Assembly: GCA_944325005.1 (NCBI GenBank)
Contig: CALUYO010000001.1
Coordinates: forward strand, 269,646 to 333,645
DNA: 64,000 bases
From: Candidatus Gastranaerophilales bacterium
GTDB lineage: Bacteria; Cyanobacteriota; Vampirovibrionia; Gastranaerophilales; Gastranaerophilaceae
Reading direction: 5' to 3'
Shown: positions 1 through 64,000 of the stretch, piece after piece
Position numbering within the stretch: the first letter of the stretch is position 1
Layout: each line of letters begins with the position of its first letter
Notes under the pieces: model-generated
Seen by the model: only the letters and a program-made list of their open reading frames with translations
Told to the model about the DNA's origin: nothing
Databases searched by the model: none
Program-made: the position numbers and the translations under genes

Positions 1-710
1 TCAAAAATTATTGCACTAAGCGCATTTGAAACGTTAAGTGAATTAAACTCTTTTAACATAGGTATTTTTACTATGAAATCGGCGGCTTTAAGAAGAGATT
101 TTGATACACCTGCATGTTCAGCCCCCATAATAAGAGCAAAATTCATATCTTTATAATTAATATCATAATAATTATCTTTTGCTCCTGCGTCTGCCGCAAC
201 TACCCACCAGTCGGAATTTTTTAATTTTTGAACAGCATTGACAAGGCTGTTTACTTTTATAATCGGTATATGATTAACAGCTCCTGCGCTTGTCTTTTCT
301 ACTGTTGCATTGACTTGTACATTACGTCTTGAAGGTATAATTATTCCGGCTACTCCGGCACATACACAAGTTCTTATTATTGCTCCGAGGTTATGTGCAT
401 CTTCAACCCCGTCAAGTATTACAACAGAAGCATTATCGTGTTTTTCATCAAGAAAATCATCTAAATCTTTATATTTTATCGGGGAAATTTGAGCAATTAC
501 TCCCTGATGATTAAATTCTGCATACGGGAGAAATTTTTCTTTTGCCGCAAACTGAAATACTATACCGTTTTCTCTGGCAAGGTCCTTTATTTTGTTAAGC
601 TTTGAATCCCCGTGAATATTTTTTGAAATAATTATTTTATTTATTTCTCTGTCACCGGCTATCAGAGCTTCCAGTACGGAATTTTTTCCGAAGATTATAT
701 CATTTTGCAT
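1..710 (-). CDS. rlmB: 23S rRNA 2'-O-ribose methyltransferase RlmB (3' end cut by window)
   Basis: A SpoU/TrmH-family SAM-dependent rRNA methyltransferase, most like RlmB, which methylates G2251 of 23S rRNA. The 236 visible codons begin with an N-terminal substrate-binding region (NDIIFGKNSVLEAL) and carry the three knot-domain motifs: NLGAIIRTC, IMGAEHAGVS and the final block IPMLKEFNSLNVSNAL. Only about ten residues should be missing beyond base 1. The start at 710 has an AGGAG box, and its first codons overlap the TGA stop of nadA, which suggests one transcript with translational coupling. Another SpoU paralogue is possible but less likely given the N-terminal domain. Confidence 0.85.
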   Translation of the reverse strand, partial: MQNDIIFGKNSVLEALIAGDREINKIIISKNIHGDSKLNKIKDLARENGIVFQFAAKEKFLPYAEFNHQGVIAQISPIKYKDLDDFLDEKHDNASVVILDGVEDAHNLGAIIRTCVCAGVAGIIIPSRRNVQVNATVEKTSAGAVNHIPIIKVNSLVNAVQKLKNSDWWVVAADAGAKDNYYDINYKDMNFALIMGAEHAGVSKSLLKAADFIVKIPMLKEFNSLNVSNALSAIIF

Positions 711-1626
711 TATTTACTCCTGCAGACACTTCAAGCATTCTGTCGATGCATTTCAGTGCTTTTGCCGCAATTTCATTATCTACCGTAATTTCATGTTCCT
801 CTTTTTCAAGAGCATTGTATATATCAATTAAATTATGCCATTTCATATTCGGACAAATAATATTTTCCTTAATCAGGATAAATTCTTTATCCGGATAATC
901 ACGTGTAAGCCTGTCAACGACGCCTTTTTCTGTTGCGATTATAAAGCGTTTTTCATTACTTTCTGCTGCATATTTCATTATACCTGTGGTTGAGCCTACA
1001 TAATCTGCAAGCTGAGTAACTGATTGATGACATTCCGGGTGTGCAAGAACAGGTGCATCAGGGTATTTTTCACGCGCATTTTTAATATCTTCTGGTCTGA
1101 TTTGTAAATGTGTGGGACAAAAACCTGGATATGTTATAACACTAATATTTCCCAGTTGTGCTTCTACCCATTTCCCCAAATATGTATCAGGCAAAAATAA
1201 TATTTTATCTGTATTAAGACTGCCTACAATTTTAACTGCATTTGAACTGGTACAACATATATCACACTCTGATTTTACTTCAGCAGTTGAGTTTATATAG
1301 CAAACAACAGGTATATCCGGATACTTGCTTTTAAACTCTCTGAGCTGATTTAATGAAATCATATCTGCCATACGACATCCGGATTCTAAACGCGGAAGGA
1401 GAACTTTTTTATTGGGGCATAAAATTTTTGCGGTTTGAGCCATAAAGTATACTCCCGCAAAAAGTATTATATCCGCATTTGTTTTTGCTGCCATCTGGCT
1501 TAAATATAAAGAATCTCCGACGTAATCCGCAACATTATCAATCTCTTCATTTTGATAACAGTGTGCAAGAATAACCGCATTTTTATCCTTTTTTAATCTT
1601 TTAATTTTATCAATCAGCTCTTTCAT
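700..1626 (-). CDS. nadA: quinolinate synthase NadA
   Basis: Condenses iminoaspartate with dihydroxyacetone phosphate to quinolinate in de novo NAD synthesis, in the cytoplasm, using an oxygen-sensitive 4Fe-4S cluster. The 308-residue length is normal for the short NadA type. The three expected cluster ligands are Cys84 (SGCRMAD), Cys170 (GFCPTH) and Cys258 (IICPNM). Other family blocks are LAHCYQ, GDSLYLS, FLPDTYLG, HPEC and STTGI. A GGAG box precedes the start at 1626. The TGA stop overlaps the start of rlmB. nadB and nadC are not in the window. It is divergent from the pilM-like gene. Confidence 0.95.
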   Translation of the reverse strand: MKELIDKIKRLKKDKNAVILAHCYQNEEIDNVADYVGDSLYLSQMAAKTNADIILFAGVYFMAQTAKILCPNKKVLLPRLESGCRMADMISLNQLREFKSKYPDIPVVCYINSTAEVKSECDICCTSSNAVKIVGSLNTDKILFLPDTYLGKWVEAQLGNISVITYPGFCPTHLQIRPEDIKNAREKYPDAPVLAHPECHQSVTQLADYVGSTTGIMKYAAESNEKRFIIATEKGVVDRLTRDYPDKEFILIKENIICPNMKWHNLIDIYNALEKEEHEITVDNEIAAKALKCIDRMLEVSAGVNNAK

Positions 1627-1668
1627 TCGGGTAAATTCTCCTACATTTAGTGTAAATTTATGTTAAAT

Positions 1669-1698
1669 TTGCAAACTTTATAAAATATATTGTATAAT
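1669..1698 (+). promoter_or_regulatory. promoter of the PilM/PilN-PilO operon
   Basis: TTGCAA at 1669-1674, an 18-base spacer and a perfect TATAAT at 1693-1698 fit a sigma-70 type promoter. It lies 42 bases before the first type IV pilus gene at 1740, so this transcript would have a short leader. Confidence 0.55.
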
Positions 1699-1739
1699 AA
1701 AAATATAAGTGAGTAAATAAGTAGTAAGAAAAAGATATT

Positions 1740-3452
1740 ATGGATTTAAACAGTATTTTATCACAATTAGGCGTGGGAAGTAAGGATACAGTATATTTAT
1801 CTGTAACGCCCGGTGTAGGATTAGAGCTTATTCAACTTGATGTTGCTAATAAAACAGTAAAGAATTATGCCTTTAGGCCTTTAGAATATAATGAATCTTT
1901 AAGAGAGCTCTCTGATATTGAGGCATTCAAGAATGCTGTAACAGAACTTTTTTCGGAGTTAAAAATTAATATTAAAAGCAATGTTGTATTAAACCTCCCT
2001 ATGGTTCTTTTCGGAAGTAAAGAATTACCTTTGCTTTTAGCGGACGATGCGGTATCTGAGGCTTTGACGTCGGAAGTTGAGCAGTCTTATATATTTAAAA
2101 GGTATGAACCGGTAATCAGCTGGGCGGATGCAAACAATTCTCAGTCCGGTGATATGAGAAAACTTTTTTATTCTGCAATACAAAAAAATGTCGTTGATGA
2201 TCTAAAAAGTGCATTGACGGAACTTGGAGCAAATCTCGTCGGTATTGAAATGTCATTGACATCAATATTGAAGGCTCTTGCATTCAGCGGCCTTGCTCAG
2301 GAACAGATGAAAGATAATGTTTCCTGGAACCTTATGCTGATTAAACAGAGCGGTTATTCAATTTGTTCCATGATAGGTAAAAGTATTGTTGATTATTATG
2401 AAGAGCCTCTGGCAATAAAATCTTTTGAAGGTGAAGAAATATATAATGCAATTAATGCTTCTGCTCAAATTACCTTGATGAGTTATCCGGCAAATTATCT
2501 TTATATAGTTTCTGAAACTGATCTGGTAAGTGCTGAACTTTTATCAAAAAGGCTACAGGCTGATGGTATTATAAATTTCTGGGAAAATAACAGCTTTAAA
2601 AAACAGGATGCACTTCCTGTAAGTTTGGAAGTTTTAGAAGAAACTGCACGTAAAATTTCATTAGAAGCAATAGGTATTGCAGTTGGCTCGGCTGTTAATA
2701 TGCCTATAAAGTTTAATTTTATTACGGGTTCTTCCGGAGAAGGTGTTATCGACGATCCTAACGAACCTGTTCATATAGTGCTCGGTTCATCAGAATTTGA
2801 TATTTCTCCTAATGCTGCAAGAAATATTGCGGCTTTATGTGCAGTTGTTCTTGTTGTTCCGGCATTAGCGGCTTTTTTAGTTGTACCTATGATTTCAAAA
2901 CAAAAACAGGCACAGCTGGATGATATTAATTCAAAACTCCAGCAAACTGATGCAGAAATTAAGAGGTTACAGGAAGAACAGAATAAACAAAATGACTTTG
3001 ATGTAAATGCCGAAATTAAGAAAGTTACAGGTAATAACAGGTCTAAGCTTATGGCCTATACTGCTCTTGGAGAATCTGTTCCGAAAAAACTATGGGTAAC
3101 ATACTTTGTTGCTAAAGATGACGGAAAATTTGATATTAAAGGAAATTCTTCAAATGTAGAAGATATTTATCTGTTCTACCGTAATATGAAAGATTCTTTA
3201 ATAAGTACAAAACTTAGACTTCATAAACTGGAGATGAAAACTGAGTCTGTTGATGAGGCTGTAACAATAGATCCTAATGCACCTGCTGATTATGAATTTG
3301 AAATAACAAATATGACAAACTCTGAACTTAATCCGCCGCCCCCGCAGGATCCTAATGCACAGCAGGCACAGCAGCAGGCTGCACAAGAAGAAGCAAAAAG
3401 CGGAGGTTTGTTGAGCAAACCATTGTTAAATTTCGGAAAATCTAATAACTAG
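1740..3452 (+). CDS. type IV pilus assembly protein, PilM-like domain joined to PilN-like domain
   Basis: A 570-residue protein that appears to join two normally separate inner-membrane platform proteins. Residues 1 to about 340 resemble the actin-like cytoplasmic PilM (for example the region LGANLVGIEMSLTSIL). A single hydrophobic segment follows at about 357-385, then a charged coiled coil at about 386-425 and a PilN-like periplasmic domain to about 530. The tail is rich in Pro, Gln and Ala. PilM binds the short N-terminal tail of PilN, so a fusion is mechanically sensible. The PilO-like gene follows after 11 bases. The domain calls rest on layout and weak motifs; HHpred would settle them. 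Confidence 0.65.
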   Translation: MDLNSILSQLGVGSKDTVYLSVTPGVGLELIQLDVANKTVKNYAFRPLEYNESLRELSDIEAFKNAVTELFSELKINIKSNVVLNLPMVLFGSKELPLLLADDAVSEALTSEVEQSYIFKRYEPVISWADANNSQSGDMRKLFYSAIQKNVVDDLKSALTELGANLVGIEMSLTSILKALAFSGLAQEQMKDNVSWNLMLIKQSGYSICSMIGKSIVDYYEEPLAIKSFEGEEIYNAINASAQITLMSYPANYLYIVSETDLVSAELLSKRLQADGIINFWENNSFKKQDALPVSLEVLEETARKISLEAIGIAVGSAVNMPIKFNFITGSSGEGVIDDPNEPVHIVLGSSEFDISPNAARNIAALCAVVLVVPALAAFLVVPMISKQKQAQLDDINSKLQQTDAEIKRLQEEQNKQNDFDVNAEIKKVTGNNRSKLMAYTALGESVPKKLWVTYFVAKDDGKFDIKGNSSNVEDIYLFYRNMKDSLISTKLRLHKLEMKTESVDEAVTIDPNAPADYEFEITNMTNSELNPPPPQDPNAQQAQQQAAQEEAKSGGLLSKPLLNFGKSNN

Positions 3453-3463
3453 AGGTAGTTGAC

Positions 3464-4204
3464 GTGGAAAAATACAGTATATATTTTAAAAAATTCAAGA
3501 TTGCAATAATAATATTAGTTGCGGCTCTTGCACTGTTTATATTTTTTGTTACTAAAATTGTGCCTGAAGTTCAAAAAATTATGCAAATCCAGAATGATTA
3601 TAAAACACAGTCTTCTGCTCTTGCAGATTCCGAAAGAAAGCTGCAGGATCTGCGTGATACCGCTGCCAAAAAAGAGGCTGAAGGCGAAGATATTGCAAAA
3701 ATGTTTTTCAAGCCGATTAGCGAGGGCTTGGATACCGAAGCAGCTATTTCTGATGAATTTGGTGAAATATTGCAGTTGATTAGAGAAAATAAAATAAAAA
3801 CACGCTCGGTTAAATATGATTATGATCCTCAGGATGATAATTTTGTTAAAAATGCTGCAAACAGATATCATGTATGCCGTATAACAGCTGAAATGATTGC
3901 AAGCTATTCGAATTTCGCAAATTTTATGCGAGAATTATATAAACATGAACATTTCCTTGAAATTTCAAAAGTTGAAATTGTTCCGTACGAAAAGAATAAG
4001 AGAATATTGCTCGTAAGTTTGCAGGTAAAATTATATGCACAGAAAGATGCTGCAACTGCAGCGGCAGAGGCAGCTGAAGCAGCTGCGGCGGCCAAGGCTG
4101 CTGCTCCTGCAGATGGTCAATCGGCAGGAACAGATGCATCTGCAGTTCCTTCTCCACAACCTGCGTCTGCTGATGGAGGAGTTTCTCCCGAAGCCTCTTT
4201 CTAG
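3464..4204 (+). CDS. type IV pilus inner-membrane protein, PilO-like
   Basis: Begins with GTG after GAGGT, right behind the PilM/PilN-like gene. It has a short cytoplasmic start, one membrane segment at about 12-33, a coiled-coil stretch (about 40-75) and a compact periplasmic domain (about 90-195). That is the layout of PilO, the partner of PilN in the alignment subcomplex. The last 50 residues form a low-complexity tail of Ala, Gly, Ser and Pro, unusual for PilO. PilP, PilQ, PilB and PilC lie 47 kb away. The call is from architecture and context; direct sequence similarity to classic PilO is faint. Confidence 0.6.
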   Translation: MEKYSIYFKKFKIAIIILVAALALFIFFVTKIVPEVQKIMQIQNDYKTQSSALADSERKLQDLRDTAAKKEAEGEDIAKMFFKPISEGLDTEAAISDEFGEILQLIRENKIKTRSVKYDYDPQDDNFVKNAANRYHVCRITAEMIASYSNFANFMRELYKHEHFLEISKVEIVPYEKNKRILLVSLQVKLYAQKDAATAAAEAAEAAAAAKAAAPADGQSAGTDASAVPSPQPASADGGVSPEASF

Positions 4205-4210
4205 CCTGAG

Positions 4211-5068
4211 CTAACTGAATAAAGTGTAATCTATTCCGAAAAGCCTCTTTTTGTTATTAATGCATGTTATACAAAAAGGGGTTTCTAATGTGTTATGTCT
4301 TGCAAAATCTTTGAACCCTGAGCCACACCTGCCACGATGATCATTTGCTAAAAATGGGCAGCTGTAAACTCCTTTTGCTGTAAGAATTCTTCCATATTCG
4401 CAATCAAGGCTTTCCCAGTTCCAGTCAGGGATTTCTTCTAGCTTACTTGTTTTATCATGGTATATATTTATTGTGAAGTTGTTGTCCCCGGCTTCAAAAC
4501 CTGCTTTAAGACAAATTTGTTTAAATTCATTTAAAAGTATATTTTTGTCTTCCTTATAAAAATTAGTTACACTCAATATCGGATTAAAACCGTATTTTAC
4601 CAGACTTTTTATTGCATGAATAGTTTGTCTGTAAGCTCCTCTCCCTCTTATATCGTCATTTTTAACTTCATCATAGTGATCGATGCTTAATTTGAAGATA
4701 ATTTCAAAAGAACTTTCTTCTTCCACACGTTTTAAAAATCTGACTTTTTTTTCATTAATAAAGGTTCCGTTAGTAAAAATACATACATTCGAACGTTTCA
4801 GGCAGGCTCTTAAAATAGAGTTAAAATCAGGATGCGTCATTGGTTCGGCACCTGTGAGATAAATACATTCAATGTTTTCTTTTTTTGTGTCTGCAAGAGC
4901 TTCTTTTACAGAATCCAAAGAAATAAAATCTTTTACACTTTTGCTGAGAGGAAAGTCAATATAACAATGTCTGCAATGCTGGTTACAATTTTTTTCTGTT
5001 AGTTCAATAAATAAATTGTTCAACTCTTTTAATTGGCACACAGGTGTTTGGAAAATAGTATTTTTCAT
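4211..5068 (-). CDS. radical SAM protein
   Basis: A 285-residue radical SAM enzyme. The 4Fe-4S/SAM motif CX3CX2C is Cys28-Cys32-Cys35 (CNQHCRHCY), followed by the glycine-rich LTGAEPMTHPDF. The C-terminal part has further cysteines (CPF, RCGSG, CITCINN) that could bind an auxiliary cluster, as in SPASM or twitch-domain maturases of peptides or cofactors. An AAGGAG box sits before the start. It is convergent with the PilO-like gene and no peptide substrate gene is evident nearby. The substrate is unknown. Confidence 0.8.
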   Translation of the reverse strand: MKNTIFQTPVCQLKELNNLFIELTEKNCNQHCRHCYIDFPLSKSVKDFISLDSVKEALADTKKENIECIYLTGAEPMTHPDFNSILRACLKRSNVCIFTNGTFINEKKVRFLKRVEEESSFEIIFKLSIDHYDEVKNDDIRGRGAYRQTIHAIKSLVKYGFNPILSVTNFYKEDKNILLNEFKQICLKAGFEAGDNNFTINIYHDKTSKLEEIPDWNWESLDCEYGRILTAKGVYSCPFLANDHRGRCGSGFKDFARHNTLETPFCITCINNKKRLFGIDYTLFS

Positions 5069-5154
5069 ATAATTTTAACTCCTTTTTAATTTATAAATAT
5101 TTTATGAACCTAAATATTAAAAAGAAATTCACCTGTAGGGTAATATATTTTGTA

Positions 5155-5180
5155 AAAAAGAACCTTTTTAGGGTTCTTTT
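5155..5180 (-). terminator. terminator overlapping the stop codon of the 5168 gene
   Basis: On the minus strand, AAAAGAACC and AGGTTCTTTT form a stem with a short loop, followed by a T run. The TAA stop of the upstream gene lies in the loop, so the last codons are part of the terminator. Confidence 0.6.
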
Positions 5181-5497
5181 CTTTTTTTGTTAAAATCGTG
5201 CGGTTTTTTATTCTCAAGCCATTTGCTCATTATATAATGTTCATAACTTAATGCATAGTTATACAGTGCTTTTACAAGTATTCTGCCGCTGTCAGATTTC
5301 CCGATAATAAGAAAGTCTCCTGATTTATTTTCAGCAAGCATAATTTCACGGTGAACGATTTTATCAACATGATTTTTAGGGTTTTTGTTTATTACAATTT
5401 TTATCCAATCGCAAAGTATTCCTGTACCGGTAGAGGAGCCGGATGTTATATCATCATTTCTTGATTGCAGGTATTTTGAAAATTCATTTAGTATCAT
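5168..5497 (-). CDS. hypothetical protein, 109 aa
   Basis: Not recognised. It is a 109-residue soluble protein with a basic end (NKKRKEP). Its start overlaps the comF stop as ATGA, so it is translationally coupled to comF, and a terminator covers its stop. This makes it the last gene of a two-gene operon. There are no cysteine clusters, signal peptide or membrane segments. The overlap supports a real gene; its function is open. Confidence 0.6.
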   Translation of the reverse strand: MILNEFSKYLQSRNDDITSGSSTGTGILCDWIKIVINKNPKNHVDKIVHREIMLAENKSGDFLIIGKSDSGRILVKALYNYALSYEHYIMSKWLENKKPHDFNKKRKEP

Positions 5498-6147
5498 TTT
5501 ATATCTTCAAACGGGGTTGTTGCCGCAAAGCAGATAATATCATTTATTCCATTTTTTTTCAACTCTTTAATCATTTCTTCAAAAGTAGAACCTGTTGTAC
5601 ATATATCATCAATAATAAGAATTGTTTTCCCGTGATAATTTGTTTTGTCAGCTTTAAACGCGTTGGAAAGGTTTTTAACACGTTCATCTCTTTTTAACTT
5701 ATATTGAGGTCTGGTATCTTTAACTCTTTTTATTAATCCGGTGTTAAGTGTGGCAGATGTAATTCTGCAGAACTCTTCGCCTGTCAGAACCATGTGATTG
5801 TATTTTCGCTTTCTCTCCCGTTTATGATAGATTGGCACTGGTACGACTTCAAAATCTTTTTTGTCCGTAATTTTTGAGAAATATTCAGCCATAAATTTTG
5901 CAAGGTAATATGCTAAATCCCGCTGATTATGATATTTTAAACCTCTAATGAGTTTCTGGAGATTTTTTGAATATACACCGGCACAATATATTTTTTTGCC
6001 ATCAATTATACGGTTAACTCTAACAGGCAAAAATTCCATTTGTTCATAGCATTTGGAACACATTTTAACGGCTTCTTTTGAATTTTTGCAAAAGTAGCAC
6101 TTTTTTTTATATATCCAATCCAGCAGGCTTAACAAATTTTGAAGCAT
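5494..6147 (-). CDS. comF: ComF family phosphoribosyltransferase-like protein
   Basis: ComF proteins act in natural transformation at the inner face of the membrane, helping single-stranded DNA uptake. Here an N-terminal zinc finger (Cys17, Cys20, Cys30, Cys33) is followed by a type I phosphoribosyltransferase fold with the PRPP loop ILIIDDICTTGST near residues 175-188. The length of 217 is typical. No Shine-Dalgarno is seen; a TATAAT ends nine bases before the ATG, so the transcript may have almost no leader. ComM and type IV pilus genes in the same window fit a competence role. Confidence 0.85.
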   Translation of the reverse strand: MLQNLLSLLDWIYKKKCYFCKNSKEAVKMCSKCYEQMEFLPVRVNRIIDGKKIYCAGVYSKNLQKLIRGLKYHNQRDLAYYLAKFMAEYFSKITDKKDFEVVPVPIYHKRERKRKYNHMVLTGEEFCRITSATLNTGLIKRVKDTRPQYKLKRDERVKNLSNAFKADKTNYHGKTILIIDDICTTGSTFEEMIKELKKNGINDIICFAATTPFEDIK

Positions 6148-6169
6148 AATAAAATAATTATACTACAAA

Positions 6170-7084
6170 TTATTTACATTTGTTTTTCCCGTCCCATGTA
6201 AGGTCATTACAGTGAAGGTAATCCATATTTTCGTTAAATATTACCCAGGCTGTACAGCCATAACCGTTTATAATATTTGGAATTGAAGGGTTACATTTTT
6301 CCTCAAATGTAAACTGTGTCTCTTCTGCAGTACCTACAGGTATGACACCATATTTTGTATAATAAAACATGAATACGTCTTTCCCTGTTGTATTGGGTGG
6401 GGTTTTACCATTCAGGTCAACAAATAATTCTCCGCAAACGTTTTGCAGTGGTACAGAGTTCCCAAAATTGCTTTTACATTGTGGCGATAGTATTGTAACT
6501 CCAAGGATATTAGTCCCGTCAGCTAAAGTAATATATGGTGAAAAAGTCCCAAATTCTGTTCCGTCTAATGAATATCTTTTCCATTTCTCAACTTTATTTT
6601 TGCATGAATCTCCATATGGACAATATTGGATAGTTTTAAGATATTTCTGTAGTTTTTCTCCGAAGAGATTTCGCGAAATATCTGCCTGAGCTAGTTCCTC
6701 ATCGCTCATACCATCATTAGACGAGTATCGTGTAAGCCCCCAATCTTCAATAGGTCCCTCTTCACTTATTGCCATTAACATTGCCTGACTCATAAGGCTG
6801 TTAAATTTTTTAAGTTTAGTTGTATATTCTTTTTCCTTTTGATTTTGAATTAATGACGGCATCGTCATTGCGGCAACAACGCCTATAATTCCAAGTGTAA
6901 TTAAAACTTCCGCAAGAGTGAATGCAAATTTGTGATTTTTTAAATGGTGATGCATAATATCACTATAACCTATTTTACAATTATTGTAAAGTGCAGAATT
7001 ACATAAAATTTTGAAATGTTTAATCCCCTTATTTACCGTATGTCTCGCGGGGGGGGGGGCGACCCTAGATGCTCTTATATTCAT
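6170..7084 (-). CDS. prepilin-like protein with an in-frame C11 tract (phase ON), locus 1
   Basis: A type IV pilin or pseudopilin-like protein of 304 residues. The start at 7084 follows AGGAGG. Its ninth to twelfth codons run through an 11-base C tract (peptide VAPPPAR), and a leader of about 50 residues precedes the cleavage signature KFAFTLAEVLITLGIIG with Glu at +5. The globular part has several cysteines. An in-frame internal ATG at 6955 (MHHHLKNHKF) has a good promoter ending six bases upstream and could give a shorter, switch-independent form. The other four tracts have ten bases and break the frame; this one does not. No close functional class is recognisable beyond prepilin-like. Confidence 0.8.
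   Translation of the reverse strand: MNIRASRVAPPPARHTVNKGIKHFKILCNSALYNNCKIGYSDIMHHHLKNHKFAFTLAEVLITLGIIGVVAAMTMPSLIQNQKEKEYTTKLKKFNSLMSQAMLMAISEEGPIEDWGLTRYSSNDGMSDEELAQADISRNLFGEKLQKYLKTIQYCPYGDSCKNKVEKWKRYSLDGTEFGTFSPYITLADGTNILGVTILSPQCKSNFGNSVPLQNVCGELFVDLNGKTPPNTTGKDVFMFYYTKYGVIPVGTAEETQFTFEEKCNPSIPNIINGYGCTAWVIFNENMDYLHCNDLTWDGKNKCK
6962..6990 (-). promoter_or_regulatory. internal leaderless promoter of prepilin locus 1
   Basis: On the minus strand: TTTACA (6990-6985), a 17-base spacer, TATAGT (6967-6962), then six bases and the in-frame ATG at 6955. There is no ribosome binding site, so transcription should begin at or next to the start codon. Confidence 0.5.
7049..7059. repeat. homopolymer G11 tract, locus 1
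   Basis: Eleven G on the + strand, so C on the coding strand of the prepilin gene. It follows codon 8. Eleven bases keep the start at 7084 in frame with FTLAEV. The flank CGACCCTAGATGCTCT aligns with the flanks of the other four tracts. Confidence 0.95.
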
Positions 7085-7146
7085 TGCTTCAGCCTCCTAT
7101 ATAACTTTATTATGTATTATTTTGTTGGAATTGTCAATATCTTAAG

Positions 7147-8418
7147 CTACATAGGCAGTTTTATGCAAAACTCCGTTTTTACATTTTCTTCACTGGTAAC
7201 AGTGATTTCTCCTCCATGGGATTTAACAATCTGCTGGGAAAGATATAAGCCAAGGCCGGTACCTATTTTTCGGAATTTTTTTGCTGCGGAATAATATTTA
7301 TTGAATATAAGTTTTAATTCATTTGATGGTATTCCCTGCCCGTAATCTATTACGGAAATTGTTATAAAGCCAGGGATTTCGCCGGTTGTTATATCAATTC
7401 TGTCTTTAGTATTACTGTGTGAGATGGCATTGGATATCAGGTTTTTAATAACTCTTTCCAGCTGCATTGAATCTGCTGTTACTTTAATATCTCTTGACGG
7501 TGTGAAATAGATTGTTATACCTGAGTTGTTTGCAATCGGTTGTGTACTTTCTACAATATCCGATATAAATTTATTGAGCATAATATTTTCTTTCAGCAGT
7601 TTAATACCTGTTTCTTTAATTTTATATGTTTCAAGAATAATTTGCACAAGGTCAACAAGTTCTTCATTTGATTTTTTCATGTTTAAAAGTGCAACCTGTT
7701 GTTTTTCTGTTATTTCTCCGAATGTTCCATTCAAAAGAAAGTTTATTATATTGGATTCAGCAACAATCGGCACTTTTAAGTCATGTGTTAGAGTTGCAAC
7801 AAAATCCTCTTTTAGGGTTTCAATTTCTCTCTCTTTGGTTACATCTTTTATAAGAATTACGTATCTTTTTTTATCATCGTCTAACGATAATTTTATGGAA
7901 TGCATTATAAAGTTATTAGTAGGTGTATGTTTTACAAATATATCTTTGCCTTTTAATCTTTCTATAGGGGTATCATCACTGATTTGAATATAGTCAAAGA
8001 TATTTGTGCCGATAATTTCCTGTCCTTTTGCTCCGAACCATTCACTTACCTGAGGGGTTACGCGTAGAATATTATGTTTATCATTAATAATCAAAATCCC
8101 GTCTGAAAGCGAATTAATCACTGATTCCAACAGTTTATTCTGGCGCATGAGTTCCGCCTGATATTCCACAATCATTTTTTCTCTGTCATTCAGTGTTTCT
8201 ACCATTCTGTTAATACTGTCTGTTACATTCTGGTAGGTGGGATGATTAATCTCATCAATTTTTGTGGATAAGTTTCCGTATCTTACCGAGTTTACGGTAT
8301 TTGTGACCATGCCTAAATAGTCGTTAATCTTTGACCAGCGTTTGTTTGTCTGACGTGTGATTAAGAATAATATGATAAATACAAATATAATACAGAAATT
8401 TAACAGGTACCAGAGCAT
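7147..8418 (-). CDS. membrane sensor histidine kinase with PAS domain
   Basis: A 423-residue sensor kinase. It has one membrane segment at 1-20, a HAMP-like linker, a coiled coil (about 75-100), a PAS domain (about 100-195), a dimerisation helix with the phospho-accepting His212 (ATLTHDLKVPI), and a HATPase domain with an N box (LISNAISHS), G1 (DYGQGIP) and G2 (GTGLGLYLS). No periplasmic sensor domain is present, so it probably senses inside the cell or in the membrane. No response regulator adjoins it. The SD is GAGAGGG, and a TATAAT lies in the gap shared with the divergent phosphatase gene. Confidence 0.9.
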   Translation of the reverse strand: MLWYLLNFCIIFVFIILFLITRQTNKRWSKINDYLGMVTNTVNSVRYGNLSTKIDEINHPTYQNVTDSINRMVETLNDREKMIVEYQAELMRQNKLLESVINSLSDGILIINDKHNILRVTPQVSEWFGAKGQEIIGTNIFDYIQISDDTPIERLKGKDIFVKHTPTNNFIMHSIKLSLDDDKKRYVILIKDVTKEREIETLKEDFVATLTHDLKVPIVAESNIINFLLNGTFGEITEKQQVALLNMKKSNEELVDLVQIILETYKIKETGIKLLKENIMLNKFISDIVESTQPIANNSGITIYFTPSRDIKVTADSMQLERVIKNLISNAISHSNTKDRIDITTGEIPGFITISVIDYGQGIPSNELKLIFNKYYSAAKKFRKIGTGLGLYLSQQIVKSHGGEITVTSEENVKTEFCIKLPM

Positions 8419-8472
8419 TTGTTTTTCCCTCTCTTTATGTTAAAATTATACCAGATAAGGGATATTTTGTAT

Positions 8473-8955
8473 ATGGGAAAGTTAAAATTACCTGAAACTA
8501 TTAAAATGGTTATAACGGATTTTGATGGTGTTGTTACTGATAACTGTGTGTATATCAGCGATGGTGGAACAGCTGCAAGAAAATTAAACTTTAAAGATAT
8601 AATGGCTTTTTCGATGTTAAGAAAAAATAATTATATGATAGGAATTATTTCGGGAGAAAAAAATTCTGCAATTGAAATGCTTGCCGAAAAATTCCGGATA
8701 GAGGAAGTTCATCAAAATGTAAGAATTAAAATAGATGTTTTGAAAAATATTGTTTCTAGATATAACCTGTCAAAAGACGAATTTGTCTATATTGGAGATG
8801 ATATTAATGACATTGAATGTCTTAATTTTTCTAAATATAAAATCACTGTGCCGCATTCGGTTCAAAAAGTTAAAGAAGTTGATGGTATTCAGATTACTGA
8901 AAATAATGCAGGTGACGGAGCGTTTCGTGAGGTAGCGGATTGTTTGATTGGTTAA
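8473..8955 (+). CDS. KdsC-like HAD phosphatase
   Basis: A 160-residue C0-type HAD phosphatase without a cap, like KdsC, which removes phosphate from Kdo-8-phosphate in LPS synthesis. Motif I is DFDGVVTD, motif II the Ser of ISGE, then Lys, and motif III/IV GDDINDIE. Related enzymes act on N-acylneuraminate-9-phosphate, so the substrate is not fixed. I chose ATG 8473, which has AAGGGA upstream; an upstream in-frame extension would reach into the kinase promoter. The last 16 bases overlap the next gene. Confidence 0.8.
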   Translation: MGKLKLPETIKMVITDFDGVVTDNCVYISDGGTAARKLNFKDIMAFSMLRKNNYMIGIISGEKNSAIEMLAEKFRIEEVHQNVRIKIDVLKNIVSRYNLSKDEFVYIGDDINDIECLNFSKYKITVPHSVQKVKEVDGIQITENNAGDGAFREVADCLIG

Positions 8956-10433
8956 AAAATATTATTACTAAAGTGAGGAGTTTAAGCAGCTCCGTAGATA
9001 AGTTTAAAAAAGAAACAGTAATACAATCTTTGCCTTCTTATACTTATGTTAACAGGGCGAAGTTGCTTATTGAGCAAAATAAATATGAGGAAGCCCGTAA
9101 TATTCTGCTTGAAGCTCTTGAATTGCCGCAGAAAGATGCGCTGGTTTATAAATATCTCGGCAGTGCTTATGAAAAACTCGGGGAATTTGATAAAGCTGTT
9201 GACTCTTACCAGACATCAGCCGATTTGAACCCGCAGGATAGGATTATATGGCAGCGGCTCGGGTTTGCTCTGATATCAGTTAAAAAGTATGAAAATGCTG
9301 TTAAATCATTTGAAAATGCAACAAGAATTCAGCCAAATAATTCGGATACATATACCGGCTGGGGCATGGCATTAATGAGACTTCAAAAATTTTCGGAGGC
9401 CCATGATAAATTTCTTGAAGCTGTGAAACATTATAAATATAATTTTACCGCTGTGTTCCTTTGTGCTGTTATGGAAATTAAACTTGAAATGTTCGATAAG
9501 GCGGAAGCAAAACTTACTTTTCTTGCCAATGTCTGCCCGAATGCAAATAATACTTTTGAATTTGCCAGACTCAAATATTTAAAACATGATTATGACAGTG
9601 CTATTCATTATGCAAAAAAATCTATTGATTTTAATTCAAAAATGCTGCCTTCATATCTTCTTCTCGGCGAGCTGTATGCAATGAAGTTTGACTGTGAAAA
9701 CTCTCAGAAATATTTTTCTGAAGCAGAAGAAAAAGATCTGAAAAATTCTGCACTTTACCTTGAATGGGGAAAAGCTTTAGAAAAATTTGAACGGTATGAT
9801 GAAGCTAAAATAAAACTTCTAAAGGCTCTTGAACTCGAACCTGACAATCTTGAAATAACTTCATATCTGGGTTTATGTTGTGTTTCAAAAAAAGAACTTG
9901 AAGAAGCAAAACCCTTACTGGAAAAGGTGCTTGAAAAAGAATCTGAAAATAAAATTGTAAAGCAGGCACTCGGTATTATAGCTTTTGAAGAAGATGATAT
10001 TGATAAAGCTATTGAATTGCTGAGGATTGACGATGAAGATGCAGTGAATTGTTATTATCTTGCAAAATGTTACGAAAAATTGAATAAAGATACAAAAGTT
10101 AAAGATTATTACGAAGCATCAATACGACTTAATCCAAAGTATATTACCGCTTTTACCGATTACTCAAAATACCTTGTTTCCAGAAAAGACTATGCAGACG
10201 CTCAGAGAAAATTGCGAAAAGCATTAAAAGCAGATGATAACAATGTTGTACTGTTAAATTTAATGTTTTATGCAAGTTACATGCTTGTCAAAGAAAACCT
10301 TTGCGAATATAATGTTAAAGAAACAATTTCTATAGCGGATAAGATTGAAAATATTGACAGGAATTTGTTTGAATACCCTGAGCAAAAAGCTGAATTAACG
10401 GCAATTTTGCAAAAAAATGCGGAAAGAGATTAA
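8940..10433 (+). CDS. tetratricopeptide repeat protein
   Basis: A 497-residue protein made almost wholly of TPR units, from about residue 35 to 450 (for example ALVYKYLGSAYEKLGEFDKA). It has no signal peptide or membrane segment, so it is probably a cytoplasmic scaffold. It starts with TTG at 8940 after GAGGTAG, inside the end of the phosphatase gene, and its 3' end lies against lysC. The three genes look like one transcription unit. TPR content alone does not reveal the partner. Confidence 0.8.
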   Translation: MFDWLKNIITKVRSLSSSVDKFKKETVIQSLPSYTYVNRAKLLIEQNKYEEARNILLEALELPQKDALVYKYLGSAYEKLGEFDKAVDSYQTSADLNPQDRIIWQRLGFALISVKKYENAVKSFENATRIQPNNSDTYTGWGMALMRLQKFSEAHDKFLEAVKHYKYNFTAVFLCAVMEIKLEMFDKAEAKLTFLANVCPNANNTFEFARLKYLKHDYDSAIHYAKKSIDFNSKMLPSYLLLGELYAMKFDCENSQKYFSEAEEKDLKNSALYLEWGKALEKFERYDEAKIKLLKALELEPDNLEITSYLGLCCVSKKELEEAKPLLEKVLEKESENKIVKQALGIIAFEEDDIDKAIELLRIDDEDAVNCYYLAKCYEKLNKDTKVKDYYEASIRLNPKYITAFTDYSKYLVSRKDYADAQRKLRKALKADDNNVVLLNLMFYASYMLVKENLCEYNVKETISIADKIENIDRNLFEYPEQKAELTAILQKNAERD

Positions 10434-10434
10434 A

Positions 10435-11703
10435 TTGAGAAAAATTATTGTTCAAAAATTCGGCGGAACCTCGGTAGCTGATACAGATAAGATTAAAAAT
10501 GTTGCAAAGACTGTAATTAGGGAAAAAGAAAACGGAAATGATGTAGTAGTTGTAGTTTCTGCGATGGGGCACACTACTGATTATCTTGTTAAAATGGCAA
10601 GAGATTTGAGTTCTAATCCCTCTGAACGTGAGATGGATATGTTGTTATCTACAGGGGAAGGGGTTTCTATTGCTCTTCTTGCAATGGCTATTCAGGCACA
10701 GGGTTATGATGCTGTAAGTTTTAATGCTATGCAGATTGGTATTATGACAGAAAATATTCATTCAAAGGCAAGAATTATTGATATCAAAACCGATAAATTA
10801 AAAGAGAATTTAAAACAAGGAAAAATTATAGTAGTGGCGGGCTTTCAGGGAGTTACAGAGGACGGCGAAATTACAACACTCGGAAGAGGCGGTTCTGATA
10901 CATCAGCTGTTGCCCTTGCGGCTGCATTAAATGCGGAAAGATGTGATATTTATACAGATGTTGAGGGGGTTTATACTACAGATCCTCGCGTTGTTCCAAA
11001 TGCTTCCCGTCTCGACGAGGTTTCTTATGAAGAAATGCTTGAGCTTGCTCATGCAGGTGCAAATGTACTCCATCCGAGAAGTGTAGAAACTGCAAAACAG
11101 TTTAACGTTCCCCTCAGAGTGAGAAGCAGTTTTAAATTAGATAATTTGGGTACTTTAATATTAGGAGTTGATAAAATGGAAATTTATAAACCTGTGACAG
11201 GTGTTGCTGCTGATTTATCTCAGGCAAGAATTGTTGTCTGCGATGTTCCCGATAAGCCGGGTGTTGCAGCAAAATTATTCAGTAAGCTGGCAAAAGAAAA
11301 TATCTCTGTAGATATGATTATTCAATCTTATGCAAGAAAGGTTTCTAATACAAATGATATTGCATTTACGGTTGAAGCTTCTGATCTTCCTAAAACAGTG
11401 AAAGCTTTAGAGGCCTTAAAATCTGAAATAGGTGCAACAGGTGAGATTCAGGTTGACGAAAATATTGCTAAGGTTTCAATTGTCGGGGCGGGTATGATTG
11501 ACCGGCCGGGTGTTGCTTCCGCAATGTTTGAAACACTTGCAGAACAAGGAGTTAATATTAGAATGATATCTACCAGTGAGATTAAGATTAGTTGTCTTGT
11601 TGATAAGGCAGATGCAGATCGGGCAGTAAAAGCTCTGCATAAAGCTTTTGATTTAGAGTGCTCTGAAATCGCTGAAGTTAAGGGCGATTTGCCAGATGTA
11701 TAA
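10435..11703 (+). CDS. lysC: aspartate kinase
   Basis: Phosphorylates aspartate, the first step toward lysine, threonine and methionine (and diaminopimelate for the cell wall). The kinase domain carries KFGGTSVAD at the N-terminus, GRGGSDTSAVALAAAL and TDPR. Two ACT domains follow (from about 265 and 345), the usual site of feedback control by lysine or threonine. I prefer TTG 10435, preceded by GGAAAGAG at good spacing. An ATG at 10417 is in frame but has no SD and lies inside the upstream gene. A terminator follows at 11735. Confidence 0.93.
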   Translation: MRKIIVQKFGGTSVADTDKIKNVAKTVIREKENGNDVVVVVSAMGHTTDYLVKMARDLSSNPSEREMDMLLSTGEGVSIALLAMAIQAQGYDAVSFNAMQIGIMTENIHSKARIIDIKTDKLKENLKQGKIIVVAGFQGVTEDGEITTLGRGGSDTSAVALAAALNAERCDIYTDVEGVYTTDPRVVPNASRLDEVSYEEMLELAHAGANVLHPRSVETAKQFNVPLRVRSSFKLDNLGTLILGVDKMEIYKPVTGVAADLSQARIVVCDVPDKPGVAAKLFSKLAKENISVDMIIQSYARKVSNTNDIAFTVEASDLPKTVKALEALKSEIGATGEIQVDENIAKVSIVGAGMIDRPGVASAMFETLAEQGVNIRMISTSEIKISCLVDKADADRAVKALHKAFDLECSEIAEVKGDLPDV

Positions 11704-11734
11704 AAATTAAAAAGATATTAATAAATGATTATTG

Positions 11735-11758
11735 AAAGCGGTTTATACCGCTTTTTTA
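11735..11758 (+). terminator. rho-independent terminator after lysC
   Basis: GCGGT-TTAT-ACCGC stem extended by AAA/TTT pairs and followed by a T run, 32 bases after the lysC stop. Confidence 0.8.
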
Positions 11759-12050
11759 TATAAAAGAAAAGGAGCCTTACGGCTCCCGTTGGAATTAAGA
11801 ATAGCTGGAAGTATGAAAAAGATTTAATGATTATATTTAACAGAATAAGTGTTATTTATACAATTACCCGTTCGGGTAATAAAAAAATCCTACCGGCTAA
11901 TAATAAAAATATAAATATTACCCATGCTTCTATATTTATTATAAGAGTGAAAAAACATTCTTGCTTGAATAAGTGTAAGTTCGCCACTTTATGCTGTAAT
12001 TCACTGGCATCAATGTTTTTATTTCTCTTAATAAAACTTTATACCAGGGG
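11759..12050. other. intergenic stretch without a convincing gene
   Basis: About 290 bases with low coding signal. It holds two small hairpins, GGAGCC-TTAC-GGCTCC near 11771 and ATTACCCG-TT-CGGGTAAT at 11863-11880. Neither is followed by a T run. The short open frames on either strand have no SD and overlap promoter sequence, so I do not call them. Confidence 0.5.
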
Positions 12051-12079
12051 TTGACAAATAATTTTTTATGGTTTATATT
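12051..12079 (+). promoter_or_regulatory. sigma-70 promoter of the 12153 gene
   Basis: TTGACA at 12051-12056 (consensus), a 17-base spacer and TATATT at 12074-12079. The expected start point is near 12086, inside the repeat cluster that follows. Confidence 0.8.
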
Positions 12080-12081
12080 AA

Positions 12082-12126
12082 AAGTGTTAAATGAAGTGTT
12101 AATTAAACACTTAATTAGACACTTAA
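12082..12126 (+). promoter_or_regulatory. four 9-bp half-sites at 12-bp spacing (operator or leader hairpin)
   Basis: AAGTGTTAA at 12082 and 12094 is followed by the inverted forms AACACTTAA at 12106 and GACACTTAA at 12118. All four start exactly 12 bases apart, and the cluster covers the predicted transcription start. It can be read as a double operator or, in RNA, as a hairpin with two 7-bp stems. Either way it would control the small gene at 12153. Confidence 0.6.
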
Positions 12127-12152
12127 TAATAAGCCTCAGAGAGGAGGAAATT

Positions 12153-12440
12153 ATGATAACTGTTAATCCCGTAAAATTTAATACTGTAAAACCGATTTCT
12201 TTCGGTGAAGGTAATCTTAATAATATAACCCCGAGTGTAGCGATTTTGTCGTTACAAAACCCAAATGCGAAAATTAATTTCGAAAATGACCTTAACCGCA
12301 CTCAGAGAGCGGATATGGTTCAAAATCCGAATATGCTGAACGCTTTAGGCGCTAAGCTTCGCAAGACTTATAATATACTATTTTCACCTGATTACGACAG
12401 AGCAAGCAAAAGTCCTAAACATATTTCATTTTTAGGTTAG
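12153..12440 (+). CDS. small hypothetical protein, 95 aa
   Basis: Not recognised. The start follows an excellent GAGGAGG box. The protein is soluble, with Asn-rich segments (SLQNPNAKINFENDLN) and a basic middle, and it ends in ISFLG. Its own near-consensus promoter and the repeat cluster in the leader show that it is real and probably strongly and specifically regulated. No domain, metal site or signal peptide is visible. Confidence 0.65.
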   Translation: MITVNPVKFNTVKPISFGEGNLNNITPSVAILSLQNPNAKINFENDLNRTQRADMVQNPNMLNALGAKLRKTYNILFSPDYDRASKSPKHISFLG

Positions 12441-12539
12441 TAATCATAATGCTTATTCTGCCGTAAGTTTACCCCACCCTAAAAACTTGCTTCATCGATT
12501 ATAACCATGTTGCTAAGTAATTTTTTTATAGATTGCTTT

Positions 12540-12567
12540 ATCCTTTCTGTAGTAATACAGAAAGGAT
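12540..12567 (+). promoter_or_regulatory. perfect 12-bp inverted repeat covering the rhodanese ribosome binding site
   Basis: Arms 12540-12551 (ATCCTTTCTGTA) and 12556-12567 (TACAGAAAGGAT) pair perfectly around the loop GTAA. The right arm contains the AAAGGAT Shine-Dalgarno of the next gene, so the folded RNA would hide the ribosome binding site. Confidence 0.65.
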
Positions 12568-12575
12568 ATTCAATT

Positions 12576-12962
12576 ATGAATGAAAAAATCAGAGAAATCA
12601 GGTTTAATACAGAAAAAGCAAGATGCTATTTTTCAAAAATGCTGGCTTTTACGCTCGGTCCAATAGAATTGAAAAATCTTCTTGATGAAAACAATGTTAA
12701 AGTTGTTGATGTAAGGCTTGCTGCGGACTATCAAATTGCTCATATTCCCGGTGCTATTTCTATCCCTGCAGAAGAAATTGCTGATAATACAGGCAAACTT
12801 TCAAAAAATGAAATTACTGTTATTTATTGTTACAATCAACAATGTCATCTGGGAGCGGAAGCCTGCTTAATTCTTGCAGAATATGGCTATCCGGTTATGC
12901 TTTTAGAAGGCGGCTTCAAAACTTGGGCCGAAGATTTCCGTTTTGCTACTACATCAAATTAG
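12576..12962 (+). CDS. rhodanese-like domain protein
   Basis: A 128-residue single-domain rhodanese, a family that moves sulfane sulfur on an active-site cysteine. VKVVDVRLAADYQIAHIPGAISIP is the usual front half. The active loop is CYNQQCHLGA with its first Cys at about residue 90, the variant in which a second Cys-His replaces the common GxR. The end LLEGGFKTWAED is typical. The start at 12576 is fixed by AAAGGAT, which lies inside a 12-bp hairpin. The sulfur acceptor is unknown. Confidence 0.8.
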   Translation: MNEKIREIRFNTEKARCYFSKMLAFTLGPIELKNLLDENNVKVVDVRLAADYQIAHIPGAISIPAEEIADNTGKLSKNEITVIYCYNQQCHLGAEACLILAEYGYPVMLLEGGFKTWAEDFRFATTSN

Positions 12963-12970
12963 ATTTTTGA

Positions 12971-13003
12971 GAGAGTACATGATAATAGAATACAGGTACT
13001 CTC
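12971..13003 (+). terminator. possible terminator after the rhodanese gene
   Basis: GAGAGTAC and GTACTCTC form an 8-bp stem with a 17-base loop, then a short T run. The loop is long, so the call is weak. Confidence 0.35.
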
Positions 13004-13054
13004 TTTACAACTAATTAAAAATATATTATTATTTTCATGAGAAAGGAGTGGATT

Positions 13055-13770
13055 ATGAAAATGAAAAGATTTTGTAATGTCGGGGGGGGGGCGAACTAGA
13101 AGCTCCTGTTCCGGCTTTTACACTTGCAGAAGTATTGATTACTCTTGGAATTATAGGAGTTATTGCATCTATTACTATTCCTAATGTTGTTGCAAAATAT
13201 CGTGCTTCTGTTTTAAGAACGCAGTTTAAAAAATCATACAGTATTTTATCTCAGGCACTAAGTTTGACAGCAGAAGAACTTGGAGGTAATCTTCATGAAA
13301 TGTTTAAAGATGAACCTCCAGGGTTTGACGGGGCTGTATTATTTCGTGAAACTTTTAATAATTATCTGATATCAACTTTAGAATTAAAAAAATCATCCCA
13401 ATTGTTCGCATTTGCACCTTATAATAAAAATTTAGAAAGCGATGATACTACAATGGGGCTCGGTACATATCCTGGATATATTATATTAGGTGATGGTACT
13501 GCTGTTTCTGTATTGAAAAATAATGATAGATTGAATGTACTGGTTGATATAAATGGGCTTAAACGTCCAAATCGTGCCGGTTATGATACTTTTTTGTTTG
13601 TAGTGGATACAAAACAGGATATTTTAACAAGCTGGTCTCAGGATGCTCAGAAATATTGTTCCAAAACATCTTCACATTCCTATAACGGACGTGCATGCAC
13701 ATATTATGCAATGATTGATAGGAGTCCAGACGATAGTTCAAAGGGATATTGGGAAGCTTTAGATTTTTAA
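13055..13770 (+). pseudogene. prepilin-like gene split by a G10 tract (phase OFF), locus 2
   Basis: The start at 13055 has an AAAGGAG box. Translation runs MKMKRFCNVGGGAN and stops at TAG 13097. The prepilin frame (PAFTLAEVLITLGIIG, then about 200 residues to 13770) is displaced by one base. An eleventh G would give a continuous 238-residue protein that passes from the glycine run through ELEAPVPA into the prepilin signature. There is no other usable start: the prepilin frame has a TAA at 13075 just before the tract. The body holds cysteines near the end, as in the other loci. I regard it as a switched-off gene, not a dead one. Confidence 0.8.
13082..13091. repeat. homopolymer G10 tract, locus 2
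   Basis: Ten G on the + and coding strand, nine codons after the start. Ten bases break the frame and eleven restore it. The flank GCGAACTAGAAGCTCCTG matches, in the opposite gene orientation, the flanks of loci 1, 3 and 5. Confidence 0.95.
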
Positions 13771-13778
13771 GTAATTTG

Positions 13779-14480
13779 TTATATATTTGCCCCGCCGTTG
13801 TTTTTAATTTTATCAAGAACCCTTTTAGAGCCTTCTTTTGCTTTAGCAATTTCAAGGGCAAAAGAAGTTGCTTCTTTGTCTCGTGCAACAGCTTCTTTCA
13901 ATCCTGTTATTTCGTCGAGATTAAGATTAGAAAGCATTGACACATCGGAGTTTAACGAAATTTTGAATATCTTTTGTGACATAAAATCAAACCCCGGAAG
14001 CCCCATATAAAGAGCATACCATTTGTAAAACTGATGATCCATATAATAAGGATCTATTTCACCGTTTCGCATTATGAACATTGGTTTTGACTTAAATGAT
14101 ATGCCTGAATTTGTTATTATATTAATGTATAGGGCTTCTATTCCTTCAAGAGCTGTGATAAGTCCCTCTTCTTCTTTAATTGCCGATAAAATTTTGTCTG
14201 CATTGTCAAGTTTGACAACTTTAGTTCCTTTACTTTCAATGTAGGCTAAAAGTTTTGTTGGATCGTTATTGCAGCCTTTAACTATATCTGTGACATTTTG
14301 TTTTACAAGTTCCTTATTTTTTTCTGTTTCTGCATTCAAAGTCATAGTTACACCCTTTGAAAGCACTGTTTTTGAAGTGGAATTACTGCTCGAGACCTTT
14401 AAATGTTTATTAAGTCTTTTGGTTAAAGCTTTTTCCTGCTGCTCTAAAAAGAAATAAATAATTTTCTGAAAAGTATTCAT
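13779..14480 (-). CDS. hypothetical protein, 233 aa
   Basis: Not recognised. A soluble, helix-rich protein with a basic N-terminus, charged and Asn/Lys-rich throughout. There is no signal peptide or known motif. Its 3' end is convergent with prepilin locus 2. No Shine-Dalgarno is visible; TATACT ends seven bases before the ATG, so the message may be leaderless. Normal codon pattern and length support a real gene. Confidence 0.6.
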   Translation of the reverse strand: MNTFQKIIYFFLEQQEKALTKRLNKHLKVSSSNSTSKTVLSKGVTMTLNAETEKNKELVKQNVTDIVKGCNNDPTKLLAYIESKGTKVVKLDNADKILSAIKEEEGLITALEGIEALYINIITNSGISFKSKPMFIMRNGEIDPYYMDHQFYKWYALYMGLPGFDFMSQKIFKISLNSDVSMLSNLNLDEITGLKEAVARDKEATSFALEIAKAKEGSKRVLDKIKNNGGANI

Positions 14481-14567
14481 AATAGGAAGTATAACCCATT
14501 TTTATTACAATAGTTTCATCTATATAAATGAAATATTAAGTTTGTATAAAGATTGTAAAAAATACAC

Positions 14568-14596
14568 TTGCTTTTATAAGTTATTTATTCTATAAT
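14568..14596 (+). promoter_or_regulatory. adhE promoter
   Basis: TTGCTT at 14568-14573, a 17-base spacer and TATAAT at 14591-14596. The start point would fall near 14603, inside the palindrome at 14599-14620. Confidence 0.7.
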
Positions 14597-14598
14597 GT

Positions 14599-14620
14599 AA
14601 TTGTGAAATAAATCACAATT
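14599..14620 (+). promoter_or_regulatory. Rex-type operator over the adhE start point
   Basis: A perfect palindrome AATTGTGA-N6-TCACAATT. It matches the 18-base core of Rex sites (TTGTGAA...TCACAA) and lies directly downstream of the -10 box, where a bound repressor blocks initiation. adhE is a classic Rex target, released at high NADH/NAD. A CRP-type site (TGTGA-N6-TCACA) fits the letters equally, but its position fits repression better. Confidence 0.65.
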
Positions 14621-14641
14621 AATAAAAGGAGATATAGATTT

Positions 14642-17317
14642 ATGACAACAAAAAGCAAAAAGACGGTTGAAAATCTTGAAAAGGCTTTAAAAAGCGATTC
14701 AAGCAAAGTTGAAACCGCTGAACAATTGGAATTGTTAATTGAAAGAGTTAAGAAAGCTCAGAAAATTTATTCAAATTACACTCAGGAACAGGTTGATGCG
14801 ATTTTTAAAGCTGCTGCAACTGCTGCAGATAAAGCTCGTATCCCTCTTGCAAGAATGGCTGTTGAAGAAACAGGAATGGGCGTATTAGAAGATAAAATTA
14901 TTAAAAATCACTTCGCTTCTGAATACATTTATAACAAACATAAACACGCAAAAACTTGTGGTATAATTAAAGAAGACAAAATGAACGGTATTAAAGTTGT
15001 TGCAGAACCTTTAGGCGTAATTGCAGGTATCGTTCCTACAACTAACCCGACTTCTACTGCAATTTTCAAATCTTTAATTGCTTTAAAAACAAGAAACGCA
15101 ATAATCTTTTCACCACACCCGAGAGCAAAAGAATGTACAATTGCTGCTGCAAAATTAGTTCTTGAAGCTGCAGTTAAAGCAGGTGCTCCGGAAGATATTA
15201 TCGGCTGGATTGATGTTCCGTCTATCGAATTATCTAACCAGTTAATGAAACATGAATCTATTTCATGTATCTTAGCAACAGGCGGTCCGGGAATGGTTAA
15301 AGCAGCTTATTCATCTGGAAACCCTGCATTAGGTGTAGGCCCCGGTAACGCTGCTGCAGTTATTGATGAAACTGCTGATATCAAAATGGCTGTTTCTTCA
15401 ATTATTATGTCAAAAACATTTGATAACGGTATGATTTGTGCATCAGAACAATCAGTTATCGTTGTTGATGAAATATACGAAGAAGTTAAGAAAGAGTTTA
15501 TCTACAGAGGCGCTCATCTTTTAACTCCTTCAGATGAAAAGAAATTGATAGATCTTCCGTTTATCGACCCGAAACGCGGAACTGCACACCCTGACATCGT
15601 TGGGCAAAGCGCACACAGAATTGCAGAACTTGCAGGTTTTAAAGTTCCATCAACTGCAAAACTTTTACTTGCTGAAAGACCTTCTGTAGATTGGGAAGAC
15701 CCGTTCTCAAGAGAAAAATTATCTCCGATTTTAACTATGTATAGAGCAAAAGACTTTGATGAAGCTACAGAAATGACTTATGAGCTTGTATCAAAGGGCG
15801 GAGCAGGACACTCTGCAGACCTTTATACAGATACACGCCGTCAGGAAAGAGTAGACAAATTCGCTGAAAAAATGCCGGCTTGCCGTGTATTAATCAACTC
15901 ACCATCTGCACAGGGCGGTATCGGTGATTTATATAACTTTAAACTTGAACCGTCACTTTCACTTGGATGCGGTTCATGGGGTAAAAACGCCGTTTCTGGT
16001 AACATCGGTGTTGAAAACTTATTGAACTACAAAACAGTTGCTGAAAGGAGAGAAAATATGCTCTGGTTCAAAGTTCCGCCAAAAGTTTACTTCAAAAGAG
16101 GTGCAGTTGATCTTGCCCTTCGTGAACTTGAAGGTAAAAAACGTGCATTTATCGTTACAGACAGATTCTTATTCAATTCTGGAGCTGTTGACAGTATTAT
16201 AAATGTTTTAGACGAAGTAGGTATCGATCACCAAATCTTCTTTGATGTTAAACCGGATCCGACATTGTCTACAATTAATCAGGCAATGGAAATTATCAGA
16301 CCTTACGAACCTGATGTTATCATATCACTGGGCGGAGGTTCTCCGATGGATGCTGCTAAAATTATGTGGTTGTTATATGAACAACCTGATACAGTATTCG
16401 AAGATATTGCTATGAGATTTATGGATATCAGAAAGAGAATCTGCCGTATTCCTGAATTGGGCAAAAAAGCTACAATGGTTGCTATCCCGACAACTTCAGG
16501 TACAGGTTCAGAAGTTACTCCGTTTGCAATTATTACTGATGACGAAACTCACGTTAAATATGCAATCGCTGATTATGCATTGACACCAAACATGGCAATC
16601 ATTGACCCGAACTTTGTAGACGGTATGCCTAAAGGTTTGACTGCAGCATCAGGTATTGATGCTTTAGTTCACGCTACTGAAGCTTATGTATCTTCTATGG
16701 CTACAAACTTTACAAATTCAAATGCATTGGAAGCAACAAAACTTGTATTCAGATATTTGGAAAGATCATGGAAAGAAGGCGCAAATGACCCTGTTGCAAG
16801 AGAAAAAATGCACTATGCGGCAACAATTGCAGGTATGGCATTTGCTAACTCATTCTTAGGATTATGCCACTCTATGGCTCACAAACTTGGTGCAATGTTT
16901 AACGTACCTCACGGTGTTGCAAACGCCTTGTTAATCAGACAGGTAATCAAATACAACGCTGTTGATTGTCCGAAAAAACAATGTATCTTCCCGCAATACA
17001 AGTTCCCGAATGCAAAAGCTAAATATGCTCAGATTGCAGATGAATTAGGATTAGGCGGTAAAAATGATGATGAAAAAGTTGAATTGTTAATTGATGCAAT
17101 TGACAAATTAATGAAAGCAATCAACCTGCCAAATTCTATCAAGGATTTCGGTGTAACAGAAGCAGACTTCAATGCTAAGTTAGATGAAATGGTAGAACTT
17201 GCATTCGACGATCAATGTACAGGTGCAAACCCTGCATATCCGTTGATGGAAGATATCAAAGCAATCTACAAAGATGCTTATGAAGGTATCGTAAGAGATT
17301 ATTACGAAACTAAATAA
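14642..17317 (+). CDS. adhE: bifunctional acetaldehyde/alcohol dehydrogenase AdhE
   Basis: Reduces acetyl-CoA to acetaldehyde and then to ethanol, regenerating two NAD per acetyl-CoA in fermentation. The 891 residues are full length. The N-terminal aldehyde dehydrogenase (about 1-450) has its catalytic Cys266 in GMICASEQ. The C-terminal iron-type alcohol dehydrogenase has GGGSPMDAAKI and metal-binding His743, His747 and His757 in HSMAH and VPHG. AdhE normally forms spirosomes. AAGGAG precedes the start. Codon use is more biased than in the neighbours, as expected for a highly expressed gene. A Rex-type palindrome controls the promoter and a bidirectional terminator follows. Confidence 0.97.
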   Translation: MTTKSKKTVENLEKALKSDSSKVETAEQLELLIERVKKAQKIYSNYTQEQVDAIFKAAATAADKARIPLARMAVEETGMGVLEDKIIKNHFASEYIYNKHKHAKTCGIIKEDKMNGIKVVAEPLGVIAGIVPTTNPTSTAIFKSLIALKTRNAIIFSPHPRAKECTIAAAKLVLEAAVKAGAPEDIIGWIDVPSIELSNQLMKHESISCILATGGPGMVKAAYSSGNPALGVGPGNAAAVIDETADIKMAVSSIIMSKTFDNGMICASEQSVIVVDEIYEEVKKEFIYRGAHLLTPSDEKKLIDLPFIDPKRGTAHPDIVGQSAHRIAELAGFKVPSTAKLLLAERPSVDWEDPFSREKLSPILTMYRAKDFDEATEMTYELVSKGGAGHSADLYTDTRRQERVDKFAEKMPACRVLINSPSAQGGIGDLYNFKLEPSLSLGCGSWGKNAVSGNIGVENLLNYKTVAERRENMLWFKVPPKVYFKRGAVDLALRELEGKKRAFIVTDRFLFNSGAVDSIINVLDEVGIDHQIFFDVKPDPTLSTINQAMEIIRPYEPDVIISLGGGSPMDAAKIMWLLYEQPDTVFEDIAMRFMDIRKRICRIPELGKKATMVAIPTTSGTGSEVTPFAIITDDETHVKYAIADYALTPNMAIIDPNFVDGMPKGLTAASGIDALVHATEAYVSSMATNFTNSNALEATKLVFRYLERSWKEGANDPVAREKMHYAATIAGMAFANSFLGLCHSMAHKLGAMFNVPHGVANALLIRQVIKYNAVDCPKKQCIFPQYKFPNAKAKYAQIADELGLGGKNDDEKVELLIDAIDKLMKAINLPNSIKDFGVTEADFNAKLDEMVELAFDDQCTGANPAYPLMEDIKAIYKDAYEGIVRDYYETK

Positions 17318-17337
17318 AGTGTATTATTTATGATAAG

Positions 17338-17371
17338 AAAAGAGCTGCCTTTTAAGGCAGCTCTTTTTTAT
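17338..17371 (+). terminator. bidirectional terminator between adhE and prepilin locus 3
   Basis: AAAGAGCTGCCTT and AAGGCAGCTCTTT pair over 13 bp with runs of A before and T after, so it can stop transcription from both converging genes. Confidence 0.85.
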
Positions 17372-18158
17372 TCTTCTGAACCTATTTTATAGTCTTCATA
17401 AGAAAAATTTTCATTTCCGGATAAAATATTTTCCAGACTGGTGCGTCCTAAATAAGGTTGTACACCTGGTCGCAAAAAATTTTTCTCAATCTGTACATAA
17501 TATGCGTCTTGTCCAAATCTGTTCGGCAGTTTAGGACCATTCACATCAAAGTAAATGTATGCACATACTGTATTTAGTGATGTTGCTGTAACCGGTTTAC
17601 CATCTGCATCCAGTATAGGTCTTCCATTTTCATCATGTTTTTCATACGTTTCCTCACCGTAACAGTCAGGAATATGGCTTTGATTAACATATAATATGGC
17701 TCCATTAGTAAGAATAATAGCAGGCATATATGTTACCAGCCATTCAACTCCGGCATCTCCGCCGTCAGTGTAAAATTTAGAGTATTTAATCCCGTAATAA
17801 AATTGAGAACAGTTATCCTGAGACATATTTTCGCATAGTTTTGCCCCGTTAAAATACTTTACAAACTGCTGTGCTGTTTCAAAATGTGTGTTATTCGGAT
17901 TAAAAAATATTGAATTATCATTCAGACTTCCACCTTCCATACGGCTTAAACTTACCGCGTTACTTATGTCTGAATAAGTTTTTTTTACTCTTGTAATAAG
18001 CTCTTTATCTTTATGTTTGCTTATTAGTGACGGTAAAGTCAACGAGGCAACAACCCCGATAATTCCCAGAGTAATTAAAACTTCTGCAAGTGTGAAACCA
18101 CTGTGCAGGTCTGTATTTTGCGGGGGGGGGGCACTCTAAAAGCTTCTTGTATAAACAT
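17368..18158 (-). pseudogene. prepilin-like gene split by a C10 tract (phase OFF), locus 3
   Basis: The start at 18158 follows AGGAGG. It encodes MFIQEAFRVPPPR and soon runs into a stop because the C tract has ten bases. Adding one C gives 263 codons without interruption: MFIQEAFRVPPPPQNTDL, then SGFTLAEVLITLGIIGVV and a body ending near NFSYEDYKIGSEE. The residue before the cleavage-site Phe is Gly, the best prepilin peptidase context. There is no in-frame ATG between the tract and the signature, so expression depends on tract length. The first eight codons are clearly related to those of locus 5. Confidence 0.8.
18122..18131. repeat. homopolymer G10 tract, locus 3
   Basis: Ten G on the + strand (C on the coding strand), after codon 9 of the prepilin leader. 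Eleven bases would restore the frame. The flank CACTCTAAAAGCTTCTTGT aligns with loci 1, 2 and 5. Confidence 0.95.
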
Positions 18159-18264
18159 TTTCAGACCTCCTTCTATTTTCTTTCATTATTTATTATTTTT
18201 TGAAATTTGTCAATACTTACCTTGACTTTTTATTATGTCTTTTTTATTATAAAGAAACGGATAA

Positions 18265-18336
18265 GGCGACATGGCCAAGTGGTAAGGCAGGAGCCTGCAA
18301 AGCTCTTATCCCCCAGTTCGAATCTGGGTGTCGCCT
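18265..18336 (+). tRNA. tRNA-Cys (anticodon GCA)
   Basis: The acceptor stem GGCGACA/TGTCGCC pairs over 7 bp, the T arm holds GTTCGAATC, and the anticodon stem GGAGC/GCTCT closes around CTGCAAA, anticodon GCA. The discriminator is T. A T run follows directly and may end the transcript. CCA is not encoded. Confidence 0.93.
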
Positions 18337-18368
18337 TTTTTAGTTTTTACATTTATGAGAGTTATGTT

Positions 18369-18608
18369 ATGGGAAAAATTTTTGGTATTTCTAATAATCC
18401 GGTATCAACTATTGAATCATCTTTACGTCCTTTGAGCTTGGAACCTCCCGCACAACAGGCGAGAATCATACGCCCAAAAGAAAATATTTTTAAATCGGAG
18501 GTGCTCGCAAACAGGAGTAACGAGGCTAATTATTTTGTAAAAATGCGTAATGGTTTTGGAAAGCTTATGTCTCATTTTAGCCATCCAAATAAAATGGTAA
18601 AAAAATAG
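18369..18608 (+). CDS. small hypothetical protein, 79 aa
   Basis: Not recognised. It starts at ATG 18369, just after tRNA-Cys, with a weak GAGAG upstream. The product is basic and Pro/Ser-rich in its first half (SSLRPLSLEPPAQQARIIRP). It has no signal peptide, membrane segment or cysteine. A longer open frame upstream runs through the tRNA and is not credible. Coding potential is moderate. Confidence 0.45.
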   Translation: MGKIFGISNNPVSTIESSLRPLSLEPPAQQARIIRPKENIFKSEVLANRSNEANYFVKMRNGFGKLMSHFSHPNKMVKK

Positions 18609-18623
18609 ATTATCTATAAAATA

Positions 18624-18652
18624 TTGACAATTTATATAATTAGTGCTAGTAT
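18624..18652 (+). promoter_or_regulatory. consensus promoter directly before a start codon (leaderless)
   Basis: TTGACA at 18624-18629, a 17-base spacer, then extended -10 TGC-TAGTAT ending at 18652. The ATG of the next gene begins at 18659, exactly where the transcript should start. Confidence 0.75.
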
Positions 18653-18658
18653 CTTGAT

Positions 18659-19351
18659 ATGTTTAAAAGGTGCTGGTTATTAATTGTTGGTCTTTTGATT
18701 TTTGGCAGCTTGTCTGCAAATGCTATAACTTTGAAATTTAATGGTTTTATTGCTGATGAAGCGGAACTGCTATCTGAGCAGGTTGAAAATGATTTGAATA
18801 TTACTCTATGGGATTTGCAGAAGAAATCAGGAGCGGATCTTGTTGTTGTTACTTTGCCTTCGTTAAATGGCAGAACCGTTGAAGAAGTTGCTCTTGAGAT
18901 TGGGCGATCCTACAAACTCGGAGCTGTCGGGAAAAATAACGGTATGGTGTTTTTGACTGCACCGCAAGAAAGAAAAATGCGTATAGAACAGGGCTTGGGC
19001 CTTGAAGATAAAATAGCGGTAAGTACTCTCGAAAATATAATGAATGATGATATTCTGCCCTATTATAAACAGAATGACTATGAATCGGGTATAAGAAGAG
19101 GTACTTATGTGTTAGCCAGGACAGTTGCACAGGCGGAAGGTGTTAAATTTACAAAACAGGGTGTTTGCCCGCCTGCACCTGTATCTTCCGGGCAATCTTC
19201 CCGAAAAGAAAGTATACCATGGTGGGCTTGGCCTATTGTTATATTGGGAGCTTTATTTTCTCCACGTCGCAGAAGATTTAGCTCTGGAAGTTTTGGCGGT
19301 TTTGGCGGCGGTGGCGGCTTCGGTGGTTCTGGATGTTCCGGAAGCTGGTAA
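18659..19351 (+). CDS. TPM-domain membrane protein (YgcG-like)
   Basis: A 230-residue exported protein. A clean signal peptide (MFKRCWLLIVGLLIFGSLSANA) is followed by a TPM domain (about 30-150), with GADLVVVTLPSLNGRTVEE and GNNGMVFLTAPQERKMRIEQG-like blocks. A second hydrophobic segment at about 184-196 (WWAWPIVILGALF), a basic stop and a Gly/Ser/Phe-rich tail complete the classic YgcG layout. TPM proteins have been linked to membrane-protein quality control and acid phosphatase activity; the role here is unknown. The start codon coincides with the predicted transcription start. Confidence 0.8.
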   Translation: MFKRCWLLIVGLLIFGSLSANAITLKFNGFIADEAELLSEQVENDLNITLWDLQKKSGADLVVVTLPSLNGRTVEEVALEIGRSYKLGAVGKNNGMVFLTAPQERKMRIEQGLGLEDKIAVSTLENIMNDDILPYYKQNDYESGIRRGTYVLARTVAQAEGVKFTKQGVCPPAPVSSGQSSRKESIPWWAWPIVILGALFSPRRRRFSSGSFGGFGGGGGFGGSGCSGSW

Positions 19352-19409
19352 AAATATATGAGAGCAATGTAAAAAAGTTAAATTAATGTTTTTGAAAGGA
19401 TTGAAAATA

Positions 19410-20111
19410 ATGAAAAATTTAGATAATTTTGTTGAAGAATTAAAATCTAAACTTGGTGATAATCTTGTATCAATATTTGCTTTTGGCTCTCAGGCAAATG
19501 TTGAAGATGCAAAAAACAATCTTAATTTGATGATTGTTACAAATACCTTGAATGCAGAAAATTTATATGAAATTTCAAAACCGGTTCAAAAATGGGTTAA
19601 GGCTAAAAATCCTGTCCCTGTTATTATGTGCCGGGAAGAATGGTATTCTTCATTTGACGTTTATGCTATTGAGTATTCTGATATTAAAGGAAATTATCGT
19701 ATAATTTATGGTGAAGATCTGGTTCCTTCTATTCCACTTAACAAGTATTTCTTGAGATTGCAGTGTGAGTCTGAATTAAAAAGCCTTTTACTAAAATACA
19801 AAAATAATTTCCTTATGAATATAAAATCTGACAGGGAAATGAAAAAAATTCTTGATCATGTTATCAAAACACTGCTTGTAATTTTTAGAGCTGTATTAAG
19901 ACTTCATGACAGACCGGTTCCGTATAGAGCCGTAGATATTATTGACTTTACTGCGGATTATTTATCTTTTAACAAGATAGTTCTGTCAAAACTTGCTAAG
20001 GTAAAATATGAAAATGATGATTACACTAAACAGGAATTGACTTTTATTGAGGCAGAATTATTGAAAGATATCCAGTCTATGTTGAAACAAGTTGATGCTA
20101 TGCATTTTTAA
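19410..20111 (+). CDS. nucleotidyltransferase-fold protein, probably degenerate
   Basis: A 233-residue protein. The N-terminus (VSIFAFGSQANVEDAKNNLNLMIVTN) resembles the GSxx...D motif of MNT-type nucleotidyltransferases, but the usual DxD metal site is replaced by NLN, so catalysis is doubtful. The C-terminal half is helical. ATG 19410 is preferred because GAAAGGA lies in front; ATG 19386 lacks an SD. The gene stands between the TPM gene and tRNA-Val. The family is suggested only by the short motif. Confidence 0.5.
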   Translation: MKNLDNFVEELKSKLGDNLVSIFAFGSQANVEDAKNNLNLMIVTNTLNAENLYEISKPVQKWVKAKNPVPVIMCREEWYSSFDVYAIEYSDIKGNYRIIYGEDLVPSIPLNKYFLRLQCESELKSLLLKYKNNFLMNIKSDREMKKILDHVIKTLLVIFRAVLRLHDRPVPYRAVDIIDFTADYLSFNKIVLSKLAKVKYENDDYTKQELTFIEAELLKDIQSMLKQVDAMHF

Positions 20112-20135
20112 ATGTTTGTGCTAAAGTTATTATAC

Positions 20136-20208
20136 GGGCGATTAGCGCAGTTGGTAGCGCATCACATTGACGTTGTGAGGGTCACGTGTTCGAGTCACGT
20201 ATCGCCCA
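20136..20208 (+). tRNA. tRNA-Val (anticodon GAC)
   Basis: The acceptor stem GGGCGAT/ATCGCCC has 7 bp, the D arm is GCGCAGTTGGTAGCGC, and the anticodon stem TCACA/TGTGA closes around TTGACGT, anticodon GAC. The T loop GTTCGAGTC is present, discriminator A. CCA is not encoded. Confidence 0.94.
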
Positions 20209-20242
20209 GTTTTTATTTAAATATATGAAGTAGGACATAACT

Positions 20243-20587
20243 ATGCAGAATGCTATTTTTACGGAGTTAGAGAATAATTTATCTTTTAGGGCAGATATAG
20301 ATAATCCACCGGAAGTAAGACAGAGCTTTACAACTGTTTATGTCGATGAAAGGGAAGTTAAACGTCCTACTGTTGATCTGGTAAACGGTGAAATAAACGT
20401 TAAACTCTCAAATGTGGATGATAAAATTTCAAATTTTATAAAAAAATGGTTTAGCTCAAGAAAAAGAATAAATTTAATGATTGAAACAAGCGAACATATG
20501 TATCTTCTCAAGGGATGTTCAATTAAGAAATTTGAAAATCCTGATAAAGTTTTTACTATTTTTTATAATACGTTTAAGGAAGCTTAA
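20243..20587 (+). CDS. hypothetical protein, 114 aa
   Basis: Not recognised. A small soluble mixed alpha/beta protein with a charged centre. It starts after an AGGA box, 34 bases behind tRNA-Val, and converges with gcvPA with a 4-base overlap of the two stops. There is no signal peptide, membrane segment or metal-binding motif. Confidence 0.55.
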   Translation: MQNAIFTELENNLSFRADIDNPPEVRQSFTTVYVDEREVKRPTVDLVNGEINVKLSNVDDKISNFIKKWFSSRKRINLMIETSEHMYLLKGCSIKKFENPDKVFTIFYNTFKEA

Positions 20588-21822
20588 ATATTCTTTATAT
20601 AGTTTTCAATGTCTTTTTCTGTATTTATTTCAGTTGCAGCAATAAGAATTTTGTTGTCATCAAGTTTTAGACCGCCTATTATTCCGTTTTCTTTTAGTTT
20701 CAAAAGCATTTTTTCTGCATTTTCAACTTCGATTACAAACTCGTTATAAAATTGTTTGTTTAATGTTTTGATCCCTTTTTTTGTGAGCTTATCCGACAAT
20801 AGATGCGCCATTTTTGCAGATAAGTAAGATGCTTGCCTGAAACCGTTTTCTCCCATAACAGTTAAATATAAAGTAGCACAAAGACCAATTAATGCTTGGT
20901 TTGAGCAAATATTGCTTGTTGCTTTTTCTCGTTTAATGTGCTGTTCTCTTGTTTGTATTGTAAGGCAGTAAGCAGGTTTTCCGTCTGCATCTATAGTTCT
21001 GCCTGCCAGACGTCCGGGGATTTGCCGCATAAATTTTTCTTTACAAGCAATAAAACCGGCATGTGGTCCCCCGAAGCTCATAGGAATTCCAAGCGGTTGA
21101 ATATCTCCGACTACAATATCGGCATCAGAAGGCGGCTTTAGAATTCCCAAAGATGATATATCAACGCATACAACAAGCAAACAATCCGGCTTTTTTAATT
21201 CTCTTATTTCCCCGTAGAAATCAGGATTTTGGACCAGTACACAGGCGTAATCAGAAGTTTGCTCCGGTAGTTTATCAAAAATTTTTAATTCAATCTCATT
21301 TGCATGACAGTATGTCTTAATTACATCAATATATTCAGGGTTTAATTTATCAGAAACAAGTACCCTGTCTTTTTTAGAAATTCTGACAGCCATTAATATT
21401 GCTTCTGCACAAGCGCTTGCTCCATCATACATTGTGGCATTTGATATATCCATTCCTGTAAGCCTGCAGATCATTGTCTGAAATTCATACATAACCTGAA
21501 GTGTGCCTTGAGAAATTTCCGGCTGATAAGGGGTATACGCTGTTAAAAATTCGAATCTATTGGCAACTTGCGAAATGCAGGCCGGGATAAATTTGTTATA
21601 AGTTCCGGCGCCCAGAAAAGTTATATAATCTGTATTATTCTTTTTTGCAAGAGATTTTATACGTTTTTGAACTTCCATTTCACTTAAAGGATTTTCAAAG
21701 CCGAGTTTTCCCATACGTGCTTTTTGAGGTATTTGTTTGAATAAGTCCTCAATATCTGTTGCGTTAATGCTTTCAAGCATTTTCAGCTTCACTTCATCTG
21801 TATGTACTAAAAAATTTTTCAT
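20584..21822 (-). CDS. gcvPA: glycine dehydrogenase (decarboxylating) subunit 1
   Basis: The N-terminal half of the glycine cleavage P protein, which in many bacteria is split into two subunits. P protein decarboxylates glycine with pyridoxal phosphate and loads the aminomethyl group onto lipoyl-GcvH. Family blocks visible are FLGAGTYNKFIPACI, YTPYQPEISQGTLQ, YDGASACAEA and GGPHAGFIACKE. The 412 residues are slightly short for the family but include both ends. The PLP lysine lies in subunit 2 (gcvPB), which is not in this window. It is the third gene of gcvT-gcvH-gcvPA. Confidence 0.93.
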   Translation of the reverse strand: MKNFLVHTDEVKLKMLESINATDIEDLFKQIPQKARMGKLGFENPLSEMEVQKRIKSLAKKNNTDYITFLGAGTYNKFIPACISQVANRFEFLTAYTPYQPEISQGTLQVMYEFQTMICRLTGMDISNATMYDGASACAEAILMAVRISKKDRVLVSDKLNPEYIDVIKTYCHANEIELKIFDKLPEQTSDYACVLVQNPDFYGEIRELKKPDCLLVVCVDISSLGILKPPSDADIVVGDIQPLGIPMSFGGPHAGFIACKEKFMRQIPGRLAGRTIDADGKPAYCLTIQTREQHIKREKATSNICSNQALIGLCATLYLTVMGENGFRQASYLSAKMAHLLSDKLTKKGIKTLNKQFYNEFVIEVENAEKMLLKLKENGIIGGLKLDDNKILIAATEINTEKDIENYIKNI

Positions 21823-21825
21823 ATT

Positions 21826-22212
21826 TTATTCCAATTCTTCTTTGTAGTCTTCATATTCCAGAAGGTCATTTTGCTCTGCAGCAGCGTCACCTGTTGCTTC
21901 AATCTTTACAAGCCAGCCTTTTTCATAGCTGTCTTCATTTAAAATTTCCGGAGAATTTACAGCATCTTCATTTATTTCCAAAATTTTACCGCTGACAGGC
22001 ATATATATTTCAGATGCAGCTTTTACAGATTCTACAGTTGCAAAAGTTTCTCCTTTTTTAAAGTCTGTACCGACCTCCGGCAACTCCAGAAAAACAATAT
22101 CACCAAGTTGTTCTACTGCATAATCTGTTAAACCTATTGTAAATGTGTTATCTCCATTATCTAACAAGAATTCGTGAGATTTAGAACATAAAATTTTTTC
22201 TGTAATACTCAT
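21826..22212 (-). CDS. gcvH: glycine cleavage system H protein
   Basis: The lipoyl carrier that shuttles the aminomethyl group between P, T and L proteins. The 128-residue length is typical. The lipoylated lysine is Lys64 in ATVESVKAASEIY, and the flanking DIVFLELPEVG and GKILEINE blocks are normal. It has a good SD (AGGAGA) and sits between gcvT and gcvPA with gaps of 22 and 3 bases, so it is co-transcribed. Confidence 0.95.
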   Translation of the reverse strand: MSITEKILCSKSHEFLLDNGDNTFTIGLTDYAVEQLGDIVFLELPEVGTDFKKGETFATVESVKAASEIYMPVSGKILEINEDAVNSPEILNEDSYEKGWLVKIEATGDAAAEQNDLLEYEDYKEELE

Positions 22213-22234
22213 TATTTCTCCTTTTTGCTATGTA

Positions 22235-23338
22235 TTATAATTTTATTTTATTTCTTTTTTCAACAAACGGTCTTTTTACAATTTCGGCATCATGTAATTT
22301 TTCTCTTATCATAACTTGAACAATGGAACCTGTGCAAATTTCTTTATCATTTTTTACATAAGCTAGGGCAATATTTACTCCTAACATTGGAGATGGCCCC
22401 CCGCTGGTTATAACACCAATGTTTTTGCCGTTTTTATAAACTTCATATTCATGTCTTGCAATTGCTTTATCAAGCATTTTTAAACCTACAAGTTTTTTTG
22501 ATGTTCCGTTTTTAATTTGTTCCATTATAACTTCTTTACCGTTATAATCTTCTTCTTTATCCTTTGGAACAGACCAGCCTAAACCTGCTTCAATAGGGGT
22601 TGTATTTTCATCAAGATCATTACCATAGAGGTGCAGAGCCGCTTCGAGTCTCAGTGTATCACGTGCCCCGAGACCTATTGGTTTTATGCCGAAGTTTTTA
22701 CCTTCTTCAAGTATTTTATCCCATAAATATTCTGAATTTCTGTTTTCTACAAGAATTTCGTATCCGTCCTCGCCTGTGTAGCCTGTTCTTGATATAAGCA
22801 CTTTAATCCCTGCGATTGTCGCAGGTTTAATTGTAAAGGAATCCTGTTGTGTTGTTAATCCCATGTTACGCATTAATGTATCTGCAAGAGGACCCTGGAC
22901 AGCTAACAATGAAAATTCATGAGAACGGTTATCTATTTTAACGTCAAAATTTTTGCTGTTTCTAACCATCCAGTTTAGATCTTCATCAATTCTTGATGCG
23001 TTGCAAATTATGAGATATTCTAAAATTCCAAGCTTATATATAATTAAATCGTCAATCAGGCCTCCTAGTTTATTTGGAAGCTGGCAGTAAACAGCTTTTT
23101 CATAATTAAGTTTTGAAATATCCTGGGGAACAATTCTATTTAGAAATGCCATTGCATCTTTACCCGAAACAAAAACTTCTCCCATGTGTGAAACATCAAA
23201 TAAACCAACTTTTTCCCTAACTGTTTTATGTTCTTCAATAATTGATGTGTATTGAACGGGCATATGCCAACCGGCAAAATCCACCATTTTTGCACCAAGC
23301 TTAACGTGTTTTTCATGTAGAAAAGTTTCTTTAGTCAT
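22235..23338 (-). CDS. gcvT: aminomethyltransferase (glycine cleavage T protein)
   Basis: Transfers the methylene group from aminomethyl-lipoyl-GcvH to tetrahydrofolate and releases ammonia. The 367 residues match the family. Visible blocks are MVDFAGWHMPVQY, DVSHMGEV, LAVQGP, SRTGYTGEDGYE (with the folate-binding Asp nearby) and GLGARDTLRLEA. First gene of the gcv operon. I see no glycine-riboswitch fold in the 120 bases upstream. Confidence 0.95.
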   Translation of the reverse strand: MTKETFLHEKHVKLGAKMVDFAGWHMPVQYTSIIEEHKTVREKVGLFDVSHMGEVFVSGKDAMAFLNRIVPQDISKLNYEKAVYCQLPNKLGGLIDDLIIYKLGILEYLIICNASRIDEDLNWMVRNSKNFDVKIDNRSHEFSLLAVQGPLADTLMRNMGLTTQQDSFTIKPATIAGIKVLISRTGYTGEDGYEILVENRNSEYLWDKILEEGKNFGIKPIGLGARDTLRLEAALHLYGNDLDENTTPIEAGLGWSVPKDKEEDYNGKEVIMEQIKNGTSKKLVGLKMLDKAIARHEYEVYKNGKNIGVITSGGPSPMLGVNIALAYVKNDKEICTGSIVQVMIREKLHDAEIVKRPFVEKRNKIKL

Positions 23339-23490
23339 AGAAAATATCCCCCATAGGTTATATTTTCTGTTTAAACATATATATTGTCAATGGTTTATTG
23401 AGTTTATTGAAGTTTGTCTAAAAATATGGTATAATAAATAAAGAAATGAAAGGAGCATATATGAAAAAGATTGTATTGTTTGAGGCCTGC

Positions 23491-23500
23491 GGGGGGGGGG
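23491..23500. repeat. homopolymer G10 tract, locus 4
   Basis: Ten G on the + and coding strand, directly after codon 10. One more G joins the SD-led start to the prepilin frame. Confidence 0.95.
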
Positions 23501-23533
23501 CGCTTTAAGGCTATTTAAAAGCATTTTATCCTA

Positions 23534-23561
23534 TTGGAAAATTTTTAAAATATGTTATAAT
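23534..23561 (+). promoter_or_regulatory. internal leaderless promoter of prepilin locus 4
   Basis: TTGGAA at 23534-23539, a 16-base spacer and an extended -10 TGT-TATAAT at 23556-23561, then six bases to ATG 23568. There is no ribosome binding site between. Confidence 0.55.
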
Positions 23562-24249
23562 AGTGACATGAAACTTCATAAATATGATATTTATAAAAAT
23601 GGTTTTACCCTTGCCGAGGTTCTGGTTACTTTAGGAATTATCGGAGTTGTTTCGGCTATGACAGTTCCGACTTTAATGCAAAATCATCAGCGAAAGACTT
23701 ATGTAGTTCAATTGCATAAGGTTTATAATGATTTTTCGCAGGCAGCTTTACGTTATATGACTGACAGAAATGCATTAAACCTTACTGAAGCTGGTCTGAC
23801 TGATATTAACAGTGCAGATAGTTTTATAAAAACTTATTTTAAAATTGTTAAAGATTGAGGCTCTGATGCTTCTGATTGTGTTGCATCGGAGTATAAAAAA
23901 CTTGATGGCACAGCTCTTGTGCCCTTTCCGGATGGAAATGAAAGACATACTTATATCCTTACAAGTGGAGCCGCTGTTCATGTATTTATGGCTCCAAACG
24001 TGGTAAATGCTTTGCAGATACACGTTGATGTAAACGGAACTAAAGGTCCTAATATTATAGGAAGAGATGTTTTTGCTTTAATGCTTTATAGGAACGGAGT
24101 TATTGACGACTATGCAAATGGTGTAACACAGCCTCCCTTGACAGAAGAACAGAGAGAAACAAGTTATACAACATGGTGTAATAGTTCTACTGTAACTTTC
24201 TGGGGGTGTTTCGGTAAACTTTTAAATGATAACTGGGAGATGACATATT

Positions 24250-24279
24250 AAAAAAGAAGGCTTATAGCCTTCTTTTTTA
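24250..24279 (+). terminator. bidirectional terminator
   Basis: AAAGAAGGC-TTATA-GCCTTCTTT stem flanked by A and T runs, shared by prepilin locus 4 and the converging dnaJ-type gene. It overlaps the last base of the locus 4 stop and the last codon of the chaperone. Confidence 0.85.
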
Positions 24280-25317
24280 TAACTCTGCAATTTTTTTGTA
24301 AAGTTCAATTTGTTTATCAGACAGATTTTTAGGAATTACAATTTTAATTTTTGCGTTAAGATTTCCGTAGCCTCCGCCTTTTTTCGGTAATCCCAGTTCT
24401 TTTAACCTTAAAGATTGTCCGGATGATGTTTTTGGAGGTATTTTTATACTTATTTTCCCGTGAAGAGTTTCTATTTCTTTCTTTGTCCCGAGAACCGCTT
24501 CCGGAGGAGTAATTTCTATTTCTTTAGTTAAATCAGAACCGTTAACTTCATATTCTTTGTCTTTTATATTAACAATAAGGTATAAGTCACCCTTTCTTCC
24601 GTAAGAATCCGATTTTCCCTCGCCTTTAATTCTTACCTTCTGACCTTCTGTGATGTTCGGTGGCAGTTTAACCTTAATTGACTTAGGTTCTGATTTAAAT
24701 CCTGTTCCGCCGCATTCACTACAGTACCCGCCGTTACCTGAACATTTTGTACAGCGTTCCATATTATTGAATTTTACGTTAATAGGCTTTTGATCAAAAA
24801 TATCCTTTATTGTTACATGTAAAGTCATTGTAATATCAAGATCTTCGGATTTTGGAGCCGATTGTGCTCTTCTGCGAGATGCACGCTCCTGCTGGGCTCC
24901 GCCAAAGTCAAAGCCGTCAAAATTCATACTGCGGGTTCTTGCGCCTCCTCCCATCATATCGCCAAATAGCGAACTGAAGAAATCTGAAAATCCGCCTAAG
25001 TCTTGTCCGTTAAAATTGAAGCTTTGATATGCTCCGCCCTGACCACCGCCAAATCCGAATTGTTCAAATCCCGGAGGCGGAGTGTAGCTTTGACCGCCCT
25101 GCCAGTTAGATCCAAGACTGTCATATCTCTGTCTTTTTTGTTTATCGCCTAAAACTTCATATGCTTCATTAATATCTTTAAATTTGCTTTCAGCTTCTTT
25201 TGTTTTATTAACATCAGGGTGATATTTACGAGCAAGTTTCCTGTATGCCGATTTAATTTCGGCTTCCGTTGCATCACGTTTTACACCCAATATATCGTAG
25301 TAATCTTTATATTCCAT
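24277..25317 (-). CDS. DnaJ-type co-chaperone
   Basis: An Hsp40 of 346 residues that would stimulate DnaK ATPase. The J domain (1-70) has the HPD motif in KYHPDVNK. A Gly/Phe-rich region (about 75-130, [13 protein letters not shown]) follows, then a shortened zinc-finger segment with only two CxxC repeats ([19 protein letters not shown]) instead of four, and the C-terminal beta-sandwich domains. It is therefore between DnaJ and CbpA in type. grpE and dnaK are not adjacent. AGGAG precedes the start. Confidence 0.88.
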
Positions 25318-25392
25318 ATTCAGTATCTCCTACTATATATGATAATATAAAAAATCTGAAAACCTGAAATAATTAATTATTTTTTAAGTATT

Positions 25393-25424
25393 AAAAAAGA
25401 CAGAACGTCTGTTCTGTCTTTTTT
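25393..25424 (-). terminator. strong terminator of the ribosomal protein operon
   Basis: A 14-bp perfect stem, arms 25393-25406 and 25411-25424, core GACAGAAC/GTTCTGTC, loop GTCT, with T runs on both strands. It lies 26 bases after the rplR stop and ends the operon there. Confidence 0.9.
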
Positions 25425-25449
25425 ATTATATTATATAGCAAGCAGCTTC

Positions 25450-25818
25450 TTAGAATTGAAGTCCTGCTTCTCTTGCAGCGTCTGCTAATGCTGCAACACG
25501 GCCGTGGTATAAGAAACCTCCGCGGTCAAATACAACACATTCAATTCCGGCTTTTTTAGCTTTTTGAGCAATAGCTTGGCCAACAACTTTTGCAGCTTCA
25601 ATATTTCCGCCATGAGCTAATTTTTCTTTTAACTCTTTGTCGTTTGAAGATGCTGCAGCCAGTGTTACATGGTTAACATCATCAATCAATTGAGCATAAA
25701 TGTGTTTTGTACTTCTAAAAACTGCCAGTCTTGGAAATTCTGCAGTTCCAGACAATTTAACTCTTATAGACCTATGTCTTTTTTGTATTCTTGGTTTTCT
25801 GCTTTCTTGTTTAATCAT
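25450..25818 (-). CDS. rplR: 50S ribosomal protein L18
   Basis: Binds 5S rRNA in the central protuberance. The 122 residues show the family blocks [24 protein letters not shown] and the C-terminal [26 protein letters not shown]. It is the last gene of this operon: the usual followers rpsE, rpmD, rplO and secY are absent and a terminator comes next. Confidence 0.96.
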
Positions 25819-25901
25819 TTTTATTTTCCTTTCATTACTTGCTTTAGCGGGCTACTTATATTTTTACCCTTCACAATGCAATTTATTTTTACTGTTAGAC
25901 C

Positions 25902-26441
25902 TTATTTCTTACCAGCTTTACCAGCTTTACGTCTGATGTGTTCACCTTCATATCTTACACCTTTTCCTTTGTAAACTTCAGGTGGACGTTTAGATCTGAT
26001 GAACGCTGCAACATCGCCAACAGTTTGTTTATTAGTACCTTTTACAGTAATTTTAGTGTTAGCTTCAACAGAAATTGTAATTCCTTCAGGCGGAACAACA
26101 ACAACAGGATGAGAATAACCTAAAGCTAAGTTTAAGTTTTTTCCTTCCATGTTAGCACGGTAACCAACACCCTGGATTTCCAATTTCTTTTCAAATAATT
26201 CTTTAACACCGTGAACAGCGTTAGCAACTAAAGTTCTTGATAAACCGTATAAAGCATCGGTTTCTCTTGATTCGCCAATTTTAGAAAGTACGATGTGATT
26301 ATCTTCAACTTTCACTTCAATTTCAGGACGAACTTCTACAACTTCAGTCCCATGAGGTCCTTTAACAGTAACTGTATGACCTTCTATTTTAACTTCAACC
26401 CCTTGAGGGATTTCAATAGGTTTTTTACCAATACGTGACAT
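25902..26441 (-). CDS. rplF: 50S ribosomal protein L6
   Basis: Binds 23S rRNA near the sarcin-ricin loop. The 179 residues begin MSRIGKKPIEIPQGV and end in RRKAGKAGKK, with the signature PPEVYKGKGVRYEGE. AGGAGA precedes the start. The 167-base gap upstream holds two palindromic repeats. Confidence 0.96.
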   Translation of the reverse strand: MSRIGKKPIEIPQGVEVKIEGHTVTVKGPHGTEVVEVRPEIEVKVEDNHIVLSKIGESRETDALYGLSRTLVANAVHGVKELFEKKLEIQGVGYRANMEGKNLNLALGYSHPVVVVPPEGITISVEANTKITVKGTNKQTVGDVAAFIRSKRPPEVYKGKGVRYEGEHIRRKAGKAGKK

Positions 26442-26528
26442 TTTAATTTTCTCCTTTGGTATATGTTGTACAATGTTTAAGCTTTTCTACCAATTGAACT
26501 TAAACTTAAAAGATGCCTGATGGCAGGT

Positions 26529-26609
26529 TGAGCGGTTACGTTCCCTTCTTTAGCCATAATCTCAAAGATTTATGCAAAATCTGAGTGTCGGCTGGAACGG
26601 CTACGTTCC
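26529..26609 (-). repeat. two palindromic repeats fused to the rpsH stop codon
   Basis: GGAACGGCTACGTTCC at 26594-26609 and a decayed copy at 26529-26544, 65 bases apart. The last base of the first copy is the G of the rpsH TAG on the minus strand. Both share the spacer text TATGCAAAATCTG with the block at 27246-27453. Confidence 0.8.
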
Positions 26610-27007
26610 TAGTAGACGTAGCAGAGAACTTCTCCGCCAAGATTTTCTTTTCTGGCTTTTCTGTCAGTTAAAAGCCCTTTGCTTGTAGAAACGATAGCAA
26701 TACCCATACCTCCCAAAACTTTCGGAAGATTTTTAGCTTTGCTGTAGTTTCTCAAACCAGGTTTAGAAATTCTTTCTAATTTAGTGATAATAGGTTTGTT
26801 GTGTGCATCATATTTTAGAGTAATTTCTAAAACTTTGAATTTGCCTTCTGTTTTTTCACTGTAGTCAGTAATATAACCTTCTTCTTTTAAAAGTTTAGCT
26901 AATTGAACTTTCAATTTAGAAGATGGCATAGAAACTGACGGGTGTGAAACCATGTTAGCGTTTCTGATTCTTGTTAGCATATCTGCTATAGGATCTGTCA
27001 TTGACAT
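26609..27007 (-). CDS. rpsH: 30S ribosomal protein S8
   Basis: Central-domain 16S rRNA binder and, in E. coli, the autoregulator of the spc operon. The 132 residues start [18 protein letters not shown] and end GGEVLCYVY, with the family block [17 protein letters not shown]. The TAG stop is the first element of a palindromic repeat. GGAGG precedes the start. Confidence 0.96.
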
Positions 27008-27452
27008 TTTAAAATTCCTCCGGACTTACCTCCAGTTAAAGGCAGTATCCTTATTAACTATTACACCACTTACTGAATTAATTTTGCTTCATATTGAAAC
27101 TTGTTTCAGCAGTCTGGAACTGTATCATTAATTTAGCATGAAAACATCAAATTTACAACATTAGTTGTAATTTTTATTTACAAAAAACCAAAAAAGACCG
27201 CATCCCTCGGTCCTTTGGTTTTTATTTATAAATTTAAGTGCTGGTGGAATTGCTACGCTCCTTCTTTAGTTTAGAAGATTTGACAAGTTTGTACAAAAAC
27301 TGTTGCATTGGATGGAACGGCTACGTTCCTTCTTTAGTTTAAATTTTACCAGTTTGTACAAAACTTGTGCGTTGGCTAGAACGGCTACGTTCCCTCTTTA
27401 GTTTAGGTTTTACAAGTTTATGCAAAATCTGTCGGATGGAACGGCTACGTTC
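27008..27452. other. 445-base non-coding gap inside the ribosomal operon
   Basis: Between rpsN and rpsH, where these genes are normally a few bases apart. From the rpsN side it holds four palindromic repeats, a terminator-like hairpin (27182-27224), the hairpin TTACAAC-ATTA-GTTGTAA (27153-27170) and a possible new minus-strand promoter, TTGTAA-17-TAAATT, just after it. No gene is visible. Confidence 0.7.
27182..27224 (-). terminator. terminator-like hairpin between rpsN and rpsH
   Basis: In minus-strand sense AAAAACCAAAGGACCG and CGGTCTTTTTTGGTTTTT pair with a small bulge and end in a T run. It would stop or attenuate transcription before rpsH, rplF and rplR. Confidence 0.6.
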
Positions 27453-27453
27453 C
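27246..27453 (-). repeat. four palindromic tandem repeats fused to the rpsN stop codon
   Basis: Palindrome GGAACGGCTACGTTCC (6-bp arms, loop GCTA) at 27438-27453 and 27314-27329, with variants at 27378-27393 and 27246-27261. The start points are 60, 64 and 68 bases apart. Shared spacers read TTCTTTAGTTTA and CAAGTTTGTACAAAA. The last base of the first copy is the G of the rpsN TAG. Confidence 0.85.
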
Positions 27454-27659
27454 TACCAGCTTGCTTTTGTAACGCCCGGAAGTAAACCTTCGTGAGCCAT
27501 TTTTCTTAAACAAATTCTGCAAAGACCGAAATCTCTGTGATAACCATGAGGTCTGCCGCAGATACTGCATCTGTTATGAAGTCTTACTGCAGGGTATTTA
27601 CCTGCTGCAACAAGTTTTTCGCGTCTTAGTTCTTTGTTTATCATCGCTTTTTTAGCCAT
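27453..27659 (-). CDS. rpsN: 30S ribosomal protein S14, zinc-binding type
   Basis: Assembles in the 30S head. The 68 residues keep the zinc ribbon [20 protein letters not shown] with both CxxC pairs, so this is the C+ (type Z) form. It ends [10 protein letters not shown]. Its stop codon TAG merges with a palindromic repeat. AGGAG precedes the start. Confidence 0.96.
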
Positions 27660-27692
27660 GAATTTCTCCTTTTATGTTTAATTTATTGGTAT

Positions 27693-28250
27693 CTATTTTA
27701 GTCCTTTGAAAGGCATTCCGAGTAATTTCAATAATTCGCGAGCTTCATCATCAGTTTCAGCAGTTGTAATTATTGATACGTTCATACCTTTAACCAAATC
27801 AACTTCTTCGTAAGTAATTTCAGGGAACAATGCTTGTTCTTTCAAACCTAAAGTATAGTTTCCGCGACCGTCAAAACTTTTCGGAGAAATACCTCTGAAG
27901 TCACGGATACGTGGAAGTACTACACAAATAAGTTTTTGTAAGAAGTCATACATTCTTTCACCGCGCAATGTAACCATTGCACCAACAGGCATACCTTCTC
28001 TTAACTTATAAGAAGCGATTGATTTTTTCGCTTTAGTAACTACACATTTTTGACCTGCAATTTTAGTCAGCTGGGCTTCGATTGCTTCAGCAATTTTAGA
28101 GTTGTGAGAAGCTTCTCCTACACCCATATTCAAAACAATTTTATGAAGTTTCGGAATCTGGTTAATATTTTTATATCCGAATTTTTCCTTTAATGCAGGA
28201 ATTACTTCTTCTTGATATTTTGCTTTTAAATTTTTGGTTTTAGTTGTCAT
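27693..28250 (-). CDS. rplE: 50S ribosomal protein L5
   Basis: Binds 5S rRNA and contacts the P-site tRNA. The 185 residues include [17 protein letters not shown], [19 protein letters not shown] and [17 protein letters not shown], the family signature. Standard position between rplX and rpsN. Confidence 0.96.
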
Positions 28251-28295
28251 TTTCGTATTTCCTTAATTCTGTGGATACTAAAATTATAACATGAA

Positions 28296-28631
28296 TTATA
28301 ATTTAGCATCCAATTGTTCACCACATTTTTTACAAACACGAACTTTTTTGCCGTCAACGACTTCGTGCTTGATCCTTGTCGGTTTTTCGCAAGCCGGGCA
28401 AATAACCATTACATTAGAAGCATCTACCGGAGCTTCTATTTTGATTAAACCGCCCTGGATTCCTGCCATCGGTTGAGGTTTTTGGGCTTTAGTAACCATA
28501 TTTAAACCTTCAACAGTAACAGTTCCGTCAGCAACGTTAACTTTTTTAATGTTACCGTCTTTGCCTTTATCTTTGCCTGCAATAATCATTACTCTGTCAG
28601 TATTTTTTACATGCAATTTTTTCTTAGTCAT
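28296..28631 (-). CDS. rplX: 50S ribosomal protein L24
   Basis: An early 23S assembly protein. The KOW motif lies in VMIIAGKDKGKDGNIKKV. A zinc-ribbon-like tail CPACEKPTRIKHEV...CKKCGEQ with two CxxC pairs is present, as in many non-proteobacterial L24 proteins. 111 residues. Confidence 0.95.
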   Translation of the reverse strand: MTKKKLHVKNTDRVMIIAGKDKGKDGNIKKVNVADGTVTVEGLNMVTKAQKPQPMAGIQGGLIKIEAPVDASNVMVICPACEKPTRIKHEVVDGKKVRVCKKCGEQLDAKL

Positions 28632-28690
28632 TTTATTATTCCTTTTGTTTTTATTTAAGCTATGAGAATTTTACTTCTTGCTTGCTCGCG

Positions 28691-29059
28691 CTAAATAACT
28701 TCCGGAGCCAAAGAAACTATTTTCATATATCCTTTGTCTCTTAATTCACGGGCAACAGGTCCGAAAACACGGGTTCCGCGCGGGTTGCCATCTTTGTTAA
28801 TTATTACTGCTGCGTTTTCATCAAATCTGATAACAGAACCGTCTGCACGTTTAATATCAGCTTTAGTTCTTACAACAACAGCTCTAACAACTTCAGATTT
28901 TTTTACAGGCATATTAGGGTTTGCGTCTTTTACTGCTGCAACGATTTCATCGCCTACTGCAGCAAACTTTTTATTTGAACTTCCCATTACACGAATGCAT
29001 AAAAGTTCTTTTGCACCTGTATTATCTGCTACTTCTAGTCTAGTTTCTTGTTGTATCAT
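28691..29059 (-). CDS. rplN: 50S ribosomal protein L14
   Basis: Forms part of the subunit interface. The 122 residues start [20 protein letters not shown] and contain [11 protein letters not shown] and [16 protein letters not shown], all typical. First gene of the classic spc operon, directly following rpsQ here. Confidence 0.96.
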
Positions 29060-29142
29060 TTTTCTTTTCCTTTATGTTTAAAGAATGTTTTACTTTTTAG
29101 TCCTCTCATTACGCTGCGGTAATGTTGACTTGTAAGATATCA

Positions 29143-29388
29143 CTATCTTGCTTTTTCAACTACTTCAGCAAGAGTCCAGCGTTTGCTGCCTGAAATAGGT
29201 CTTGATTCAACGATTCTTACGATATCGCCTTCATTGCAAATATTGCCTTCATCATGTGCTTTATAGTTTTTATTTGATTCAATAATTTTTTTGTATTTTG
29301 GATGTGGTTCATAATCAGCAACTTTAACAACAATTGTTTTGTCCATTTTATTACTTATTACAACACCTTGTTTTTCTTTTTTAGGCAT
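29143..29388 (-). CDS. rpsQ: 30S ribosomal protein S17
   Basis: Primary 16S rRNA binder. I start it at 29388 ([21 protein letters not shown]), where AAGGAG stands at proper distance; a longer frame would overlap rpmC and lacks an SD. The block [19 protein letters not shown] is diagnostic. 81 residues. Confidence 0.95.
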
Positions 29389-29398
29389 GTTTTTCTCC

Positions 29399-29590
29399 TT
29401 ATGCGTTAGCCTTTTCATTAATAATTGTTTTTGCCTGAGCTATAAGTTTTTTTGTTTTAGAAATCAACGCTGTGTTTTCTAATTTATGAGTGGAAAGTTG
29501 TAATTTGTAGTTAAACAAATCTTTTTTCCAATCAATTATTGCACTTTGCAGCTCTTCAACTGATTTTTCGCGCATTTCATTTAGTTTCAT
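29399..29590 (-). CDS. rpmC: 50S ribosomal protein L29
   Basis: A small helical hairpin protein beside the exit tunnel. 63 residues, [18 protein letters not shown] at the start and a lysine-rich second helix. Position between rplP and rpsQ is standard. Confidence 0.94.
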
Positions 29591-29618
29591 CTTTTTATTT
29601 CCTTATAGTTGTAAGCGC

Positions 29619-30038
29619 TTACGCTTCTAACTTAGCTTTTTCTACTACTTTAACTTTAATAGGCAGTTTTTGTGCAGCCAATTCTAATGCGTGAACTGCA
29701 ACATTTCTATCGAAATAGTCAAGTTCAAATAGAATTCTGTTTGGCTTAACAACTGCTACCCAGTATTCCAAATTACCTTTACCTGATCCCATACGAGTTT
29801 CAGCAGGTTTTGCTGTAATCGGTTTATCCGGGAATATTTTAATCCAAACGTTACCGCCACGTTTGATTTCACGAGTCATTGCACGACGTGCAGCCTCGAT
29901 TTGTCTGCTGGTAATCCAGCCGGGTTCAACAGCTTGAAGGGCGTATGCACCAAATTCTAATTTTGTTCCTCTGGTTTCAGTACCTTTCATTCTGCCTTTC
30001 ATCATTTTGCGGTATTTAGTTTTTTTAGGCTGTAACAT
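29619..30038 (-). CDS. rplP: 50S ribosomal protein L16
   Basis: Helps build the A-site tRNA and peptidyl-transferase region. The 139 residues start [19 protein letters not shown] and include [20 protein letters not shown] and [13 protein letters not shown]. The arginine that is hydroxylated in E. coli L16 lies in this last region. Confidence 0.96.
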
Positions 30039-30071
30039 TTTATTTTTACTCCATTTAGTTATTTTCTTTTA

Positions 30072-30797
30072 CTATTCAGCTTCGATTGCTCTGCGTCTTG
30101 GGCGTCTGCCGCCTTTTTCAGAGTTTTCTTTTCCGCTTTTTGCTTTGATGTTCTGGTCTGCTTTTTCACCAGGCATTAAGTTGCCTTTGAAAATCCAAAC
30201 TTTAACACCGATTTTACCCATAATAGTATCAGCTTCTGTAAAGCCGTAATCTACATCGGCTCTAAGAGTTTGAAGAGGAATTCTTCCTTCTTTAGCCCAT
30301 TCAGAACGTGCAATTTCTGCACCGCCTAAACGACCTGATACCATAACTTTAATACCCTGAGCACCAGCTCTCATTGTACGTTGCATTGCTTGTTTCATTG
30401 CACGTCTGAACGCAACACGTTTTTCTAATTGCTGTGCAATTGCTTCTGCTACAAGCTGTGCATCTGCATCAATTCTTGCAACTTCTACAACGTTAATGAT
30501 TACCGGTTTACCGATGTATTTTGAAACTTCTTTTTTCAAATCATCGATACCCTGACCGCCGCGTCCTACAACGATACCGGGTTTTGCTGTAACAACTGTT
30601 ACTGTTGTATTTTGGGCTTTTCTAGCGATTAAAATCTTAGAAACACCTGCAGCATAAAGTTTTTTCTTAATAAATTTTCTGATTTTAGCATCTTCTGCAA
30701 CGAATGCGCCATAATCTTTAACCTTAGCAAACCATGTGCTTACCCAGGGTTGAATTATACCGATTCTAAATCCTTTTGGATGTGTTTTTTGTCCCAT
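30072..30797 (-). CDS. rpsC: 30S ribosomal protein S3
   Basis: Lines the mRNA entry channel. 241 residues with [14 protein letters not shown], the KH-domain GXXG (GRGGQGID), and [13 protein letters not shown]. The C-terminal tail ([13 protein letters not shown]) is somewhat longer and more basic than in E. coli. Confidence 0.96.
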
Positions 30798-30821
30798 TTT
30801 ATTTACCTTTTGTTATTACTA

Positions 30822-31166
30822 CTACTTTTTAACAGTGATATCGCTCACTTTTAATGTTAAATGAGAAGTGCGTTTTAGTCTTTTGTACATACGACCTTGC
30901 GCTCTTGTTCTCGCTCTTTTATATGTAACGCTTTCATCTGCAAAGATTTCAGAAACCTTTAAAGATTCAGCACCTATGCCGTATTTTTCCTGAGCATTTG
31001 CAACAGCAGCTTTCAAATTCTTTTCAACTACTCTTGCCGCAAAATAAGGCATGAAACGCAACATATCTTGAGCTTCAATGACAGATTTTCCTCTAACTTC
31101 GTTGATTACTCTGCGAAGTTTTCTGGCTGTCATTTTAATATCTGTTTGTCTTGCTTTAGCTTCCAT
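30822..31166 (-). CDS. rplV: 50S ribosomal protein L22
   Basis: Reaches into the peptide exit tunnel. 114 residues with ARKLRRVINEVRGKSV-like opening and the tunnel loop RARTRAQGRMYKRLKRTSHL. No change suggesting macrolide resistance can be read from the loop. Confidence 0.96.
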   Translation of the reverse strand: MEAKARQTDIKMTARKLRRVINEVRGKSVIEAQDMLRFMPYFAARVVEKNLKAAVANAQEKYGIGAESLKVSEIFADESVTYKRARTRAQGRMYKRLKRTSHLTLKVSDITVKK

Positions 31167-31195
31167 TTTTTTATTTCCTTATTCTTTTAATTGCG

Positions 31196-31477
31196 TTACT
31201 TACGTTTAGCAGTCTTATCAGAGCCTGCGTGTCCTTTGAATAATCTTGTCGGTGCAAACTCACCTAATTTGTGTCCGATCATTTGTTCTGTTACATAAAC
31301 CGGTACATGAGTTTTTCCGTTGTGAACCGCGATTGTATGTCCTAACATATCAGGTACAATCATGGATGCTCTTGACCAAGTTTTTATAACTTTCTTTTCA
31401 GAGTTTGCATTCATTTTTGCGATTTTGTTTTGTAGAGCTTCTTCTACGTATGGACCTTTTTTTAATGAACGTGCCAT
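31196..31477 (-). CDS. rpsS: 30S ribosomal protein S19
   Basis: Part of the 30S head, near A-site tRNA. 93 residues, [19 protein letters not shown] at the start and [18 protein letters not shown] near the end. AGGAGA box upstream. Confidence 0.96.
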
Positions 31478-31548
31478 TAATATTTTCTCCTTATTGGTTC
31501 AAAGGCTTGCGGGGGCATTAGCCCCGTTGCCTATTTATTAGTTATTTC

Positions 31549-32376
31549 TTATTTTTTTCTTCTTCTAACAATTAATTTATCAGAAGCTTTTCCTATTTTT
31601 CTTGTCTTATGACCAAGAGCCGGTTTACCCCAAGGTGTTTTCGGGTGTCCGCCCGGACCTGTTTTACCTTCTCCACCGCCGTGTGGGTGATCGCATGGGT
31701 TCATTGTAACACCACGTACTGTAGGTCTGATACCTAAGTAACGTTTTCTTCCGGCTTTACCGATAGAAAGGTTTTTAAATTCTGCGTTACCTAATGTACC
31801 GATTGTTGCCATACATTCTTTTCTTACCATTCTCATTTCTGAAGATGGAAGTTTAATTGTTACATAGTTGCCTTCTTTAGCCATTACCTGAGCAGCATTA
31901 CCTGCAGCTCTTACCATAACGCCGCCACGACCAGGTGTAAGTTCAATGTTATGAACTATTGTACCTAACGGAATTAATTCAAGCGGAAGTGCATTACCTG
32001 TCTGAACAGGTGCTTCTGGACCGCTTACAATTACGTCGCCTACATTTAAGCCTTCAGGTGTTAAGATATATCTTTTTTCACCATCTGCGTAGTAGACTAA
32101 AGAAATTCTAACGTTTCTGTTCGGATCGTATTCAATAGTTTTAACTGTTGCAGGTACGCCGAATTTTTCACGTTTGAAGTCTATGATACGGTATGCTCTT
32201 TTCACACCGCCTCCTTTGTGGCGGCATGTAATTCTACCTGTATTATTTCTTCCTGCTGTTTTTTTCAATGATTTTAACAATGATTTTTCAGGAGTTGTGC
32301 AAGTGATTTCCTGGTAATCACTTTTTATCATCCCTCTTTGTCCTGGAGATGTTGGATTTATTTTTCTTGTTGCCAT
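31549..32376 (-). CDS. rplB: 50S ribosomal protein L2
   Basis: Needed for subunit joining and peptidyl transfer. 275 residues. The functional histidine loop is intact ([20 protein letters not shown]), as are the N-terminal [19 protein letters not shown] and the basic tail KLIVRRRKK. Confidence 0.97.
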
Positions 32377-32486
32377 TTTTATTTTTCTCCTTTAGTTGGC
32401 TTTGTACTGTTACGGGACTTGTGCCTTGCGTGCTCGCTTTTAAAAGTACGTTTTCTGCTTGCCCGCGCCGCCCCTTAGTTTTGGAA

Positions 32487-32795
32487 TTAAGCTCCGATTA
32501 ATTCTTCAATCGGATCGCCTTCGATTGTTACGATGGCTTTTTTAGAAGAGTCAGTTCTTCCGAATTTATATCCCATTCTTTTTTCGTGAGAAGGCATATA
32601 AACTGTTCTTACTTTTTTAACCTTTCTTCCTGGAAAAGCTAATTCTACAGCTTGAGCAATTTCAACTTTTGTTGCGTCTTTTACAACTTCAAAAGTGTAT
32701 TGACCGAGAGTTGTAGCACCTACAGACTTTTCAGTTATGATAGGTTTTTTGATTACATCATATAATTTTTCCGTATTTGTTTTTGCTTTACTCAT
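32487..32795 (-). CDS. rplW: 50S ribosomal protein L23
   Basis: The docking site for trigger factor and SRP at the exit tunnel. 102 residues, with DVIKKPIITEKSVGA and GRKVKKVRTVYMPSHEKRMG. The start overlaps the last base of rplD, so translation is coupled. Confidence 0.95.
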   Translation of the reverse strand: MSKAKTNTEKLYDVIKKPIITEKSVGATTLGQYTFEVVKDATKVEIAQAVELAFPGRKVKKVRTVYMPSHEKRMGYKFGRTDSSKKAIVTIEGDPIEELIGA

Positions 32796-33421
32796 TATTG
32801 CAGCCTTTCTGTTATATCGTTAACAGCAGATTCGGTAATTACAACAGAATCAGCTTCCAGTAAATCTTTCACATTAAGGTTTGAAGGTAAAATAATTTTT
32901 ACGCTCGGGATGTTTCTTGCAGCTAATTCTAAGTTTTTATTTTCTTCAGCTTTTACATCTGCAACGATTAAGATTTTACCTGTTACGTTTAATGATTTTA
33001 ATGCACTAACCATCAATTTTGTTTTTGGTTCAGTGATAGCAGAGAAGTCTTTTACAACAATCATTTGTTCGCTTCTTGCTGACAATGCTGATTTGATAGC
33101 TAATTGTCTTGCTTTTTGAGGCATATTGAAAGCGTAGCTTCTTGGTTTTGGCCCGAAGATTACGCCGCCGCCTGCGAACAATGGTGAACGTAAAGAACCA
33201 GCTCTTGCTCTACCTGTACCTTTTTGTTTCCAAGGTTTTTTACCGCCGCCAGAAACTTCTGCTCTTGTTTTAGCGCATGCAGAACCCTGACGAGCATTGT
33301 TCAATTGTCTTCTTAATGCTAAGTGCATTACGTGTAAATTAGGTTCAACACCGAATACATTTTCATTCAATGTAATTTCGCCTAATTTTTCTCCATTTGT
33401 ACTTAATATTTCTTTTGACAT
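32795..33421 (-). CDS. rplD: 50S ribosomal protein L4
   Basis: Tunnel-lining protein and, in E. coli, repressor of the S10 operon. 208 residues with the tunnel loop KPWKQKGTGRARAGSLRSPL and GGVIFGPKPRSY. Whether it regulates this operon cannot be told from the sequence. Confidence 0.96.
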   Translation of the reverse strand: MSKEILSTNGEKLGEITLNENVFGVEPNLHVMHLALRRQLNNARQGSACAKTRAEVSGGGKKPWKQKGTGRARAGSLRSPLFAGGGVIFGPKPRSYAFNMPQKARQLAIKSALSARSEQMIVVKDFSAITEPKTKLMVSALKSLNVTGKILIVADVKAEENKNLELAARNIPSVKIILPSNLNVKDLLEADSVVITESAVNDITERLQ

Positions 33422-33526
33422 TTTTGTTTTCCTTTATTAATTACCGTTTACCTCTTTCGATTGTTAATCGTTTTATATGGCAACTCGGGGAGTGTGTGTT
33501 TACTCTTTTCAAAATTTAATTCGCGA

Positions 33527-34162
33527 CTAGTTCCATTTAGTTCTTGTAGGAACGATAGTTACTAATCTGCCTTCGCATCCTGGTACTGAACCTTTTACTA
33601 ATACTAAGCTGTTAGCTGTATCAACTTTAACTAATTTCAATTTAGTAATAGTAACTCTTTCATTTCCCATGTTACCAGCCATTCTTTTACCTTTGATAAC
33701 ACGTGAAGGGGTTGTACCTGCACCGATAGAACCAGGTTCTCTGTGGTTTTTAGAACCGTGACCCATAGGTCCTCTTGAGAAGTTCCATCTTTTTACTGTA
33801 CCCTGGAAGCCTTTACCTATTGATTTTCCTGTTACGTCAACTTTTTCAACGTTGTCAAGAACTGATAATTCAATTTTGTCACCTACTTTGTAATCAGACG
33901 GGTTATCAACTCTGAATTCTTGCAGGTGTCTGAAGTTTTCAAGGTTATTTTTCTTAAAGTGACCTATTTCAGCTTTTGTTAAATGTTTTTCTTTAGCTGC
34001 GATTGTGCCTACCTGAATAGCGTTATAACCGTCTGTTTCAACAGTTTTTACCTGAGTAACAACAATCGGGTCTACTTTGATTACAGTTACGGGAATTGCC
34101 AAACCTTGTTCATCAAAGATTTGAGTCATTCCAAGTTTTTTACCTATTACACCTAGTGTCAT
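33527..34162 (-). CDS. rplC: 50S ribosomal protein L3
   Basis: Sits close to the peptidyl transferase centre. 211 residues, MTLGVIGKKLGMTQIFDEQG at the start and the signature GFQGTVKRWNFSRGPMGHGS. The 225-base gap up to rpsJ holds no gene. Confidence 0.96.
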   Translation of the reverse strand: MTLGVIGKKLGMTQIFDEQGLAIPVTVIKVDPIVVTQVKTVETDGYNAIQVGTIAAKEKHLTKAEIGHFKKNNLENFRHLQEFRVDNPSDYKVGDKIELSVLDNVEKVDVTGKSIGKGFQGTVKRWNFSRGPMGHGSKNHREPGSIGAGTTPSRVIKGKRMAGNMGNERVTITKLKLVKVDTANSLVLVKGSVPGCEGRLVTIVPTRTKWN

Positions 34163-34387
34163 ATTCTACCTTTCTTGCTCGCCCTACTTGGTGCAGACAT
34201 TAATCTGCCCCTGTTTCGGGTTTGCATTTTCTCTTGCGAGCGCTACGTCTTGCTAATTCTTTACCTAATTGAGGGCTTTCACCTCTACAACCTTTTGGCT
34301 GTCCCGTTTGAAGCAATTTAATTCACTTCAATCCGGCCGCAGTTCACATTACAATGCATAATGCTTATTAAGTTGTCAAAAAGTTAA

Positions 34388-34705
34388 TTAAAGTTTAACT
34401 TCAATATCTACGCCAGCCGGCAGGTCTAATCTGCCTAATTCTTCAACTGTTTGTTGAGTTGGTTCGTATATATCAATAATACGTTTATGTGTTCTCATTT
34501 CAAAATGTTCACGGGATTTTTTATCAACGTGGGGTGAACGCAAAACGCAATATATACGTCTTTTTGTAGGTAAAGGAATAGGTCCGGCTACTTTAGCGTC
34601 TGTTCTTTTTGCTGTTTCTACGATTTTGTCTGAAGATACGTCAATTAATTTATGATCGTATGCTTTTAAACAAACTCTGATTCTTTGTCTAGTTGTAGTT
34701 GCCAT
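34388..34705 (-). CDS. rpsJ: 30S ribosomal protein S10
   Basis: Head protein and, as NusE, a transcription antitermination partner. First gene of the operon. I start at 34705 ([20 protein letters not shown]): the AAGGA box touches the upstream ATG at 34711 and is correctly spaced only for this one. [23 protein letters not shown] is the family block. Confidence 0.95.
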
Positions 34706-34805
34706 TTGCATTCCTTTTTCTTTTTTATATTGTATTACACTGCTTGAAACTGCTATTCAACAAATATTTCGGATATTAGTAAATACATTAATTCCAAGCA
34801 TATCA

Positions 34806-34834
34806 ATGGTAAAACAAACAAATCCCGCTGTCAA
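34806..34834 (-). promoter_or_regulatory. promoter of the S10 ribosomal operon
   Basis: On the minus strand TTGACA (34834-34829), a 17-base spacer and TACCAT (34811-34806). It is about 100 bases before rpsJ, leaving room for a leader. Confidence 0.65.
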
Positions 34835-34946
34835 CAAGACAAAGTTTAAAATGTATATTAATGTTACGAAATATTTCTGAAATTATTTTTTTTTCTTTAT
34901 TTTTTTACATTTTGTAATAAGCTTGATGTTAGATATAGGGGTTTTT

Positions 34947-36281
34947 ATGAGAATTAAAAGTGTTTTGGCAAGTAACGCCGGTGTTCAAACTTTTACTGCT
35001 GGGAAAGTAAATGTATATTCTGATTTTGACGGGACATATTTCCCTTCGAGTCATTCTCGTATTAATAATCTGCAATACGGACATGCTAAATGGCTGAATG
35101 AATATTTCTATGATTTCGGAAATTTTTTAAATAATTCAAAGGATGATATCAATTTTAAAATTACTACAGGCAGAACGTTCGGAGAATTTAAGACAATTGC
35201 AAAACTATTGAAATCAAAAGGTTTTTCTATGCCTTTACCGGATGCACTTATTACAAAAAACGGCTCTGATGAATATTTAAAAGTTAATAGTGATGAAAAC
35301 TTTTATAAATCGTGCACTTTCCCATTTGATTACAAAAAAGCAAATTTAAAAAAGCAGGAGGCTATAAAGGACTTAACCGGCTGGAATGGACAAGCTTTGA
35401 GGCCTAAAATATATGAAGCATTACGAAAGTTTAATTTTAAAGTTGTAGAATTTGATTCGGAACATGGGGTTAATGATTACGGTCGTAAATCTTTGTTTTC
35501 TCATACGGGTTATGACAATTTTATGCTTTATGGAGATAATATGCCTCCCAAAAGCCATTGGCTGGCAGGCTTGAGAAAAGATGGAAGTTTGAAATATTAT
35601 CTCAGTTTTCCCTATGATATGCTGAATGTTTCAGAGCGTCGCGGAGCTTATGGGGATATAAGATATAATATTTCAAAGTATTTAAAAAATTCCGGAGTGA
35701 AATTTGTAATGGAAGAATTTTGTGATAAAGACGGTGGTAACCGTCCGGTTATCGTAATTTCTCCTAAAATTGACGGTAAACCGCTTGATAAACTTTATGA
35801 TACTAAAGAAGCTGTACGCAAAGCAGTTATTAATAATGATTTTGTAATTGCTGCCGGTGACGGAAGTAATGATTTTGAGATGCTTAATCCTTTAAATTAT
35901 ATTGATAAGTCAGATTTACATCCGGATTTGCAAAAACAACTGGCCGGCCTTACAGATGAAAATATAGATAAAGTTGTTGAAAATCCGCTTATTGTAAGAA
36001 AATTAAGAAAACTGCCTTTTATCGGGATAGTTATAAAAGATGATAATAACGGCTTAGATAAATTATATAAATTATTTGGTAAATACGGAAAAGTAATAGA
36101 GGTTGAGCGTGGAAATCTGCCGGCTGGAATTAAAAATGCTATAAAAATGTATTCAATGAGCAAACCTGAATTTTTGTCATCGATGAGCCAAAACTTAAAA
36201 GTTGCTGTTGGTATTATGCAGGATGAAATATGGAAATATGCAATAAAGCTTTTGCAGTGGAATAGTATTACAAAATTTTAG
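34947..36281 (+). CDS. HAD-superfamily hydrolase (sucrose-phosphatase/Cof-like)
   Basis: A 444-residue HAD phosphatase. Motif I is SDFDGTYFPSS, motif II the Thr of ITTGR, and motif III/IV GDGSNDFEML, with a large cap between them. This order fits the Cof/sucrose-phosphate-phosphatase class. About 100 extra residues follow the HAD core. I use ATG 34947 because AGGGG stands before it. The cytoplasmic substrate is unknown and no sugar pathway gene lies nearby. Confidence 0.75.
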   Translation: MRIKSVLASNAGVQTFTAGKVNVYSDFDGTYFPSSHSRINNLQYGHAKWLNEYFYDFGNFLNNSKDDINFKITTGRTFGEFKTIAKLLKSKGFSMPLPDALITKNGSDEYLKVNSDENFYKSCTFPFDYKKANLKKQEAIKDLTGWNGQALRPKIYEALRKFNFKVVEFDSEHGVNDYGRKSLFSHTGYDNFMLYGDNMPPKSHWLAGLRKDGSLKYYLSFPYDMLNVSERRGAYGDIRYNISKYLKNSGVKFVMEEFCDKDGGNRPVIVISPKIDGKPLDKLYDTKEAVRKAVINNDFVIAAGDGSNDFEMLNPLNYIDKSDLHPDLQKQLAGLTDENIDKVVENPLIVRKLRKLPFIGIVIKDDNNGLDKLYKLFGKYGKVIEVERGNLPAGIKNAIKMYSMSKPEFLSSMSQNLKVAVGIMQDEIWKYAIKLLQWNSITKF

Positions 36282-36287
36282 TGATTC

Positions 36288-36605
36288 CTATTTTGGAAGC
36301 CTTTTAAAATAGTCTTGTTCTGAGAGTGCTTTTGCAGTATTGAGATATTTCATTAAGATTCCTTTTAATTCTTGACGCATTATAGATGAAGTTACAGGAT
36401 ATCCGTTTTCCTGCTCGTACATTTTAAGGGCCTGAGCTAATGTCGAATATCCTTTTTTTAAACCTGTTTCAAGTTCTTTATTTTTTGTTGTTGAAACAAT
36501 TGCGGGAAGCGTTAATGCAGCAACTACCCCGATAATTCCCAGAGTAATTAAAACTTCAGCAAGTGTAAATGTTTTATTACTGCAAGGTTTAATTTTTGTG
36601 AACAT
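36288..36605 (-). CDS. short prepilin-like protein without G tract
   Basis: A 105-residue protein with a 12-residue basic leader, the signature KTFTLAEVLITLGIIGVVAAL and only about 75 residues after it, far fewer than the 200 of its relatives. Thr instead of Gly or Ala precedes the cleavage-site Phe. It has no homopolymer, and the start, which is nearly back to back with the HTH gene at 36609, has no SD. It may be a minor pseudopilin or a truncated copy that ends after the conserved helix region. Confidence 0.6.
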   Translation of the reverse strand: MFTKIKPCSNKTFTLAEVLITLGIIGVVAALTLPAIVSTTKNKELETGLKKGYSTLAQALKMYEQENGYPVTSSIMRQELKGILMKYLNTAKALSEQDYFKRLPK

Positions 36606-36608
36606 TAT

Positions 36609-36791
36609 ATGGAAGATGTTATTGATCTCAACACATGCAGAAAAACTAAAGCTTTTAGGACAGCAAATAAAAAACTGAGAAAATCACGTGGATTTTCTCA
36701 GTTAAATCTTTCTGTAAAATTGGGTATAACACGTGAACATTTATCAAAAATTGAACGCGGAGTTACTTTTAAAGATATTTCAAATTTCTAA
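36609..36791 (+). CDS. short XRE-type helix-turn-helix protein, probably truncated
   Basis: 60 residues. The segment LRKSRGFSQLNLSVKLGITREHLSKIERG is a clear XRE/Cro helix-turn-helix. The usual last two helices are missing after KDISNF, so the fold is incomplete. It begins four bases from the divergent short prepilin gene. It could be a remnant of a regulator or a minimal DNA-binding protein. Confidence 0.5.
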   Translation: MEDVIDLNTCRKTKAFRTANKKLRKSRGFSQLNLSVKLGITREHLSKIERGVTFKDISNF

Positions 36792-36808
36792 AGTAAACTG
36801 GTAATACT

Positions 36809-37587
36809 TTACCAGGGATAGTTATCAGGGATTTTCCATCCGTTTACTTCAATTAATCGTCCGCAATAAAAGTTTCTATACTTCTGATTGTTGGTTTTAT
36901 AGCATCCATATCCATGTGGTGACGCTGTCGTTAGAATATCATTATCTTGGTATAAAGCACCCCAAAACTTAATTTTATAGCCTATGCCATAAAAGTTGTA
37001 TGCGTCAAACACAAAGACATCTCTTCCCATTTTATTTAAGCCTTTCTGTCCGTTGATGTCAGCCAATAACCATATATATCCGTTTGGGATATTTGCAAAA
37101 AATGCCAGTATGACTCCATTGTTTAATAAAAGATAAAGCTTTATACCTGCAAAAAGTTGACTGCCATCCTCATTTAATAGCATTTTGTAATCAGGCATAT
37201 CAGATGATTTAACAATTTTTGCTCCTTGAAAATATGGTAAATAATACTGCTCAACAAAGGGGGCGATACAATCATACTCATAGCATTCTTTTTCCGGATA
37301 AGTCCAATCTGGCATAGGACCATTGTCGATTTCTGATAATTTTACTGCATTATTCAAATCAGAATAAACTTTTCTAAGCTGAACTACAGTTTGATGTTTC
37401 TGGTAATTTGTAATTAATGCCGGCATGGTCAAAGCAGCAATGATGCCTATAATCCCGAGAGTGATTAACACTTCTGCCAAAGTAAAAGCAAATAAATAAT
37501 TACTTAAATTTTTAAAAGTCCTGATATGGCACGTTAAATGGCATGTTTGCGGGGGGGGGGCAATCTCAAAGCTCCTTGTTTAAACAT
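36809..37587 (-). pseudogene. prepilin-like gene split by a C10 tract (phase OFF), locus 5
   Basis: The start at 37587 follows AGGAGG and encodes MFKQGALRLPPPRKHAI, then a stop. Adding one C gives an uninterrupted 259-residue protein: MFKQGALRLPPPPQTCHL, a further basic leader, then LFAFTLAEVLITLGIIG and a body ending CGRLIEVNGWKIPDNYPW. No in-frame ATG lies between tract and signature, so expression should depend on tract length. The first eight codons resemble those of locus 3, which points to a shared cassette. Confidence 0.8.
37551..37560. repeat. homopolymer G10 tract, locus 5
   Basis: Ten G on the + strand (C on the coding strand), after codon 9. Eleven would restore the frame. The flank CAATCTCAAAGCTCCTTGT aligns with loci 1, 2 and 3. 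Confidence 0.95.
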
Positions 37588-37662
37588 TTTTCAGCCTCCT
37601 ATGCTTATACTTATATGTATTATAAACTCTTTTCCCTTGTTTTTCAAGTCCTAAGGTGATTT

Positions 37663-38154
37663 TTATTTTTCTTTTTTTTCGTTTTCTGTTACTTTTTCTT
37701 TTTCAGAGGTTTCAGGTTCTTCTTCAGAAACATAATCTTCATCGTCATCATCATTATTTTCATCTTCAGTTTCTTCAAAATCCCCTTCATCGTCAAGGTC
37801 TTCATCTTCTGCGTATTCAACATCCGAGCTATCTTCGGACGCTTCAAGAGCTGCTTTAATTTCTTCTTCGTCTTTAGCCCTTATAACAGGAATTGAAAGC
37901 ATTAGGGCAACCTGATCTCCGTCTTGTTCAAGATTAAGTTCAAGAGCATCTTTGTCCATTTCAACATATTTGGAAAGAAGTTCTACTAATTCTTTACGCA
38001 TACGTTCCATAAGCTCCGGAGTAAGATTTGTCCTATCCTGCATCAGTACGACTCTTAATCTGTTGCAGGCTGTTTCTTTTGCAGTTTCTGTCTCCTGTGT
38101 CTCTGTCTGGCGGAAAAATCCAATGACTTTATTGTATAAATTTGCGAGTATCAT
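37663..38154 (-). CDS. minE: cell division topological factor MinE with acidic tail
   Basis: Stimulates MinD ATPase to drive pole-to-pole Min oscillation. The MinE core is at about 25-95: ACNRLRVVLMQDRTNLTPEL, the anti-MinCD helix region and DGDQVALMLSIPV. It is preceded by an amphipathic membrane-binding start (MILANLYNKVIGFF). A highly acidic, low-complexity tail of about 65 residues (Asp and Glu) follows, making the protein 163 residues against about 90 in E. coli. It follows minD by one base. Confidence 0.9.
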   Translation of the reverse strand: MILANLYNKVIGFFRQTETQETETAKETACNRLRVVLMQDRTNLTPELMERMRKELVELLSKYVEMDKDALELNLEQDGDQVALMLSIPVIRAKDEEEIKAALEASEDSSDVEYAEDEDLDDEGDFEETEDENNDDDDEDYVSEEEPETSEKEKVTENEKKEK

Positions 38155-38155
38155 A

Positions 38156-38974
38156 TTATGATTTCTCCTTTCCCATCAAACCTGAAAAGAATTTTTTCAT
38201 TTTTGCCATTACCCCTTGGGGTTCTTCAAGATTTAAAAACGGAACATCCTCTCCAATAATTCTTCTCGCTACATTGTTGTAAGCTTTTCCTGCTAGTGAT
38301 TTTTCGTCATTTACAATAGGTTCGCCCTTATTTGTTGAAGTTATAATCCCCGTATCTTCTGGAATTATACCTATTAGATCGGCAGAAAGGATTTCAACAA
38401 CATCTTCTACGCTCATCATATCATTTGATTTTATGAGATTTGGTCTTACCCTGTTTAACAGTAACTTGTAAGATTTAATTTCTTCTTTAGCTTCTAATAG
38501 TCCGATAATTCTGTCTGCATCTCTGACTGCTGACATTTCAGGGGTTGTGACTACTATCGCTTCTGATGCACCGGCTACAGCATTCTGGAAACCCTGTTCA
38601 ATTCCTGCAGGACAGTCAACAAGAATAAAATCAAAATCTTTTTTTAACTGATCGCATATATCTTTTAATTGTTCTTCTGTTACAGCCGATTTATCACGTG
38701 TTTGAGCTGCTGCCAGAAGGCAAAGATTTGGATTTCTTTTATCTTTTACAAGAGCTTGTTTAAGTTTACAGCGTTCTTCAACAACATCTACTATTGTATA
38801 AACTATTCTGTTTTCCAGACCTAGCAATAAATCTAAATTTCTTAATCCCAAGTCGGTGTCAATCATTACAACCTTCTTGCCTGCTTTGGCAAGAGCTGTT
38901 CCGATATTGGCATTTGTTGTAGTTTTACCTACACCGCCCTTTCCGGATGTTATTACGATAACTCTACCGCTCAT
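38156..38974 (-). CDS. minD: septum site-determining protein MinD
   Basis: The membrane ATPase of the Min system. 272 residues with the deviant Walker A SGKGGVGKTTTNANIG at about 10-25, DTDLGLRNLDLLLGLE, and VDCPAGIEQGF. The C-terminal amphipathic helix (VMAKMKKFFSGLMGK) should bind the membrane when ATP is bound. Middle gene of minC-minD-minE. Confidence 0.97.
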   Translation of the reverse strand: MSGRVIVITSGKGGVGKTTTNANIGTALAKAGKKVVMIDTDLGLRNLDLLLGLENRIVYTIVDVVEERCKLKQALVKDKRNPNLCLLAAAQTRDKSAVTEEQLKDICDQLKKDFDFILVDCPAGIEQGFQNAVAGASEAIVVTTPEMSAVRDADRIIGLLEAKEEIKSYKLLLNRVRPNLIKSNDMMSVEDVVEILSADLIGIIPEDTGIITSTNKGEPIVNDEKSLAGKAYNNVARRIIGEDVPFLNLEEPQGVMAKMKKFFSGLMGKEKS

Positions 38975-38987
38975 TATTTCTCCTTTT

Positions 38988-40055
38988 TTATGATTCGTGT
39001 ATTTTGCGTATAATTATTTGTTTTTTGTATATACAGGCTTCTTCGGGGATAAATGTATCTGTTTTTTGGATATAAGGAATATTAATGTTATCCGGACGTC
39101 TTGCAAATGTATCAGCTATTCTTAATTGAATTGCATTCATTTTCAATGCACGGATACGTGCATACTGATTTCCTGCCGAACCTGCATGGGCTATTCCGCC
39201 CAAAATTCCCCATACTGTAATATCACCTTTAGCAATAATTTCAGATCCCGGATTTGCATCGCCGATTATAACAATGTTACCGTCGGAAGTTATGCTTTGA
39301 CCGGAACGCAACGTCCTTTGAATATACAAGGTCGGAAGTTTTTCTGTTTCTCTCAATGATTTTCGCAGATCATCAAGGTTATAGTCAATATCCTCAATAT
39401 CTTCCCCGTTGATTTTGTTTGCATTTTCGAGTTCTTTGTTAAAATCTTTAAGTTCTTCTGCAGGATTGAAATCCTGAGTTTCTATTGGGGCAGAACTTTT
39501 TAAAACAGTTTCTACCTTATTAAGTACGGGAGTTTCTTTCATCTGCTCAAATTCTGCTTTATCAATAGTTTCCATCTGTGTTTCGGATTTTATTTCATTA
39601 AGAGGTTCAACGGGGGCAGCAGGAGCATCTTCCTGTAATTTTTTCAAATCTTTTTCCTGTGCAAAAGTTTTTATTTCTGTATTTTCGTCCCCGAATATTT
39701 TGTCTAAGGCTTTTTCTAGTTCTTTGTTAACTTTTTCCTGATCAGCATTAAACTCTGGCATTGGAACTTTATTTTCAAGCTCAGAAACTCTCAAATTAAG
39801 TTCTTCTGCGGATTTAACAGTATAATCCGAGTTTGTTGTAATGAATTCTATTTCTGAATTCATGGATTCAACAAGCGCTTTAATACTTGTAAGTTCAGTA
39901 GTTGTTAAGTCAACCGAGCCTAATTTTAAACAAACTTTTTTGCTCTGTGCATCAGGTAAATCCAGAACTCTGCTTAATTCGTAGATAATTTCAGAGGTCT
40001 TGTGAGCATTACTTACATCGACTATAAAACCGTTTTCAATGTATCCCTTATCCAT
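38988..40055 (-). CDS. minC: septum site-determining protein MinC with long linker
   Basis: Inhibits FtsZ assembly away from midcell. The C-terminal beta-helix domain (about 240-345) is clear: LRSGQSITSDGNIVIIGDAN, PGSEIIAKGDITVWGILGGI and HAGSAGN. Residues 1-100 form an N-terminal domain of MinC type. Between them lies an unusually long acidic, Lys/Glu-rich linker (about 110-230). At 355 residues it is much longer than the usual 220-230. First of the three min genes; GGAAAGG precedes the start. Confidence 0.9.
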   Translation of the reverse strand: MDKGYIENGFIVDVSNAHKTSEIIYELSRVLDLPDAQSKKVCLKLGSVDLTTTELTSIKALVESMNSEIEFITTNSDYTVKSAEELNLRVSELENKVPMPEFNADQEKVNKELEKALDKIFGDENTEIKTFAQEKDLKKLQEDAPAAPVEPLNEIKSETQMETIDKAEFEQMKETPVLNKVETVLKSSAPIETQDFNPAEELKDFNKELENANKINGEDIEDIDYNLDDLRKSLRETEKLPTLYIQRTLRSGQSITSDGNIVIIGDANPGSEIIAKGDITVWGILGGIAHAGSAGNQYARIRALKMNAIQLRIADTFARRPDNINIPYIQKTDTFIPEEACIYKKQIIIRKIHES

Positions 40056-40136
40056 ATTGAACCTTTCCGCAAATCTGTATATATTTCATGAACATACATG
40101 AAACATTCGGGAACATCAATGAATTATTTAGTTTAA

Positions 40137-41006
40137 TTAAGCAATTGTATAATTTTTGTAGTTATTGTAGATTTCGTTTACATATTTTTGAGTTTCTTTA
40201 AACGGCGGGATGCCATTGTATTTATCAACATTTCCGGGTCCTGCATTATATGCAGCAAGTGCAAGTTTTATATCTCCGTTGTATCTTGTAAGCAAAGACT
40301 TCATATATCTAACGCCGCCTTCTATATTCTGAACAGGATCAAACGGGTCTTTTACTCCAAGATCTTTTGCGGTAGCCGGCATTAACTGCATAAGTCCCTG
40401 AGCCCCTGCTTTTGACCTTGCATTAGGGTTGAAGCTTGATTCTTTGTCAATCATTGCAAGTATAAGTTTTTCATCTATATTGTATTTTTTTGCAATATCA
40501 CAGGCAATAGATACAAGTTCTGTTTTCTGAAGAATTTTTTTAGAAGCTGTTTTTACTTTTACAGGTGTGGAAGTTTTTGTTTTTTCAACCGATTTTTTTG
40601 ATTTAATTTTCTGTTCAGGTTGAATTTTTATTTCCGGCTCGGATGTCCGCCTTTTTAAAAGTGTGTTAAATTTGTATTCTTGCAGATTTGAATTTAATTG
40701 ATTTGTATAGTTATTAAGCACTTCAATTTGTGAAACGAGTGAAGGTATACTGTAATTAAATACGGGATTAATATAAGCCGGCATCGCAAAAATATTGTTA
40801 TATGGATTGAACAACGGCATTGAAAAGGGCCGGTTAAATGAAAATAAATTCATTTGTGCGGGCATGAAGTTAAACAGCGAATTAAAAATTCCGAATCTGA
40901 AACCGGAGTTGAATGCATTACATCCGCATCCTCCCCAGAAAGGCATAGGTGTCGGCATAAAACTGTTTATATAAAAGTTGTTAAATCCCCAATTATAAAT
41001 ACTCAT
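40137..41006 (-). CDS. lytic transglycosylase (SLT domain)
   Basis: Cleaves peptidoglycan glycan strands. The C-terminal SLT domain (about 165-285) has the catalytic Glu in [14 protein letters not shown], then [18 protein letters not shown] and [20 protein letters not shown]. The first 100 residues are odd: very rich in Phe, Asn, Pro and Met ([14 protein letters not shown]) with no standard signal peptide. A basic linker joins the two. How it reaches the periplasm is unclear. Confidence 0.85.
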
Positions 41007-41165
41007 TTTTATCCCTGAAGTTATCCCCTGTATATATAAAGTATTTGTTTGGAAAGAAATTGATAAATATTTTCATGCATGTTAAAAATTGTTAAAAAAT
41101 AATAACTATTAACTAATGTAAATTTATATTTTTATTATATTATATATTTTAGGGACAGAGAATTT

Positions 41166-41852
41166 ATGATTTTTAACGAAACAAAAACACATGAAATTAC
41201 GGTAGACGTAGTTATAGTTACAATGAAAAATAATGCCTTACAGGTTTTGCTCGTTAAACGTCTTAATGAGCCGTTTAAAGATAAATGGGCTATCCCGGGA
41301 GGTTATGTAAGATTATCCGAAAACCTTGATCAGGCTGCTTTAAGAGTATTAAAAGAACGTACGGATATTGATAATGTATATTTGGAACAGTTATATACAT
41401 TTGGAGATCCTCTCCGTCACCCTAACGCCAGAGTTATAACATGCGCATATTTTGCCCTTGTCAGGGCGGAAGATATTCAAATCGTTCCGACACCGGAACT
41501 TGGATGGCATAAGATTTCTGATTTGCCTCCTCTTGCATTTGACCACAAGGAAATTATTGAATATTCTTTGAAAAGAACACGTGAAAGACTGGAATTATGC
41601 CCTGTTGCATACCAGCTTTTGAATGAAAAGTTTACACTAACCGAAATGCAGAAAGCTTACGAGTTGATTATGGGTAAAAAACTTGATAAGCGCAATTTTA
41701 GAAAAAAAGCTCTTTCAACTGATGGTTTGATTGAACTTGATGAATTTACAAAATCTTCGTCAAAAAGACCCGCAAGATTATACACTTTCGAAAATATCAA
41801 ATTGAATTCAAAAAGAGCCCACTTTATTTCTAAGAAAAAGGAGAAAAAATAA
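41166..41852 (+). CDS. Nudix-fold transcriptional regulator (NrtR-like)
   Basis: 228 residues: an N-terminal Nudix domain (about 10-140) and a C-terminal winged helix (about 150-215), the layout of NrtR, which represses NAD genes and responds to ADP-ribose. The Nudix box GYVRLSENLDQAALRVLKER lacks two of the catalytic glutamates (RVLKER in place of REXXEE), so it probably binds but does not hydrolyse its ligand. AGGGA precedes the start. nadA 40 kb away is a conceivable target; I cannot identify an operator. Confidence 0.75.
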   Translation: MIFNETKTHEITVDVVIVTMKNNALQVLLVKRLNEPFKDKWAIPGGYVRLSENLDQAALRVLKERTDIDNVYLEQLYTFGDPLRHPNARVITCAYFALVRAEDIQIVPTPELGWHKISDLPPLAFDHKEIIEYSLKRTRERLELCPVAYQLLNEKFTLTEMQKAYELIMGKKLDKRNFRKKALSTDGLIELDEFTKSSSKRPARLYTFENIKLNSKRAHFISKKKEKK

Positions 41853-42080
41853 ATGTTATTAAATTTTGTTTGGGCAATACAGATAATTTCAGCTTTATTG
41901 TTGATAATTTTGATTCTGTTGCATTCACCGAAAGGTGATGGTATCGCAGGAATCGGCGGAGCTTCTCATGTTTTTGCTTCTCAAAAGAGTGCGGAAAAGG
42001 GATTAAACAAGCTTACAGCAATAGTTTCTGCAATATTTTTAATCTGTACATTCCTCTTAGGATTTGGTATTATTAAATAA
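41853..42080 (+). CDS. secG: protein-export membrane protein SecG
   Basis: The small accessory subunit of SecYEG. 75 residues, two membrane segments (about 5-22 and 52-72), joined by the conserved loop LLHSPKGDGIAGIGGA. AAGGAG overlaps the end of the Nudix gene, so the two are co-transcribed, and tcdA follows after two bases. Confidence 0.93.
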   Translation: MLLNFVWAIQIISALLLIILILLHSPKGDGIAGIGGASHVFASQKSAEKGLNKLTAIVSAIFLICTFLLGFGIIK

Positions 42081-42082
42081 AT

Positions 42083-42829
42083 ATGACTGAAATATTTTCA
42101 AGGAATAAATTGTTTTGGGGAGAAGATAATCAAAATCTTCTCTCCTCAAAGCATGTCGCAGTATTCGGACTCGGCGGTGTGGGAGGTTTTTGTGCGGAAG
42201 CTCTTGCAAGAGCAGGTGTCGGAGAATTAACAATAATTGATTTCGATACAGTTTCCCAATCCAATATTAACAGACAGCTTGTGGCATTGCATTCTACTGT
42301 CGGTCAAAGCAAGGCAAAGCTTTTTGAAGAAAGATTGAAAGATATTAATCCGGATATTAAATTGAATGTAATTGAGGATTTTTATACAGGAAATATTGAT
42401 TTATCTAAAATTGATTATGTTGCTGATGCAATTGATACAATGCGTTCAAAAATTGAACTTTTGGAAAAATGCGTAAGAAATGGTATTCCTGTTATAAGTT
42501 CAATGGGGGCAGGTAACAGAATTGACCCGTCAAAGCTTTATATTTCTGATATTTCGGAAATCGAAAATAAAAATGCACCGTTTGTTTCAAATATAATTTA
42601 TCAACTTAAAAAGCGCGGAATTGAAAAAGGAATTACCGTTGTTGCCAGCCGTGAAAAACCTTTTGTTCAGGAAAAATTTTTATCAAGCGAAAAGGTTAAA
42701 ACAAAAAATGGCGACAATATTGAGTTTACAAAAATCACCCCGTCATCAACTCCGTTTGTCGCAAGTTGTGCGGGTATTTTTATGGCATCTTTTATTGTGC
42801 AGAGTTTTTTAAAGGAGTACAAATCATGA
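42083..42829 (+). CDS. tcdA: tRNA threonylcarbamoyladenosine dehydratase
   Basis: Converts t6A37 of ANN-decoding tRNAs to its cyclic form using ATP. An E1/ThiF-type fold of 248 residues: GLGGVGGFCAEALARAGVG nucleotide loop, IDFDTVSQSNINRQ, and DAIDTMRSKIELL. The final KEYKS-TGA overlaps the next ATG, so the following SDR gene is coupled. HesA/MoeB relatives are possible, but length and motifs suit TcdA. Confidence 0.88.
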   Translation: MTEIFSRNKLFWGEDNQNLLSSKHVAVFGLGGVGGFCAEALARAGVGELTIIDFDTVSQSNINRQLVALHSTVGQSKAKLFEERLKDINPDIKLNVIEDFYTGNIDLSKIDYVADAIDTMRSKIELLEKCVRNGIPVISSMGAGNRIDPSKLYISDISEIENKNAPFVSNIIYQLKKRGIEKGITVVASREKPFVQEKFLSSEKVKTKNGDNIEFTKITPSSTPFVASCAGIFMASFIVQSFLKEYKS

Positions 42830-43527
42830 ATATACTGGTAACCGGAGCTTCTAAAGGAATAGGCAACGCAATTGCACGTGAGTTGCAAAACACCGGTGAA
42901 GTTTATGTTACCGGACGTAATGAACAGGCACTGACGGCTTGTAATGCAAAAGGTTTTTGCGTGTGTGACCTCTCGAAAGATATAAATAATCTTTCAAAGT
43001 TTATTGAGGATAAGAATATTGATGTACTTATAAATAATGCAGGAGAATATATTTATGCGGGGTTGGAAACTATGAATATTGCAGATATTCAAAGGCTTTA
43101 CCAGACTAATTTAATTGCTCCTGCATATCTTATATCAAAAGCAATTCCTCATATGAAGGAGCATCGCTGGGGAAGAATTATAAATATAGGTTCGATATCA
43201 GGTGTTATGGGAGAGGCCTATGCGAGTATTTATTCCTCGTCTAAATCCGGGTTGATAGGGTTAACAAAAGCTTTGGCTCTGGAGCTTGCGGAATTTAATA
43301 TAACAGTTAATACAATAAATCCCGGATGGGTTGAAACTGATTTAGGCATGAATTCTATAGAGGACAGTGAGTTTTCTAAAGATGAAATTATTGATACAAT
43401 TCCGCAGAAACGTTTTGTAAAACCTGAAGAAGTTGCAAAACTTTGCAAGTATTTGATTTCCGAAGATGCTAAGGGGATTACCGGTCAGTCAATAAATCTT
43501 TGTGCGGGTTTGAGTGTAGGGATATAA
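42826..43527 (+). CDS. short-chain dehydrogenase/reductase
   Basis: 233 residues of classical SDR type. It has the NAD(P) loop TGASKGIGNAIA, NNAGEY, the catalytic Ser in GSISGVMG, and YSSSKSG with the Tyr-x-x-x-Lys pair. The end TGQSINLCAGLSVGI resembles FabG-type enzymes. The start at 42826 has AAGGAG and overlaps tcdA by four bases. Substrate unknown; being outside a fatty-acid cluster, a FabG role is only one option. Confidence 0.85.
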   Translation: MNILVTGASKGIGNAIARELQNTGEVYVTGRNEQALTACNAKGFCVCDLSKDINNLSKFIEDKNIDVLINNAGEYIYAGLETMNIADIQRLYQTNLIAPAYLISKAIPHMKEHRWGRIINIGSISGVMGEAYASIYSSSKSGLIGLTKALALELAEFNITVNTINPGWVETDLGMNSIEDSEFSKDEIIDTIPQKRFVKPEEVAKLCKYLISEDAKGITGQSINLCAGLSVGI

Positions 43528-44165
43528 TGAATAAAGATTTATTAACATATATAGAAACTATGATTATTCCTAAATATGCAGAGTTTGACAAAGGGCATGA
43601 TATTGAGCATGTCAAAACTGTTATTGGGGAAAGTCTGAAACTCGCTGAAAAATGCGGCGTAAATCTTGACTATGCTTATGTTATAGCTGCATATCATGAT
43701 TTGGGATTATGTGAAGGCAGAGAACTGCATCATATTGTTTCGGGAAAAATTCTTGAATTTGATATTCAATTGAGACAATGGTTTTCGCTGGAAGAAATAA
43801 AAATTATGAAAGAAGCTATAGAAGATCATAGAGCATCTTCTAAAAATCCGCCAAGAAGTATATACGGGAAAATAGTTGCCGAGGCTGACAGGGATATCAT
43901 ACCTTTGAAAATTATCAAACGAACAATTCAGTATTCAATAAAAAATACGCCGTCTCCGGATAAGGAAAGTCACTGGAAGCATCTTGTTGAACATATGAAA
44001 GAAAAATATGCTGAAGGTGGTTATATAAAGTTATGGTTTGATAATTCAAAAAACACGGAACGCTTAAATGAATTACGTAAGATAATTGCTGATAACAAGC
44101 AACTTCGTAACATTTTTGAAGATTTATATTCTAAAGAACTTTCTGAACAATGTCCTGTGCTGTAA
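43527..44165 (+). CDS. HD-domain hydrolase
   Basis: 212 residues. The HD metal-binding residues are His in GHDIEHVKTV, the HD pair in AAYHDLGL, and the Asp in EADRD. Small stand-alone HD proteins of this kind (YedJ-like) hydrolyse nucleotides or other phosphate esters. The ATG overlaps the last base of the SDR stop. The 3' end overlaps the converging GT9 gene by 35 bases. Confidence 0.8.
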   Translation: MNKDLLTYIETMIIPKYAEFDKGHDIEHVKTVIGESLKLAEKCGVNLDYAYVIAAYHDLGLCEGRELHHIVSGKILEFDIQLRQWFSLEEIKIMKEAIEDHRASSKNPPRSIYGKIVAEADRDIIPLKIIKRTIQYSIKNTPSPDKESHWKHLVEHMKEKYAEGGYIKLWFDNSKNTERLNELRKIIADNKQLRNIFEDLYSKELSEQCPVL

Positions 44166-45108
44166 TTTTTAAACAGTCAATGTTTTCGCAGGTAGTTTGT
44201 CTGTGTTCCCATAAACATGGTTTTATCGGGCAATTATCCTGAGCTTTAATTGCAATAACATTTTCAGATTGCGGAATTAATTTTTTGTCATCTGTTGGAC
44301 CAAATATTACATAAGTTTTAGTTCCCATTGCAACAGCAACATGCAAAGGAGCAGAATCAGAACAAATAAATTTTTCTGCTTTTCCAATTAATACAGCTAA
44401 ATCCCTTAAACTTTTTGTTTTACCGTACCAATCATCAAAAGTTTTGTTTTTTGTTTGTGAACGTATGGTTTCTATTACTTCCTTATCATCCGGACCACCT
44501 GCTAATATAACGTGTTTACCTTTTTCTATAAGTAAGTCAACGGTTTGTGCCCAGATATCAGCAGGAATTGTTTTAATCATACCTTTCTGCACACTCATTT
44601 TACTTACGCCCGGGTGAATTAAAACAGAATTAGCGATTTTTTCCTGTTTTTTTATATTAATTTCAGGGAGATAGGTTTTGTGATGCGTAACAGGGGTTAC
44701 GAGATCATGGTACATTGCACAGGCGTACTGTTTTTTGTTTAGAGGCACTGCTTTAGTCAATAAAATTCGGCTTAATTTACCTGTATCATAGCCGTATCTC
44801 TGTTTAATCCCTGTTAGTGTCAAAAGGATACTGATTAATTTGTTCCCGCCGGATGATACAACCATATCAAAATGACCTTTACGGGCGAGGTATACCAGTT
44901 TTAAAAGTTCTGTGTATTTATTTTTTCCTTTAACATCAATAAGAAACAAATCATCTATAATATTTGTTAAATCTTTAACGCTCTTGCTTCTCGGCTCAAG
45001 TGCAAGTGTAATTTTTGAGTCTGGAAATTCTTTTTTTAAAGATATTAGTGCCGGCAGAAAAAATATCTCATCACCTATGCCACCGAAATTTATTGCTAAA
45101 ATATTCAT
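44131..45108 (-). CDS. glycosyltransferase family 9 (heptosyltransferase-like)
   Basis: A GT-B fold transferase of the ADP-heptose:LPS type, acting at the cytoplasmic face in LPS core synthesis. The N-terminus NILAINFGGIGDEIFFLPALISLK is characteristic, as are ILAGGPDDKEVI and ICSDSAPLHVAVAMGTKTYVIFGPTD. The end has a cysteine cluster (CPIKPCLWEHRQTTC). ATG 45108 is six bases after TATAAT (45120-45115) with no SD, so it is probably leaderless. Confidence 0.85.
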   Translation of the reverse strand: MNILAINFGGIGDEIFFLPALISLKKEFPDSKITLALEPRSKSVKDLTNIIDDLFLIDVKGKNKYTELLKLVYLARKGHFDMVVSSGGNKLISILLTLTGIKQRYGYDTGKLSRILLTKAVPLNKKQYACAMYHDLVTPVTHHKTYLPEINIKKQEKIANSVLIHPGVSKMSVQKGMIKTIPADIWAQTVDLLIEKGKHVILAGGPDDKEVIETIRSQTKNKTFDDWYGKTKSLRDLAVLIGKAEKFICSDSAPLHVAVAMGTKTYVIFGPTDDKKLIPQSENVIAIKAQDNCPIKPCLWEHRQTTCENIDCLKITAQDIVQKVL

Positions 45109-45150
45109 AGCCAGATTATACAATAAAAATATTTGTAGTAGTATATATTT

Positions 45151-46671
45151 ATGGTAAACAAAGTTACAACCGGAGCGGTAATAGGTTTGGAAGCATACAG
45201 GGTTTCAGTTGAAACCGATGTTTTAAACTCTCTTCCGTCTTTTTCGATTGTAGGGCTACCGGATACTGCAATTAATGAGGCCCGAGACAGAGTGCGTTCT
45301 GCAATAAAAAATTCGGGATTTACTTTTCCATCAAAAAAGGTTGTAATAAATTTGGCTCCGGCGGATTTAAAGAAAGAAGGCTCAAACTTTGACCTTCCTA
45401 TTGCTGTAGGTCTTCTTATCGAGGAAGGGGTTCTTGAGGAGGATAAAGTAAAAGATTATGCTTTTATCGGCGAGCTTTCTCTTGACGGAACTCTGCGCGG
45501 AGTAACAGGTGTTCTGCCATTAATTTTAGGTTTGAAAGATGCAGGAGTAAGAAATATTTTTGTACCTGCGGTTAACGCTGGAGAAGCTGTTCTTGCCGGT
45601 GATGTGAATATATTCGGAGCTGATTCTCTTGCAGATGTTGTAAATCATTTTGCTGATACCCGGATTAAACCTACTTTTGTTGATATAAATAATTATCTCT
45701 CTGAAAATGCAAAGGAAGATTATTTATATGATTTTAAAGATGTAAAAGGTCAGCAAAAAGCAAAACGTGCATTGGAAATTGCTGCTGCAGGCGGACATAA
45801 TATGCTTATGACAGGTTCTCCGGGGTCCGGTAAAACGCTTATGGCAAAATGTTTTGCATCAATTTTGCCGCCTTTAGAGTTATCAGAAGCTCTTGAACTT
45901 ACCAAAATATACAGTATTTGCGGGCTTTTATCCCAATCAGAACCTCTGATGACAAAACGTCCTTTTCGTGCAGTTCATCATACTGCATCGGCCAACGGTA
46001 TAATAGGCGGCGGCTCTAATCCAAAACCGGGAGAAATTACTCTTGCACACAGAGGAGTTTTGTTTCTTGATGAAATGGTTGAATTTCCAAGGAGTGTTCT
46101 TGAAGTTTTGCGTCAGCCTCTTGAGGATGGTGAAATTGTGATTTCAAGAACCAGACATTCTATAAAATATCCGGCAAAATTTATGCTTCTGGGGGCGATG
46201 AATCCTTGCCCGTGCGGTTATCTGGGCGATAAAGAAAAACAGTGTACATGCTCTGAATTTCAGATTAGCCGTTACCAATCAAGACTTTCAGGCCCCCTTC
46301 TGGATAGAATTGATTTGCACGTAGATGTCCCAAGACTTACCGCAGAGGAACTTTTGAATACTCAGCCGTCAAATGAAACATCAGCTAATATTCGACAACG
46401 TGTTGTAAGGGCTAGAAAAATTCAGGCTGAAAGATATCAAAACGATGGAATTTTAACGAATTCCGAACTTACATCGAAACTTATTAAAAAATATTGCATT
46501 ATTGATAAATCCGGTGCTGATATTCTGAAACTCGCTGCAGTAAAATACCAGCTGTCAGGCAGGCGCTATGACAGGATATTGAAACTTGCACGTACAATTG
46601 CAGATTTGGATGGCTCTAAAGATATTCGGCAGACACATCTGATGCAAGCTTTGCAGTATAGGATTAATTAA
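45151..46671 (+). CDS. comM: ComM/YifB family AAA+ ATPase (Mg-chelatase-like)
   Basis: ComM is a hexameric helicase that promotes branch migration of incoming DNA in natural transformation. 506 residues: an N-terminal Lon-like domain (about 1-170), Walker A TGSPGSGKTLMAKC, Walker B GVLFLDEMVEF, a sensor region, a zinc-like cluster CPCGYLGDKEKQCTC, and the C-terminal Mg-chelatase subdomain. No SD is visible; TAGTAT ends six bases before the ATG. With comF and the pilus genes this fits a competence set. Confidence 0.92.
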   Translation: MVNKVTTGAVIGLEAYRVSVETDVLNSLPSFSIVGLPDTAINEARDRVRSAIKNSGFTFPSKKVVINLAPADLKKEGSNFDLPIAVGLLIEEGVLEEDKVKDYAFIGELSLDGTLRGVTGVLPLILGLKDAGVRNIFVPAVNAGEAVLAGDVNIFGADSLADVVNHFADTRIKPTFVDINNYLSENAKEDYLYDFKDVKGQQKAKRALEIAAAGGHNMLMTGSPGSGKTLMAKCFASILPPLELSEALELTKIYSICGLLSQSEPLMTKRPFRAVHHTASANGIIGGGSNPKPGEITLAHRGVLFLDEMVEFPRSVLEVLRQPLEDGEIVISRTRHSIKYPAKFMLLGAMNPCPCGYLGDKEKQCTCSEFQISRYQSRLSGPLLDRIDLHVDVPRLTAEELLNTQPSNETSANIRQRVVRARKIQAERYQNDGILTNSELTSKLIKKYCIIDKSGADILKLAAVKYQLSGRRYDRILKLARTIADLDGSKDIRQTHLMQALQYRIN

Positions 46672-46676
46672 ATTTA

Positions 46677-47210
46677 TTAACCGGTTAAATTAAAAAAGCC
46701 GGCAATTAACCCGACAAGTGCAGAGACTCCTAAATAAAACAGGGGATCGCGTTTTTCAGTAATACTTGCAACAAATAATCCTGTGAGAAGTACCATGCCG
46801 AATAAATTTATACTGTTTATAAACATATCAACCCCTACCGCAGCCAAAAGTCCGCACCCGGCTGGTTTTAATGTATAAATTACCGATTGAACATATTTAT
46901 TATGTCTGAATTGTTCCAGAAGTTTTGAAATTATGATTATCAGAATAAGAGAAGGCAATATTACGGCAGTTGTTGCAATAAATGCTCCAACAATTCCGGC
47001 TGTTGTAAAACCTGCAAATGTTGCAACATTTACACCGACTGGGCCGGGAGTAATTGATGAAACCGCAATCATATCTGCAAGCTGTTTTGTGGTGTACCAT
47101 TTTTGAACATCCGCAATATGGTAAAGAAACGGCAGTGTTGCATAGCCTCCGCCGAATGAAAATAGTCCGATATGGAAAAATTCCAGAAATAATTTTAAAT
47201 ATATAATCAT
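46677..47210 (-). CDS. chromate transporter half, second subunit
   Basis: 177 residues with about five membrane segments. The CHR-domain motif is FSFGGGYATLPFL, followed by SSITPGPVGVNVATFAGF. It pairs with the gene just upstream; such short CHR proteins work as heterodimers equal to one full ChrA. ATG overlaps the stop of the partner. The actual substrate in an anaerobic gut-type bacterium may not be chromate. Confidence 0.85.
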   Translation of the reverse strand: MIIYLKLFLEFFHIGLFSFGGGYATLPFLYHIADVQKWYTTKQLADMIAVSSITPGPVGVNVATFAGFTTAGIVGAFIATTAVILPSLILIIIISKLLEQFRHNKYVQSVIYTLKPAGCGLLAAVGVDMFINSINLFGMVLLTGLFVASITEKRDPLFYLGVSALVGLIAGFFNLTG

Positions 47211-47767
47211 TCTTCCTTATCTCCGTATTCAATTTTCCTTTGATAGGGCAGCCATACTCCAATGAATATAGCAAGAATTATCAGTGCTGCAGGCGGTGCT
47301 TTAAAACATGCAGATAGTGTAAATGTTATGAAGAAAATCCAGCATGAAAATTTGTCAACCACACTTTTTCTCCACATTTCTTTAACGGCAAGATATATTA
47401 AAAGAACAACCCCGATACCTACGCCCCAGAATATGCTCTGGACAAATTTAAGTTTAACAACTTCTTCAAGAATCTTTGCAATTAAAATTATTGAGATAAA
47501 TGCCGGCATGACAATTCCTAAAGTTGCAGCAATTGCTCCCGGTGTTTTTTTTAGTTTATACCCTACAAATATTGCGGTGTTTGCTGCAATAATTCCCGGT
47601 ACACTCTGGCCTAACGCATAATATTCACAAAGTTCATCATCATCAATCCAATCTCTTTTATCAACAAGTTCAGACTGTAAAAGAGGTAATATTACATATC
47701 CGCCTCCGAGTAGTAAAGTCCCGACTTTGAAAAAAGTTTTGAATATCTGATATAATGTCTTTTCCAT
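47207..47767 (-). CDS. chromate transporter half, first subunit
   Basis: 186 residues, again about five membrane segments, with the CHR motif LLGGGYVILPLL and ALGQSVPGIIAANTAIFVGY. It is the partner of the next gene (4-base overlap). I start at ATG 47767: a TATAAT at 47779-47774 lies exactly six bases before it and there is no SD, so the message should be leaderless. A longer open frame upstream is not supported. Confidence 0.85.
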   Translation of the reverse strand: MEKTLYQIFKTFFKVGTLLLGGGYVILPLLQSELVDKRDWIDDDELCEYYALGQSVPGIIAANTAIFVGYKLKKTPGAIAATLGIVMPAFISIILIAKILEEVVKLKFVQSIFWGVGIGVVLLIYLAVKEMWRKSVVDKFSCWIFFITFTLSACFKAPPAALIILAIFIGVWLPYQRKIEYGDKEE

Positions 47768-47836
47768 AAGTATATTATATAACAAGCATTTATTTTTATT
47801 TTTATCCGGGTTGAAAATTTTTACACTGTGATAAAT

Positions 47837-47992
47837 AATGCCGTAATGTTTGCGACCGCAGAACATGGAGATGATTCAGGTTGGATTAGCAACAAAGCAA
47901 TAGAAACTACAAGTACAGTAAAACATGCAACATTCTGTACAAAACTGCTTCAAATGAATGTCCGGAAGTTTACGGATGATTTGCCCTGGTAA
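47837..47992 (+). pseudogene. 3' remnant of a prepilin-like gene
   Basis: The frame ending at TAA 47990 reads NNAVMFATAEHGDDSGW... and finishes FCTKLLQMNVRKFTDDLPW, which matches the C-terminal pattern of prepilin locus 5 (CGRLIEVNGWKIPDNYPW). There is no prepilin signature, start codon or SD in front. It is a promoterless tail fragment beside a terminator. Confidence 0.55.
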
Positions 47993-48027
47993 AAAAGAAA
48001 CCGGATTTTTCCGGTTTCTTTTTTTAA
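47993..48027 (-). terminator. terminator of the atp genes
   Basis: AAGAAACCGGA-TTTT-TCCGGTTTCTT stem flanked by A and T runs, overlapping the atpC stop. It can work in both directions. Confidence 0.85.
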
Positions 48028-48416
48028 TTATTTAATGTCGCTTTTAATCTTGCCATTGCTCTGGCTATAGCGGCTTCTGCTCTTTTTGCATCTATTGCTG
48101 CATGACTATCGGCTAATCTTGCCTGCGCACGTTTTAATGCTTCTTTTGCGCGGGTTACATCAATTTCATCACCGCATTCTGCTGTTGTTGTAAGGATTAA
48201 TGCTTCATCATTTTTAAACTGCAAAACTCCACCCATAGTTGTGAAGAATTTCGCATCATTTCCCTGAACAACCTTAGTAACTCCTATATCCAGAGCAGCC
48301 ATGACCGGAACGTGATTTTTTAATATACCTATTTCACCATCTGTGGTTTTTGTGTATATTTCGTTTACGTCATCATCAAAGACAACTCTTTCATGTGTAA
48401 TTATTTTTAAGTGCAT
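48024..48416 (-). CDS. atpC: ATP synthase epsilon subunit
   Basis: Central-stalk regulatory subunit of F1. 130 residues: the beta-sandwich (MHLKIITHERVVFDDDVNEI, GEIGILKNHVPVMAAL) and the C-terminal helical hairpin rich in Ala, Lys and Arg, which in other bacteria can block hydrolysis. It lies 7 bases after atpD. The rest of the F1Fo operon is not in the window, so atpD-atpC is a separate unit here, as in cyanobacteria. Confidence 0.95.
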   Translation of the reverse strand: MHLKIITHERVVFDDDVNEIYTKTTDGEIGILKNHVPVMAALDIGVTKVVQGNDAKFFTTMGGVLQFKNDEALILTTTAECGDEIDVTRAKEALKRAQARLADSHAAIDAKRAEAAIARAMARLKATLNN

Positions 48417-48423
48417 AATTCAC

Positions 48424-49848
<1,425 letters not shown>

Positions 49849-49961
49849 TTATAAATTTATTATAATACAAGAAAAAAAAATAACAAATGTGTTAATGTAA
49901 AATTTGTTTATATTACACTAGCAAAAATTTTTTTTCTCATGTATTATTACCTTCATAATAA

Positions 49962-50837
49962 ATGTATATGGATGATGCAATGCAATTATTAATTGACAAA
50001 GAACTAAACTCTGATGATAAGATATTGAAGCCGGACTTCAACTCCAAATCAGGCCGAGAGCTTCTGGCGTTTTATCTTCAAACAAAATTTAAACAAATTC
50101 TTTCTTATGATAAACGATGCCCGAGTCCTATATTTAAAGAGGTAAATCCAACTTTTATTTCAAGGTTTACAAAGCGTCTGATAAATAATCCTTCAAAACG
50201 TTTTTTAATAGGGATAACTGGGGAATCTGCATCGGGGAAATCGACTATATGCCGTGAAATTAAAAATATTATAGAACAGCTTTCTCTACCGGTATCAGTA
50301 TTAAGTACGGACAATTATTTCAACGATATATCTGCTTTAATTAAAAAATACGGGAGTTTTGATAATTTAACGGATAACGGTTATGATATCGATGCTCCTG
50401 AAAGTTTTCAGCTGAATTTATTAAAAAAAGATTTAGAGTCTCTTGCACAGGGAAATTCTATAATGGCTCCAAAATATGTGCCTAACGGAACTGGTGTTTC
50501 AATTCCAAATTCTTTAAAGATTAACTCCGATAAAGTTGTTGTCGTTGAGGGAATTGCAACAATGTACAGGGATGTAAAAGATGTGTTTGATATAAAAATA
50601 TATATAGAAACAGAAAATGATATCAGGCGTGAAAGATTTATAAGAAGAGCAAAAGCCGAACGTAATCAAAATGAAGAAAATGCTGTTAAACAGTGGGAAT
50701 ATCTGCTTAGTGCCGGTGAAAAATATGTACTTCCCGGACGAGATTATGCCGATTTTGTAATAGATGGTAATTCGGATTTAAAATATTTTGATCAAATTTT
50801 GGAATACATTCATACTATAACCAATAATTTTCAATAA
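49962..50837 (+). CDS. uridine kinase/phosphoribulokinase-family protein
   Basis: 291 residues. A P-loop GITGESASGKSTICREI at about 84-100, DNYFNDIS, DAPESFQLNLL and VVVEGIATMYRD match the uridine kinase family, which makes UMP or CMP from nucleosides. An 80-residue N-terminal extension is unusual, so the substrate may differ. There is no SD; a TATTAT lies 14 bases before the first ATG, so the leader is very short. Confidence 0.75.
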   Translation: MYMDDAMQLLIDKELNSDDKILKPDFNSKSGRELLAFYLQTKFKQILSYDKRCPSPIFKEVNPTFISRFTKRLINNPSKRFLIGITGESASGKSTICREIKNIIEQLSLPVSVLSTDNYFNDISALIKKYGSFDNLTDNGYDIDAPESFQLNLLKKDLESLAQGNSIMAPKYVPNGTGVSIPNSLKINSDKVVVVEGIATMYRDVKDVFDIKIYIETENDIRRERFIRRAKAERNQNEENAVKQWEYLLSAGEKYVLPGRDYADFVIDGNSDLKYFDQILEYIHTITNNFQ

Positions 50838-50924
50838 ATGTAAATAAAAATTATATACTTTTTGGTCTTAAAAATACTGTTTTTTCAAGCTTTTTATTTA
50901 GAAGTCTTAATACTTTTGACTTTT

Positions 50925-50953
50925 TTGCCATTTGTTAAAAAATATGATATAAT
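50925..50953 (+). promoter_or_regulatory. strong promoter of the pilP-pilQ-pilB-pilC cluster
   Basis: TTGCCA at 50925-50930, a 17-base spacer, and extended -10 TGA-TATAAT at 50948-50953. This is the best promoter near the pilus cluster and leaves a leader of about 105 bases before the GTG at 51067. Confidence 0.75.
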
Positions 50954-50972
50954 AATAATTAATTATTATTAT
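50949..50972 (+). promoter_or_regulatory. 24-bp perfect palindrome over the pil promoter start
   Basis: Every base from 50949 to 50972 pairs across the centre at 50960/50961. It consists only of A and T, overlaps the -10 box and covers the expected start point, so a repressor could bind there. In AT-rich DNA a chance origin is possible. Confidence 0.45.
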
Positions 50973-51066
50973 GTAAATTTCTTTAATTAAATACACTAAA
51001 TAACTGATACGGTAATAATTATATTTTACTATAATAAAACAGGATATAATTAGAAATAGGTGGCAA

Positions 51067-51786
51067 GTGAGTAGAAATTTTATTGACAGATTTTATGAAG
51101 AAGATAGCAAGGACCGCTTTTGGAGCCTGAATAAAAAAATAGGCGCAGGACTGGTTGTATTGTTGCTTACAATTATTATGATAAATACGACCGGTTGCAC
51201 ACAAAATGGTTCCGAAGATATTACAACAACTCCTGAAGCAGCTCCTGCGGAAGCTCCTCAGGATACTGTAAAAACGGGAAATGACGGCGTAAATGCTGCA
51301 ATTGCCCCGGATAGTACAGGTGTTACACCAGATAATATTGTTGATATGGAAAAGGATGAGAAAAATAGTACATCAACGGTTTCAATGTCTGTTGAAGATA
51401 TGGGCAGATCTGATCCGTTCTTGCCTGATAGCGAAAAAGTTGTTGTTAAACCGAAACCAAAATTTGCAAATGATCTTGTTCCGCCTCCTGAGATGATTAC
51501 TGTCGACACAACTGCAACAGAAGTTATGACTACAAAAATCTCAGGAATTATGTTTGATAAATTTAACCCTTCTGCAATATTGAATATTAACGGGACTGAC
51601 TATCTTGTCAGGTCCGGTGATATCGTAAACGGATATAAAATATTGTCTATAGGTAAAGATATGGTAACCGTACAATATGGTTCAAACGTTTATAAAGCCA
51701 GCGTTGGTGAACTATTTACCGGTGATGGTATAAATTACAATACAGTTTCAAATCTTCAAAATAAATTTGGCGGACGTAAGAATTAA
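51067..51786 (+). CDS. type IV pilus protein, PilP-like
   Basis: A 239-residue protein with a GTG start after AGGTGG. Residues 1-26 are cytoplasmic and charged, then one hydrophobic segment ending in INTTGC, which could be a lipobox or a plain anchor. A long Pro/Thr/Asp linker follows. The C-terminal domain (about 150-225, ISGIMFDKFNPSAILNINGTDYLVRSGDIV) is a small beta fold like PilP, which links the PilMNO platform to the secretin. It is directly upstream of pilQ, as pilP usually is. Confidence 0.7.
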   Translation: MSRNFIDRFYEEDSKDRFWSLNKKIGAGLVVLLLTIIMINTTGCTQNGSEDITTTPEAAPAEAPQDTVKTGNDGVNAAIAPDSTGVTPDNIVDMEKDEKNSTSTVSMSVEDMGRSDPFLPDSEKVVVKPKPKFANDLVPPPEMITVDTTATEVMTTKISGIMFDKFNPSAILNINGTDYLVRSGDIVNGYKILSIGKDMVTVQYGSNVYKASVGELFTGDGINYNTVSNLQNKFGGRKN

Positions 51787-51835
51787 ACAGAAAACAAATA
51801 AACTATAAAATGTTAATTAATAACCAGGAGCAGAT

Positions 51836-53791
51836 ATGAATAATAAAATTTCAAGAAAAATTATTGCAAGTTTAATGTTAGCATCATTTATTTTTTCGAA
51901 TAGCATGTTAACAGTTTCAGCAATGGAAAATGCCGGTGTTGTTCAGTATGGAAGCGACACCATAAAACCGGAATTAAGAGATGAACAGAATGAGTATTCT
52001 CTTAAACTTAAGGGAGATGTAAGTTTTATAAAAGAAAACCCTCTTATAAGTATTAGCTTAAGGGATTCTGATGTAAAACAGGTTCTAAGAATGTTCGCCG
52101 ATAAAGCAGGAATGAATATTGTATTTCATAACACAGTTTCAGGAACAGTAACTCTTGATCTTGTTGATGTCCCACTTAATACTGCTTTTGATATGGTTAT
52201 GGAAATTAATGATCTTAATTATGTTGTAGAAGATAAAACAATAATTGTAGCTAAGGCAGGTGCAAGCGGTTTTAATTTTGCAAAACAGGATATGACTTTG
52301 ATTCCTGTTAAATATATAAGTGCAGCTGCACTTGCAGACTTTTTGAATAAGAATATTTATGCAATGCATAAACCCGGGCTGTCAGATACCGATATCGTTA
52401 CAACTAATCCGGTTACAAATGAACTGATAGTATTTGGAACAAAAAATGATGTTGCTATTGCTAAAAAAGTAGTAGAACAGTTTGATAAAAAACCTCAAAC
52501 AGCAACGTTTAAAGTAAATCATACAACTCCTGCAGAAATGGCAGATATGATTTGTAATATGTTACTGCCTGCATCTTCAGGTGCTTCTTCATCCGGAGGT
52601 GGAGGCGGTGGCGGGGCGCCTTCTGGCGGTGCAAATGACTCGAGTGTTCCAGTAGGCGGTGACAGCGGTTCTTCAACTGGCGGCGCTGCAGGTATTATGA
52701 CCGGTGCGGCTGCCGGTAGTACAAGTAGTGGCGGCGGCGGTAGTTCCGGAGGAGGTGGAAGTACCGGAGGAGGCGGTTCTAGCATGGCTCTTAATGCAGG
52801 TACTGTTGCCTGTACTCTTGATGGACAGTTGAATGGATCAATTTCTTCATTCGGTTTGCAAAACTTGTCTGTAGCATATTATTCACAACTTGGAACTATT
52901 AATGTTATAGGCGGTTCAGAAAAACAGATTGAAATGATAAGAGATTTCATTACAGAAACTGATAAAAAACAACCGCAAGCGTACCTTGAAGTTGCAATTA
53001 TTGAACTTAATGAAGAAGGAAGCAAGAGTTTACAGAATAACTGGACATTCTTAAGTAATACATTCTCTGCAACATTTGACGGTGAGACAACAAGAACAGA
53101 TCCTATGCATCCGATATTCTTGAAAGGTAATGGATATGAAGTATGGGATATTTCAAGTGAAGAGCCTGAGCTTATAAGTACATTAACTCCTTTCCATGGA
53201 CCTGTTAATATTTCATATGCTATTAATTACCTTGTAAGAAATGCTAAAGGGCGTATTGTTTCAAATCCTAAAATCCTGATAACAAATGGTGAGGAAGCGA
53301 CTATAGATATAACTCAAGATTATATTGAATCAACAGAAACAGAGCAGAGTGCATATACAGGCGGTACTCTTGCCACCAGAACTTATAATATAGGCAGTGA
53401 TGCCGGTATTAAGGTTGGTATAACTCCATTTATAAGTCCTGATGGGTATGTTACTCTGAACATAACTCCAGAATACGCAACTATATTGAGTCAGGTTACG
53501 GCTCAAGATGAAGGTGGGCAATATATTGCAGCTACTTTGTTATCTCGAAGAAATTTAGATCTGAAAAATATAAGAATTAAAGATGGAGAAACTCTTGTTA
53601 TAGGCGGCTTGATTAATGAAGAAGAACAAAAAACTATAGGTAAGGTGCCAATATTGGGAGATATTCCATTAATCGGAACATTGTTCAGATCTACATCATC
53701 AACTAAGAAGAAAAACGAAATGGTAATTATGATTACTCCAAAAATTGTTACCGATACGGAAGATGCTGTTGGAAATACTGAAACGTTATAG
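51836..53791 (+). CDS. pilQ: type IV pilus secretin PilQ
   Basis: Outer-membrane ring through which the pilus leaves. 651 residues: a signal peptide (about 1-30), an N0/STN domain (about 65-140, PLISISLRDSDVKQVLRMF), an N1-type domain to about 235, then a Gly/Ser-rich linker of about 75 residues (245-320), and the secretin beta-domain ending DGETLVIGGLINEEEQKTIG and VPILGDIPLIGTLFR. The linker is unusual in length and composition. SD AGGAG. The gene lies between pilP-like and pilB. Confidence 0.92.
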   Translation: MNNKISRKIIASLMLASFIFSNSMLTVSAMENAGVVQYGSDTIKPELRDEQNEYSLKLKGDVSFIKENPLISISLRDSDVKQVLRMFADKAGMNIVFHNTVSGTVTLDLVDVPLNTAFDMVMEINDLNYVVEDKTIIVAKAGASGFNFAKQDMTLIPVKYISAAALADFLNKNIYAMHKPGLSDTDIVTTNPVTNELIVFGTKNDVAIAKKVVEQFDKKPQTATFKVNHTTPAEMADMICNMLLPASSGASSSGGGGGGGAPSGGANDSSVPVGGDSGSSTGGAAGIMTGAAAGSTSSGGGGSSGGGGSTGGGGSSMALNAGTVACTLDGQLNGSISSFGLQNLSVAYYSQLGTINVIGGSEKQIEMIRDFITETDKKQPQAYLEVAIIELNEEGSKSLQNNWTFLSNTFSATFDGETTRTDPMHPIFLKGNGYEVWDISSEEPELISTLTPFHGPVNISYAINYLVRNAKGRIVSNPKILITNGEEATIDITQDYIESTETEQSAYTGGTLATRTYNIGSDAGIKVGITPFISPDGYVTLNITPEYATILSQVTAQDEGGQYIAATLLSRRNLDLKNIRIKDGETLVIGGLINEEEQKTIGKVPILGDIPLIGTLFRSTSSTKKKNEMVIMITPKIVTDTEDAVGNTETL

Positions 53792-53810
53792 AATATAATA
53801 CAAATTAGAA

Positions 53811-55820
53811 ATGAATGAACTATTAAACAGGCTAAAAAACAGTGTCAATATACAGATACTGAACAAAGTAAATAATACACTATTGGAACAATATAAATTT
53901 GTTCCAATTAGTGTTAAAGATAATTTCCTGTTTGTTGCTATTAATTCATCTTCTGATAAAGAGGTTATAAATCTTAAGCTAAAGGAATTTTTTCCGCAGC
54001 AGGTAAAGTTTATTCAGGTTCCTGATCAGGATTTATATGATTTAATTGCAAGTCTTAAGCAGGATTTGCAAAAAGATTCTACGGATGATGGTACTTCAAA
54101 GCAGGTAAGACTCGGTGAACTCCTTGTTCAAAAGGGTTATATTAATGATGTACAGCTTTTGCAGGCTCTTGCCGAAAGTAAACGTCAGAAGATACCTATA
54201 GGTTCGACTTTATTTAAGCTCGGGTTTATTACTCTTGAACAGTTGAAAGAAATTCTTCACCTTCAAACGGGTTATGATCTTGTTACGCCTGAACAGTTGG
54301 CTTCTCAGGAAAAATTTATTAAAATTCTTCCTGAAGACTTTATTAAAACTAATAAGATTATTCCTATTTCATCTGACGGCAAGACGTTAATTCTCGGTGT
54401 TGTTACGCCGGTTAAACCTGATGTCTTAAAAGATATTATTTATTTGACCGGGCAAAATCCAAAACAGCTTCTGATGACTCATTATGAGTTTGAGAACTCC
54501 CTGAATACTTTCTTCAGTGAACAAAAGAAAGAAACTGAAAAAGTAATTAAACAAATCGAGAGTGAAGCTGAAGAATTTGAGGTTGAAGAATCTCTTGCCG
54601 ACATGGTTGACAAACAGCTGAAAGATTCTACAGGATCTGTTGCAAAATTTGTTAACCAGATTATTACGAATGCTATTGATAATAAAGTATCTGATATTCA
54701 CATTGAACCGCGACTTTCTGGTTATATTGTCAGATACAGAAAAGACGGTATGCTGCAGAAAGTTCTTGATATTCCTCCTAAAGTAGAAACATCTGTTATT
54801 GCACGTTTCAAGGTTTTGTCAAGAATGAATATTGCCGAACATAGACGCCCGCAGGACGGTACATTTTCAATAAAATATAAGAACGGATCTTATGATTTCC
54901 GTATTAACACACTTCCGGTATCAGGTAAGGAAAAGGTTTGTATCCGTGTACTCGCTCCGGCTGTAAGCTTGAATGCCGAAGATAAAAATATTAAACTCAT
55001 TGGCGGAAGCGATGAAGATATTGCTAAAATTAAAAATATGGTAAGCTGCCCGAACGGTATTATATTAACATCCGGTCCCACAGGTTCAGGTAAAACAACA
55101 ACACTTTATTCTGTATTAAAGAGTTTGAATGATGAAGATGTTAATATTACAACGATTGAGGATCCTATAGAAATTAAACTTGAAGGTATTAATCAGTCCC
55201 AAATTAACGCTAAAGCGGGTATTACATTTGCTTCCTGTATGCGTGCTATTTTAAGGCAGGACCCTGATATCATACTTGTTGGTGAAATTCGTGACTATGA
55301 AACTCTGGAAATTGCTATTTCTGCTGCTTTGACAGGTCACCTTGTATTAAGTACCGTTCACACGAACTCTGCAGCTGCAACTGTCACACGTTTAATTGAA
55401 ATGGGTGCTAAGGATTATCTTGTATCTTCAACTTTATCTGGTGTAATCGCTCAACGTCTGGTGAGAAGGCTTTGCGATGACTGCAAAGAGGAATATTTTG
55501 CGACACATGATGAGGCAAGACAAATTATTGCTAATGAAGAAGAAATTCAAAAATTTATGCAAAAGCCGATTTATCGTGCAAGAGGATGTAACAAATGCGG
55601 TTTTACCGGCTATAAAGGCAGACTTGGCGTATATGAAATAATGCAGATAAATAAGGAAATTAAAAAACTGGTTGCGATGGGGGCTCATGATTTGGAAATA
55701 GAAGAAGCTGCTGTGAAAAACGGTATGAAGACTCTTAACCAGTCGTGTTTAGCTCATATACTTAATGGAATGACTACTATTGATGAATTCGTAAGGGTTC
55801 TCGGTGTGGTTAACGAATAG
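53811..55820 (+). CDS. pilB: type IV pilus extension ATPase PilB
   Basis: Hexameric ATPase that drives pilus assembly from the cytoplasm. 669 residues with an N-terminal MshEN-type region (about 95-230), Walker A GPTGSGKTTTLYSVL, Asp box TIEDPIE, Walker B RQDPDIILVGEIRDYETLE, His box TGHLVLSTVHTNSAA, and a tetracysteine zinc site (CDDC...CNKCGF). No retraction ATPase PilT is in this window. pilC follows after 8 bases. Confidence 0.95.
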   Translation: MNELLNRLKNSVNIQILNKVNNTLLEQYKFVPISVKDNFLFVAINSSSDKEVINLKLKEFFPQQVKFIQVPDQDLYDLIASLKQDLQKDSTDDGTSKQVRLGELLVQKGYINDVQLLQALAESKRQKIPIGSTLFKLGFITLEQLKEILHLQTGYDLVTPEQLASQEKFIKILPEDFIKTNKIIPISSDGKTLILGVVTPVKPDVLKDIIYLTGQNPKQLLMTHYEFENSLNTFFSEQKKETEKVIKQIESEAEEFEVEESLADMVDKQLKDSTGSVAKFVNQIITNAIDNKVSDIHIEPRLSGYIVRYRKDGMLQKVLDIPPKVETSVIARFKVLSRMNIAEHRRPQDGTFSIKYKNGSYDFRINTLPVSGKEKVCIRVLAPAVSLNAEDKNIKLIGGSDEDIAKIKNMVSCPNGIILTSGPTGSGKTTTLYSVLKSLNDEDVNITTIEDPIEIKLEGINQSQINAKAGITFASCMRAILRQDPDIILVGEIRDYETLEIAISAALTGHLVLSTVHTNSAAATVTRLIEMGAKDYLVSSTLSGVIAQRLVRRLCDDCKEEYFATHDEARQIIANEEEIQKFMQKPIYRARGCNKCGFTGYKGRLGVYEIMQINKEIKKLVAMGAHDLEIEEAAVKNGMKTLNQSCLAHILNGMTTIDEFVRVLGVVNE

Positions 55821-55828
55821 GAGAAATA

Positions 55829-57052
55829 ATGACAATATATAATTATATAGCACTTAAGAATAATAAAGATATTGTTAAAGGTAAAGTTGATGCTGCTGAT
55901 CTTAGAGAGGCCCGTGAAAGTATCAGAAAACTTGGCTTTATTCCTACGAAGGTATATGAAGAAAAAAGTAAGGAAGATCAAAAGGAAGAAAGTAAAAAAA
56001 TAAAGGCAGGTAAGATAAAAAAACTTGGCTTGCAGGATCGCATGGACTTTACTTCAACTTTACAAATTCTATCTCAATCAGGTATTCCAATCATTGAATC
56101 TTTAATGTTTATTGAAAACGATGCTGCTAAACTTAAAGTAAGACTTGTTGCAAAAGAGTTGCGGCGTCAGATTATGGCAGGTGCTACTTTCGCGGATACA
56201 ATTGCAAAATATCCTGATCAATTTGGACAGGTATATATTGGTCTTGTAAAAGCCGGTGAAGATTCAGGTGAACTTGAAAAAACTTTACAGCGTTTATTGG
56301 AATTGCAGCAAAAGGAAGCAAATATCAGGGGTAAAGTTATTGGAACATTGATGTATCCTATGTTCGTAATCGTTCTTGCGATTATTATTGTACTTGTCAT
56401 GTTGATGTTCGTATTCCCTGTATTTAAAGAAATGTTTGACGGCATGGGAAAAGAACTTCCCTGGATTACGGCAACATTAATGAGTGCAGGTATTTTCTTA
56501 AAAACATACTGGTTTTTTGTACCGATTATTTTAGGTTCAATTTTCGGCTTCTGTACTTTTATTATGAAGTGGCAGCCAAGTAAAAGAAAAATTGATGAGT
56601 GGGTTTTGAAAGTTCCTCTTTTAACTGATCTAATTCAATTCTCAAATTTCGCAAACTTTATTGCGGTTATGCAGGTTGCTTATGACGCGGGTGTTCCGAT
56701 CATTGAATGTCTGTATCTTGCAAACGTTACATTGACAAATTATACTCTGAAAACAAAAATTGAAACTGCAACTTTAAAGGTTCAGCAGGGGCAGCACTTA
56801 TCAATTGCGTTGAGATCAACACGTGTAATGCCTAAAATGATTTTGTTTATGATTGCAACAGGTGAACAGTCAGGACGTTTAGGTGATATGTTGCTGCAGG
56901 CAACTTCATTTATTGATAAAAAACTTGATGGAATTATTGATACTATGACAAAAATGATTGAGCCGATAATGCTTATTGTAATCGGTAGTATTGTATTAAC
57001 ATTAGCTCTTGCGCTATACTTACCGCTGTTCAATTCTTACATGACAGATTAA
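55829..57052 (+). CDS. pilC: type IV pilus inner-membrane platform protein PilC
   Basis: The membrane protein on which PilB acts. 407 residues, two T2SSF domains (about 70-190 and 275-400) with the blocks FTSTLQILSQSGIPIIESL and FANFIAVMQVAYDAGVPIIECL, and three membrane regions (about 170-200, 215-245, 375-400). The short N-terminal domain YNYIALKNNKDIVKGKVDA is typical. Last core pil gene of the cluster. Confidence 0.95.
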   Translation: MTIYNYIALKNNKDIVKGKVDAADLREARESIRKLGFIPTKVYEEKSKEDQKEESKKIKAGKIKKLGLQDRMDFTSTLQILSQSGIPIIESLMFIENDAAKLKVRLVAKELRRQIMAGATFADTIAKYPDQFGQVYIGLVKAGEDSGELEKTLQRLLELQQKEANIRGKVIGTLMYPMFVIVLAIIIVLVMLMFVFPVFKEMFDGMGKELPWITATLMSAGIFLKTYWFFVPIILGSIFGFCTFIMKWQPSKRKIDEWVLKVPLLTDLIQFSNFANFIAVMQVAYDAGVPIIECLYLANVTLTNYTLKTKIETATLKVQQGQHLSIALRSTRVMPKMILFMIATGEQSGRLGDMLLQATSFIDKKLDGIIDTMTKMIEPIMLIVIGSIVLTLALALYLPLFNSYMTD

Positions 57053-57067
57053 TAAGGATTTTCCAAA

Positions 57068-57880
57068 ATGCAAAAAACTTATATAATAACAGGTGCAACA
57101 TCGGGTATAGGGAAATCTTTACTTGAGGTTTTTGTAAAAGGTAATATTGTTTTTGCAGGTTATCGCAATGAAAAATATGCTGAAAAATTAGAACAAACAG
57201 GTGCAATTCCTTTTTATATTGATATGGAAAAAAAGGATACCATAGCTCAGGCTGCTGCATTCATAAAATCAAAAACAGAAAAAATTGATACACTTATAAA
57301 TGTTGCCGGATGCGTTGTTGCTGGAGTTATGGAAAAACTTCCGGTAGATAATATCAGAAAACAATTTGAGGTAAATACTTTCTCTCATCTGGATTTTACT
57401 CAAAGACTTCTGCCTTTGCTTAATGATGCTAAAGTTATTAATATAAGTTCTATGGCAAGTTTTGGAATTTTCCCTTTTGTTGCGCCTTATTGTGCATCTA
57501 AAAGAGCGCTTGATATTTTATTTAACGCTATGGCAGTTGAAAGCGGTTTAAAGGTTGTATCGGTAAAACCCGGAGTAATTGCCACGCCTTTATGGGATAA
57601 ATCTATTGAACTTAATAAAGATGCAATCAGTAATTGCCGGGATTATGATAAAGAAATGAAATATATGGTTGCAAATGCCCGTAAAAATGGTAAAGAAGGT
57701 TTAAGTGTTAATAGAGTCGCCAATTTGATTGTAAAAATTGATGGCATGAAAAATCCTAAACCTTCATATACTATCGGCTTTGATGCAAAAATAGCAGAGA
57801 TAGTTTCAAAGTTGCCGCAAAGTTGTATAAATAAAATAGTAAAACAGGGCATAAAATCTAAGATTTCTTCCGTAAAATAA
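57068..57880 (+). CDS. short-chain dehydrogenase/reductase
   Basis: 270 residues: TGATSGIGKSLLEVF nucleotide loop, NVAGCVVAG, the catalytic Ser in ISSMASFG, and YCASKRALD with the Tyr-x-x-x-Lys pair. The C-terminus is longer than in FabG and resembles SDRs acting on steroids or lipids, though the substrate cannot be read. AAGGA precedes the start, 15 bases after pilC. The 3' end overlaps a small HTH-like gene on the other strand. Confidence 0.85.
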   Translation: MQKTYIITGATSGIGKSLLEVFVKGNIVFAGYRNEKYAEKLEQTGAIPFYIDMEKKDTIAQAAAFIKSKTEKIDTLINVAGCVVAGVMEKLPVDNIRKQFEVNTFSHLDFTQRLLPLLNDAKVINISSMASFGIFPFVAPYCASKRALDILFNAMAVESGLKVVSVKPGVIATPLWDKSIELNKDAISNCRDYDKEMKYMVANARKNGKEGLSVNRVANLIVKIDGMKNPKPSYTIGFDAKIAEIVSKLPQSCINKIVKQGIKSKISSVK

Positions 57881-58061
57881 GTTCGTAATCTAAAATATCT
57901 GCAATTTCGGCAAGTTCTGTAACGCGGAAGGTTTTGTTTCTTAACTTGTTGCTCAGGTTGTTGTTGCTATCGTGTTTTCCGTATTTTTCATTAACAAGTT
58001 CTTTTACCCTTTTTACGGTAAGTCCTTCCATGGCTGCAAGATATTTAATCTGTAGTGTCAA
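57858..58061 (-). CDS. small helix-turn-helix-like protein
   Basis: 67 residues, all helical: IKYLAAMEGLTVKRVKELV and NLSNKLRNKTFRVTELAEIADIL look like an XRE/Cro-type fold found in phage and plasmid regulators. It opens with TTG and has no proper SD. Just upstream lies the tail of a prepilin gene on the opposite strand, so its 5' end or promoter may have been lost in the same rearrangement. Coding is likely; function is a guess. Confidence 0.5.
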   Translation of the reverse strand: MTLQIKYLAAMEGLTVKRVKELVNEKYGKHDSNNNLSNKLRNKTFRVTELAEIADILDYELILRKKS

Positions 58062-58064
58062 TTT

Positions 58065-58137
58065 CTCTGTTTCCGGCTCGGAATGGCATGGGTGTTTTGG
58101 AAAAATTCTTAATGATAATTGGGAAATGACTTATTAG
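58065..58137 (+). pseudogene. 3' remnant of a prepilin-like gene
   Basis: The last 24 codons read FSVSGSEWHGCFGKILNDNWEMTY and a TAG. They match, in DNA and protein, the last codons of prepilin locus 4 (FWGCFGKLLNDNWEMTY). Nothing upstream encodes a prepilin, so this is a tail fragment. Confidence 0.7.
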
Positions 58138-58203
58138 TTTCACCCGTTTAGTGATTACAAAAAATATTATTCATGCTAAAGTGATAACAAAGAGGTAGTA
58201 TTT

Positions 58204-59508
58204 ATGAAAATAGCTTTGTTAAATCACGGATGTGCAAAAAATCTGGTTGATAGTGAATTAATGCTCGGGCTTCTTGCTCAAAACGGGCATCAGGTTACTC
58301 TTGATGAAAAGGACGCAGATATTGTTGTAATAAATACCTGTTCATTTATCCATGATGCAGAAAAAGAATCTGTTCAATCAATACTGCAGCTTGTTCATGA
58401 CGGTAAGAAAGTTATTGTTACAGGCTGTTTACCTCAAAAATATAAAGGTGAGTTGAAAAAAGCGATCCCGGAAATTTCAGGTATGATTGGAACTTCTGAT
58501 ATAAAAGAGATTGTTGAAGTTGTTGAACGTGTCGCCGGTGATAAAAAATATGTTGAGCATGTATCTGAAAAACCTGAATATATTTATCCGGAGAATATAG
58601 AAAGACAACAGATTACTGTTGGAGCCAGCTCTTATATTAAAATAGCTGACGGTTGCAATTATCATTGCGGCTATTGCATAATCCCACAACTTCGCGGAGA
58701 ATATCATTCAAGAACTATAGAAAATATTGTAGAAGAGGCAAAAGAACTTGTAGATAAAGGTGTTACTGAAATTGTGTTAATTGCGCAGGATACCACAAGT
58801 TACGGTATTGATTTGTATGGAAAACAAGCCTTGCCAAGACTTCTTGAAGAACTGAACAGAATTGAAGGTCTTGGTTGGATAAGGATAATGTATGCTTATC
58901 CGTCTCAGATGTCTGATGAATTAATTGATTCCATTGCAAAACTTGATAAGGTTGCAAAATATATTGATCTCCCGTTGCAGCACTGTAATGCAGAAATTCT
59001 AAAAGCTATGCGCAGACCTGTTATGGATTATGAGGCTCTTATTAAAAAAATAAGAGAAAAAATTCCTGATGTTGCAATAAGAACTGCATTCATTGTCGGT
59101 TACCCTGGAGAAACTGATGAACAATTTAATGAATTGTATGAGTTTGTAAAGCGTGTAAGATTTGAAAAAATGGGAGTTTTTGAATATTCAAGAGAAAAAA
59201 ATACTGTTTCTTATTCTATGACAGAACAGGTACCGGCAAAAATTAAGAAGCAAAGGCATAAAAAATTAATGACATTACAGCAAAAAATTTCAAAAGAAAT
59301 TAATGAAAGTTATATAGGCAAAATAATTCCATGTATAGTGGAAGGCTATACAGATGAAGGAGTTGTTCTAATGCGTTCTGAGCATGATGCTCCGGAAATA
59401 GACGGTATGGTTTATGCCTCTTCAAAAAAGACTGTTGTTCCGGGAGATATTGAAAATGTGTTGATTGAACGTGCCGATGAATATGATTTATTCGGGATTT
59501 TACAATAA
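58204..59508 (+). CDS. rimO: ribosomal protein S12 methylthiotransferase RimO
   Basis: Adds a methylthio group to Asp88 of ribosomal protein S12. 434 residues: an N-terminal UPF0004 domain with cluster cysteines Cys10, Cys46 and Cys75, a radical SAM domain with Cys150-Cys154-Cys157 (CNYHCGYC), and a C-terminal TRAM domain. The opening CAKNLVDSELM separates RimO from MiaB. AGAGGTAG precedes the start. It stands alone between the prepilin remnant and the flippase. Confidence 0.95.
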   Translation: MKIALLNHGCAKNLVDSELMLGLLAQNGHQVTLDEKDADIVVINTCSFIHDAEKESVQSILQLVHDGKKVIVTGCLPQKYKGELKKAIPEISGMIGTSDIKEIVEVVERVAGDKKYVEHVSEKPEYIYPENIERQQITVGASSYIKIADGCNYHCGYCIIPQLRGEYHSRTIENIVEEAKELVDKGVTEIVLIAQDTTSYGIDLYGKQALPRLLEELNRIEGLGWIRIMYAYPSQMSDELIDSIAKLDKVAKYIDLPLQHCNAEILKAMRRPVMDYEALIKKIREKIPDVAIRTAFIVGYPGETDEQFNELYEFVKRVRFEKMGVFEYSREKNTVSYSMTEQVPAKIKKQRHKKLMTLQQKISKEINESYIGKIIPCIVEGYTDEGVVLMRSEHDAPEIDGMVYASSKKTVVPGDIENVLIERADEYDLFGILQ

Positions 59509-59547
59509 TTAACTATTATAGTATAATTATTTATCATAGGAATTGCA

Positions 59548-61002
59548 ATGGAATTTATAGAAAACAGAGAAGTCGAAAAAGAACAACTCAAGGCTATTTT
59601 CAGAGACATGGTAAAATATTCGCCGTCTAAAATTATCGGCATGCTCGGTAACGCAATTATTGTTCCTGTTTACACAAGTCTGCTTTCTCCAGAACAATAC
59701 GGCCTTTATTCTTTGTCAATTGCTTTATTATCGTTCCTGTGTATTATATTTTCTGATTGGGTCGGGCTTTCCGGATTAAGGTTTTTTAAGCATCACCAGA
59801 TGACTCAGGATATGCCGAAATATTTGACAACTCTTGTTACAATACTTATATCTAACGTCTTTTTGATGTTTATTGTAGCATTTGTTTTCAGGCATAATTT
59901 TTATTCTTTCTTTAATATTCCCGTAAAATATTTTTTTGCTATTCTGGTGCTTATAATTCCTGTTGCAATCAGAGCCCTGCTGTTCCAGCTTTTGCGAGCC
60001 CAGCTTAAATCTATGTCATTTACTTTATCAACTATAATAAATCAGTTTTTAACCATTTTATTATCTGTATTTTTTATAAAATTTTTCCATTTGGGAGCTA
60101 TGGCCTTGCTGTTGGGTATGGGCGTTTCAATTTCATTAATTGATTTACTTTTGATATATCAGAGCAACATATTATCGTGGTTTAAACTGCAAAAAATAGA
60201 ATGGCATTCAGTTTTACCTATTTTTAAGTACGGAATTCCTATCGCTGCTACTTCTTTAAGTGCATGGATAATTAATCAAAGTAATAAATTTATTATGAAC
60301 AGCATTCATGGTTTCTCTCAGGTAGGAATTGTAGGGGTTGCTTACGGTTTAACTTTACCTCTATTGATGACAATATTTTCAATTATAACAGTTGCAGCAA
60401 TTCCCAGAATTATAAATATGTATGAAGAACGAATAGATGTCAGACCTTTAATTTCAAGATTTACCGGTTATTATGTCTTGATTGCACTTCCGGTTATTAT
60501 AGTTATTTCATTATATGCATCAGATTATGTGAGTATGCTTTCTTCAAATGACAAATTTATGGATGCTTTTAAATTGATTCCGTATTTTGCATTTGGAACA
60601 TTTTTTATGGCATTGACGGATTATACTACATTGCAGTACCATCTTGCTAATAAAACTTATATTGAGTTTATAATAAAGTTGACTTCCGGAATCGCAAATG
60701 TAGTATTAAATATTTTGCTTATTCCTAAAATGGGGCTTATAGGTGTTGGTATTGCTACACTCGGAGCTAATTTTTTGTATTTTCTATTGAGCGTAATTAT
60801 AGTTTTGCCGGGATTAAGATTAATTTTTCCAAAGCTTATAATTTCAAGAATGCTTTTATCCTTTATTCCTTTTGCCGTTTTTTATTTTGTTTTTTGTAAA
60901 TATATTAATCTTCCTTCATTATTTGAAATGCTGTTTTTAATGTTTGTATTTTATATTTGTTACTGGGGGCTGGCAACAACTATTCTGAAACGTTCAGAGT
61001 AA
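59548..61002 (+). CDS. polysaccharide flippase (MATE/Wzx-like)
   Basis: 484 residues with about 12-14 membrane segments. IIGMLGNAIIVPVYTSLLSPEQYGLYSLSIALLSF at the start is typical of the Wzx/RfbX family, which flips lipid-linked oligosaccharides to the periplasmic side. The first 30 residues are charged and cytoplasmic. AGGAA precedes the start. No glycosyltransferase cluster adjoins, so its substrate (O-antigen, capsule or pilus glycan) is open. Confidence 0.85.
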   Translation: MEFIENREVEKEQLKAIFRDMVKYSPSKIIGMLGNAIIVPVYTSLLSPEQYGLYSLSIALLSFLCIIFSDWVGLSGLRFFKHHQMTQDMPKYLTTLVTILISNVFLMFIVAFVFRHNFYSFFNIPVKYFFAILVLIIPVAIRALLFQLLRAQLKSMSFTLSTIINQFLTILLSVFFIKFFHLGAMALLLGMGVSISLIDLLLIYQSNILSWFKLQKIEWHSVLPIFKYGIPIAATSLSAWIINQSNKFIMNSIHGFSQVGIVGVAYGLTLPLLMTIFSIITVAAIPRIINMYEERIDVRPLISRFTGYYVLIALPVIIVISLYASDYVSMLSSNDKFMDAFKLIPYFAFGTFFMALTDYTTLQYHLANKTYIEFIIKLTSGIANVVLNILLIPKMGLIGVGIATLGANFLYFLLSVIIVLPGLRLIFPKLIISRMLLSFIPFAVFYFVFCKYINLPSLFEMLFLMFVFYICYWGLATTILKRSE

Positions 61003-61199
61003 TGAATTTTGTTGAATTTACATTTATTAATAAATTAGCAAGAATAAAAATTTTTGATTTTTATAATCAAGTCTGTGATTTATAAAATTTTATTAACTAT
61101 TTGTAATAATAAATAGAAAAACAAATATGCTCTTGATAAAATTGTAACACTGGACGAAATAAATCTAAAATGATATGAAAACTGAAAGGGAAAAATAAT

Positions 61200-64000
61200 A
61201 TGATTAGGGTTAAAGCTGGAAAAAGAAAAGTTGTCGCTTCGGCATTAACGTTTTGTTTCTTTTTACAACAGTCATTCTGTTTGCAGGTGATGGCGACCAA
61301 TATTTCCGGAGTTCAAGGTAATAACGGTGTATTTAATATAGACCCTACAGCCATTAATGGTGATATAGGTTTCAGAAAATATCAGGATTTTAATTTAAGT
61401 GCAGGAGATGTCGCAAATTTGATGTTTTACCTGAAATCAAAAAATCAGGATATTTCTACATTCGTAAATCTTGTTGACAATCAGATTAATATACAGGGAA
61501 TTTTAAATTCGGTTAATAAAAATGGGGATTTTACAAACGGAAATGTTGTGTTTGTATCTCCAAATGGTATGGTTGTTGGTTCCAGCGGTGTTTTAAATGT
61601 CGGTTCGTTATCCGTTATGACACCTGACAGTGAGGCTTATGAGAAATACAAAAGTGATTTATCACGGCCATCTTTGATTAAGGATTATGAAACCCGATTA
61701 AGTGAACCGGGTACCGGTACAGTTCAGATAGATGGGAAAGTTCTTGCCCGTAACGCTGTTGATATAAATGCTGCAAATGTAAATATTACTGGTAATGCGC
61801 TTGTGATGGCCGGAGTTAACGATGCTACAAAAATTTTAACAAACAGTCAGGCTGAAACTCTATTTACAAAACTTGTTAACACAGATAATTTAAATACTGC
61901 AAATGAATTTGTGAATGATAACGGCAGCATAATAATTAAATCATACGGAGCTGACGGTGGAACTGCTATCGCAGGTACAATGAAAAATTTTAGTAAAGGT
62001 AATACTGAAATTACAAACTCCGGTTCTAAAGGAATTAATATTTCAGGAACTATTAGTAATGGTAACGGAAATACTTTACTCGTAAATTCTGATGGAGCTG
62101 TTAATGTTTCGGGTTCTGTGATAAACCAGAATGGAGAATTGTCTGTAGATAGTACAGGAACTGGTGTTTTAATTGCTTCTACAGGTTTGTTGAACAATAA
62201 AAACGGAGAGCTTATTGTTACAAACTCAGGTGCTGAAGGTGTTCAGGTTGATGGTAATATAAAAAATACGCAAGGAAATACAACTGTTACAAATACCGGA
62301 ACAAACGGAATTAATATATCCAGCGGAGCTTTGATTTCTGATGATACACATTCAGTTAATTTAACTAATTCAGGTGCCAAAGGTATTAATGTTTCAGGAA
62401 ATGTTAATGCTAATACTATTAATATTAATAACCAGAATTCAAATGTTGTAATTGGTGCTGCAACAGGTAAAGATTATTTAACATCATCCGGTGATACCAA
62501 TATAAATATAAATAACGGAAGTTTGTTAAATTACGGTACTAAGGCTAATTTAATTAAAACCGGTAAAAATTTAACTATAGATGTTAAAGACGGCACAATA
62601 GGATTAGGAGCAGGGAATTGCACAGATGGCTCATGTACAGGAGTTGCTCCAAACTCAAGAGATTTTAATAAATCTGTTAATGTAAATGTTGCCGGCAAGA
62701 TTAATGCAACAACCACCGATACAAAATCTTCAGGTAATAATTATGTAATTAATATGGCCAGTCGCGGTTCAGATATGAATATTGATAGAATTAAAGCTGA
62801 CGGCAGAGTTATATTAATATCGGATTATGACGACAGCGGTAAATCGGGTTCACTATTAAATGCATCATCTGATTCCTCAAAGGCTAATGTTGAAGGAACT
62901 CATATTTCGTTAATTTCAAGTGATAAAATTGGTACTTCCTCAAATAAATTAACGTTTAATCAGACTGATAAAAACGGTGCTATGGATGTACTTGCTATAA
63001 ATGATATTAATATTAAAGGTCTGGATGATAAATATACACAGACAAATGTTTGTACAATGATTTCCCGTGAGGGCAGTATTAATGCAGAATTCTCAGGTAA
63101 TACAAATATTCGGGAAATTACAGCTGATAAAAATATTAAGGTTGTAACAAGAGGTGCACAGTTAAATATTGAAAATCTGGGCTCTGTTCCATACACTCCT
63201 CAAGATTATTATGGTCCTAATGGTGATATAATACCTGAATCTGTTGATTTAACTGCTTTGGATATTAATAAGGGAACGAGGGTTGATCCGTTATTGGCGG
63301 ATTCTCAGCTAACTGTTGTAAACGGTCGATTGCAGGACAATGGTTCTTTAACTCTTACTGCTGATAATGTTTATGTTGATGGTAAACATATTTCACAAGG
63401 AAAAGATGGTTTCTTTACTGAAGCAGATAATAAAACTAATCCAATTGAAGGAAATAATATAGAAATTACTGCAAAACCTGTCAGGCCTGAAGATGTTACT
63501 GCTATTGGCCGTGATGAAGATGAAAGAAATTATTATTACGATAATGGTGACAGTGATTCAGACAGTGATAGTGATACCGATACAGATCTTGACACGGATA
63601 CGGATACCGATGTTGACAGTGATACAGATACTGACGCTGATACGGACACCGACCTTGACATGGACACCGATACCGATGCAGATAGTGATACCGATGTAGA
63701 TACGGATACAGATGTTGATACAGACACCGATACCGATGTAGATACGGATACGGATGTTGATACAGACACCGATACCGATGTAGATACGGATACGGATGTT
63801 GACACAGATACTGATACTGATACCGATACAGATCTTGACACAGACACCGATACCGATGTAGATACGGATACGGATGTTGACACAGATACTGATACTGATA
63901 CCGATACAGATCTTGACACAGATACCGATACCGATGTAGATACGGATACGGATGTTGATACAGACACCGATACCGATGTAGATACGGATACGGATGTTGA
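61200..64000 (+). CDS. giant two-partner-secretion adhesin, 5' part (3' end beyond window)
   Basis: An open frame of at least 933 codons that runs off the window. It starts at ATG 61200 after GAAAGGG. A long signal sequence (about 1-32) leads into a TPS/haemagglutination domain: GVFNIDPTAINGDIGF, then NGNVVFVSPNGMVVGSSGVL, the signature of filamentous adhesins exported by an outer-membrane TpsB pore. A beta-helix region of short repeats (GINISG, GINVSG, NSGAKG) fills about 210-430. From about residue 780 it becomes an Asp/Ser, then Asp/Thr repeat. The partner TpsB is not in view. It is likely a surface attachment protein. Confidence 0.88.
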   Translation, partial: MIRVKAGKRKVVASALTFCFFLQQSFCLQVMATNISGVQGNNGVFNIDPTAINGDIGFRKYQDFNLSAGDVANLMFYLKSKNQDISTFVNLVDNQINIQGILNSVNKNGDFTNGNVVFVSPNGMVVGSSGVLNVGSLSVMTPDSEAYEKYKSDLSRPSLIKDYETRLSEPGTGTVQIDGKVLARNAVDINAANVNITGNALVMAGVNDATKILTNSQAETLFTKLVNTDNLNTANEFVNDNGSIIIKSYGADGGTAIAGTMKNFSKGNTEITNSGSKGINISGTISNGNGNTLLVNSDGAVNVSGSVINQNGELSVDSTGTGVLIASTGLLNNKNGELIVTNSGAEGVQVDGNIKNTQGNTTVTNTGTNGINISSGALISDDTHSVNLTNSGAKGINVSGNVNANTININNQNSNVVIGAATGKDYLTSSGDTNININNGSLLNYGTKANLIKTGKNLTIDVKDGTIGLGAGNCTDGSCTGVAPNSRDFNKSVNVNVAGKINATTTDTKSSGNNYVINMASRGSDMNIDRIKADGRVILISDYDDSGKSGSLLNASSDSSKANVEGTHISLISSDKIGTSSNKLTFNQTDKNGAMDVLAINDINIKGLDDKYTQTNVCTMISREGSINAEFSGNTNIREITADKNIKVVTRGAQLNIENLGSVPYTPQDYYGPNGDIIPESVDLTALDINKGTRVDPLLADSQLTVVNGRLQDNGSLTLTADNVYVDGKHISQGKDGFFTEADNKTNPIEGNNIEITAKPVRPEDVTAIGRDEDERNYYYDNGDSDSDSDSDTDTDLDTDTDTDVDSDTDTDADTDTDLDMDTDTDADSDTDVDTDTDVDTDTDTDVDTDTDVDTDTDTDVDTDTDVDTDTDTDTDTDLDTDTDTDVDTDTDVDTDTDTDTDTDLDTDTDTDVDTDTDVDTDTDTDVDTDTDV
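63547..64000 (+). repeat. acidic DxD-coding tandem repeat in the adhesin
   Basis: From 63547 to the window edge every second residue is Asp. From about 63715 the DNA settles into 42-base units (14 codons, VDTDTDTDVDTDTD) and a longer variant with TDLD. Several units are identical in DNA, so copy number can change by recombination without breaking the frame. Confidence 0.9.

What the first reader, a model, noticed from the sequence alone, without database searches (positions are those of the whole stretch)
7049..37587. A five-member prepilin-like gene family with phase-variable G/C tracts at the 5' end
Seen directly: G or C runs of 11, 10, 10, 10 and 10 bases at 7049, 13082, 18122, 23491 and 37551, each 8 to 10 codons after an SD-led ATG and upstream of the prepilin signature. 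For all five, 11 bases join the start to FTLAEV and 10 do not. Runs of ten G are not expected by chance in DNA this AT-rich, let alone five times in the same gene context. Known: G/C tracts of this length vary by slipped-strand mispairing in Neisseria, Campylobacter and Helicobacter surface genes. Inference: the genes form a stochastic ON/OFF repertoire of pilins or pseudopilins exported by the pil machinery in this window.
Basis: partly seen in the sequence, partly recalled or inferred. Interest (0 to 1): 0.95.

Follow-up and report, generated by a model that had tools for sequence, protein, structure and literature searches.

The report
Default-off pilin switches locked to replication
In one gut-bacterium genome, 85 pilin-like genes carry a run of G (78 of them exactly ten long) just after the start codon; the ten-G form leaves nearly all of these genes one base out of frame, and the Gs sit on what is predicted to be the leading replication strand whichever way the gene points, so the runs likely act as default-off switches that would turn on when replication adds one G.

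Summary
The window's genome (Ca. Gastranaerophilales) has 101 runs of 9 or more G; 85 of the 98 classified lie between an SD-led ATG and a prepilin motif. Four features set them apart from ordinary phase-variable tracts. (1) Length: 88 of 98 are exactly 10 (38 of 39 sampled in relative G007). (2) Frame: 151 of 161 length-10 prepilin tracts in seven genomes need 11, so the modal length is OFF; most non-prepilin tract genes tested are in frame at 10. (3) The tract belongs to a directional DNA element (C-G10-C-R-N5-10-GCW), found at 159 of 172 prepilin tracts in six genomes and never in mirror image. (4) Its G strand follows the replichore, not the gene: 10 sign changes in 320 neighbouring pairs, against 16 of 35 in two relatives with ordinary tracts. 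Database proteins imply 11-base alleles of two genes that have 10 here. I read this as a default-OFF pilin repertoire switched ON by a one-base, replication-coupled gain. Switching, its rate and any dedicated factor are inferred.

The parts
7047..7073 (+). Element 1: C, G11 tract (7049-7059), C-R-N-GCT flank; lies in a gene on the - strand (C-form), ATG at 7084
6170..7084 (-). Prepilin-like gene of element 1, in frame as assembled (304 aa)
   Evidence: N_methyl; model
13080..13104 (+). Element 2: G10 tract (13082-13091) and flank; gene on the + strand (G-form), ATG at 13055
13055..13770 (+). Prepilin-like gene of element 2, out of frame at 10; P0149 implies an 11-base allele
18120..18144 (+). 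Element 3: G10 tract (18122-18131) and flank; gene on the - strand (C-form), ATG at 18158
17368..18158 (-). Prepilin-like gene of element 3, out of frame at 10; P0121 has the same body with another head
23489..23512 (+). Element 4: G10 tract (23491-23500) and flank; gene on the + strand (G-form), ATG at 23461
23461..23858 (+). Prepilin-like gene of element 4, out of frame at 10; body stops at an in-frame TGA
23534..23561 (+). Promoter-like sequence inside the long head of gene 4, 6 bases before an in-frame ATG at 23568
37549..37573 (+). Element 5: G10 tract (37551-37560) and flank; gene on the - strand (C-form), ATG at 37587
36809..37587 (-). Prepilin-like gene of element 5, out of frame at 10 (DUF6613 body)

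Best explanation
Each G run is the core of a directional DNA element (C-G10-C-R-N5-10-GCT/A) that sits in the leader of a prepilin-like gene, holds most of these genes one base out of frame at its modal length of ten, and likely works as a default-OFF switch that would be turned ON when DNA replication adds one base. Shown: the lengths, the frames, the motif, the near-constant strand within a replichore, and database proteins that imply the 11-base state of two genes. Inferred: that the strand of positive GC skew is the leading strand; that the G run is therefore exposed on the lagging-strand template; that slippage there, helped by the flank or by a factor that reads it, sets the length to ten and at a low rate yields eleven; that a cell then displays only a few of about 85 pilins and returns to OFF when the extra base is lost. 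Bodies occur with different heads, which would add variety.
For: Length 10 in 88 of 98 tracts, 38 of 39 in G007 stretches, 16 of 16 in G027, 13 of 15 in G026, 6 of 10 in G019. Frame: 75 of 78 length-10 prepilin tracts need 11 in G000; 151 of 161 over seven genomes. In frame as assembled: 7 of 85 in G000, five with 11 bases. Tract genes that are not prepilins are mostly open at 10, so the length is common and the frame is set per gene class. Motif 159 of 172, mirror 0 of 172, shuffled about 1.7. Polarity: 10 changes in 320 pairs; sign equals GC-skew sign in 18 of 18 G007 stretches with tracts and 19 of 20 one-signed sets of G000; both G000 flips fall where the skew turns. Implied 11-base alleles: P0149 and P0012. 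OFF bodies stay long: 82 of 86 have 191 or more residues.
Against: No reads were available, so switching, its rate and reversibility are unseen. P0149 and P0012 are predicted proteins whose source is not shown; their DNA was not seen and they could stem from the same sample. Hardly any G007 prepilin tract is in frame (2 of 38 classified), which also fits expression by slippage in RNA or on the ribosome. No trans factor was found. 13 of 17 long heads hold a promoter-like sequence and 16 an in-frame ATG after the tract, so some genes may bypass the tract. One 5-kb set (C19) has the opposite skew. G004 has tracts of 9 and 11-13 as well, and G019 is less sharp.
Confidence: 0.6

Rival explanations
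1. Ordinary slipped-strand phase variation: each tract drifts in length and ON/OFF states are close to random; the uniformity is shared ancestry of the heads.
For: Homopolymers of this length are hypermutable in C. jejuni (passages of PMC4965091). Sister-genus genome G033 has G tracts in prepilin heads with lengths 9 to 14 and mixed frames, which looks like the ordinary state. Heads are related, so frames are not independent.
Against: Length 10 in 161 of 178 tracts of five genomes, against 9 of 29 at the modal length in G033 and G006. In the C. jejuni assay the measured loci were G8 257, G9 214, G10 431, G11 77, G12 9. 75 of 78 in one frame. Polarity and motif independent of gene strand.
Confidence: 0.17
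2. Expression slippage: all genes stay at 10 in the DNA, and RNA polymerase slippage or -1 ribosomal frameshifting on the G10 or C10 run makes a steady low level of each pilin.
For: Nearly all prepilin tracts of G007 are 10 and need 11 (35 of 38 classified); the deficit is the same in G-form and C-form genes.
Against: P0149 and P0012 imply 11 bases in DNA; five G000 prepilin tracts are 11 and in frame. Neither RNA nor ribosome slippage explains a G strand set by the replichore.
Confidence: 0.12
3. Recombination site: the oriented G run starts strand exchange at the fork, as the pilE G4 does for pilin variation, and the reading frame is a side effect.
For: Heads and bodies are modular: 21 form changes on a tree of 84 bodies against 24.2 in shuffles; in three pairs of opposite form the shared DNA starts within about 20 bases of the FTLAEV codons; P0121 joins a window body to another head.
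Against: The exchange point is near FTLAEV, not at the tract; a single G10 run is not a four-run G4 motif; it does not predict the uniform one-base deficit or the in-frame non-prepilin tracts.
Confidence: 0.08
4. Assembly or sequencing artefact at long G runs.
For: All data are assemblies; some tracts lie at contig ends or beside runs of N in relatives.
Against: Assemblies of other species agree, while the same kind of data gives lengths of 9 to 15 in G033 and G006. An artefact would not keep non-prepilin genes in frame at 10 or follow the replichore.
Confidence: 0.03

Closest known systems
Poly-G/poly-C contingency loci of Campylobacter jejuni, Helicobacter and Neisseria (families and Neisseria recalled; C. 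jejuni from passages of PMC4965091)
   Same: G/C homopolymer in a coding sequence of surface-related genes; a one-base change moves the gene in or out of frame; natural length differences implied.
   Different: Length almost fixed at ten, uniform one-base deficit in prepilins, a directional flanking motif, and a G strand set by the replichore rather than by the gene. Polarity was not tested in those species.
Neisseria gonorrhoeae pilE guanine quartet element (PMC3547852, passages)
   Same: G-rich DNA beside a pilin gene; its orientation matters for function; pilin variety.
   Different: pilE has one expression locus with silent copies and an sRNA from the G4; here about 85 loci each have their own SD and ATG and a single G10 run.
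Leading-strand oriented motifs such as KOPS and Chi (recalled, no call)
   Same: Short G-rich directional motif whose strand follows the replichore.
   Different: Those are spread over the genome; here 85 of 98 tracts sit in prepilin leaders and bear on a frame.
G tracts in prepilin heads of the sister genus (G033)
   Same: G run between ATG and FTLAEV.
   Different: Lengths 9 to 14, motif at 1 of 19, sign changes in 7 of 16 pairs, all 7 classified heads G-form.

Membership tests
Slipped-strand phase-variable contingency locus | Homopolymer of about 8 or more within a reading frame near the 5' end | tested here: met
Slipped-strand phase-variable contingency locus | A one-base change moves the gene in or out of frame | tested here: met
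   Computed for 85 heads of G000
Slipped-strand phase-variable contingency locus | Length differs between natural isolates of one species | tested here: inconclusive
   P0149 and P0012 imply 11 where G000 has 10; proteins only, source not shown
Slipped-strand phase-variable contingency locus | Spread of lengths and mixed ON/OFF states over the loci of a genome | tested here: not met
   88 of 98 at length 10; 75 of 78 length-10 prepilin tracts OFF in the same frame
Slipped-strand phase-variable contingency locus | Reversible switching observed in culture or reads | not testable with these tools
   No reads or cultures
Type IV prepilin family | N-terminal methylation motif followed by a hydrophobic helix | tested here: met
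   PF07963 on two window products and 119 matches at E <= 1 in the genome; predicted helix 57-109 in one model
Type IV prepilin family | Processing by prepilin peptidase and export | not testable with these tools
   Needs experiment
pilE-type G4 recombination element | Four G runs able to form an intramolecular G4 | tested here: not met
   Single G10 run; no G or C run of 7 or more elsewhere in the window; shorter runs not scanned as G4
pilE-type G4 recombination element | Gene conversion from silent copies into an expression locus | tested here: inconclusive
   Heads and bodies are modular, but each copy has its own SD and ATG
Diversity-generating retroelement or other reverse-transcriptase system | Reverse transcriptase present wherever the element is | tested here: not met
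   No RVT_1 match in tract-rich G007, G015 and others; 12 of 33 genomes match

The most novel reading that the evidence does not exclude
A dedicated, fork-riding editing system: a replication-associated activity reads the one-way element C-G10-C-R-N-GCW on one template strand, keeps about 100 tracts per genome at exactly ten, and releases single-base gains at a set low rate, so that the bacterium programmes which few of some 85 pilins each cell shows. It would be a length-keeping, strand-directed mutation machine rather than passive slippage.
Probability: 0.3. Interest if true: 0.95.

Novelty: new variant of a known kind. Interest (0 to 1): 0.86.

Why it matters
Contingency loci are usually treated as passive slippage with near-random states. 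Here one gut lineage carries dozens to more than a hundred tracts per genome with one length, one frame deficit and one replication strand, beside a sister genus with ordinary-looking tracts. That is a natural experiment on how replication direction and flanking sequence set homopolymer stability, and it suggests how a commensal could keep a large pilin repertoire silent by default and show it piecemeal to its host or to phages.

Tried and rejected
Reverse-transcriptase-driven writing of the tract: RVT_1 matches 12 of 33 genomes and is missing from tract-rich ones such as G007 and G015; rejected. Loss of MutS: MutS_I found in 54 of 58 genomes including the window's; rejected (MutL not tested). 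Element carried by phages: 3 stretches in viral contigs match the DNA pattern; not followed. G runs as a by-product of GC skew: skews of at most about 0.17 would not give one sign per replichore; rejected by argument, not by a test. Fold relatives of the 304-aa product: no PDB match with E <= 0.001, best pilin 1ay2 at probability 0.57; not used.

Literature (open-licence PMC papers only): no paper holds Gastranaerophilales with phase variation, Vampirovibrionia with phase-variable, or phase variation with poly-G and leading strand. Three hold Gastranaerophilales with type IV pil and three with pilin; of these I saw listings, and passages of PMC5877343. Four hold replichore, phase variation and homopolymer; passages of two, PMC5135748 and PMC5854121, do not describe this. 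Listings only, apart from passages of PMC3547852, PMC4235727 and PMC4965091.

Rows dropped: tracts with identical 60-base flanks were counted once (98 kept; one search counts 101 and lists 100). 13 of 98 got no prepilin head from the script; one of these (L078) has a variant prepilin motif and also needs 11. Tracts beside N runs were left out of the motif count. Polarity used the listed 364 of 442 tracts; two of the 10 changes involve T-preceded tracts of G026 that lack the element's C.
Full report
1. Observation. The five G runs are real and far beyond chance and are the only G or C runs of seven or more in the window. In all five genes 11 bases join the SD-led ATG to the F-T-L-A-E-V frame and 10 do not. 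The 7049 tract has 11 bases and its gene is open (304 aa); the other four have 10. All five are G on the + strand, yet the genes at 7049, 18122 and 37551 lie on the - strand, where the run reads as C.

2. Genome scale. The window lies in a 2.0-Mb genome of 27 contigs (G000) with 101 runs of nine or more G, 85 forward and 16 reverse. I fetched stretches around them. Of 98 tracts with distinct flanks, 88 have length 10, 7 have 11, and one each has 9, 12 and 14. 85 of 98 lie in a prepilin head: 55 with the gene on the G strand (G-form) and 30 with the gene on the C strand (C-form). PF07963 matches 119 places in the genome at E <= 1. In the genus, 26 of 32 relatives have 20 or more such runs and six have 0 to 11. 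The organism is placed in Ca. Gastranaerophilales by its relatives: G004 has the contig length of a Fusobacterium sp. CAG:439 record (140,362) and G007 the lengths of two records of isolate BRZ_DM__bin106 (696,212 and 371,478); this match by length is inference.

3. Frame. Of 78 length-10 prepilin tracts, 75 need 11 (mod 3), 2 are in frame and 1 needs 9; five tracts of 11 are in frame, one of 11 and one of 12 are not. Under independent random frames 75 of 78 has a probability near 4e-32, but related heads are not independent. Six further genomes: 35 of 37 in G007, 4 of 5 in G019, 11 of 11 in G027, 9 of 11 in G026, 14 of 16 in G004 and 3 of 3 in G032; 151 of 161 in all. Tract genes that are not prepilins differ. 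In G000 a polysaccharide pyruvyl transferase, a GT-D glycosyltransferase and a protein without Pfam family read through at 10, while a fourth gene needs 11; in G004 and G027 four sites, apparently two matching genes, one of them a family-2 glycosyltransferase, are open at 10. So length ten is common to tracts of both classes, and the frame differs by class.

4. Strand. Within contigs the sign hardly changes: 10 changes in 320 neighbouring pairs over 364 listed tracts (of 442 counted) in G000, G007, G019, G026 and G027. G007, with few contigs, shows two flips; G000 two, both where GC skew turns. The sign equals the sign of GC skew in 18 of 18 G007 stretches that hold tracts and in 19 of 20 one-signed sets of G000; the exception is a 5-kb set on C19, and C10 is mixed. 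The G strand is therefore most simply the leading strand; this is inference from skew. Two relatives with ordinary-looking tracts, G033 (sister genus) and G006, change sign in 16 of 35 pairs (Fisher p 6e-12).

5. Element. To the right of the G run, read on the G strand, C[AG]N5-10GC[TA] occurs at 109 of 120 G-form and 50 of 52 C-form prepilin tracts of six genomes, at 0 of 172 in mirror position, and about 1.7 times in shuffles. In G-form genes this stretch codes for residues after the tract; in C-form genes it lies between the ATG and the tract on the other strand. The conservation is thus of DNA rather than of one peptide. In G033 it is found at 1 of 19 tracts.

6. Heads and bodies. A tree of 84 bodies needs 21 changes of head form against a shuffled mean of 24.2 (48 of 500 shuffles as low for the G-form label, 39 for the C-form label). 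In three pairs of related bodies with opposite forms the best shared DNA begins within about 20 bases of the FTLAEV codons. Database protein P0121 has the window 18122 body with another head that shows no tract-coded residues; it comes from a 1.65-kb contig and a misassembly cannot be excluded. In G022, with 135 PF07963 matches at E <= 1 but four G runs, the 30 best-scoring starts all have an in-frame ATG and no G or C run above five upstream.

7. Natural alleles. P0149 has the head and the whole body of the window 13082 gene with an implied tract of 11 where the window has 10; P0012 does the same for the gene at L081:2527. Both are predicted proteins on contigs much shorter than the window's; their source is not shown, so they may be other strains or other assemblies of the same population.

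8. Mechanism. I commit to a default-OFF switch: the tract is kept at ten by replication-coupled processes acting on a one-way element and gains one base at a low rate to give ON. Shown: length, frame, strand, motif, implied 11-base alleles. Inferred: slippage as the cause, the rate, return to OFF, a part for the flank or for a reading factor, and the use of the pilins. Switching frequencies quoted in PMC4965091 for C. jejuni, 0.004 for a G8 and 0.02 for a G11 tract (passages), make an ON minority of a few percent plausible. The main rivals are ordinary drift, expression slippage and a recombination role; reads plus proteomics separate them.

9. Structure. An AlphaFold2 model of the 304-aa product (36 sequences) has a low-confidence leader (1-51), a long helix (57-109) and a beta-rich domain, mean pLDDT 79.8, pilin-like in outline; Foldseek found no PDB match with E <= 0.001.

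10. Novelty. The kind is known (homopolymer phase variation). The near-fixed length, uniform deficit, directional element and replichore polarity look like a new variant as far as my searches of open-licence papers show; polarity in Campylobacter, Helicobacter or Neisseria was not tested.

Noticed in passing
window 23534-23568; 17 long heads among 86 in G000: Long heads carry a second promoter-like sequence (13 of 17) and an in-frame ATG (16 of 17) between tract and FTLAEV; in 4 of 17 the ATG lies 3-12 bases after the -10 box, as for a leaderless mRNA. None of 49 short heads has either.
   Followed up: partly
window 23568-24260: The body of the 23491 gene has an in-frame TGA where a relative (L049) has a Cys codon; the rest of the frame is open and aligns to relatives at 57-62%.
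   Followed up: partly
G033 and G006 (L370-L398, L181-L208): Relatives with G runs of 9 to 15 in some prepilin heads, without the motif or polarity: possibly the ancestral, ordinary phase-variable state.
   Followed up: yes
L039:1659-2523: A tract of the element type lies at the 3' end of a sugar epimerase ORF, next to another sugar-nucleotide-like gene.
   Followed up: no
L058:8918: Non-prepilin tract gene that needs 11; only below-cut-off metallopeptidase matches.
   Followed up: no
window 5494-6147: ComF-like phosphoribosyltransferase with a double zinc ribbon near the 7049 gene, a hint of DNA uptake.
   Followed up: no
G022: Same-genus genome with a large prepilin set but plain leaders, so the tract heads are not needed for a large repertoire.
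   Followed up: partly
L316-L318: Three viral contigs match the element DNA pattern.
   Followed up: no
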